Source: a virus. From it: DNA of 26,871 bases. Positions 1 to 26,871 of this stretch are shown piece by piece. Both the position numbers and the translations under genes were made by a program. The stretch is taken from IMG/VR virus record IMGVR_UViG_3300035674_000012, positions 1 through 26,871 of that record; one strand, given 5' to 3'. A model generated the notes under the pieces. The model ran no database searches. It saw only the letters and a program-made list of their open reading frames with translations, and had not been told where the DNA came from. Numbering within the stretch: position 1 is the stretch's first letter; every line of letters begins with the position of its first letter.

Positions 1-1
1 G

Positions 2-403
2 GCCACCGCCGCGCGGCGGCCGGCCACCCGGAAGACAGCCCCGCCGTCGAAGCCGGCCAGCGCCGGCCGGCGGGGGCGGCCCGTCGACACCGACGGGCAG
101 CGGCACCGCGACCTGGTCGCCCGCCGGGTACTGACCGGTGCCATCACGAAGGTGCAGGCCGCGGAGAACGAGGGCAAGTCGGTCCGCTCGATCGAGAAGT
201 GGATCGAGTCGTTCGAGATGCGCGGCGGCACAGCCACCATCGGGCCCGCCGACCCCGAGGTGCAGCCCGTCGACGACGGCGCGCAGGACCCCCTGACCGC
301 CGAGCTCGCAGGCCTGGTCGCCGACCCCGGCATGACCCGCCCCGCCCCCGTCCGCCCCGCAGCCCCGGCCGGGGCCGCCCCCGAAGCCGAGGTGACCCGG
401 TGA
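2..403 (+). CDS. C-terminal part of a helix-turn-helix-like protein (5' end outside window)
   Basis: The frame is open from the left edge to a TGA at 401-403, and no ATG or GTG occurs before a GTG at 152, so the true start lies outside. The visible 133 residues begin with a basic Ala/Pro/Arg linker, then a charged helical segment (GRPVDTDGQRHRDL, then KVQAAENEGKSVRSIEKW) that could form a helix-turn-helix, then an Ala/Pro-rich acidic tail. I do not recognise the family. The stop overlaps the GTG of the translocase gene (GTGA), so the two are translationally coupled and probably co-function, for example as a DNA-binding partner or regulator of transfer. That role is inferred from position only. 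Confidence 0.6.
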   Translation, partial: ATAARRPATRKTAPPSKPASAGRRGRPVDTDGQRHRDLVARRVLTGAITKVQAAENEGKSVRSIEKWIESFEMRGGTATIGPADPEVQPVDDGAQDPLTAELAGLVADPGMTRPAPVRPAAPAGAAPEAEVTR

Positions 404-2745
404 CCAGCCGAAAGACCGACATCACGACCCGCCGCGACCCCGAGTCGAAGACGACCGAGGCCCGGATGCGGCCGTTCACGTCGGTGCTGCTCGCCGGCCT
501 GCTGATCGTCCCGCTGGTGATCCTCGCGCTGCGCCTCTACCAGGTGCCGTTCCCGCACGAGCGGTGGTTCATGACGTGGCTGTCCCTCGTGCTGTTCGGC
601 GTGTTCGGCCCGCTGATCGCGCTCGCCGTCGGGTACAAGGTCGCCGAGCGGCGCCTGCCGTTCGTGGTGTGGCACGTCGCCGCGACCGTGCACCTGTTCG
701 CCGTCGCGATCAGCCTCGGCATGCAGGTCGGGTGGGACCGGCCCGACACCGACCCGTGGTACCTGCGGCTCCGTGACGACGCCGCGGCCCCGGGTAGCCG
801 GGTGTTCATCGCGTACATGATCGGCGCGGCGGCGGTGTGCGGGTCGTGGCTGCTGTACCGGATCAACGCGTTCCGGTCCGCGACGAACTCCGGCGGCGAC
901 GGGTCCGGCGACTCGTGGTCGGAGCTGCTGAAGATGCCGCAGGGCGCGTCGGTGCGGCGCGGGTCGATCGTCGTCGACGACGTCGCCACGCAGGCCGAGA
1001 TCGACCACCCCGGCGTGCCGATCGCCGACCTCCGCGCGAAGCTGCCCGCGCTGGAAGAGGCGGCCGGCGCGATCCGCGGCCGTTCGTCGATCGTCGGAGG
1101 TGAGCGCGGCGGCACCTCGACCGTGCGGATGGTCCACACCGACCCGCACAAGGAGTGGAAGCCGTGGCCCGGCCTGTCCTTCCCCGGGGGGTCGTATTCG
1201 TGGCCGATCCGGACGTCGTACTACAGCGACGGGCAGGTGCAGTGGTACTCGTTCTGCCGTACCCCGAAGGGTTTCCGAAGCGAGCTCTGCCCGGGGTTCC
1301 GTTCGCCGAACGACGTGTTCAAAGGTTCGCAGGGGATGACCGGCGCAGGTAAGTCCGGCGAGGCGGCGATCGAGACGGCCGAGGTGCTGTCGCGAAGGAA
1401 TGTCGTCGTCGCGTACCTCGACCTTGCGAAGCTGCTGCAGAACGCTGGCTGGTGCATGGACTTCCTGACGCTCGCCGTCGGTAACTCGGGGCAGTCGCGG
1501 CTGTTCTGGCGGGGGATGCGGATGCTCGGCGAATACCGTTCGCGGGTCCTCGGCGAACACCGCAACTTCAACGACGAAGCCGCCGAAGCGACGGGGCTGC
1601 CGTGGGTGCACATCTTCGCCGACGAGTTCGACGTCGTGAAGAACTCCGCCGACGTGAAGTGGCTCGCGACGAAGGGCCGGTCGCTCGGGTTCCGACTTTC
1701 GTTCGCGCTGCCCCGCGCCACCGCCGCCGGCATGGACTCCGACGTTCGCGGCGCGGTCGGCATGTGGGCGCAGTTCGGCATCAGCCAGGACTACGACAAG
1801 GGCTTCGTGCTGTCGGCGGAGACGATGGCGGCTGGCGCGAACCCTGAGGCGTTCGGCGCTCGCCTGCCCGGCGTGCACTACCTCGACCAGGCGCCCGGGA
1901 TCCCCGAGCAGCGGTACCCGGTCGACTGCCGCTCGTACGAGACCCACGACGACTACGGGGACCTGCGCCGGGCGGTCGAGGCGGCCCGCGCCACGTTCAC
2001 CCCGGCCACGTTCACCCCCGGCGAGGTCGAGGTGCTGACCAAGGCGGGCGTGTGGCAGGCGTGCCGTCCGTCCGTCGTGCGCGCCGGCCGCCTCGGCATG
2101 GTCGACGACGACGCCCCGGCGGCTGCGGCCCTGCCGGTGCAGCCGCCGGCTCAGGCCGGCGGCGACGGGTTCGACCTCGGCCTGCCCGACGACGAACAGG
2201 CCGCCCTCGCCCGCGCCCGCGGGGCCGAGGCCCGCAACACCGGCGCCCGCCCGGGCGCCGCCAGCCCGAAGGGAACCAGCATGCCCCCTGTCGACTTCGA
2301 CACCGACACCAACGGCCACCACGACACCGGCGACGACGACCTCGACGCCCTCCTCGACGAGTCCCGCCAGCTCGCCGACCTGTCCGAGTTCCGCGACGAG
2401 AACGGGCGGCTGCCCGAGCACGACGACCCGCTGCCGGACTACTCCGACGGCGACATTGACGATTTGCCGACGGGCAAGCCCGAGCCCCGCGACCGCGCCC
2501 ACGCGATCGCCGAGTTCGACGCCGCGCTGATCCGGATGGCGCAGCGCGGCGTGACCCGGTTCCGCAACGCCGATCTGATCGCGGAGATGACGGTCGAGGC
2601 TGACGAGTCGATGATCTCGAAGCGGTTCACGGCGCTGTGCGACGACGAGGCGCTGACGCCGCCGGGGATCGTGATCGAGCGGGAGGGCCGCGGGCAGTTC
2701 CTGCTGACGCGAGTCTCGCCCGACGCGGGCGTGCACGGGGCGTGA
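400..2745 (+). CDS. FtsK/SpoIIIE/TraB-type membrane-anchored DNA translocase
   Basis: This 781-residue protein is a hexameric-type motor ATPase that moves double-stranded DNA through a membrane. Four membrane segments lie at about residues 27-47, 55-77, 84-104 and 130-148. The motor domain carries Walker A (GMTGAGKS, 312-319) and Walker B (hydrophobic run ending D408-E409). After about residue 560 comes an Ala/Gly/Asp-rich linker, and the last 80 residues look like a winged-helix domain, as in the FtsK gamma or TraB C-terminus that reads DNA repeats. The GTG at 400 is chosen because it makes a GTGA overlap with the upstream gene and sits behind GAGGTGA (389-395); a longer open frame to 199 only shadows that gene. 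In actinomycetes, a stand-alone FtsK-like protein of this size with an N-terminal membrane part is the hallmark of conjugative plasmids and AICEs. A role in phage DNA segregation is the alternative. Confidence 0.88.
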   Translation: MTSRKTDITTRRDPESKTTEARMRPFTSVLLAGLLIVPLVILALRLYQVPFPHERWFMTWLSLVLFGVFGPLIALAVGYKVAERRLPFVVWHVAATVHLFAVAISLGMQVGWDRPDTDPWYLRLRDDAAAPGSRVFIAYMIGAAAVCGSWLLYRINAFRSATNSGGDGSGDSWSELLKMPQGASVRRGSIVVDDVATQAEIDHPGVPIADLRAKLPALEEAAGAIRGRSSIVGGERGGTSTVRMVHTDPHKEWKPWPGLSFPGGSYSWPIRTSYYSDGQVQWYSFCRTPKGFRSELCPGFRSPNDVFKGSQGMTGAGKSGEAAIETAEVLSRRNVVVAYLDLAKLLQNAGWCMDFLTLAVGNSGQSRLFWRGMRMLGEYRSRVLGEHRNFNDEAAEATGLPWVHIFADEFDVVKNSADVKWLATKGRSLGFRLSFALPRATAAGMDSDVRGAVGMWAQFGISQDYDKGFVLSAETMAAGANPEAFGARLPGVHYLDQAPGIPEQRYPVDCRSYETHDDYGDLRRAVEAARATFTPATFTPGEVEVLTKAGVWQACRPSVVRAGRLGMVDDDAPAAAALPVQPPAQAGGDGFDLGLPDDEQAALARARGAEARNTGARPGAASPKGTSMPPVDFDTDTNGHHDTGDDDLDALLDESRQLADLSEFRDENGRLPEHDDPLPDYSDGDIDDLPTGKPEPRDRAHAIAEFDAALIRMAQRGVTRFRNADLIAEMTVEADESMISKRFTALCDDEALTPPGIVIEREGRGQFLLTRVSPDAGVHGA

Positions 2746-2758
2746 CGGCCCGGCGTCT

Positions 2759-2937
2759 CCGGAAAGTCGACGCGGGCCGCGCCGAGACTCCGACGGCCGC
2801 GTTACTACAGGTCAGGGGCGATCTTTCCGCCGGAAAGTCGCCTGCAAGTCCCGAAGAAAGATCCGGAAAGTCCGGCTGCAAGAACCTGCGGGGGCCCGGC
2901 AAGCCGCCGCAACTCCACGGCAAGAACCCGGAAAGAT
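2759..2937 (+). repeat. CCGGAAAG iteron-like repeats, possible clt/translocase recognition region
   Basis: The 219-base gap after the translocase gene holds four direct copies of CCGGAAAG, starting at 2759, 2830, 2863 and 2928. The first three extend to CCGGAAAGTC. Spacings are 71, 33 and 65 bases. Copy two is half of an inverted repeat CTTTCC-GCC-GGAAAG (2823-2837). CTGCAAG also occurs twice (2842-2848, 2876-2882). TraB proteins are known to bind short repeats in a clt locus close to traB, so this is a candidate site; an iteron-type replication origin or operator is possible too. Confidence 0.5.
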
Positions 2938-2964
2938 GACCGACGGTAGCGAAAGAAGGAATCC

Positions 2965-3339
2965 ATGCCCACGCTCCCCCCGTCTACAGACAAGGTCCGC
3001 AACGGCGAGTCGATGAACGCCATGGTCCGGGCCACCTCCGCGGCGATCATGGCCGGCCACGACTTCCTCAACAACATGGCGGCCCGGCTGCACCAGGGCA
3101 TCGTGAACAAACTGGTGTCGGAAGGCCTCGACGGGTCCGGCCGGTTCGGTATCGGCTCGGACGCGAAGCGGGCCGCGGACTCCGTCGCCGGGCCGCTGCA
3201 GCGCGCCGCGGACAACCTGAAGGCGGCCGCCGCGCTGATCAACAAGGCGGGCCACAACTTCGACTCGAACGTCGTGCAGCCCGTGACGCGGGCGCGGTAC
3301 GAACGTGAGCACTCCAAGTCCGGCGAGCTCGACTTCTAG
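2965..3339 (+). CDS. Hypothetical helical protein, 124 aa
   Basis: The ATG at 2965 follows a good Shine-Dalgarno (GAAAGAAGGA, 2951-2960). The protein is mostly helical and soluble, with Ala-rich amphipathic stretches in the middle (SDAKRAADSVAGPLQRAADN, residues about 63-82) and no membrane segment or signal peptide. I do not recognise the family. It is the first gene after the CCGGAAAG repeats and directly precedes small membrane-protein genes in the same direction. Small genes behind traB in actinomycete plasmids often encode spread (Spd) proteins, but nothing in this sequence proves such a role. Confidence 0.7.
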   Translation: MPTLPPSTDKVRNGESMNAMVRATSAAIMAGHDFLNNMAARLHQGIVNKLVSEGLDGSGRFGIGSDAKRAADSVAGPLQRAADNLKAAAALINKAGHNFDSNVVQPVTRARYEREHSKSGELDF

Positions 3340-3361
3340 GCACCCTCGGGAAGGGATGACC

Positions 3362-3748
3362 ATGCTCACCAGCAGTGCCCGCCGAGCTCGGCGGGCCCGG
3401 GACTTTCAGATCATGCGCGACTCTGCCCTGCGGGAGTACGGGCGGCGCAACCGCGGGCTGATCCTGTTCGGGCCGTTCTTCGGCCGGGTCGGGGCGGTGC
3501 TGCTCGTCGCGGTCGGCTGCTGGTGGGCGTGGGTCGAGGTCGACCGGCAGGTGCTCGCGTCGGTGGTCGGTGGTGTCGGCGCGGTTCTCGCGCTGGTGTA
3601 CGGGCTGCAGGTCGCGGCGGGTGGCGGGCTGCAGGACCGGATGGTGCGGCGGGTGAGCGGCGCGGGGGGTCCGCGGCACGTGGTCGGCGCGGCCGGTGTG
3701 TGCCTGCTGGCCGCGGCGGTCCTGATGGTGTGGGGTGCGCCGTGGTGA
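3362..3748 (+). CDS. Small membrane protein, three transmembrane segments
   Basis: A protein of 128 residues with a basic cytoplasmic N-terminus (about 32 residues, Arg-rich) and three hydrophobic segments at roughly residues 33-58, 63-86 and 106-127. Of two nearby ATGs (3356 and 3362), the second is chosen because GGGAAGGG (3347-3355) would touch the first but sits 6 bases from the second. The same pattern of an SD followed by GATGACCATG recurs before the gene at 8912. The gene shares GTGA with the next one, so it lies in one operon with the pyrophosphohydrolase. The family is unknown; small multi-pass proteins beside TraB are typical of plasmid spread modules, which is only a positional hint. 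Confidence 0.72.
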   Translation: MLTSSARRARRARDFQIMRDSALREYGRRNRGLILFGPFFGRVGAVLLVAVGCWWAWVEVDRQVLASVVGGVGAVLALVYGLQVAAGGGLQDRMVRRVSGAGGPRHVVGAAGVCLLAAAVLMVWGAPW

Positions 3749-4380
3749 CGTTCGCGGGGTTGCTGCGGCTGCACCGGTCGGCGTCGGTCGGGGTGCCGTT
3801 CCTGGTGTGGCTGGCGCCCGACGGGTCGGTGTGGGCGGCGCCGTACGGTACGGCCCCGCCGGTCGGTGGGGTGTTGTCGGCGGAGTGGGTGTGCCTCGAC
3901 GATGAAGCGCCCGTGCGTGAGCGGCCCCCCGCGGGGCCGGACGTGCACGCGTTCGTGCCCGGGGCGGTGGCGAAGGATGCGTGCCAGGGCCCGGATCCGT
4001 GGCGGTTCGGGGACCGCTGCTACCTGCCTGAGGCGCACCCGGTCCACCGGCCGCAGTCGATCGACGCCGCGCACCTCGCCCGGCAGCGCGCGTTCTCCGA
4101 GCGCACGTTCGGGCCGGGTCTGCGTACCGAGGGCATCATCGACCACATCAGGAAAGAGCTGAGGGAGATCTCCGCCGACCCCACGGACGTCGAGGAATGG
4201 GTCGACGTCGTGATCCTCGCCTTCGACGGGGCGTGGCGCGCCGGGCATGAGCCGCAGGCCATCATCGACGCGATCGCCGCGAAGCAAGCCCGCAACGAGG
4301 CGCGGACGTGGCCCGACTGGCGAACCGCCGACCCCGGCCGCGCGATCGAGCACGTCCGCGACGCGGGCGGTGCGCGGTGA
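3745..4380 (+). CDS. DUF550/MazG-like dATP/dGTP pyrophosphohydrolase
   Basis: This 211-residue protein probably hydrolyses dNTPs to dNMP plus pyrophosphate. Its C-terminal half (about residues 105-208) matches the DUF550 family (Pfam 'dATP/dGTP pyrophosphohydrolase, N-terminal'), an all-alpha MazG-type fold. E138 and E141 in KELREI, and E151 and D154 in EEWVDVV, are the expected metal ligands. They are followed by the family signatures DGAWRAGH and AKQARNEARTWPDW. The first 100 residues are a separate, unrecognised region with aromatic, proline-rich sequence. GTG 3745 gives a GTGA overlap with the previous stop. Such enzymes occur in phages, where they trim nucleotide pools; the cyanophage S-2L MazZ relative serves 2-aminoadenine DNA synthesis. 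No PurZ or DatZ partner is seen here, so base modification is not implied. Confidence 0.85.
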   Translation: MTFAGLLRLHRSASVGVPFLVWLAPDGSVWAAPYGTAPPVGGVLSAEWVCLDDEAPVRERPPAGPDVHAFVPGAVAKDACQGPDPWRFGDRCYLPEAHPVHRPQSIDAAHLARQRAFSERTFGPGLRTEGIIDHIRKELREISADPTDVEEWVDVVILAFDGAWRAGHEPQAIIDAIAAKQARNEARTWPDWRTADPGRAIEHVRDAGGAR

Positions 4381-4628
4381 GGCGGGGCCGGCGCCGGACG
4401 TCCATCACCACGGCCCGCGGCACAGAGCACGTCGTCGCCCGCAGCGTGGTGCGGTACCTCGGTGTCGGGGTCGCCGTGCAGGCGGTCGGGCACCTCGCCC
4501 TGACCGGCTGCGTGTGGGCGTGGCTGCCCGAGGGGGTCCCGGGTGCCCGGGAGTTCTTGGTCGTGTCCGCGGTGTTCGGGTTCGTGGGTCTCGCCGCGGC
4601 CGGCCTCGCGGTGGGGTGGTCGCTGTGA
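4377..4628 (+). CDS. Small membrane protein, two transmembrane segments
   Basis: An 83-residue protein with an Arg-rich start and two hydrophobic stretches: about residues 25-43 (VRYLGVGVAVQAVGHLAL) and 62-82. The start is the GTG at 4377, overlapping the stop of the pyrophosphohydrolase gene by GTGA. A longer frame back to 4308 merely shadows that gene. It is followed 13 bases later by the GIY-YIG gene. The function is unknown. The strong coupling suggests that its level is tied to its neighbours. Confidence 0.65.
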   Translation: MRRGRRRTSITTARGTEHVVARSVVRYLGVGVAVQAVGHLALTGCVWAWLPEGVPGAREFLVVSAVFGFVGLAAAGLAVGWSL

Positions 4629-4641
4629 CGAGGCGGCGCTG

Positions 4642-5058
4642 ATGGACGTCATCGCCTGCGCCCTGTTCGTGGCCGGCGCGCTGCTGCTGATCGCAGCTCT
4701 CCGCGGCCGCCGCCGACGCCCCACCGCGCGCCCCGCCCCCGCCAAGCCGGCCCCGCGGCGGCGCCGCCGCCCGAACCGGCACCAGACCCACTACGGCTAC
4801 CACTACCTCCACGCCACCCCCGGCCGCGGCCGCCGATACATCGGCATCGGGGTCCGCCCCGAGGACCGGCACCGCGACCACGAACGGAAGTGGTGGTTCC
4901 CGTCCTGCACCGGCGTGCAGTACGTCGTCGCCGAGTTCCCCGACTGGTGGACGGCCCGGGCGTGGGAACGCGAAGAGGTCATCTTCGCCGCGCAGCGCGG
5001 CGAGCCGATCGTGAACATCGAACACAACCCGCACGCCCGCCGACGGGCCCGGGTATGA
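4642..5058 (+). CDS. Membrane-anchored GIY-YIG nuclease-like protein
   Basis: A protein of 138 residues. Residues 2-21 form one transmembrane anchor, followed by a very basic Arg/Pro linker (22-47). From residue 50 comes a GIY-YIG-like domain: GYHY (52-55), YIG (66-68) on the second strand, then basic RHRDHER (76-82) with candidate catalytic Arg and His, E109 or E111 in the helix AWEREEVIF, and a final VNIEHN (124-129) with the Asn typical of the family. This is an endonuclease fold cutting DNA with one metal ion. The start is ATG 4642 behind GACGAGGCGG. A nuclease held at the membrane close to a DNA translocase might process transferred DNA or exclude foreign DNA; this is inference. Residue assignments are by eye. 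Confidence 0.7.
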   Translation: MDVIACALFVAGALLLIAALRGRRRRPTARPAPAKPAPRRRRRPNRHQTHYGYHYLHATPGRGRRYIGIGVRPEDRHRDHERKWWFPSCTGVQYVVAEFPDWWTARAWEREEVIFAAQRGEPIVNIEHNPHARRRARV

Positions 5059-5141
5059 AGCGGCGGGCCGGACCGCACCGCCCGACCCGCCGCCGCCTCA
5101 TCCGAGTAGCGCGCTACTCCCGACCGGAAGGCTCCCCATGA
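5055..5141 (+). CDS. Candidate 28-residue basic peptide
   Basis: A short open frame that begins with ATGA overlapping the stop of the GIY-YIG gene and ends with a TGA inside the ATGA start of the next gene, so it fits perfectly between two coupled genes. The product is highly basic (10 Arg and one Lys in 28 residues). There is no obvious Shine-Dalgarno, and a palindrome lies within the frame (5104-5119). It could be a real translational relay or just the leader of the next gene. Confidence 0.3.
   Translation: MKRRAGPHRPTRRRLIRVARYSRPEGSP
5104..5119. promoter_or_regulatory. Perfect 16-bp palindrome, candidate operator
   Basis: GAGTAGCGCGCTACTC is a perfect uninterrupted palindrome 19 bases before the ATG at 5138 and just ahead of its Shine-Dalgarno (GGAAGG, 5125-5130). 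Its AT-containing arms stand out in this GC-rich DNA. It could bind a dimeric repressor or form an RNA hairpin that affects translation of the next gene. No convincing promoter hexamers flank it. Confidence 0.45.
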
Positions 5142-5584
5142 CACCGAACCCGCCCCCCGACCCGGCGACCCGGTCGTTCCGCGACCGCGTCTCCGGACTC
5201 CTGAACAACATCGGCCCCGCGCCGGCCGGCGCCGCCGCCCCGCCGCCGGTCCCGGTCGACGACCCGACGGTCGAGATCCCCACCGTCCCGCCGGTCGTCC
5301 CCGTCGTGCCCGGCCCGCCGGCCCGGCCGTCCCTGCGCCCCGACCCGCGGCACCGCTCCCGACGCGGCCCGTGGGACAGCAGCCCGGTCGGCGGCGACGC
5401 CCCGCACATCATCCTGCCGGGCCACGGCCGGATCCCCCTCACGGTCGACGCGAGCCCGGCGGCGGTCGCTGACGCGGTCGACCGGGTCCGGGCGGAGGGC
5501 CGGCCGCTGCACGTCGCGGCGCCGCCCGCGGTGTGGTTCGACCTTTTCGGGTGGCGGGTCTACCGCCCGCGGCGGCTGCGGTGA
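5138..5584 (+). CDS. Proline-rich hypothetical protein, 148 aa
   Basis: Start ATG 5138 behind GACCGGAAGG, a leader shared with the genes at 9514 and 9719. The N-terminal third is short and charged. Residues about 25-65 are an Ala/Pro/Val-rich, probably extended linker. The C-terminal part (about 85-148) looks like a small folded domain with alternating beta and alpha segments (APHIILPGHGRIPLTV, then a helix, then RPLHVAAPPAVWFDLFGWRV). Third codon positions are almost all G or C across the gene, so it is the true coding strand here rather than the long minus-strand frame that also covers it. The family is unknown. Confidence 0.65.
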   Translation: MTPNPPPDPATRSFRDRVSGLLNNIGPAPAGAAAPPPVPVDDPTVEIPTVPPVVPVVPGPPARPSLRPDPRHRSRRGPWDSSPVGGDAPHIILPGHGRIPLTVDASPAAVADAVDRVRAEGRPLHVAAPPAVWFDLFGWRVYRPRRLR

Positions 5585-5995
5585 GCGCCCGCCGGCTCGA
5601 CCTCGAAGACGCCCGCCGGTGGCGGCTGCGGCCTCGGTGCCGCCGCCCACGCCGTCGGCCTTGGTACGCGCGGCTCCCGCGGGGGCGCTGGTGCTGACCT
5701 TCCGCGTCCGGGCTTCTCGGGCGAGGCGGGCGTCGCGTTCGGCGCGGACCTGCTGGCCGAACTCGTACCAGTCGGTGATGGGGGCGCGGCCGACGCCTTG
5801 CCTCGCGGCGACCGGCGTCGGCGCGGGTGTCGGGGGTGCTGTGGTGGTCGTGAACGGTGCCGGGGTGGGGGCGACGATCCCGGCGGCGGTGATGGCGGCG
5901 GCGACCGCGGTCGCGGCGCCGGCCCGGGCTGCCGCTGCCTTGACGGGCGCTGGCCGGCGGTGCCGTGCCTTGAAGTTTCCGTGGCGGGGAGTCAT
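5560..5995 (-). CDS. Secreted or membrane-anchored protein on the opposite strand, apparent 1-base frameshift near 5613
   Basis: It starts at ATG 5995 reading left. The N-terminus is basic (RHGNFKARHRR) followed by an Ala-rich hydrophobic run (about residues 20-50), like a signal peptide or anchor. A Thr/Pro/Ala linker follows, then a charged helical segment (ITDWYEFGQQVRAERDARL, about 83-101). Codon use is convincing from 5995 to about 5620. The uninterrupted frame then runs on to 5114, but there its codon bias collapses and it is antisense to the proline-rich gene. Removing one G from the GGG at 5612-5614 would join a well-biased frame (GVFEVEPAG) ending at 5560, just past the end of the convergent neighbour. 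The stated end follows that reading. The family is unknown. Confidence 0.5.
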
Positions 5996-6008
5996 GCCCC
6001 GCACCCTA
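5996..6008 (-). promoter_or_regulatory. -10 element of a likely leaderless promoter
   Basis: Reading leftward, TAGGGT (6008-6003) is followed by 7 bases (GCGGGGC) and then the ATG at 5995. That places the expected transcription start on the A of the start codon. No Shine-Dalgarno precedes this ATG. The same layout occurs at 7162-7175. A TTGACG on this strand (6038-6033) is too far from the -10 (24 bases) to be its normal partner. Confidence 0.45.
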
Positions 6009-6023
6009 ACCCGAGAGGTGACC

Positions 6024-6218
6024 ATGGAGTTTCGTCAACGTGTGGGTGTCGCCTGGTTCGGCCATCGTTCCCGGGCCGGCACCTGCCAGTGTTGCCAGCG
6101 CGCCGCTCCGGTGTTCGCCGGGTACAACGGTGGACAGCCGATGGGTGTCGATGCCTGCGCGGTGTGCTCGCAGCCGGGCCACAGCGAGTGCACGACCCCT
6201 CCGGGGGTGCCCCGCTGA
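6024..6218 (+). CDS. Small cysteine-rich, probably zinc-binding protein
   Basis: A 64-residue protein with start ATG 6024 behind GAGAGGTG (6013-6020). It is divergent from the minus-strand gene at 5995, so the 28 bases between the two starts carry both upstream signals. It has Cys/His pairs CQCC (about 22-25), CAVC (46-49) and HSEC (53-56), which could coordinate one zinc ion in a ribbon- or treble-clef-like fold. The gene is followed by a TGATG junction that could continue into the globin frame. The family is not recognised; similar tiny zinc proteins are frequent in actinophages. Confidence 0.6.
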   Translation: MEFRQRVGVAWFGHRSRAGTCQCCQRAAPVFAGYNGGQPMGVDACAVCSQPGHSECTTPPGVPR

Positions 6219-6337
6219 TGCGCCTCCCGTGGAGTGGCCCGCCCCGCGCCGGATGGAACGGCGGGACCACCGAGACCCGGCTCCCCGCCCCCGACGCACC
6301 CACCGAACAGTTCCCGAAGATCCGAGAGGACCCACCC

Positions 6338-7060
6338 ATGACCGACACCGACACCGACACCGGCTACCCCACCGACGCGCACACCGTCCCCGACGAGCAG
6401 CCGCAGCCGCGGCAGTCCCACCGCACCCCCTGCCCGACGTGCCGCGGCCGCGGCGTCGTCCCCACCGTCGCCGACCTGCTGCAGGAGTCGATCGCGCTGG
6501 TGCAGGACGGGGACCTCGTGGTCCGCGCGTTCTACGCGTCGCTGGTCGAGCGGGCCCCGCACCTGGTGCCGCTGTTCCCCGCCGACCTGATCACCGCGAC
6601 GGCCGGGGAGGAGGGCAGCCCGGGCGCGCACCAGCGGGAACGGCTGCTCGCCGCGATCGTCGCGCTCGCCACCCACTACGACGACACCGACCCCGAAGCG
6701 ATGGCGTACATCAACCGGGCGGCCCGCACGTTCGGGGAGCACCACGCCCTGTTCTTCCGGGGTGAGGGCGTGCCGGCGCAGGGCGCCACCCCCGACGAGT
6801 ACGCGCTGGTGAAGGTCGTCCTGTTCGACACGCTGCACAGGGCGGCGGGCGCCGCGTGGCTGCCGGAGTACGACGCGGCGTGGTCGCAGGCGTACGACGA
6901 CCTGCAGATCGAGATGCAGCACGCGGCGAAGGCGTTGCGGGAACGCGCGGCGCGGGGCGAGGTGGTGTTGCAGCCGCGGTATCCGCGGCAGGCGAACCGG
7001 GAGGTGCGGGCCGTGGGCCGGTACGGGCCGGACGACCCGGGGTCGGACGACCGGGACTGA
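6338..7060 (+). CDS. Flavohaemoglobin-type globin with N-terminal CxxCxGxG motif
   Basis: A protein of 240 residues. C32-P-T-C35-R-G-R-G39 is a single DnaJ-type zinc motif. Residues about 45-200 align well with the globin domain of flavohaemoglobins: FYASLVERAPHLVPLF, then HQRERLLAAI, then the F-helix EHHALF and W(x)nAWSQAYDDL. The key haem-pocket residues are present: Tyr66 (B10), Gln99 (E7) and His136 (proximal F8). These residues suit O2 binding or NO dioxygenation, but no FAD/NAD reductase domain follows; the tail is short and charged. Start ATG 6338 is preferred because GAGAGGACCCACCC resembles the leader at 9514. An in-frame ATG at 6218 overlapping the previous stop would add 40 residues. 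This is the last gene before the terminator at 7084. Confidence 0.78.
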   Translation: MTDTDTDTGYPTDAHTVPDEQPQPRQSHRTPCPTCRGRGVVPTVADLLQESIALVQDGDLVVRAFYASLVERAPHLVPLFPADLITATAGEEGSPGAHQRERLLAAIVALATHYDDTDPEAMAYINRAARTFGEHHALFFRGEGVPAQGATPDEYALVKVVLFDTLHRAAGAAWLPEYDAAWSQAYDDLQIEMQHAAKALRERAARGEVVLQPRYPRQANREVRAVGRYGPDDPGSDDRD

Positions 7061-7073
7061 CCGGGGTCGTCCG
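7044..7073 (+). terminator. Stem-loop at the end of the globin gene
   Basis: CGGACGACC (7044-7052) pairs perfectly with GGTCGTCCG (7065-7073) around a 12-base loop that contains the stop codon. There is no T-run. It may stabilise the mRNA 3' end or help the stronger hairpin just downstream. Confidence 0.3.
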
Positions 7074-7083
7074 CGACTGTCCG

Positions 7084-7123
7084 AGGGCGGCGGGGTGGCT
7101 GGTGTGCCAACCTGCCGCCCTTT
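7084..7123 (+). terminator. Strong intrinsic-type terminator
   Basis: AGGGCGGC (7084-7091) pairs with GCCGCCCT (7114-7121). The stem continues through a G-T wobble and GGGTGGC/GCCAACC (7093-7099 with 7106-7112, one mismatch). This gives about 16 base pairs with a six-base loop, followed by TT. It lies 24 bases after the globin stop and before the next promoter, so it should end the first rightward transcription unit. Confidence 0.65.
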
Positions 7124-7146
7124 CGCGTGTCCACCCCTTCCGATCA

Positions 7147-7174
7147 CTACAGCGGGCGCTGTAGCCTTCGGGGC
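7147..7174 (+). promoter_or_regulatory. Palindromic operator overlapping a leaderless promoter
   Basis: CTACAGCGGGCGCTGTAG (7147-7164) is a perfect 8+2+8 inverted repeat. Its right end overlaps a -10 element TAGCCT (7162-7167), which is followed by 7 bases and then the ATG at 7175. Transcription should start at the A of the ATG. A poor -35 (TTCCGA, about 18 bases upstream) is the only candidate. A dimeric repressor (for example GntR-like, inferred) bound here would block the promoter and so shut off the middle operon. Confidence 0.6.
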
Positions 7175-7360
7175 ATGGCGAACTCGAACGCTTCCGCACC
7201 GGCCGGCGGCCGCGCGGCCCTGCTGTACGGGATCCTGATCGTCGTGCTGCTCGCCGCGGCGGCGCAGCGACTACTCGTGCTCGACCCGTGGGGTGTGCCG
7301 TTCCTCGCCGCCGCCGCCCCCGCCGTCCGGCAGTTCGTGCTGCTGCGCAGGGGGCGGTGA
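7175..7360 (+). CDS. Small membrane protein, first gene of the middle operon
   Basis: A 61-residue protein with a short polar Asn/Ser/Ala start, a hydrophobic segment at about 15-32 (LLYGILIVVLLAAAA) and a second, weaker one at about 40-56, then a basic end (LLRRGR). There is no Shine-Dalgarno; the ATG sits 7 bases after a -10 element, so translation is probably leaderless. It ends in GTGA shared with the next frame. Family and function are unknown. Confidence 0.65.
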   Translation: MANSNASAPAGGRAALLYGILIVVLLAAAAQRLLVLDPWGVPFLAAAAPAVRQFVLLRRGR

Positions 7361-7362
7361 CG

Positions 7363-7623
7363 ATGCCGCTGCACGCCGCCCGCTACCACGGAGAGCTCAC
7401 CACGTACGAGCGGTCCGTCGGCGCCGTCGTCGCCGACTCCGGCGACGACCTGGTCGTCGGCGACGAGCTGGTCCTGCTCGGCGGGGTCCACCGCATCGAC
7501 CGGATCGAGCCGGCGGACAGCCGGGGGTGGCGCACCGCCTGGTGCCACGGCCGCCCGTACGCGCGGCTGATCCCGCGGCAGCCGTACAAGGTGCTGCCCC
7601 GCGTGAAGGCCGCCACGCTGTGA
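7363..7623 (+). CDS. Hypothetical small soluble protein, 86 aa
   Basis: A beta-rich protein (VGAVVADSGDDLVVGDELVL, then HRIDRIEPADSRGWRTAW) with a basic C-terminus. The ATG at 7363 is chosen because AGGGGGCGG (7349-7357) sits at proper spacing. An in-frame GTG at 7357 overlapping the previous stop would add two residues. The middle part has the feel of a small SH3-like or beta-barrel fold, as seen in many short actinophage proteins, but I do not recognise the family. It is coupled to the next gene by GTGA. Confidence 0.62.
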   Translation: MPLHAARYHGELTTYERSVGAVVADSGDDLVVGDELVLLGGVHRIDRIEPADSRGWRTAWCHGRPYARLIPRQPYKVLPRVKAATL

Positions 7624-7802
7624 GCGGCCGCCGGGTCACGATCACCTTGCCCGCCGAGGACCACGGCGACCTGCTCGTCGCGGTCGCGGTGTACCGCGAA
7701 GCGGTCGCCGCCGACGGCGAGGCGAACGAGGCGGCACAGCGGATCGCCGATCTGCTCGTCGACATGGAGCAGCGGGGCGACCTCCGAGGACGGCGGCAGT
7801 GA
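7620..7802 (+). CDS. Hypothetical small acidic helical protein, 60 aa
   Basis: It starts with GTG 7620 in a GTGA overlap and ends in another GTGA at 7799-7802. After a short basic start and a beta strand (RRVTITLP), the rest is a long acidic Ala-rich helix (LLVAVAVYREAVAADGEANE and onward to DLLVDMEQRGDL). It could be a dimerising helical protein. No family is recognised. Confidence 0.58.
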   Translation: MSGRRVTITLPAEDHGDLLVAVAVYREAVAADGEANEAAQRIADLLVDMEQRGDLRGRRQ

Positions 7803-8530
7803 CCGCCCTCCCCGACTACGTGCACCTGCGTGGCCACGCCGACGGGACCGTCACCGCGGTCTGCGACCACGACGACCACCCCGGCCTCACCCTCGCCAGC
7901 ACCGCCCGGCAGCCGGCCGGCGACGTCGTCGACACCGCGATCGGGCACGCCGCCACGTCCCACCACGCCCCCGAGACGCGGAACGTGATGGTCGACGCCG
8001 CCGCCGCCCACGCCCACGTCCGCGCGCTCATGGCGGCCGGCATGGGCCACCACCGCATCGCCGACCGCGCCGGGGTGTCCCGGTACGTCGTGGACCGGCT
8101 GCTGTGGGGGCACCCCCGCAAGCGGGTACCGGCCCGCACCATGTACGCCGTCGACCGCGACGCCCTGCTGCGGGTCACCCTCGACCTGCACCCGCGGGCG
8201 CTGGTCGACGCCACCGGGACGATCCGGCGGGTACGCGGCCTCGCCGCGCAAGGGCACTCCCTGGTGTGGCAGTCGCGGCAGGCCGGGTACGCGCCGGGCC
8301 GGCTCACACAGTCCATCGCGCACGCCGAGGGCACGGGCCGGGTCCGCGCCGCGCTCGCCGACGCGATCGCGAAGATCGCCGCGGAGCACGAAACGTGCTG
8401 GCCGTGGGGTGCCGCCGCGGCCCGCGCCCGCGGGTACGCGCAGCGGCGAGGGTGGGCGCCGCTGCTCGCGTGGCCCGAGGACCGTATCGACGACCCGGCC
8501 GCCCGGCCGGAGTACCGCAGGGGGCAGTGA
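7799..8530 (+). CDS. Double helix-turn-helix DNA-binding protein
   Basis: A 243-residue protein starting at GTG 7799 (GTGA overlap). The N-terminal part is a His/Asp-rich region. A clear helix-turn-helix lies at about residues 72-100 (VRALMAAGMGHHRIADRAGVS, then YVVDRLLWG). A second, weaker copy is at about 143-175 (RRVRGLAAQGHSLVWQSRQAG, then LTQSI). The C-terminus (WPWGAAAARARGYAQRRGWA) resembles a small DNA-contacting tail. This layout, with two HTH units separated by an LVDATGTIRR linker, is common in actinophages and actinomycete mobile elements and is usually annotated as an HTH protein of unknown target. It is the longest gene of the operon and the best candidate for its regulator. Confidence 0.75.
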   Translation: MTALPDYVHLRGHADGTVTAVCDHDDHPGLTLASTARQPAGDVVDTAIGHAATSHHAPETRNVMVDAAAAHAHVRALMAAGMGHHRIADRAGVSRYVVDRLLWGHPRKRVPARTMYAVDRDALLRVTLDLHPRALVDATGTIRRVRGLAAQGHSLVWQSRQAGYAPGRLTQSIAHAEGTGRVRAALADAIAKIAAEHETCWPWGAAAARARGYAQRRGWAPLLAWPEDRIDDPAARPEYRRGQ

Positions 8531-8649
8531 TGGACGACCGTGCTGTGTTCGGGTGGCTGGTGGTGCTGGCGCTGGTGGTCCTCGCCGCGGTGCTGCTCGT
8601 TGCGACGCTCGACCGGGCGTCACGCCGCCGTGGGGGGCGGGGCCGGTGA
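8530..8649 (+). CDS. Single-span membrane peptide, 39 aa
   Basis: It starts at ATG 8530 in a TGATG junction and ends in GTGA with the next gene. One strongly hydrophobic segment at about residues 8-27 (GWLVVLALVVLAAVLLVATL) is followed by a basic tail (RASRRRGGRGR), giving an outside-in N-terminus by the positive-inside rule. The function is unknown. It could be a small regulator of a membrane complex or a lysis-related peptide. Confidence 0.6.
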   Translation: MDDRAVFGWLVVLALVVLAAVLLVATLDRASRRRGGRGR

Positions 8650-8909
8650 CGGCGCGCCGGGCGCCCCTCGCCCCGCCCGACCTCGCCGGGGTGACGCACC
8701 AGCCGACCCGGGAACTGATCGCCGCGCTGTACGAGCACGGCTGGCAGGTCGTCGGCGATGTCGTCGGCGGCCGCGCCGTCCTCGCCCACCCCGACAGACC
8801 CGGCGACACAATCGTGACGTGGTTCGACGGCGCGCGCATCGACCGCGTGTTCGTGAACGCGCAGCAGAAGCTGATCAGCCGGACCATCGAGTTCATCAGG
8901 GAAGGATGA
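8646..8909 (+). CDS. Hypothetical small soluble protein, 87 aa
   Basis: GTG 8646 overlaps the previous stop (GTGA). The fold looks mixed alpha/beta: a helix (TRELIAALYEHGWQ), strands (GGRAVLAHPDRPGDTIVTWF), then a strand and a helix (ARIDRVFVNAQQKLISRTIEF). The middle resembles small YcfA/HicA-like or double-stranded-RNA-like folds, but the match is too weak to name. It is followed by GGAAGG serving the next gene. Confidence 0.6.
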   Translation: MTARRAPLAPPDLAGVTHQPTRELIAALYEHGWQVVGDVVGGRAVLAHPDRPGDTIVTWFDGARIDRVFVNAQQKLISRTIEFIREG

Positions 8910-8911
8910 CC

Positions 8912-9166
8912 ATGCCGAACGACACCCCCGGCCCCGAGCACCGACCGCCGGGCATGAGCGACGCCGCGGGGAACGCCACCCGCCACACCATCGGGCCCCG
9001 CAACGCGCCGGCCGGCGACTCCCCGCCGTTCCGTGACCTTCCCACCGGCGCGAAGGTGTTCGGGGTCGTGCTGCTGCTCGTCGTGGTGGCGCTGCTCGCC
9101 CCCGCGCTGCTGTGGGTGGCGGGCTGGTTCGTGGAGTACGTGCGGTGGGGGCTGTCGTCGTGGTGA
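8912..9166 (+). CDS. Single-span membrane protein, 84 aa
   Basis: ATG 8912 is preferred over ATG 8906, which would overlap its own Shine-Dalgarno (GGGAAGGA). The first 45 residues are polar and Pro/Gly-rich, followed by one transmembrane helix at about 49-71 (KVFGVVLLLVVVALLAPALL) and a short aromatic tail (WFVEYVRWGLSSW). It shares GTGA with the next small frame. The function is unknown. Confidence 0.6.
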   Translation: MPNDTPGPEHRPPGMSDAAGNATRHTIGPRNAPAGDSPPFRDLPTGAKVFGVVLLLVVVALLAPALLWVAGWFVEYVRWGLSSW

Positions 9167-9279
9167 ACCGGCTGATCGCTGCGGTCGACCGGGTCGCTGA
9201 CGCGCTGGCCGCGGCCCGCGAGTTCGCCGCCGTCGCGGCCGCGGTCGTGTGGCTGCGCCTACCTGCCGGGCGCCGCTGA
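9163..9279 (+). CDS. Candidate 38-residue helical peptide
   Basis: It starts at GTG 9163 (GTGA overlap) and ends in TGATG with the zinc-ribbon gene. The product is a single amphipathic-to-hydrophobic Ala/Val-rich helix (RLIAAVDRVADALAAAREFA) ending in a basic tail. Both junctions fit the pattern of neighbouring genes, and third codon positions are G or C except for GCT twice, CTA and CCT. It is short, so it is reported with moderate confidence. Confidence 0.45.
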   Translation: MNRLIAAVDRVADALAAAREFAAVAAAVVWLRLPAGRR

Positions 9280-9479
9280 TGATGCTCCGCGCGCTGCTGT
9301 CGTGGCTGCTGCCCCGGCCGCGGCTGCTGATCCCTGAGCACCCGTTGCGGTGCCGGCACTGTCCCCGGCCGATCCGGTTCAGCGGGCACCCGGCTGGCGG
9401 GTTCGTTGACCCCTCGGGCAGTTCGTACTGCCCGGGGTGCACCATCCGGCATCAGCCGATGCCGTCCGTGTGCGGCTGA
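9279..9479 (+). CDS. Zinc-ribbon-like small protein, 66 aa
   Basis: Start ATG 9279 in a TGATG overlap. After a hydrophobic/basic N-terminus comes C-R-H-C (about 25-28) and, 22 residues later, C-P-G-C (about 51-54), spaced as in a zinc ribbon. Between them lie PIRFSGHPAGGFVDPSGSSY, which resembles the knuckle-to-knuckle loop. Actinophages often carry such tiny proteins next to regulators. The target and role are unknown. Confidence 0.58.
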   Translation: MMLRALLSWLLPRPRLLIPEHPLRCRHCPRPIRFSGHPAGGFVDPSGSSYCPGCTIRHQPMPSVCG

Positions 9480-9513
9480 ACGTGCCGCGCTCCCCAACCG
9501 GAAGGAACCACCC

Positions 9514-9690
9514 ATGCGCACTGCGATCCTGATCGCCCTCGTGATGGTGCAGATCGGCGGCTCGCTGACGACGGTCACGATGGTCGGCAAGCCCCGCCAG
9601 CCGCTGACGCCGGGGATGGCGGCGGCCACCGTCGCCGTGTCCCTGCTGATGGTCGCGGGGTTCGTGACCTTGTGGGCCACCGGCCGCTGA
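9514..9690 (+). CDS. Small membrane protein, two transmembrane segments
   Basis: A 58-residue protein with ATG 9514 behind ACCGGAAGG, the leader shared with 5138 and 9719. Hydrophobic segments lie at about 4-20 (AILIALVMVQIGGSLTTV) and 34-55 (GMAAATVAVSLLMVAGFVTLW), with a short basic loop (GKPRQPLTP) between. This is a hairpin topology, as in small holins or spread proteins. No family is recognised. Confidence 0.62.
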   Translation: MRTAILIALVMVQIGGSLTTVTMVGKPRQPLTPGMAAATVAVSLLMVAGFVTLWATGR

Positions 9691-9718
9691 CGCGGCCCCT
9701 GACCGGAAGGAGCCACCG

Positions 9719-9973
9719 ATGCCCATGCTGCAGAACTACAAGGTACGCGCGACCGTGTCCGTCACCGTCACCGACGGAGCCGGCCGCGAAATCGTCCGCT
9801 ACGCGGCCTGCGCCGACACGGCCGGCAACAGCTACGAGCACGACCAGGGCAGTGTGGTCCGCTCCGACGGCCTAGAGGCCGTGATCGGGCGGGCCCTGGA
9901 CGCGGCCGACCACGACGCCCGCGAGCACGCGAGCACCGCAGCGAAGAACGAGGCCCGCCGGCTCAGCCGGTGA
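9719..9973 (+). CDS. Hypothetical small soluble protein, 84 aa
   Basis: ATG 9719 follows ACCGGAAGGAG. An N-terminal beta-rich part (YKVRATVSVTVTDGAGREIV) is followed by a loop and a long charged helix (IGRALDAADHDAREHASTAA) with a basic end. A strand-strand-helix layout might dimerise or bind nucleic acid. The family is unknown. The intergenic distance of 28 bases is larger than for most genes in this run. Confidence 0.6.
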   Translation: MPMLQNYKVRATVSVTVTDGAGREIVRYAACADTAGNSYEHDQGSVVRSDGLEAVIGRALDAADHDAREHASTAAKNEARRLSR

Positions 9974-9983
9974 GAGGAGAACC

Positions 9984-10193
9984 ATGCTCCGCACCATGAA
10001 GTCCGGCGACCAGGTGACCGTCACCCTCGCCGGCCAAACCCACCAGTTCGGGCCCGACCGGGTCCGGGTCGCCGTGGTCGACACCGCCCCGAAGGGCGGC
10101 CCGAAGACCCGGTACGCGACCATCACGATCGAGCTCGGTGACGAGTTTCCCGAGGATCTGACCGACCACCTGACCCGGCTGCGGGAAGGATGA
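9984..10193 (+). CDS. Hypothetical small beta-rich protein, 69 aa
   Basis: ATG 9984 is behind TGAGAGGAGAACC, a strong Shine-Dalgarno. The sequence alternates strands (KSGDQVTVTLAGQTHQF, RVRVAVVDTAP, TRYATITIELGDEF) and ends with a short helix, like a small beta-barrel. Its end carries GGGAAGGA, the ribosome binding site of the next gene, so translation is coupled. No family is recognised. Confidence 0.6.
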   Translation: MLRTMKSGDQVTVTLAGQTHQFGPDRVRVAVVDTAPKGGPKTRYATITIELGDEFPEDLTDHLTRLREG

Positions 10194-10198
10194 CCGCC

Positions 10199-10681
10199 AT
10201 GGCCAGCGCCCCCGGGTGGACTCGCCCGATCGTCTACTACTTCGTCGCCCGGTTCTCCCGCAACGCGGAGCTGCGCGGCTACCGCGACCGGCTGCACGCC
10301 GCCCACGCCGGGGCGAAGGTGTCGGCCCGGTGGATCGACGCCACCGCCGACCCCGACCCGTGCGTCGGTGAACGCCTGAACGCCGACCCCGCCCGTGCGT
10401 GGGAGTTCGCCCGCGCCGACCTCGCGGACATCAGCGGCGCCGACGTGTTCGTGCAGTTCACGGAGACCCCCGACGCCCCGACGGGGTTCCCGTCGATGGG
10501 TGGCCGGCACGTCGAGTTCGGGTACGCCATCGCCCTGCACGAAGAGGAGTTCGGGCTGCCCGGGACGCGGATCCGGCTGGTGATCGTGGGGCCGCGGGAG
10601 AACGTGTTCCACGCCCACCCGGCGGTCGAGGTGTTCGCGGACTTCGACGCGTTCCTCGCGCACGAGAGGACAGACCGATGA
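10199..10681 (+). CDS. Nucleoside 2-deoxyribosyltransferase-like protein
   Basis: A protein of 160 residues with a Rossmann-like N-deoxyribosyltransferase fold. The N-terminal strand YYFVARFSRNAEL (13-25) resembles the substrate loop, WEFARADLADISGADVFV (68-85) holds the conserved Asp of the family (D82), and GGRHVEFGYAIAL (101-113) carries the nucleophile-position Glu106. A VGPRENVFH motif and a final strand follow. The family either exchanges bases on 2'-deoxynucleosides or hydrolyses deoxynucleotides; this phage-type branch has no proven substrate. ATG 10199 is chosen because GGGAAGGA (10183-10190) lies properly before it; ATG 10190 overlaps that site. Together with the DUF550 enzyme, it suggests management of deoxynucleotide pools. 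Confidence 0.75.
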   Translation: MASAPGWTRPIVYYFVARFSRNAELRGYRDRLHAAHAGAKVSARWIDATADPDPCVGERLNADPARAWEFARADLADISGADVFVQFTETPDAPTGFPSMGGRHVEFGYAIALHEEEFGLPGTRIRLVIVGPRENVFHAHPAVEVFADFDAFLAHERTDR

Positions 10682-11037
10682 CCGAAGTGACCGACGAGAT
10701 GGTCGAGGCGTTCGGCGCGGCCTGGCACACCGCCGACGCCGAACTCGACGGCGGGCCGTCCACCGACGGATACCGGCGCAGGGCGGGGATCGCCGCGGTC
10801 CTCGCGATCGTCGACCGGGACGCCGCCGCCCGAGCGCAACGCGCCGCCGGCCGGCCAGTATTCCGCGACGGCGACGGCGACCCGTGGTGGCTCACCAACT
10901 ACGGCCGCTACGTGTTCGCGTCCTCGCAGGAAGCCGCAGAGGCACAGGTGGAGGCGGCGCTGCGCACACGGTCCCTCGACTTCATCGGGTTCGCCACGGT
11001 CGACGATGTCCGAGCCAAGTACGGAGAGATGGACTGA
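10678..11037 (+). CDS. Phage-type hypothetical protein, 119 aa
   Basis: ATG 10678 overlaps the previous stop (ATGA). The N-terminal half has the pattern TDEMVEAFGAAWHTAD, then TDGYRRRAGIAAVLAIVDRD, frequent in actinophage early proteins of unknown function. The C-terminal half (DGDPWWLTNYGRYVFASS, then a helix and LDFIGFATVDDV) looks like a separate alpha/beta unit. No catalytic motif is visible. It joins the next gene by TGATG. Confidence 0.65.
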   Translation: MTEVTDEMVEAFGAAWHTADAELDGGPSTDGYRRRAGIAAVLAIVDRDAAARAQRAAGRPVFRDGDGDPWWLTNYGRYVFASSQEAAEAQVEAALRTRSLDFIGFATVDDVRAKYGEMD

Positions 11038-11249
11038 TGCCCGACGCGCAGGGGCGCCTCACCGTCGCCGACGTCGCCGCCGAGTTCGGCATCGAACCGT
11101 CCGACTGGCGCGCCCGGGTGTCCCGCGGTCACGCCCCGAAACCCGACGGGTACGACGTCATCGACGGCGCACCCCGCGCCTTTTACCTGCCTGCCACTAT
11201 CGAGCCGTATCGGCGTGCCCGCGCCGAACGGACCCGGCCGGCGCAGTAG
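11037..11249 (+). CDS. Small MerR/excisionase-like DNA-binding protein
   Basis: A 70-residue protein starting at ATG 11037 (TGATG). LTVADVAAEFGIEPSDWRAR (8-27) resembles a winged-helix turn of the MerR/AlpA/Xis type, followed by a wing-like GYDVIDGAPRAFYL and a basic helix (EPYRRARAERTR). Small proteins of this kind act as excisionases or regulators. No integrase or attachment site is seen nearby, so an excisionase role is only a guess. It is the last gene before the bidirectional-looking terminator. Confidence 0.6.
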   Translation: MPDAQGRLTVADVAAEFGIEPSDWRARVSRGHAPKPDGYDVIDGAPRAFYLPATIEPYRRARAERTRPAQ

Positions 11250-11263
11250 CCCCGACGCACGAC

Positions 11264-11293
11264 GCGGCCCCCGGCGGAGATGCCGGGGGCCGC
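11264..11293. terminator. Convergent terminator hairpin
   Basis: GCGGCCCCCGGC (11264-11275) and GCCGGGGGCCGC (11282-11293) form a perfect 12-bp stem with a GGAGAT loop. ACGCA (11255-11259) and TGCGT (11294-11298) could extend it with a four-base bulge. It lies between the rightward operon end (11249) and the leftward operon end (11309), so it can stop both transcripts. On the plus strand it is followed by TGCGTTGTT. Confidence 0.8.
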
Positions 11294-11308
11294 TGCGTTG
11301 TTCCGGGG

Positions 11309-11542
11309 TCAGGCGGTCCGCTTGAACCGGGGCAGAACCTTCGACGTGATCAGACCCGCCACGTACCCCGCCGCCGGGGCCGCGATCGTCGCGAAGAACG
11401 TCGGCAGCGTCGAGAAGTCGATCGTCCCCAGCCACTCCACCACCGCCAGACCGGCCACCGTCACGACGCCGTTCACGGTGTTACCGACCAGGCTGTCGAA
11501 GCCGAGGAACCCCCGGCCGTCCTTCCTCTCCGGATTCGTCAT
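11309..11542 (-). CDS. Holin-like membrane protein
   Basis: A 77-residue protein, last gene of the leftward late operon. After a polar start (about 22 residues) there are two hydrophobic segments at about 23-40 (NTVNGVVTVAGLAVVEWL) and 47-68 (TFFATIAAPAAGYVAGLIT), then a basic tail (KVLPRFKRTA). Size, topology, basic end and position after the tail fibre genes fit an actinophage holin that opens the membrane at lysis. The start is ATG 11542 behind AAGGAAG. A structural or unrelated membrane role cannot be excluded. No lysin gene is next to it. Confidence 0.6.
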   Translation of the reverse strand: MTNPERKDGRGFLGFDSLVGNTVNGVVTVAGLAVVEWLGTIDFSTLPTFFATIAAPAAGYVAGLITSKVLPRFKRTA

Positions 11543-11633
11543 CGCTGCACTTCCTTCGATGTGGGCCGCCCCGCGGGCGGGATCACCGTCATTGTGGACC
11601 GGGCCGCCCCAGCGCGCCAGACACGCCGCCCCT

Positions 11634-12074
11634 TCACCGGCCGGCGGCGTCCTGCTGCGCGACGTGGTTCGCGACCGCCGCCTGATACAGCCGGCGCAGC
11701 GCCGCCAGCTCCGCCCGGGAAATCCCCCGCCTCTTCATCATCCGCGCGCACGCCCGGTACTCGTCGAGGGCGGCCGGGTCCGCCCATCCCTGCGGGCCGG
11801 GGATCGACGCCAGCGCCGCCAGGTCGGGGTCCTCCTCCGGCGCGAGGACCCACTGCAGCGCCGTCCCCGACGTCACGCGCAGGTAGCCGTAGGCGCTGAC
11901 GACGTTGTCGGCGTACCGGAAGATCAGCACGTCGGGCCGGCCGTCGTCGGGCAGCAGCGCGGCCTGCTCCGCCGGCACCCCGATCGTCAGCTTGTCGTAC
12001 TTCAGCATCGGCTCGGGGGTGCGGTCGTCGGCCACGAGGGTGATCGCGGTCAGGTCTCCAAGGTCGATCGGCAT
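11634..12074 (-). CDS. Tail-module hypothetical protein, 146 aa
   Basis: ATG 12074 is behind GGAGAGGGGCGGC. The N-terminal part is beta-rich (PIDLGDLTAITLVADDRTP, then LTIGVPAEQAALL, then VLIFRYADNVVSAYGYLRV), and the C-terminal part is two charged helices (LDEYRACARMMKRRGISRAE, then a helix to the end). Its place 16 bases after the fibre gene and before the holin-like gene suggests a minor tail or tail-chaperone role. The family is not recognised. A 91-base gap with only a short GC-rich inverted repeat (11567-11581) separates it from the holin-like gene. Confidence 0.65.
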   Translation of the reverse strand: MPIDLGDLTAITLVADDRTPEPMLKYDKLTIGVPAEQAALLPDDGRPDVLIFRYADNVVSAYGYLRVTSGTALQWVLAPEEDPDLAALASIPGPQGWADPAALDEYRACARMMKRRGISRAELAALRRLYQAAVANHVAQQDAAGR

Positions 12075-12090
12075 CCGCCGCCCCTCTCCG

Positions 12091-14694
12091 TCACTCCGTC
12101 CACGGCCCGGTCACGGCGGTGCCGTTCGCGCCGGCCGCCGTCCACCGGTACTGGTAGGGCAGGTCGCCCGCCACCCCCCAATCGTCGACGCTGCCGGCCG
12201 GTGACACCGCGGCCGCGACGGGCACGCCGGTGTCGGGGTCGTAGACGCCGAACCACAGCTCGTCGACGTGGGCGGTGTCGGTGATCGCCGCGGTGCCGGT
12301 CAGCCCGATGGACAGGCCGACCCGGACGGCGCCCGGCGCGTCGGCGGGGTTCCCCACCACGTCGATGTAGACCCACGCCCCGGCGACCGGCGCCGGGTAC
12401 GTGGCGACGGTCGCGGCGATGAACGTGCCGGCGGCGTCGTAGAACGGCACCCGCACCCGCAGCGACTTGTTGCCCGTCGTCGGGCGGATCCACCCACCGG
12501 CGTAGAACAGCGACCCCGCGGCGATCAGCGCGGACACGTCCGGCTTCAGGTCGGAGAACAGCAGGCTGTCGAGGTTCGAGCCGTTCGGGGTGATCAGCGC
12601 CGACCCGGGCGCGCTGCGGAACTGCGCCGTCGAGTACGCGCTGCTGCCGCCCTGCGTCGACCAGCCCCCGATCCCGCCGTCCATGGCCGGGTTCGCGGCC
12701 ATGTTGAGCGTGGTCCGGATCCGCCGGTACAGGGCGAGGGACGTGATTGCCGGCTGCGCCCCGACCGGCGCCGCCGCCGCCGCCGCGACGGTGATCCACC
12801 CCTTCGCCGCGTTGACCGTGAACGTCGGTGTCGGCGGCGGCGGCGGCGCGTACGACACGGTGAACGAGTGGGTGTCGGCGTTCGACGTCAACCCCTCGTT
12901 GTTCTTCGTGGTGACCTCGACCTGCCAGGCGGTGCCGTTGTCGAGGGTGTACGGGACGGTGTACGTCTTCGTGGTGTCGGCTTGGAAGCCGCTGTCGTGG
13001 CGCTGCGTCCCGCCGGAGGTGAGGAGCCGCACCCGCCGCTGCGTCTGCTCGGTGGCGGTCCACGTGACGGTGACGCGTTCGGTGTTGACGACACCGCCGG
13101 GGGTCGGCGAGGTGATCGCCGGGTCGACCTTCGTCGACGGGATCAGCGTCAGCCCGTTGGAGTAGTCCGCCGACGGGGTGTTCGCCGAGTCCCATACGCG
13201 GACCTTCCACGTGTACGCGGCGTCGGTGCCGGCCGCCCACCCGGCGGCGAACGTCACCTGCGTACTCGACCCGGCGTTCTGCTGCTCCGTCGCCTGCCAC
13301 GTGCTGTCGGACGACCGCCAGTATTGGACGGTGCCCGCCCCGATCTGCCGGGACAGCGCCCACGACGACTGCGTGTCGCCCGGGTCGGGGTCGGAGAACG
13401 ACCAGTCGAGGGTGAGCGCGGCGCCGACGTCGGCGGCGCCGCCATGGGTGTACGGCTGCGTCGACGTCACCCACTGCGGGGTGTTCGGCGTGGAGCTGCC
13501 GGTCTGCCCGGTGTGCGCGACCGTGTTCGGGGAACCGGCGTGCGCGGTGACGACGTCGTGGCGGGCGTTGCCGAACGTGCCGCCGTGCCGCACCCCGAAC
13601 TCGACGCCGCCGGTGCCGAGGACCGCGGTCGGTGACACCTGCGCCCACGCACCCCACGTCGCCGTCTGCCGCACGTAGTCCACGAAGTACAGGTGCGTCG
13701 TGCTGGTGCCGGTCGCGAACACCCGCAGGTTCTTCGTCGTGTAGTCGTAGCTGAGGGCGATGTTCCGCACGTTCCCCGCGGGGTGCGCGGGCGGCGCCGG
13801 CAGCAGCGTCGTCTTCGTGTTCGCCTGGTTCCGCTCCCGGACCTCGACCTCGGTCAGGTCGTTCGGGTCGATCGACGCGGTGATCCACCGGACGCCGTCC
13901 CAGCGGGCCGGCCGGTCGTCCTGCGCGGCGGCGCTGAGCTTCAGGAACACGCCGGTCGACGGGCCGGTCCACCCGAGGGTCGACTGCGACCAGATCAGCT
14001 TCACCATGGCGATGTCGATGCGGCCCCACGACACCCACAGATTCGGGACGTTCGCGGACGTGTCACCGGTGCCGTTGTGCTCCGTCTCGCACGACACCCC
14101 GAACCGGCCAGGCGTGACGCCGTGGATCCAATACTCCCGGGTGCCGGCGACCAGGCCGTTCTTGCGGCTGACCGCCCCACCCGGCGTGATCGTCACACCC
14201 ATGATCTGGATGCCGTACCGCGGGTAGCTGCTCTGCGTCCGGCACCCGACGACCGCGATCGAGTACGAGGCGTCCGGGTTGCGGACCACCGCCATGTCGA
14301 CGCCCTGCCACACCGAGCCGGGGCTGCCGCCGTTGCCGTCGGTCTCCGACAACTGCAGCCCCCCGGACCACGTCGGCGACGCCGCCGACGTCGACACCCG
14401 CCGGTACCAGATCGTGTCCGACGACGTGTCCGACACCCGGTACGCCAGGTGCGCCCACCCGTTCTTGTCGACGATGAAGCTCGACCACTCGGCGACGCTG
14501 CCCAGGTTGGTGTGCGTGAACGCCGCGTACGACGCCCACGACCCGCCGCTGTCGGTCGAGCGGTACACGGTCAGGGTCGACGCGCCGGTGCGGACGATGA
14601 CGAACAGGTTGCCGTTCGACGCGTCCCGGCCGATGGGCGCGTTCGACGGCATCGCCAGCGGGTCCGCCTGCGTGGTCGTGGTCACGGTCGCCAC
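12091..14694 (-). CDS. Tail fibre / receptor-binding protein with sialidase-like, Ig-like and carbohydrate-binding parts
   Basis: An 867-residue protein starting at GTG 14694 behind AAAGGGG. Residues 1 to about 390 look like a sialidase-type beta-propeller: there is a good Asp-box STDSGGSW (46-53) and repeated weaker blades. About 400-600 are two Ig/fibronectin-like domains (Pro/Thr-rich, TSPTPGGVVNTERVTVTWTA). A linker with PPPPPTP follows. The C-terminal about 190 residues, from NMAANPAMDGGIGGW onward, resemble a carbohydrate-binding beta-sandwich. This is the usual layout for a tail fibre that recognises surface glycans. Catalytic sialidase residues are not evident, so binding is likelier than cleavage. 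Confidence 0.75.
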   Translation of the reverse strand: MATVTTTTQADPLAMPSNAPIGRDASNGNLFVIVRTGASTLTVYRSTDSGGSWASYAAFTHTNLGSVAEWSSFIVDKNGWAHLAYRVSDTSSDTIWYRRVSTSAASPTWSGGLQLSETDGNGGSPGSVWQGVDMAVVRNPDASYSIAVVGCRTQSSYPRYGIQIMGVTITPGGAVSRKNGLVAGTREYWIHGVTPGRFGVSCETEHNGTGDTSANVPNLWVSWGRIDIAMVKLIWSQSTLGWTGPSTGVFLKLSAAAQDDRPARWDGVRWITASIDPNDLTEVEVRERNQANTKTTLLPAPPAHPAGNVRNIALSYDYTTKNLRVFATGTSTTHLYFVDYVRQTATWGAWAQVSPTAVLGTGGVEFGVRHGGTFGNARHDVVTAHAGSPNTVAHTGQTGSSTPNTPQWVTSTQPYTHGGAADVGAALTLDWSFSDPDPGDTQSSWALSRQIGAGTVQYWRSSDSTWQATEQQNAGSSTQVTFAAGWAAGTDAAYTWKVRVWDSANTPSADYSNGLTLIPSTKVDPAITSPTPGGVVNTERVTVTWTATEQTQRRVRLLTSGGTQRHDSGFQADTTKTYTVPYTLDNGTAWQVEVTTKNNEGLTSNADTHSFTVSYAPPPPPTPTFTVNAAKGWITVAAAAAAPVGAQPAITSLALYRRIRTTLNMAANPAMDGGIGGWSTQGGSSAYSTAQFRSAPGSALITPNGSNLDSLLFSDLKPDVSALIAAGSLFYAGGWIRPTTGNKSLRVRVPFYDAAGTFIAATVATYPAPVAGAWVYIDVVGNPADAPGAVRVGLSIGLTGTAAITDTAHVDELWFGVYDPDTGVPVAAAVSPAGSVDDWGVAGDLPYQYRWTAAGANGTAVTGPWTE

Positions 14695-14707
14695 GGCGAC
14701 ACCCCTT

Positions 14708-15400
14708 TCAGCCCCACCATCGGACGGCCTCGTTCGCTTCGAGGTGGAACCAGTCTCCGACGTCGATGTTGGCCTGCCCGCTGCCGGCGTACCGGCGCCA
14801 CCGCGGCAGCAGGGAGTACCGGCCGGCGGGCATGTTGATGACCCACGCGAACGAGTAGAACGGCTGGTGCTGGTTCAGGACCGCCCCGTACTGGAAGCCG
14901 AGGTTCACGTCGGTGGCCGTCCACGCGACGGGGTCGAGCGCGGTGACCCGCACCGCCCACCGGACGGCGCACGGCAGCGACACCGACGGCCAGAAACTGG
15001 CGTTCAGGCCGAGGCGCACGTAGGTGGAGTTCTGCGCCTTCTCGAACACCTGGTTCGGCCAGCCCGTGACGTCGCTGTACGTCGCCACCGACGTGTTCTG
15101 CGACGACCCGATCATCGTGGCGTTCGCCTCGCCCAACGCGAGGGAGGTGTCGGCGCCGATCACCCACCACTGCGTGTCGAACAGCTTCGTCAGGACCTTG
15201 TCCCCGGCGCGGCAGTACACGTTCCCGGCGACCTTCATCGGGATGGGCTGGTCGGCGTTCACGTGCCGCACCGTGGCCGTGTTGCTGGCCGCGTCGCGGG
15301 TGACGACGAACCCGGCCAGGGCGTCGACGAACTTCTCCTGCGAGATCAGGTACTTGATCGCGCGGATCTGGTCGGCGTTGAACTGCCCCATCGTGCTCAC
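14708..15400 (-). CDS. Minor tail protein with C-terminal jelly-roll-like domain
   Basis: A 230-residue protein. GTG 15400 overlaps the previous stop (GTGA) and is 8 bases from GGAAGGTG; ATG 15391 is the alternative. The N-terminus (GQFNADQIRAIKYLISQEKF) is helical, followed by a small beta domain that looks like an attachment module (ASNTATVRHVNADQPIPMKV). The last about 130 residues are strand-rich (TYVRLGLNASFWPSVSLPCA, DVNLGFQYGAVLN, MPAGRYSLLPRWRRY), like a TNF/C1q-type jelly-roll found in trimeric tail tips. It sits between the hub-like protein and the fibre, and so probably connects them. Confidence 0.65.
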   Translation of the reverse strand: MSTMGQFNADQIRAIKYLISQEKFVDALAGFVVTRDAASNTATVRHVNADQPIPMKVAGNVYCRAGDKVLTKLFDTQWWVIGADTSLALGEANATMIGSSQNTSVATYSDVTGWPNQVFEKAQNSTYVRLGLNASFWPSVSLPCAVRWAVRVTALDPVAWTATDVNLGFQYGAVLNQHQPFYSFAWVINMPAGRYSLLPRWRRYAGSGQANIDVGDWFHLEANEAVRWWG

Positions 15401-16545
15401 TGGTAGAGCACCTTCCACGACTGCCGCATGTCGCCGTCGTCGGGTGGCAGCGGCAACGCCCACGAGGTGCACATCACGTCGGAGATCGGGCCGGCGGCGA
15501 GGTCGTCGTACAGCAGCCGGTCGAAGTGCCAGTGCAGCGGCATCGGCGACGTCTCCACCTCCACGGTCACCGGCACGTGAATGTCGGCGTCGATGATGGG
15601 CTGCGCCCGGGCGACCAGGTCGGCGTGGCTGACCGCCTCGAACCCGATCGGGTCGCCGCTGACGACCAGCCCGCCGCGTTCCTGCACGCTGGTCTTCCCG
15701 CGGGTCTGGTTGATGTACGTGTACCGGCCGTTGCCCTCGGTCGGCTCGGCGTCGTTCGGCATGTTGGTGCGGTAGAACACCCACCGGTTCGGGCGGTCGA
15801 AGTAGTCCTCGACCAGGGTCCGTTTCGTCGACAGCATCGTCGTCTTGGGGTTGTCGTCGTACACCCACTCGACGCCGCGCTGCAGGGGCGTCAGGTACGG
15901 CACGCAGCGCAGCCGGCCGTCCCAATCCGACCACACACCCTGGTAGCCGATCATGCCGAGTAGGTCGTTCACGATGTTCAGCCACGTGACGTTCTTGTCG
16001 AACGCCCACCCCCGGTCGGCGGTGGCGACCTTCGCGGCGCCCGACGGGTCGATGACGTACTGCGTGAAGCCCTGCGACTGGATGATGTCCTCGACCTTCT
16101 GCAGGATCCCGTCGCCCGCGCTGATCGAGTAGGCGTCCCCGACGGACTGGTTCAGGCGGTGCAAGATGTCGTAGCCGTCGACGTCGTACGTCGTCTCCGT
16201 CTCCTCCAACGACCGCGCCGGGGTGCTGGTGTGGTACACGCCGAGATTGAACCGGGCCGGCGGCACGGTGTCGTACGACGCGAGGACGATGTACGGGCGC
16301 ACCAGCGCCGACCCCCAATCCAACTGCCGCCGCAGCTTGAACTGCCCGGTGCCGTGCAGGGTGGCGTACGAGTTCCGTTCCACCTGCCCGCCGCCGAGGT
16401 CGTCCTTGAAGTCGTCGATCACGGTCAGGTCGATGTCGACCAGCTCGAACCCCGCCGACAGTTGCAGCGGCGCGTCACGCACCAGCCACACCACCTGGTC
16501 GGAGGTGACGACCCCCGTCCGGGGCCCGTCGACGTACGGCTGCAC
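15397..16545 (-). CDS. Minor tail protein, baseplate-hub (gp27/Tal)-like
   Basis: A 382-residue protein starting at GTG 16545, just after the distal tail gene stop. Strand-rich sequence with a conserved-looking segment (ERNSYATLHGTGQFKLRRQL, then RFNLGVYHTSTPARS, then TYDVDGYDILHRLNQSVGD) resembles the tail-hub proteins of actinobacterial siphophages. A Trp/Tyr-rich middle (GYQGVWSDWDGRLRCVPYL) precedes a C-terminal domain. Such a hub closes the tail tube and carries fibres. The order tape measure, distal tail, hub, fibre is the standard one for siphophages. No lysozyme motif is seen in it. Confidence 0.7.
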   Translation of the reverse strand: MQPYVDGPRTGVVTSDQVVWLVRDAPLQLSAGFELVDIDLTVIDDFKDDLGGGQVERNSYATLHGTGQFKLRRQLDWGSALVRPYIVLASYDTVPPARFNLGVYHTSTPARSLEETETTYDVDGYDILHRLNQSVGDAYSISAGDGILQKVEDIIQSQGFTQYVIDPSGAAKVATADRGWAFDKNVTWLNIVNDLLGMIGYQGVWSDWDGRLRCVPYLTPLQRGVEWVYDDNPKTTMLSTKRTLVEDYFDRPNRWVFYRTNMPNDAEPTEGNGRYTYINQTRGKTSVQERGGLVVSGDPIGFEAVSHADLVARAQPIIDADIHVPVTVEVETSPMPLHWHFDRLLYDDLAAGPISDVMCTSWALPLPPDDGDMRQSWKVLYQ

Positions 16546-16548
16546 CGG

Positions 16549-16932
16549 TCACACCCCTTCGACGTGGGTCATCGTGTTGACCGTGATCGTCACGTCGTAG
16601 AACCCCGGCTCCGGCGACTCGACCACGGACACGCCCGCGAACACCCCGAACCACTTCTGCGACCGGGCGTCGCGGACCTGCACGGCGACCATGTCCCGCG
16701 CCCACTCCCGCAGCATCTCCTTCGTCGCGAGGGACACGTCGACCAGCGGGTACGTCAGGGTGCCCGTCTCCCCCTTCACACCGATCGGCCGCATCCGGCC
16801 CGAGGCGTACCGGCGGATCGTCGTCTCGTTGGTGAACTCCTGCGTCCGGCCGCCCTTCGCGGACTGCGCGGATATCGCCTCGCCGGTGTCGAGCCGGTTC
16901 AGCCACACTTTCGTCAGCGTGATCGACACCAT
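16549..16932 (-). CDS. Minor tail protein, probable distal tail-type
   Basis: A 127-residue protein with ATG 16932 and a textbook Shine-Dalgarno, GGAGGT, 7 bases upstream. A beta-rich fold (VSITLTKVWLNRL, GGRTQEFTNETTIRRYASGR, TYPLVDVSLAT, WFGVFAGVSVVESPEPGFYD) is consistent with a ring-forming tail protein. It follows the tape measure stop by 5 bases, the usual place for the first distal-tail component. The frame is open far into the tape measure gene, but that is only shadow. Confidence 0.7.
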   Translation of the reverse strand: MVSITLTKVWLNRLDTGEAISAQSAKGGRTQEFTNETTIRRYASGRMRPIGVKGETGTLTYPLVDVSLATKEMLREWARDMVAVQVRDARSQKWFGVFAGVSVVESPEPGFYDVTITVNTMTHVEGV

Positions 16933-16937
16933 GCCGC

Positions 16938-19900
16938 TTACCTCCACCCGCCGGTGCGGACCTGCCGCGCCATGGTCCGCTGGTTCGACGACAGCGCCGC
17001 CGCCAGCCCGGCCGGGTTCTCCCGCACCGCGTCGATGAGCTCGCGCAGCAGCGCCTCGACGGCGCCGCTCGACGACGGGGCCTGCAACGGCTCGGGCCGG
17101 CCGGTGCGGTTCTCGATCAGGTTCCACCCGCGGCCGAGGGTGACGGACCCGAAGTCGGCGCGGGCGACCTTCGCGATCCCGCCGAGGCCCGGGTACGAGC
17201 CGGGCAGCCCCGACCGGCGTCCGATCAGCCCGCCGAGCGCCGCAGCCCAGTGCACGTGCGCGTTCCCGCCCGCGAAGTTGTGCTGGTTCCACACGGCGCC
17301 CGTGTACCGGTGGGGGCGGCCATTGAGCAGGTTCAGCTCTTGAAACGGGGTGATCAGCTCCTTCGTGCGGCCGCCGAACGTGGCGCGGATCCACGCGGCG
17401 AGCGCCCGCGACGGCGGGTAGTCCACGGCCCGGCCGCGGGCGTGGTACGACAGCCTGCCCGACAGGGTCCGAGACCCGGGCCGGAAACCGGAGATCATGC
17501 CGAGGCCGGGGAACCGCGCCGAGATCAGCCGCTGCATCCCGCGGTACCCGCCGAGGACGCTGCCGCCGCCGATGCCCGCCGCGCTGCCCGCCGCGCCGCC
17601 GAGGGTGCTGTCGATCCACTGCCCGACCCACCCGATCGCCTTGCGGCCGAGCGACACCATCATGTCGCGGATCCCGCCGCCGCCGGGGATCCGGGCGATC
17701 GCCGCGTTCGCGACCTTCGCGAGGGCCGCCTTCGGGTCGGCGACCATCGACGCGGCGCCCTTGATCCCGTTCCACACCTTCCCGAAGAAGTCGCCGATGC
17801 CGTCGCCGATGGGGCCGCCGCGGGCGCGGCCGTCGAGGACCGGGTCGAGGTCTTCGTGGGTGACCCGGCCCCGCTTGTCGTTGATGACCCGCATCAGCGG
17901 CAGGTTCGCCGACGTCGACAACGCGTTCGTGATGAACTCGCCCGTGGCGACCTTCAGGATCCCGCCGGGCCCACCGGCGAGCATGTTGTCGACGGTCGAC
18001 GCGGCGCCGGGGATGCGGCCGCCCCGGTCGGGTAGGCCGCCGCGGGCGAACCCGGGGATCCGGGCCGGGGTCCTCACGTTGAAGAAGTCGCCGACCATCC
18101 GCAGGCCGTGCAGCAGCGGGTTGATCACCGAGTTCACGACGAACGCGACGGGCTTGCGGGCGGCTTCCCGCACCCCGTCCCACGCCCGCCGGATCGCGTC
18201 GGTGCCGGCGCGGAACCCGTCCGGCAGGGTCCTCATGATGAAGTTCCGCAGCGGGTCGAACACGCCCGTCCTGATGGCCTGCCAGCCCCTCGACAGGGTC
18301 CCCGTGATCCCGTTCCACGTCGGGACGATGATGTTGCGCCAGAACCAGGTGAACGCCGGGGCGAGCGTCCCACGGATGAACCCGATCACCGCGGTGAAGA
18401 TCGCCCGGGCGAGGTTCCACCACGTCTGGATCTGCACGCGGATCCCGTTGAAGACGGGCACGACGATGTTGCGCCACAGCCACGTGAACGTCGGCGCCAG
18501 CACCGTCCGGAAGTACATGACGGCGGCCTTGAAGATGATCTGCGCCATCGCCCACCACACCTGCACGGCGAGGCGGATCCCCGCGAACGCGGGGGCGACG
18601 ATGTTGCGCCACAGCCACATCACCGTCGGCGCGACGACGTTGCGGAAGTACGCCACCCACGCCAGGAACACCGGCTGCAGCACGGTCCGCCACAGCCACG
18701 TCGCCCCCGACGCGATGCCGTCCCACACCGCCCGCAGCGTGGGCAGCGCCGACGTCATGAACCAGTTCGCGACGGACTGCGCCGCCGCCTTGATGCCCTG
18801 CCACGCCGCGGTGACGACCTTCCTGAACGTCTCCGAGCGGGTCCACGCCAGGTACACCGCGCCCGCCAGCGCGGCCAGCGCGGCGACGACCAGCCCGATC
18901 GGGTTCGCGGTGAGGACTGCGTTCATGATGGTCTGCACCGCCGCCCACGCCTTCGTCGCGGCCGTGACCAGCTTCGTCGACGCGAGGTACTTCAGCAGGC
19001 TCCCCGCGCCCTGCACGGCGGTGATCGCCGCCGACGTCAGCATGACCGCCCGGTACGCGACCAGGGACCCGACGAGCGCCTTCACCGCCCACTCGTTCTG
19101 CGCGAGGTACCCGGCGACCGCGGCGATCGCCGGGGTGAGGGCACGCAGCACCTGCGCGGCGATCCCCGCGACGAGCGGCAGCAGCGGCGCGAACGCCGTC
19201 ACGAGCTGCACCGCCGGCCCGGCCGCACCGGCGATCGCCGGGCCGAGGACCCGGAACGAGTCGGCGACGGCCGGCAACGCCACCGCCAGGCCCTGCCGCA
19301 GGGCGTCCCCGATCCGGGCCATGGTGCCGAGCAGCGCGTTGATCCCGGCGACGCCCCGCGCCGACGTCGCGAAGTCGGCGATCTCCCCGGTGAGCTGGTC
19401 GAACGTGACGAGCAGGGACCCGCCCTGCTGGTTCGCGGACCGCAGCACCTGCGCGAAGATCACCCCGATGTTCCCGGCCGTGTGCGCGAGGGTCTTCAAC
19501 GTCTCGACGCCGTCGCGGAACACCTGCACGACCGCCCCGGACTGCGACGCGTGCACCACGAAGTCCCGCACCCGCTCCACCACCCGGGTGAACCCGGCCG
19601 CCATGCCCGGCAGGGTCGGCAGGGTCGCGCGGAGCAGCGCGACCATCGCGTCCGTCGCCGGCTGGATCGCGCCCTGCAGCGCGGTGACGGCGCCGCCCGT
19701 CGACCGGAACGATTCCCGCAGCGTCGCCACGACAGGCGCGGACCGGGCCACTTCGAGGACCCTCGACCCGAACAGGCCCATCTGCCCGCCGAGCGCCGCC
19801 ATCTCCGTCCGGAACAGCGGCACGTACGTGTTCACGAGGGGCTGCATGTCGTCGACCATCGGCGCGAAGAACCGCTCACCCACCGACTGCCGCACCGACT

Positions 19901-20450
19901 GAATGACCGACTTCAACCCGACCAGGGACTCGGTGACGGCCCGCTGCGCCGGGGGCAGGTCTTCGAGGGCCTTCTGGTAGGCCTTCGCGCTGCCGTACAG
20001 ACCCTTCTTGACCGCGTCGGACACCTGAAACGTGGCGACCTTGAACGTCTGCGTCGCCGTCACCGCACCCGCGATCGCCGGGGCGAGCCCGACCACGGCG
20101 CCGGCCGCCGGCAGCAGCGCCGCGGTGAGCTGCAGCACCCCCGGCGCGGCCGCCGCCGCCCCAGCCCCGATCAGCGCGAACCGCGACAGCATCACCTGCG
20201 CGACCTTCTTCAGGGTGCCGCCGAACCCGCTCTCGAACCCCGCCCCGAACCCCCGGCCGGACCTGCCACCCATCGACACGAACCGGCCGTGCGCGTCGCG
20301 GAGCTTCCCGTCGGCGCCGCGGGTGACGCCCTCACCGAGCGCGGCGCCGCCGGCCTCACCCGCGGACGTCGCCGCCGCGACGACCGTCGGCTTGACCCGC
20401 CGCATGTCGGCGTGCACGACGAGCGCGGTCTCGGCCAGCGTGGGCGCCAC
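16938..20450 (-). CDS. Tape measure protein with C-terminal M15-like peptidase domain
   Basis: An 1170-residue protein, the largest gene here, starting at GTG 20450 just after the chaperone stop (20455); an ATG at 20474 would overlap that gene. There are several hydrophobic stretches in the first 600 residues (GAGAAAAAPGVLQLTAALLP, LLPLVAGIAAQVLRALTPAI). Three 45-residue Trp-rich repeats (PTFTWLWRNIVVPVFNGIR) lie at about 570-705. The C-terminal domain (about 965-1075) resembles a DD-peptidase/M15 fold: H1003 and D1010 in YHARGRAVDY and H1065-V-H1067. It sets tail length and, at infection, could cut peptidoglycan cross-links. The acid that usually precedes the HxH is an Ala here (1064), so activity is uncertain. 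Confidence 0.85.
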   Translation of the reverse strand: MAPTLAETALVVHADMRRVKPTVVAAATSAGEAGGAALGEGVTRGADGKLRDAHGRFVSMGGRSGRGFGAGFESGFGGTLKKVAQVMLSRFALIGAGAAAAAPGVLQLTAALLPAAGAVVGLAPAIAGAVTATQTFKVATFQVSDAVKKGLYGSAKAYQKALEDLPPAQRAVTESLVGLKSVIQSVRQSVGERFFAPMVDDMQPLVNTYVPLFRTEMAALGGQMGLFGSRVLEVARSAPVVATLRESFRSTGGAVTALQGAIQPATDAMVALLRATLPTLPGMAAGFTRVVERVRDFVVHASQSGAVVQVFRDGVETLKTLAHTAGNIGVIFAQVLRSANQQGGSLLVTFDQLTGEIADFATSARGVAGINALLGTMARIGDALRQGLAVALPAVADSFRVLGPAIAGAAGPAVQLVTAFAPLLPLVAGIAAQVLRALTPAIAAVAGYLAQNEWAVKALVGSLVAYRAVMLTSAAITAVQGAGSLLKYLASTKLVTAATKAWAAVQTIMNAVLTANPIGLVVAALAALAGAVYLAWTRSETFRKVVTAAWQGIKAAAQSVANWFMTSALPTLRAVWDGIASGATWLWRTVLQPVFLAWVAYFRNVVAPTVMWLWRNIVAPAFAGIRLAVQVWWAMAQIIFKAAVMYFRTVLAPTFTWLWRNIVVPVFNGIRVQIQTWWNLARAIFTAVIGFIRGTLAPAFTWFWRNIIVPTWNGITGTLSRGWQAIRTGVFDPLRNFIMRTLPDGFRAGTDAIRRAWDGVREAARKPVAFVVNSVINPLLHGLRMVGDFFNVRTPARIPGFARGGLPDRGGRIPGAASTVDNMLAGGPGGILKVATGEFITNALSTSANLPLMRVINDKRGRVTHEDLDPVLDGRARGGPIGDGIGDFFGKVWNGIKGAASMVADPKAALAKVANAAIARIPGGGGIRDMMVSLGRKAIGWVGQWIDSTLGGAAGSAAGIGGGSVLGGYRGMQRLISARFPGLGMISGFRPGSRTLSGRLSYHARGRAVDYPPSRALAAWIRATFGGRTKELITPFQELNLLNGRPHRYTGAVWNQHNFAGGNAHVHWAAALGGLIGRRSGLPGSYPGLGGIAKVARADFGSVTLGRGWNLIENRTGRPEPLQAPSSSGAVEALLRELIDAVRENPAGLAAALSSNQRTMARQVRTGGWR
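18331..18735 (-). repeat. Three tandem 135-bp coding repeats in the tape measure gene
   Basis: The motif ATGTTGCGCC recurs at exactly 135-base intervals (18331, 18466, 18601). On the minus strand it encodes a 45-residue unit with the core WLWRNIVxPxFNGI. A shorter related core (ATWLWRTVLQPVF) comes 81 bases upstream in the gene. A run of in-frame units suggests tail-length change by duplication. Confidence 0.75.
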
Positions 20451-20454
20451 CGGG

Positions 20455-20715
20455 TCACCGTCCCTTCGCCACACCGAGCAGGCGGTGCAGGTCGAGCTGC
20501 CGCCGTTCCTCCGGCGTCAGCGCCCGATCACCGTCGGGCTCTTCGTACAGCCACACGTCGAACTCTGCGAGGACCTGGTCGACCGTCGGCATTTCCTTCC
20601 GCACGTCCTCTTCGAGGTGCGGCAGCAGCGACATCTGGTGCAGCGCCAACCGTTCGAGGCGTTCGCGCTGCACCAGGTACGCCACGTCGCACACCTCGGC
20701 GAGGGTCAGACCGTA
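20455..20715 (-). CDS. Tail assembly chaperone, frameshifted C-terminal part (G-T type)
   Basis: About 86 residues from YGLTLAEVCD to the stop at 20455. The protein is helical and acidic (LVQRERLERLALHQMSLLPH, TVDQVLAEFDVWLYEEPDGD), as in the second chaperone of siphophages that helps the tape measure fold. Its frame is the -1 frame of the upstream chaperone and is open back to 21003, with no good start of its own: only a GTG at 20694 without clear Shine-Dalgarno. It is therefore probably made by -1 frameshifting as an extension of the first chaperone. No canonical X-XXY-YYZ heptamer is found in the right frame. Confidence 0.65.
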   Translation of the reverse strand, partial: YGLTLAEVCDVAYLVQRERLERLALHQMSLLPHLEEDVRKEMPTVDQVLAEFDVWLYEEPDGDRALTPEERRQLDLHRLLGVAKGR

Positions 20716-21344
20716 ACGAGGCCCCGCCGCTCCCGCGCTTCGACTGCGAGCATCACCTGCGCCGCCAGGTCCGGCCTGCCCTGCGCCTCGTACTCCGCCA
20801 CGAACGTCTCTCCGAGCTCCCGCGCGGATCTGCCGCCGACCGGTCCTGACGCACCAGCCAGCGACTTCGTCGGGGTTTCTCGCCGCCCATCCGCAGAGTC
20901 GGACGGCGGCGGCGTAGGGCGGTCCGTGATCAGTTCGAGGATCCGCCAGCACACCTTGACGACCTGCGGGACGCCCTGCCGGTTCGCCTGCGCGGTGTCC
21001 CAAAAGTCGTCGAAGTCGTCCGGGTGCAGGTGCCCCCGGACGTAGTCCTTCGCCGCGAGCAGGTTCCGCGGGTCGTCGACGTCGACCTCTTCGGCCTCTT
21101 CGAGCAGGTCGACGACCTGCGTCTCGGACAGGTCCGGGTTCACCCGGAACGTCTTGCCGAAGTACACGAACTCGGCCGTGATCGGGTCGACCTGCTCACC
21201 CGACAGGTCGCCGAGGTCGAGCTGCCGGCCCCGGATCAGCGGCAGCATCGGCCGGTCCATCGCCTCTTGCGCCTGCGCCTGCTGCTCGCGCAGGTCCGGG
21301 CGCGGACCGGTCTGCGGCCCGCGCCTACGTCCCCGCCGCGACAT
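20706..21344 (-). CDS. Tail assembly chaperone (G type)
   Basis: A 212-residue protein starting at ATG 21344 (TGATG junction with the tail tube stop). It has a basic start (SRRGRRRGPQTG), then a conserved-type middle (ITAEFVYFGKTFRVNPDLSE, then LLEEAEEVDVDDP, YVRGHLHPDDFDDFWD, VVKVCWRILELIT), then a Pro/Ser/Thr-rich linker and a last helix. Its position between tail tube and tape measure and the overlap with a -1 frame are diagnostic of the G/GT chaperone pair. The end overlaps the second frame at 20706-20708. Confidence 0.75.
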   Translation of the reverse strand: MSRRGRRRGPQTGPRPDLREQQAQAQEAMDRPMLPLIRGRQLDLGDLSGEQVDPITAEFVYFGKTFRVNPDLSETQVVDLLEEAEEVDVDDPRNLLAAKDYVRGHLHPDDFDDFWDTAQANRQGVPQVVKVCWRILELITDRPTPPPSDSADGRRETPTKSLAGASGPVGGRSARELGETFVAEYEAQGRPDLAAQVMLAVEARERRGLVTV

Positions 21345-21922
21345 CAGACGCCCTTCCGGACGTTCGTGCCCTTGACCTTGAAGATGTTGCCGGACCCGTC
21401 GAGCTCGAACCGGAACTCGCACGGGATCACGGCGATCGCCGGGGCCTTCGCGAACGCCATCTCCATCTCCGCGACGTTGATCGTCGAGTACATGAAGATC
21501 CGCATCGTCGAGTCGGACGACTCCCACAGCAGCGCCGACCGGGTCTCGTTCCCGAGCCCGGGCGGGGTCAGCTCGTTGTCCTCGGTCGCACCCGACCCCG
21601 TCGACGCGATCGTGCCGCCGTTCATCGCCCGCTTCAGGTTCTGCAGGGTGAAGTCGGCCAGGTTGAACGAGAACGACCCCTCACGGGCCACCGTGCGCCA
21701 CTTCACCGGGTCGAGGAACTCGGCGACCGTGACGGCCTCGATCGACGGGGCGTACCGGAACCGCTTCCCGTCCTCGGTCGCGCCGACCTCGATCCACGTC
21801 ACGGACGGCGCGTCGACGTACTTCGAGCCGACCGGCGCGCCCGTGGGGAACGCCGTGCCGGCGGGTGCGTGCCACAGGAACCCGGGGTCCTGCATCAGGA
21901 ACGGAGTTGCCACCGTAGGCAT
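21344..21922 (-). CDS. Major tail (tube) protein
   Basis: A 192-residue protein. ATG 21922 is chosen; the frame runs on upstream only as shadow. Beta-rich sequence (KYVDAPSVTWIEVGATEDGK, FSFNLADFTLQNLKRAMNGG, EMEMAFAKAPAIAVIPCEFR, ELDGSGNIFKVKGTNV) matches the tail-tube fold of siphophages, which stack as hexamer rings. It lies right before the chaperones, the expected order, and stops in TGATG with the chaperone start. Confidence 0.75.
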   Translation of the reverse strand: MPTVATPFLMQDPGFLWHAPAGTAFPTGAPVGSKYVDAPSVTWIEVGATEDGKRFRYAPSIEAVTVAEFLDPVKWRTVAREGSFSFNLADFTLQNLKRAMNGGTIASTGSGATEDNELTPPGLGNETRSALLWESSDSTMRIFMYSTINVAEMEMAFAKAPAIAVIPCEFRFELDGSGNIFKVKGTNVRKGV

Positions 21923-21923
21923 G

Positions 21924-22415
21924 TCAGGCCCCCTGTCCGGCGCGGCGCCGCGGCTTGCCGCTGGTCGCCTTGTCGTCGTTGTCGCCGCTGCCGGCCTGGC
22001 CCGGGTCGGTGTCGCCCTGCGGCGACTCGTCCCCGCCCGGCTGCTGCTCGTCGGCCTCGGTCTGCGCGGCGGCCCACCGGGCGCCCTCGGCCTTCGACGC
22101 GAACCGCCGGCCGGCGCGCGCCAGCTCCGGCGACGCGACCCGCTCCACGACCCCGGCCAGTTCGAGTTCCCACATCTCGACGTGCTCCAAGGGCACTTCC
22201 TGCCCCGTCGTGAAAACGAGGATCCCGGTCCCCGGCCAGTAGATCGGCCCGGTCGCCGTGTACTGCCCGTAGGTCTCCCGCTGCGCCAGCCGGCGCTCCG
22301 CGTAGCTCTGCCGCTCTTCCTGCGTCGCCGAGCCGTGAGGCACCCCCACGGCCGGCGCGGACAGCAGCATGCGCAGCTCGTCGGCGCGCCCGCTGTCCGT
22401 TGTGCTGTCGCCCAT
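21924..22415 (-). CDS. Tail-module accessory protein, 163 aa
   Basis: ATG 22415 is behind GGGAGG. The N-terminus is helical (ERQSYAERRLAQRETYGQ), followed by a beta-rich patch (TATGPIYWPGTGILVFTTGQ, then VEMWELELAGVVERV). The tail is very acidic and Gln/Gly-rich (EADEQQPGGDESPQGDTDPG) and ends in a basic patch. It is coupled to the tail tube gene (1-base gap). The family is not known to me; a tail-tube-associated or decoration role is possible. Confidence 0.6.
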   Translation of the reverse strand: MGDSTTDSGRADELRMLLSAPAVGVPHGSATQEERQSYAERRLAQRETYGQYTATGPIYWPGTGILVFTTGQEVPLEHVEMWELELAGVVERVASPELARAGRRFASKAEGARWAAAQTEADEQQPGGDESPQGDTDPGQAGSGDNDDKATSGKPRRRAGQGA

Positions 22416-22429
22416 GACGGGCCTCCCAT

Positions 22430-22762
22430 TCACCTGATGTCCCGCCGACCGGCGGCCGCCTCGCGCAGGAACGGGCGGCCCGGGTGGCGTCGCCCGGCCC
22501 GGTCCGTCCACCCCTCGTGTTGCATGTACATGTAGTAGTGGCGTCGGGCCCACGCGACGCGGCCTTCCCAGCCCTGCGGGACCCGCCGCACCCGACCCTC
22601 GATCGACCCGGCGCCGGCACCCGACTCCTTCGGGGCGCGCCGCGCACCCTCGACGGCGAGGTCGTCGACGAGGCCCTGCATCACCGCCCGCATCTCCGGC
22701 CCGGTCGCGATGACCCGCTCGGTCGCGTCGAGGTACCTGACGACGGCGAGTTGCTGCGCCAT
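22430..22762 (-). CDS. HK97 gp10-like head-tail/neck protein
   Basis: A 110-residue protein. It has an N-terminal helix (MRAVMQGLVDDLAVEGARRA), then RVRRVPQGWEGRVAW, then RRHYYMYMQHEGWTDRAGRR followed by HPGRPFL. The YMQHE and PGRPFL signatures are those of the HK97-gp10/tail-component family that completes the head-tail joint. It lies between the tail terminator-like gene and the tail genes, as is usual. The start is ATG 22762, two bases after the previous stop. Confidence 0.75.
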   Translation of the reverse strand: MAQQLAVVRYLDATERVIATGPEMRAVMQGLVDDLAVEGARRAPKESGAGAGSIEGRVRRVPQGWEGRVAWARRHYYMYMQHEGWTDRAGRRHPGRPFLREAAAGRRDIR

Positions 22763-22763
22763 G

Positions 22764-23240
22764 TCACACCCCCGCCGCGACGATCGTCACCGTGACCGTG
22801 ATCCCGCGGTTCACCGTCACCAAGGTGAACCCGTCCCGGTCCAAGCCGACGACGACGGGGTCGGCGTCGCCCGACGTGACGACGACCCGCCCGAACGCGC
22901 CCGCCAAGGGCGGGTTCGCGTGGACCGCGTCCGTGATCGCGTCCTCGATCCGGTCCGCGATCAGCTCCGCCTCGGCGATGTCGTCGCCGAGCTCAACCAC
23001 GCGGACCCGAACGTCGAACGTCATCACCAGTTCGTGCGCCGCGTTCCGCTCCGCGAGGACGTCGCGGCGCACCCACCGCAGGACACCCCCGTACACCAGC
23101 CGCCGCGTCGGCTCCGGCGGCATCGCCGCCGCGACCTCCACGCCGTGCAGCGCCCCGCCCGGCTCCGCCTGCTCGGCGTAGTCGGCGATCCGGCCGATGA
23201 CCGACCGCCGCACCGCACCCTTGACCGCTACCGTCGACAT
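22764..23240 (-). CDS. Tail terminator / minor tail completion-like protein
   Basis: A 158-residue protein starting at ATG 23240. An amphipathic start (AVKGAVRRSVIGRIADYAEQ) is followed by an alpha/beta domain (LVMTFDVRVRVVELGDDIAE, then a helix AELIADRIEDAITDAV, then RVVVTSGDADPVVVGLDRDG and a last strand). Strand-helix-strand domains of this length between connector and gp10-like proteins are typical of tail terminators (gpU-like). The assignment rests mostly on gene order. Confidence 0.6.
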   Translation of the reverse strand: MSTVAVKGAVRRSVIGRIADYAEQAEPGGALHGVEVAAAMPPEPTRRLVYGGVLRWVRRDVLAERNAAHELVMTFDVRVRVVELGDDIAEAELIADRIEDAITDAVHANPPLAGAFGRVVVTSGDADPVVVGLDRDGFTLVTVNRGITVTVTIVAAGV

Positions 23241-23245
23241 GCCGG

Positions 23246-24109
23246 TCACCCGAACCCTGGTCGCGGCGACGGGTGCCGCCGGTAGATCGCGTCGACGGCC
23301 GGCAGGCCCGTCGACTCCTCCGACGGCGCCCGGTACGTCGTCGACGTCTGGTCGGTCGTGACGACCCGCCGCTCCGCGTTGTCCGGCAACGCCGACTGCC
23401 CTTCGAGCGCCAGGGACTTGAACCGCAGCCGCGCCCCCCGCACGATGTCGACCGGTGGCCGGTCGTGGCCGTGCTCGACCTCGACCACGATGTTCCGGCC
23501 GCCGGCCGGCCACTCCCGCGGCAACGTCAGCAGCCCCTGGTCGTCGAACCCGACCTTCGCGAGTTCCGGCACCGTGAACGCCGTCCCACCGACCCGGACG
23601 GACCGCACCGCCCGGATCATCGTGTGCGGCAGCTCCAACCAGGTACGGCCCCGACCGGACAGCACGCACCGCGCGAACCGCGGCACCCACGCCTGCCCCG
23701 TCATCAGCTCGCACTCGTCTTCGGTCTCGGCGCGGACCTCGACCAGCCGGGACGTCGGGTACTTCGCCGTCGACGCGAGGGTCGAGTCGGCCGCCCGCGC
23801 CTCCGCGATGCTGAAATAGAACCCGCCGACCACCTGAATCACGTCCTGGTCGAGAACGATCGCGTCGCCGCCGATGTTCAACGCCCACTGCACGACCAGC
23901 TCGTCGAGGACGTCCCGGCCGGGGAAGTCGTACGCGTACTCGTGGTCGGCGCCCGGGCCGGACGCGTTGACCGGCCCGTGCACGACCGTCCCGTCGCCCC
24001 GCAGCACGGTCACGACGACGTTCCCCGTCGCGTCCGTCGCCACCTCGTCGAGGTGGAACGTCCGCGACAGGGTCGCCTTCGCCGTCCTGAGGACTCGGAA
24101 CGTGGTCAC
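23246..24109 (-). CDS. Head-tail connector/adaptor protein
   Basis: A 287-residue protein starting at GTG 24109 behind GAAGGCG. The first about 100 residues are Ig-like strands (NVVVTVLRGDGTVVHGPVNA). The rest holds helices and a connector-like motif: helical FYFSIAEARAADSTLASTAK, then LVEVRAETEDECELMTGQAW, then RCVLSGRGRTWLELPHTMIR, and a C-terminal loop ending in SPRPGFG. The 'sec...V...tdeceltg..W' helix pattern is like phage head-tail connectors fused to an N-terminal domain. Gene order agrees. Confidence 0.65.
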   Translation of the reverse strand: MTTFRVLRTAKATLSRTFHLDEVATDATGNVVVTVLRGDGTVVHGPVNASGPGADHEYAYDFPGRDVLDELVVQWALNIGGDAIVLDQDVIQVVGGFYFSIAEARAADSTLASTAKYPTSRLVEVRAETEDECELMTGQAWVPRFARCVLSGRGRTWLELPHTMIRAVRSVRVGGTAFTVPELAKVGFDDQGLLTLPREWPAGGRNIVVEVEHGHDRPPVDIVRGARLRFKSLALEGQSALPDNAERRVVTTDQTSTTYRAPSEESTGLPAVDAIYRRHPSPRPGFG

Positions 24110-24113
24110 CGGG

Positions 24114-24629
24114 TCAGCTCTGCGCCTTCTTCGGCGCCTGCCGGCCCTGCGGCGGCTGCGCCTGCCCGCCGCTCTCCTTCGCCGCCTTCGCCCGGGCCTG
24201 CGCCGCCTGCTTGCGGGCCTGCTGCCGGGCCTTGATCCCGATCTCCGGGTCGACGCCGTCCGCTTCGTCCAACGCGACCGCCATCTTCTCGTTCCGCTTC
24301 ATCAGTTCGAGGTTCGAGTTCGGCGGCGGCACTTCGAGGACCCCGGTCGGGTCCGTCTCGGTCACCAGCGCCCGACCCGAGTCCGACACCCGGACACCCC
24401 GCGCCGACAGCTCGTCCTGCATCGGCGAGTCGTCGCCGTCGAGCAGTTCGTTCGTCGGGTCGTACGGGTAGGGGTCCTGCGTCCCCTTCGCCTTCATCGC
24501 CTGCTGCGCGTACGTCTTCGCGGCCTCGGCCGCGTCCCCCTGCGGAGTACGCGCCTCCGGCTCGTTCGGGCCCGTCGCCGGGGTCTCGTTGATCGGGGTC
24601 GGCTCGGCCCCGGGCTTCTCTTCAGCCAT
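24114..24629 (-). CDS. Acidic, Ala/Lys-rich head-module protein
   Basis: A 171-residue protein with ATG 24629, overlapping the end of the methyltransferase-like gene by 8 bases. It starts with an acidic disordered region (about 40 residues), contains YPYDPTNELL and VLEVPPPNSNLELMKRNEK, and ends in a long Ala/Lys/Gln-rich coiled-coil (KARQQARKQAAQARAKAAKE) with a Gly/Gln/Pro tail. Such a mixed-charge, low-complexity protein may be a scaffold, internal or head-assembly protein. The family is not recognised. Confidence 0.65.
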   Translation of the reverse strand: MAEEKPGAEPTPINETPATGPNEPEARTPQGDAAEAAKTYAQQAMKAKGTQDPYPYDPTNELLDGDDSPMQDELSARGVRVSDSGRALVTETDPTGVLEVPPPNSNLELMKRNEKMAVALDEADGVDPEIGIKARQQARKQAAQARAKAAKESGGQAQPPQGRQAPKKAQS

Positions 24630-25200
24630 GGCTGCTCTGTTCCTTCCCGTGGATTTCCACGACTCCGAACCCGATCGGCTGCTCGGTCCCGACCAGCTCC
24701 CGGGTGTGGTCCGGCGCCAGGCCCGACCAGAACTGCGCGACGCCCGGACGGCCCGGGTCCGCGATCCCCTGCACCAGCACCAGCCCACCGGGCCGCGTGA
24801 GCGGCCCGTACGTGTGGAAGTCGGCGCGGCACTCTTCCTCGGCGGCGGCCGCGGACAGCACGACCGCGTCGGCGCCGTGCCCGGCGAGCTGGTCGCTCAC
24901 CCGCTGCACGGTCCCGCGGTCCCGCCGGTCCCCGACGATCTCGACGACGCCCTCCGGCAGGCGCGGGCGGCCGAACGCCGGCCCCGGCTCCACGGGGGTC
25001 GGGGCCACCCCGACCACCTGCACGCCGAGCGCCCACCACGCCCACCACACCGCCGCGCCGGACCCGACGTCGACGACCGTCCGGGGCCGGAGGTCGTCGA
25101 CGGCTTCGAGGGCCGCCCACAGCTCGTGCGGGCTCACCCGCGCGCCCCTGCGGACAGCCTCGAACGCGACGTCGCGGCACAGCTCTCCGGACACCGTCAT
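24622..25200 (-). CDS. Methyltransferase-like protein (Methyltransf_24/CmcI type), degenerate
   Basis: A 192-residue protein with ATG 25200 (TGATG with the decoration gene stop). Motif I VVDVGSGAA (42-50) and the layout AALEAVDDLRPRTV match a class I SAM-binding domain, and RADFHTYGPLTRPGGLVLVQ is the post-II region of the Methyltransf_24/CmcI family. The segment where these enzymes carry Asp-Gly-x-His is here VVLSAAAAEEE, so metal-binding and catalytic residues seem lost. It sits in the capsid operon between the decoration-like and acidic genes. It may be a structural or adapter relic, or an enzyme with altered chemistry. Confidence 0.65.
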   Translation of the reverse strand: MTVSGELCRDVAFEAVRRGARVSPHELWAALEAVDDLRPRTVVDVGSGAAVWWAWWALGVQVVGVAPTPVEPGPAFGRPRLPEGVVEIVGDRRDRGTVQRVSDQLAGHGADAVVLSAAAAEEECRADFHTYGPLTRPGGLVLVQGIADPGRPGVAQFWSGLAPDHTRELVGTEQPIGFGVVEIHGKEQSSHG

Positions 25201-25556
25201 CACTCCGAGAACTGCAGCACCGACGCCCGGCCGGTCACGGCGACGCCGGTCCCGCCCAACGTCGCCGTCACCCGGACGAACCGCTTCGACACCCGCGCGT
25301 TCGACACCGCGTTGCCGACCCCGGCGACGGACGGCGTCGACGACCCCGGGACCGCCGTCCACCCGGACTCGCCCGTGTCGGACTCTTCGAGCGACGCGAC
25401 CGCCGTCGGGGTCGTGCCGGTCGCCGCCGTGACGTGGAGCATCACGATGGCGTCGGACACCTGCCCGCTGTTACCGATCGCGCCCGAGGTGTACGTGCCG
25501 GCGGCCGCGGCGTCGAACCGCAACGCCTGGTCACCGAATGCGCTCCGCTGTCCCAT
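25200..25556 (-). CDS. Head decoration-like protein
   Basis: A 118-residue protein starting at ATG 25556 behind GGGAAGGGG, just after the capsid gene. Strand-rich sequence (SDAIVMLHVTAATGTTPTAV, SLEESDTGESGWTAV, KRFVRVTATLGGTGVAVTGR) resembles a small beta-sandwich of the kind that decorates siphophage capsids or forms head fibres. The 'EESDTGESGWTAV...KRFVRVTA' pattern recurs in such proteins. The exact role is inferred from position. Confidence 0.65.
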   Translation of the reverse strand: MGQRSAFGDQALRFDAAAAGTYTSGAIGNSGQVSDAIVMLHVTAATGTTPTAVASLEESDTGESGWTAVPGSSTPSVAGVGNAVSNARVSKRFVRVTATLGGTGVAVTGRASVLQFSE

Positions 25557-25584
25557 GCCTGCCCCTTCCCGGTGCCTAGGCGGA

Positions 25585-26871
25585 TCAGAACGTCGGCGCG
25601 ACCAGGCCGGTCCCGCTGATGTTCTGCACCGCGTTCGAGAACCGGCGGAAGGTGTACGCGAAGTAGCCGTACAGCACGAGCTGCACGCCGAGGGAACCGG
25701 CGGCCGGCTGCTCGGCCCGGATGAACACCGGCGCGTTCGGGTCCTCCCACAGGTGGCACTCGTCGGTGTCGACGACGTAGATCTTGTCCTCGTTCGTGCC
25801 GGCGCCCGCGTTCGTGGGGATGTTGTTGTCGGTCACGACGACCAGGCCGGACGGCAGGACACCCCGCGCGCCGGACCCGTACTGCGTGCCCAGGTTGACG
25901 CCCATGGCGTTCCCGGCGATGCCGGGCTGCGCGAACGCCGGCCACGACGACGAAAGCTGCGACTGCAGCCAGAACCAGCGCCGCGAGTGCATGAGCGCGA
26001 TCTTCGCCGAGCCGTACCCGAGCAGGGACGACTCGACGCCGGCCGCCGCGCCGAGGATCTTCGGCCACAGCAGCGCCGCCGTCGGTGAACCGGAGGTGAA
26101 CAGGTTCGCGACGGACACCGCGTCGAGGCCCGTCGCGGCCTGCGTGATCAGGGTCGCGTCGAGGGTCTGCGCGTACCGGCGGAACAGGTCGTCCATGACG
26201 ACGTTCTCGATGCCGGTGCCGCGCTCGATCGCCTGCCGGCTGATCGTCTGCTGCCCCGCCGCGGTCTGCACGTTCTCCGTCAGGATCGTGTCGTCCATGT
26301 CCTGGTTCGGGACGTTGGTGTTCTCCGTCGCCTGCAGACCCACGGTCGTCGCCGTGGTGATCCGGCTGATGTTGACCTGCATGCCGGTCTCGGGCAGGTC
26401 GTGCCGGTTCATCGCGTCGGCGAAAGGCCGCAGGTTCGAGATCGCCGGGGCGTACATCTCGGTCAGGTACTGCGGGACCACGAGGCCGGCGAACGCGCCG
26501 GTGCCGACGGCGCGTTCGAGGTACTGGCCGCGCTCGACCCGCTCCTCCTGCATGTGCCGGGCGAGACGCTGCTCGGCTTCGAGGTCACCCGTGCGGTAGT
26601 GCTGCGCCACGACGTCGCGGACGAACTGCCCGCCACCGCGGGTGTTCTGCTGGTTGTACGTCCGCTCTTCGCGGGAGACCCGGACGACGTGGTCGTACGG
26701 CGCCGGCTGGCCGCCGCGCTGCTGCCCGGACGACGGGCCGACCGGCGACGGCGCGGTGACCCCGGTCGAGGTGCGCTGCGACAGTTCGTCCTCGGTCTGC
26801 AGCTCCGCGGCGCGGGTGCGGCGGGCGATGTCGAGACGGTGCTCGACGCCCTTCGCCCGGGTCAGGCAGTC
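25585..26871 (-). CDS. HK97-fold major capsid protein (5' end outside window)
   Basis: The frame is open from the right edge to a stop at 25585: 428 residues visible, with no start upstream of a GTG at 26610. The first about 90 residues form a helical, charged and Gly/Gln-rich region (scaffold/delta-domain-like: HRLDIARRTRAAELQTEDEL). The HK97 core follows: GLVVPQYLTEMYAPAISNLR, MQVNISRITTATTVG, TISRQAIERGTGIENVVMDD, then the P- and A-domain with LLGYGSAKIALMHSRRWFW and LPSGLVVVTDNNIPTN, ending VQNISGTGLVAPTF. It self-assembles into the capsid. Protease, portal and terminase genes are expected just outside the window. Confidence 0.85.
   Translation of the reverse strand, partial: DCLTRAKGVEHRLDIARRTRAAELQTEDELSQRTSTGVTAPSPVGPSSGQQRGGQPAPYDHVVRVSREERTYNQQNTRGGGQFVRDVVAQHYRTGDLEAEQRLARHMQEERVERGQYLERAVGTGAFAGLVVPQYLTEMYAPAISNLRPFADAMNRHDLPETGMQVNISRITTATTVGLQATENTNVPNQDMDDTILTENVQTAAGQQTISRQAIERGTGIENVVMDDLFRRYAQTLDATLITQAATGLDAVSVANLFTSGSPTAALLWPKILGAAAGVESSLLGYGSAKIALMHSRRWFWLQSQLSSSWPAFAQPGIAGNAMGVNLGTQYGSGARGVLPSGLVVVTDNNIPTNAGAGTNEDKIYVVDTDECHLWEDPNAPVFIRAEQPAAGSLGVQLVLYGYFAYTFRRFSNAVQNISGTGLVAPTF

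Follow-up and report, generated by a model that had tools for sequence, protein, structure and literature searches.

The DNA analysed, referred to below as the window, is a whole IMG/VR record: a linear fragment of 26,871 bp with no tRNA gene. A codon-based gene caller made for the analysis, which also supplied the gene starts in the relatives, places 41 genes over 94% of it, those on the plus strand extending from position 1 to 11,249 and the late genes, on the minus strand, from 26,871 to approximately 11,300. The late genes, as identified with PHROGs, form an ordered siphophage operon of capsid, connector, tail tube, tape measure, tail and fibre genes, and near the start of the plus strand is a gene, traB, for a translocase (Table 1). 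A preliminary description had taken the head-tail operon to be complete. Its order, and its presence on the same contig as traB, stand; its completeness does not, as the contig end truncates the capsid gene, with the portal, prohead protease and terminase genes outside the window. Due to that cut these three are missing from the window rather than absent from the phage, and in relatives they are placed just past the capsid gene.

Much of what follows involves comparison with five large relatives (G001, G002, G004, G046 and G047; 63–79 kb) that, with the window, constitute the set of TraB phages; all the relatives are metagenomic, from IMG/VR. Of the other genes on the plus strand, that with the dATP/dGTP pyrophosphohydrolase domain, a kind linked to altered-base phage DNA, has no homologue in the other five TraB phages. 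The globin-domain protein does have homologues in them (G001_1, G002_37, G004_55, G046_97 and G047_38), encoded in two relatives away from the traB operon; in all of them a G-x-x-H-(A/S)-x-F stretch is invariant and would suit a proximal haem histidine, and most have an N-terminal CxxCxGxG motif. At 10190–10681 (+) there is a weak match, below cut-off, to nucleoside 2-deoxyribosyltransferase (PF05014), with a homologue in G004, and within the tape measure gene three 59-nt direct repeats are present with a spacing of 135 bp (18306–18634).

Table 1. Positions of the main features of the window and what identifies them
Feature	Position	Strand	Evidence or remark
C-terminal part of HTH protein just upstream of traB	2–403	+	Cut by contig end; similar to G001_86 and G004_64
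TraB-family dsDNA translocase, 781 aa; 4 TM, RecA-like motor, C-terminal winged helix	400–2745	+	Plasmid TraB matches, hhalign, phrog_24831, structure predictions
clt-like direct-repeat array	2746–2964	+	CCGGAAAGTC at 2759, 2830 and 2863; variants at 2841, 2896 and 2928
Small soluble protein, always beside traB in the lineage	2965–3339	+	Kept in 6/6 phages
Small membrane protein, 3 TM, candidate spread-type partner	3362–3748	+	Homologues in 6/6 phages; no family match
dATP/dGTP pyrophosphohydrolase-domain protein	3745–4380	+	PF04447, E 1.9e-26
Small membrane protein, 2 TM	4377–4628	+	Homologues in G004 and G002; TM segments
Protein with one N-terminal TM segment	4642–5058	+	Conserved in G001 and G002
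Globin-domain protein	6338–7060	+	PF00042, 24.1 bits; homologues in 6/6 phages, invariant His
Conserved protein, end of late operon	11634–12074	-	Homologues in relatives
Large fibre/virion structural protein	12091–14694	-	phrog_37549, E 3.6e-18
Tail protein	15397–16545	-	phrog_1887, E 1.2e-10
Tape measure protein	16938–20450	-	phrog_4197, E 7.7e-84
Major tail (tube) protein	21344–21922	-	phrog_2175 and phrog_885
Head-tail connector	23246–24109	-	phrog_442
Major capsid protein, N-terminus cut by contig end	25585–26871	-	phrog_2263, E 5.2e-52; at least 246 relatives in IMG/VR

The translocase and the repeats beside its gene

That the window encodes a stand-alone TraB/FtsK motor with four membrane segments, and that the motor is of the conjugative-plasmid type, were both proposed in the preliminary description, and both have held. 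Hydrophobic segments are at residues 26–44, 60–78, 88–106 and 135–153, and four N-terminal helices are predicted in a full-length AlphaFold model that is poor overall (pLDDT 43), with the motor domain badly modelled; because of the latter, Foldseek gave no significant match to the full model. The Walker A (GxTGxGKSG-type) and Walker B (DE) motifs are invariant across the six phage TraB sequences. In the C-terminal 95 residues a winged helix is predicted with better confidence (pLDDT 82), for which no PDB match was significant at E ≤ 0.001, and profile alignment places it on the C-terminus of plasmid TraB. When a profile of the six phage proteins was compared with one of three plasmid TraB proteins, the alignment covered 634 columns (hhalign, E 1.7e-38), spanning both the N-terminal membrane region and the C-terminal domain. 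With the window protein as tblastn query 44 plasmid records were matched, 39 of them from Streptomyces and several annotated as TraB, at 23–31% identity, and TraB of pCQ3 was among the best (E 1e-24). A Pfam search gave no match, FtsK included, the sole PHROG match was to a family of unknown function (phrog_24831, E 8e-26), and none of the INPHARED phage records had a TraB match even at E 10.

Could this nevertheless be a host cell-division FtsK locus? FtsK in the PDB matches the window protein at E 0.17 only. Of 13 actinobacterial genomes searched with the phage TraB profile, four had TraB-type genes and nine had nothing at E ≤ 1e-3, from which it follows that the profile does not pick up ordinary chromosomal FtsK. 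These results, and the phage-operon context, rule out that identity. By its sequence the protein is a TraB-family dsDNA translocase that groups with TraB of conjugative plasmids and not with cell-division FtsK. TraB by itself moves dsDNA from a site termed clt, and Spd proteins serve intramycelial spread across septa (PMC4170104, PMC12857230).

In the 219-bp gap after traB, CCGGAAAGTC occurs three times on the coding strand, where 0.05 copies are expected, and nowhere else in the window; three further variants are in the same gap in the same orientation, and six of the 33 matches with two mismatches allowed are there also. The specific sequence is enriched in the window; the degenerate pattern GSAARTC shows no enrichment there. 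The gaps adjacent to traB in the five relatives also have clustered short repeats, mostly on one strand, though of differing type: GGAAAG in G004, TGCAAG in G002, G047 and G046, and TGCAA in G001. The array follows traB in the window, G001 and G004, and precedes it in G002, G046 and G047. It is clearest in G002, with nine copies of TGCAAG versus 0.01 expected, the densest 6-mer cluster in that genome, and weakest in G046 and G001. In an unbiased repeat scan the traB gap ranked first in G002, second in the window (a near-tie) and in G047, third in G001, fourth in G004 and seventh in G046, which shows that the strength of the array varies from phage to phage, from marked to modest. In the window, G002 and G047 hardly any good copies occur outside the traB locus.

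In each of the 12 plasmids inspected the gap that directly follows traB contains a direct-repeat array, mostly of CTGACAC or TGACACC with a few GCGCACC-like, and pFP3 too has a copy of the TGACACC-/GCGCACC-type in its traB gap. A search of the plasmid regions for GACCCGGA, which we take to be the known pSVH1-type repeat motif, yielded no array adjoining traB. A CCTAAG-like central element common to phage and plasmid gaps was considered and set aside, as it is weak and the look-alike in G046 and G047 overlaps the end of the upstream gene. What such an array can do is known from pWTY27, which by strain name we take to be match H25 in the tblastn list: its post-traB gap is the established cis-acting transfer locus, where deletions cut transfer about 10- to 1000-fold, and its TraB homologue footprints on the TGACACC repeats of the published clt (PMC3583192). 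According to work cited in the same paper, the winged helix of pSVH1 TraB uses its helix 3 to recognise 8-bp repeats. Among the phage proteins, the predicted TraB recognition helix ISKRFT goes with GGAAAGTC and GGAAAG repeats (window and G004), and SRRL with TGCAAG repeats (G002, G046 and G047). This is suggestive of repeat type tracking the recognition helix, with the reservation that only six sequences are involved and that the HTH protein encoded upstream co-varies too. The window array looks like a clt-like, putative TraB docking site; it could instead be an operator or promoter region.

In the relatives, the product of the full gene upstream of traB is a membrane protein with several TM segments and an HTH at the C-terminus. 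Of the five such proteins one (G004_64, E 6e-9) passes the cut-off for DUF2637 (PF10935), and annotated DUF2637 genes are near traB in six of the listed plasmid regions. Direct comparison of the phage protein with the DUF2637 protein of pFP3 revealed no homology, tblastn yielded no plasmid homologues of it, and the small membrane proteins of the TraB operon have no match to a known Spd family. SpdB2 of pSVH1 binds DNA, is integral to the membrane and interacts with TraB (PMC4170104); the upstream protein is, by analogy, a candidate for its functional counterpart. A second dense array of short repeats precedes the membrane-HTH gene in G001 (55951–56281), G002 (14844–15123), G046 (42268–42444) and G047 (77109–77360), with repeats of the types CTTCGC, TTCGCT, TGCGCC and GACGCAACG, and there it ranks first or second of all gaps; it could be an operator, an origin or a centromere.

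The phage lineage

In a search of 45 records, the translocase was found in those three of the closest capsid relatives that have the largest contigs, of 62.7, 63.7 and 69.8 kb. A scan of IMG/VR with the single window TraB sequence as pattern found no close relative; an alignment was needed to find more, and scanning with one added two TraB phages, of 76.4 and 79.5 kb. The gene order common to the TraB phages is membrane-HTH gene, traB, small protein, small membrane protein and further early genes, and in the window and all five relatives this operon is convergent with that running from capsid to tail. A chimeric contig is ruled out by the recurrence of the same operon pair, in the same orientation, in five other phages. 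A chance junction or a host FtsK locus, which the preliminary description had named as what would undo its reading, is countered by the same recurrence and by the profile skipping ordinary FtsK. The pairing of traB with the head-tail operon is, on these comparisons of sequence, more than chance, and the module is a conserved resident of the phage lineage.

G001, G002 and G004 have gene maps that differ from one another by circular permutation, each with its own breakpoint, which suggests that these contigs are near-complete, and the window is probably a fragment of a siphophage genome of 63–79 kb. In a capsid tree the window, these three and two short contigs form one clade (support 97/100), with G046 and G047 on a separate branch. 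TraB is not found in most relatives sharing the virion type, including seven other contigs of 59–88 kb whose capsid is of that type, which makes the module a trait of sub-lineages. The host of these soil phages we infer, from kin and GC content, to be a high-GC mycelial actinomycete.

What of the rest of the genome? The preliminary description had proposed examination of flanking sequence, which the relatives provide in part. Pooled, they encode terminase (phrog_9), portal, prohead protease, DnaB helicase, sliding clamp, a RuvC-like protein, endolysin and recombination proteins of the ERF or YqaJ type; the terminase and portal sought are there, and parAB and integrase were not found. Specifically, neither tyrosine integrase (PF00589) nor serine recombinase (PF00239), and neither ParA (PF13614) nor ParB (PF02195), was detected in the window or the five large relatives, and the earlier observation that the window has no integrase thus extends to them. 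No plasmid replication initiator is among the annotated genes; a DnaB-like helicase and clamp are there instead. These absences give the TraB phages the look of virulent phages, or of ones that persist in an unrecognised way. The earlier term, plasmid/phage hybrid, is apt for the plasmid-type translocase and not for a plasmid half: without ParA/ParB, initiator or integrase having been found, ‘hybrid plasmid’ overstates the case. In G004 (16867–18549) an S78 prohead serine protease is fused in one protein to a ClpP-like protease domain, and a large PhoD/alkaline phosphatase D-like protein is encoded both in G002 (54143–57445) and in the plasmid-phage pFP3 (597–3797).

Known elements and competing explanations

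The systems most like that of the window are the TraB/clt systems of Streptomyces plasmids (pSVH1, pIJ101, pWTY27, pCQ3 and pRL1), with which it shares full-length TraB homology including the N- and C-terminal domains, a repeat array in the gap adjacent to traB, small membrane proteins encoded downstream, and no need of a relaxase. It differs from them in the low identity of its TraB (the 23–31% given above), in repeat sequence, in the packaging and virion operon of its lineage, in having no recognised TraA, and in having no detected plasmid replication or partition genes. From the other direction, Mycobacterium phages such as Minerva, Baka and Wanda (109–113 kb) have a capsid 32% identical to that of the window and, in INPHARED, no TraB match.

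A search among actinobacterial phage-plasmids for homologues had been proposed, and pFP3 and pCQ3 proved to carry them. The capsid gene of the plasmid-phage pFP3 (NC_023067) belongs to this phage family, making the plasmid a natural bridge between the two groups: its capsid is 56% identical to that of the window over 86% of the query, and it shares with the TraB phages traB, a clt-like gap, DUF2637, DnaB and a virion operon. Unlike them it is 34 kb and has ParA and integrase, and its TraB groups with those of plasmids (30–34% identity versus 23–29% to phage TraBs). pCQ3 (85.5 kb) has traA and traB together with capsid, tail, ParA/ParB and integrase genes, its capsid gene having no tblastn similarity to that of the window. 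pZL12 and pSLE1, like pCQ3 and the window lineage, have a transfer gene and virion genes on one element; unlike that lineage all three have ParA/ParB, and pCQ3 and pSLE1 have one or more integrases. pZL12 is cited as a Streptomyces plasmid-phage with both plasmid and lytic cycles (J Bacteriol 2010, cited in PMC3583192, PMC4487206 and PMC7157519), and pFP4 as a published Streptomyces plasmid-phage (cited in PMC6950372). With pZL12, pFP4, pCQ3 and pFP3 as precedents, the combination of transfer and virion genes is not new. Literature searches for TraB-bearing phages of this kind turned up reviews and papers on plasmids and nothing else, and we could not find described the lineage, its size, its lack of detectable integration and partition genes, or the conserved clt-like locus in such phages.

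Given these precedents, are the TraB phages simply plasmid-phages in the strict sense of pZL12 or pFP3, resident as extrachromosomal plasmid prophages, with TraB for ordinary conjugation and with maintenance and replication genes too divergent to be recognised? The union in pFP3 of so similar a capsid with traB, DUF2637, parA and integrase, that in pCQ3 of traA/traB with virion genes, ParA/ParB and integrase, the two cycles ascribed to pZL12 in the papers citing it, and the circular maps with differing breakpoints of the three relatives compared are all in keeping with this. We nevertheless consider it unlikely, as ParA, ParB and tyrosine and serine recombinases are undetected throughout the six, whereas a tyrosine integrase is encoded by 8 of 17 capsid relatives that lack TraB. 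Further, 296 Streptomyces genomes gave no match at E ≤ 1e-45, a weak point as no positive control was among them.

It is improbable that TraB acts instead inside a single infected compartment, segregating or positioning replicated genomes or moving them toward sites of assembly. FtsK-type motors do move DNA within cells, and traB is in a conserved operon of early type; however, a terminase is already there for packaging, the closest families are transfer TraBs with clt arrays whose architecture is kept here, and most relatives with the same virion manage without TraB. Very improbable is that the repeats are operators of the upstream HTH protein, unrelated to a TraB whose transfer function has been lost or modified. 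In favour of this, a gene starts directly after the array, which is probably in a promoter region, the groups differ in the HTH recognition helix as well, and there is the second array upstream of the HTH gene. Against it, known clt arrays occupy the same place and are bound by TraB, the array switches sides of traB yet always touches it, and the near-restriction of good copies to one locus in the window, G002 and G047 bespeaks no regulon.

A possible route through the mycelium

The reading we prefer, at about even chances of being right, is that the phage-borne TraB/clt module moves the phage genome between mycelial compartments, alongside virion production. Its basis is the full-length TraB homologue, the polar array, the membrane-HTH neighbour in relatives, the small membrane proteins, and the retention of the unit in six phages. 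In outline, the C-terminal winged helix of TraB would dock on the repeats of intracellular phage DNA, and TraB, as a hexamer anchored through its four membrane helices, would pump the dsDNA genome across septal or hyphal membranes to neighbouring compartments. The membrane-HTH protein and the small membrane proteins may assist, in the role that Spd proteins have for plasmids, and the phage’s own terminase would package the same genome into virions. Spread both as virions and by TraB transfer, as originally suggested for the window, is documented elsewhere, for pZL12, and by analogy may apply here. A bolder form, which we put forward tentatively and think rather less likely to be right than wrong, is that non-lysogenic siphophages of mycelial bacteria use a stolen TraB/clt to thread naked genomes through septa and from hypha to hypha, so that one particle could reach many compartments without receptors or virions.

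To our knowledge, little is understood of the movement of phages through bacteria that are multicellular and septate. Were the module to work as proposed, an infection could pass through a colony with no need of receptors, particles or lysis, and would bypass defences acting at adsorption. The phages themselves would be vehicles of TraB-type transfer, with conjugation and virion spread joined in one genome.

Follow-up and report, generated by a model that had tools for sequence, protein, structure and literature searches.

What does a phage do with a stretch of 219 nt that contains no gene, is filled with short repeats and lies directly behind a gene for a DNA translocase? The stretch belongs to the window, i.e., the whole IMG/VR virus record IMGVR_UViG_3300035674_000012 (26,871 b, 72% G+C). 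The second half of the record holds tape measure, major head, head-tail adaptor and tail genes; judged by this gene content, the record is a fragment of a tailed phage. Homologues of the tape measure come mostly from phages of Mycobacterium, Gordonia and further actinobacteria, which makes an actinobacterium the probable host here as well. No ParA-type AAA_31 protein, tyrosine integrase or serine recombinase was seen in the seven phage records, which are possibly fragments. Elsewhere in the window, positions 3742-4377 encode a dATP/dGTP pyrophosphohydrolase domain (PF04447, E 2e-26) in the plus-strand module shared with the transfer genes, and the ORF at 5798-7057 matches globin (PF00042) with 22.1 bits and E 2e-4, a match that barely reaches the Pfam threshold and may be due to chance.

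The translocase and its neighbors

The product of the gene in front of the gap matches the NCBIfam family NF041214 (plasmid_TraB) with an E-value of 3e-50 and 171 bits. Because the curated cut-off is 800, the protein is a distant relative rather than an equivalog of that family. The plasmid TraB match extends into the C-terminal part. In tblastn searches, the translocase matched 44 actinobacterial plasmids, including TraB (H25) of pWTY27, and found no relative among named phages. Walker A lies at residues ~312-320 and Walker B ends in DE at residues 408-409, positions taken from the invariant columns of the translocase alignment, which contain GxTxxGKSG and DExD. The wider features of TraB-type proteins are also present: an FtsK-like ATPase, a C-terminal winged helix, and N-terminal membrane helices that appear in a low-confidence full-length model only. 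With a pLDDT of 52, the full-length model serves for rough topology only.

The first-pass annotation had called the end of the translocase winged-helix-like, and structure prediction bears this out. AlphaFold2 predicts a winged helix for the last 92 residues (pLDDT 85.4, pTM 0.76), with the order helix-strand-helix-helix-strand-strand. Comparison with PDB folds returned many winged-helix proteins at Z-scores of 5-7.6; these are not specific to FtsK, and the FtsK gamma domain is absent among the fold matches listed.

The translocase gene is flanked by two further genes of interest. The small gene behind the gap is weakly TraA-like, and comparable small genes lie behind the translocase in most relatives. 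The gene upstream is truncated by the end of the record; its full-length counterpart in the related phage contig G004 has DUF2637 together with GIY-YIG-like and HTH_23-like segments, whose scores do not reach the respective cut-offs. Near its transfer module, G004 also encodes a Mom-like DNA modification protein (L098:6959-7561; phrog_1384, E 5e-47).

The repeat array in the gap

The gap comprises positions 2746-2964. It had been described as free of genes, and the coding-frame GC signal does fade there. The first-pass annotation had further reported four copies of CCGGAAAG at spacings of 71, 33 and 65, one of them inside a CTTTCC-GCC-GGAAAG inverted repeat, and each of these details was confirmed (Table 1). 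All four copies are on the plus strand, and CCGGAAAG occurs nowhere outside the gap in the 26,871 b, on either strand. In dinucleotide-shuffled versions of the window, the mean count of CCGGAAAG was 0.49 and the maximum was 3; four copies were never reached. Among all 7-mers and 8-mers of the window, those in the gap formed the tightest cluster (CGGAAAG five times, CCGGAAAG four times), and a cluster as tight was found in 0 of 150 window shuffles.

Table 1. Features of the translocase locus, in window coordinates
Feature	Position	Strand	Basis
Upstream gene, 3' end; HTH-like segment; truncated by record end	2..403	+	
TraB/FtsK-like membrane DNA translocase, 781 aa, GTG start	400..2745	+	NF041214, tblastn, six phage relatives
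Predicted C-terminal winged-helix domain, 92 aa	2467..2742	+	AlphaFold2; PDB fold matches
Putative recognition helix within the winged-helix domain	~ESMISKRFTALC		
Probable clt-like element, non-coding repeat array	2746..2964	+	repeat scans, shuffles, G004 comparison
CCGGAAAG, copy 1	2759..2766	+	
AGGTCAGGGGCGATC, degenerate, where relatives have CCTA[AG]G core	2809..2823	+	inference
Inverted repeat CTTTCC-GCC-GGAAAG	2823..2837	.	sequence; G004 comparison
CCGGAAAG, copy 2 (right arm of inverted repeat)	2830..2837	+	
Variant repeat TGCAAG, motif as in G003 and L095	2843..2848	+	
Degenerate repeat GAAAG	2856..2860	+	
CCGGAAAG, copy 3	2863..2870	+	
Variant repeat TGCAAG	2877..2882	+	
Variant repeat GGCAAG	2898..2903	+	
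Variant repeat GGCAAG	2919..2924	+	
CCGGAAAG, copy 4	2928..2935	+	
Degenerate repeat GAAAG, adjoins next gene's start	2951..2955	+	
Conserved small gene adjoining translocase, weakly TraA-like	2965..3339	+	NF041213, E 0.0032, below cut-off

The repeat is more variable than CCGGAAAG alone shows, and the array is bigger than first noted: counted as G[A/C]AAG, the plus strand of the gap has ten sites, and there is one inverted site (CTTTCC). From the second site onward, the sites are spaced at 11, 12, 10, 12, 21, 21, 11 and 20. The best period over all ten is 10.6 bp, about one helical turn (p 0.0005, calculated post hoc), and with this spacing the sites would face one side of the helix. The only terminator-like signal was weak and on the minus strand, which is at chance level.

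Related phages and plasmids

The major head protein and, after it, protein alignments led to relatives of the phage, earlier protein scans of viral and genome contigs having been empty. Six related phage contigs carry the translocase, at 30-56% identity, and in each of them a repeat-rich stretch of ~200-260 nt adjoins it. The array lies behind the translocase gene in the window, G004 (GGAAAG) and G001 (TGCAA), and in front of it in G003, L094, L095 and L194 (TGCAAG or TGCAA). In these four, the gene behind the translocase follows without a gap; the front position in these genomes indicates that the array accompanies the translocase rather than any one gene downstream.

The array is conserved in G004, whose translocase is 56% identical. 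Its gap keeps five forward copies and one inverted copy of GGAAAG (6 of the 16 in G004), with an inverted repeat, CTTTCC-GCCC-GGAAAG, at the place that matches the one in the window; the two gaps align at 65%, repeats opposite repeats. The first-pass annotation had named an equal octamer density elsewhere in the element, or a lack of conservation among relatives, as grounds to drop its reading; on both points the outcome favors that reading. In G001 (47% translocase identity), a gap of similar size has TGCAA/CGCAAA repeats. The arrays of L094 and L194 have few copies, which counts against reading such arrays as clt loci. Across 854 kb of related-phage loci, mostly from the structural region and for the most part showing no translocase, the densest comparable cluster has 4 sites per 220 nt, versus 9 in the window. 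Of 82 stretches that matched CTTTCCGCC(N)GGAAAG among viral contigs, only that of G004 formed an array next to a translocase. The five GGAAAG/CTTTCC of L136 were rejected as an array, L136 being a purine-rich coding stretch of an unrelated element. Two further clusters were observed: G003 has its genome's strongest one distant from the translocase (G003:C1:60924-61088, L107; seven AGGGGTGG(ACA) copies in ~165 nt), and G004 has a second one (G004:C1:18571-18694, L096; four AGTCACAC in ~125 nt).

The first-pass annotation had assumed that, in TraB systems, the recognised DNA sits close to traB. Thirteen actinobacterial plasmids with a translocase of this kind, in each of which we inspected the gap behind it, agree with this. 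Repeat arrays of the TGACACC, GCGCACC or GCACAC type occupy the gap in 11 of the 13, the proven pWTY27 clt included; those of L197, L198 and L204 are visible in the gap sequence and are not among the top clusters of their loci. In the other two, L203 and L207, the cluster lies one small gene further on, and that of L203 consists of CCGCACA, known from the published clt of pJV1. The conjugative plasmid pWTY27 (L199) also has an annotated phage major capsid protein gene at 10642-12102.

The type of repeat goes with the putative recognition helix of the translocase. Both GGAAAG phages (the window and G004) have ISKRF, the TGCAA(G) phages have SRRL or SRWL, and the TGACACC plasmids have [S/G/T]-R-x-W. 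This pairing fits a translocase that reads the repeats directly, and kinship alone could yield it. The confounding with kinship, together with the co-variation of the upstream HTH protein, counts against the clt reading.

A further element may be shared between arrays. A CCTA[AG] core lies inside those of plasmids L199, L202, L204 and L208 and of phages G004, G003, L094, L095 and L194, i.e., in 9 of 18 gaps versus 4.7% of background windows, a motif chosen after looking. For this reason, and because the window has no exact copy, we treat the core as a lead only; it is possibly part of clt function. That CCTA[AG]G is not intact in the window counts against the clt reading. For a second block, CGTAG/CTACG close to the start codon that follows, the excess over background was not clear.

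Possible roles of the array and known systems

Taken together, the array, the fact that it is conserved next to the translocase, the TraB-like domains and the layout shared with a proven plasmid clt lead us to regard the gap as probably a clt-like docking site for the phage's TraB-like translocase. Several translocase monomers would sit on one face of the DNA, their C-terminal winged helices bound to the direct G[A/C]AAG(T)(C) repeats. A membrane hexamer would then assemble at the array and, in the manner of plasmid TraB, would pump double-stranded phage DNA into an adjacent cell or compartment of the hypha. We infer the binding of repeats by the winged helix, the formation of the hexamer and the transfer of phage DNA as the steps of this model; the phage might also put the pump to another use, e.g., intramycelial spread or segregation. 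The weakness of the TraA match of the gene at 2965 counts against the clt reading, as does helical phasing, which is significant in the window only and not in the arrays of relatives.

The strongest rival is an operator or promoter, at which the upstream HTH protein, or some other regulator, would bind to the repeats so as to control the transfer operon. In the window and in several relatives, the gene just before the translocase ends in HTH-like segments, the array always precedes some start codon, and its last copy reaches the ribosome-binding region; the front position in four relatives would suit an operator too and, to that extent, counts against a clt. However, the array keeps to the translocase rather than standing in front of one constant gene, and ten phased sites over ~200 bp are large for an operator. 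A scan of the array for sigma-70-like promoters, which covers actinobacterial promoters poorly, found none, and in pWTY27, it is the translocase itself that binds the corresponding place (PMC3583192). We consider an operator unlikely.

The first-pass annotation had proposed a candidate clt or origin; the clt half of that proposal fits, and the origin half is without positive support. An origin of replication of the iteron type, recognised by a phage initiator, would explain why phased direct repeats next to an inverted repeat look like iterons here. Against it, the phage-type replication proteins of G004 (DnaB-like helicase, beta clamp) are encoded ~20 kb from the array, no such array was found in the 854 kb of related-phage loci described above, and the array stays with the translocase gene, all of which makes an origin highly improbable. 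We give almost no credence to an mRNA leader of the gene at 2965, made of purine-rich, ribosome-binding-like repeats or structured RNA: the last repeats do merge into the Shine-Dalgarno region, but the array has no Rfam match up to E = 1, its 15-bp inverted repeat and one-turn spacing suggest a double-stranded DNA target, and in four relatives, it precedes a different gene. For all of these rivals, positive evidence is confined to position and repeat structure.

If the gap is such a docking site, DNA transfer from cell to cell may be a further way for some phages to spread. We put forward, as a tentative extension, that a group of tailed phages, probably actinobacterial, has a working TraB/clt module that would pass the double-stranded DNA genome between mycelial cells by single-protein conjugation, besides virions, and that its own docking repeats (GGAAAG/TGCAAG) would have changed along with the recognition helix and switched gene side. 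If true, some phages would have a second, non-lytic route from cell to cell, with an effect on gene spread in soil actinobacteria. In addition, the 20 plasmid and phage loci with their recognition helices form a natural data set on how TraB-type pumps read docking sites, which has so far been studied in a handful of plasmids.

Several known systems resemble parts of this arrangement. KOPS and SRS, which guide FtsK and SpoIIIE, are short oriented octamers read by the C-terminal winged helix of a hexameric double-stranded DNA pump. KOPS are spread and oriented genome-wide; by contrast, the CCGGAAAG copies of the window all lie in one 219-nt locus of the 26.9-kb record. The plasmid-phage pZL12 (NC_013420) is reported to combine phage genes and conjugal transfer in one element, as we propose here. 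Unlike the window with its TraB-like translocase, pZL12 is annotated with a Tra3-like gene, ParA and ParB, it gave no tblastn match with the window translocase or with pWTY27 TraB, and the sources consulted describe no clt for it. Loci of the clt kind and one conjugative plasmid-phage are known, and a TraB/clt module in tailed phages appears to be unreported, no report having been found in the open-licence literature.

The clt loci of pIJ101, pJV1 and pSVH1 are small cis sites with direct repeats that a TraB-type translocase recognises, as we propose for the array of the window; they differ in being on plasmids and in their repeats, e.g., CCGCACA[C/G][C/G] in pJV1 (PMC3583192). For pSVH1, recognition by the winged helix is credited to Vogelmann 2011, as cited in PMC3583192. 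The clt of pWTY27 (NC_013667.2) spans the last 16 bp of the gene and the following 159 bp, contains four TGACACC repeats and was proven by transfer assay, gel shift and translocase footprint (PMC3583192). It differs from the array of the window in repeat sequence (TGACACC versus GGAAAG/TGCAAG), in the first 16 bp lying inside the gene and in its location on a 14-kb plasmid rather than in a phage. In both cases, several short direct repeats and inverted repeats (over ~175 bp in pWTY27) make up a non-coding stretch directly behind a TraB-like gene, and the two genes are homologous.
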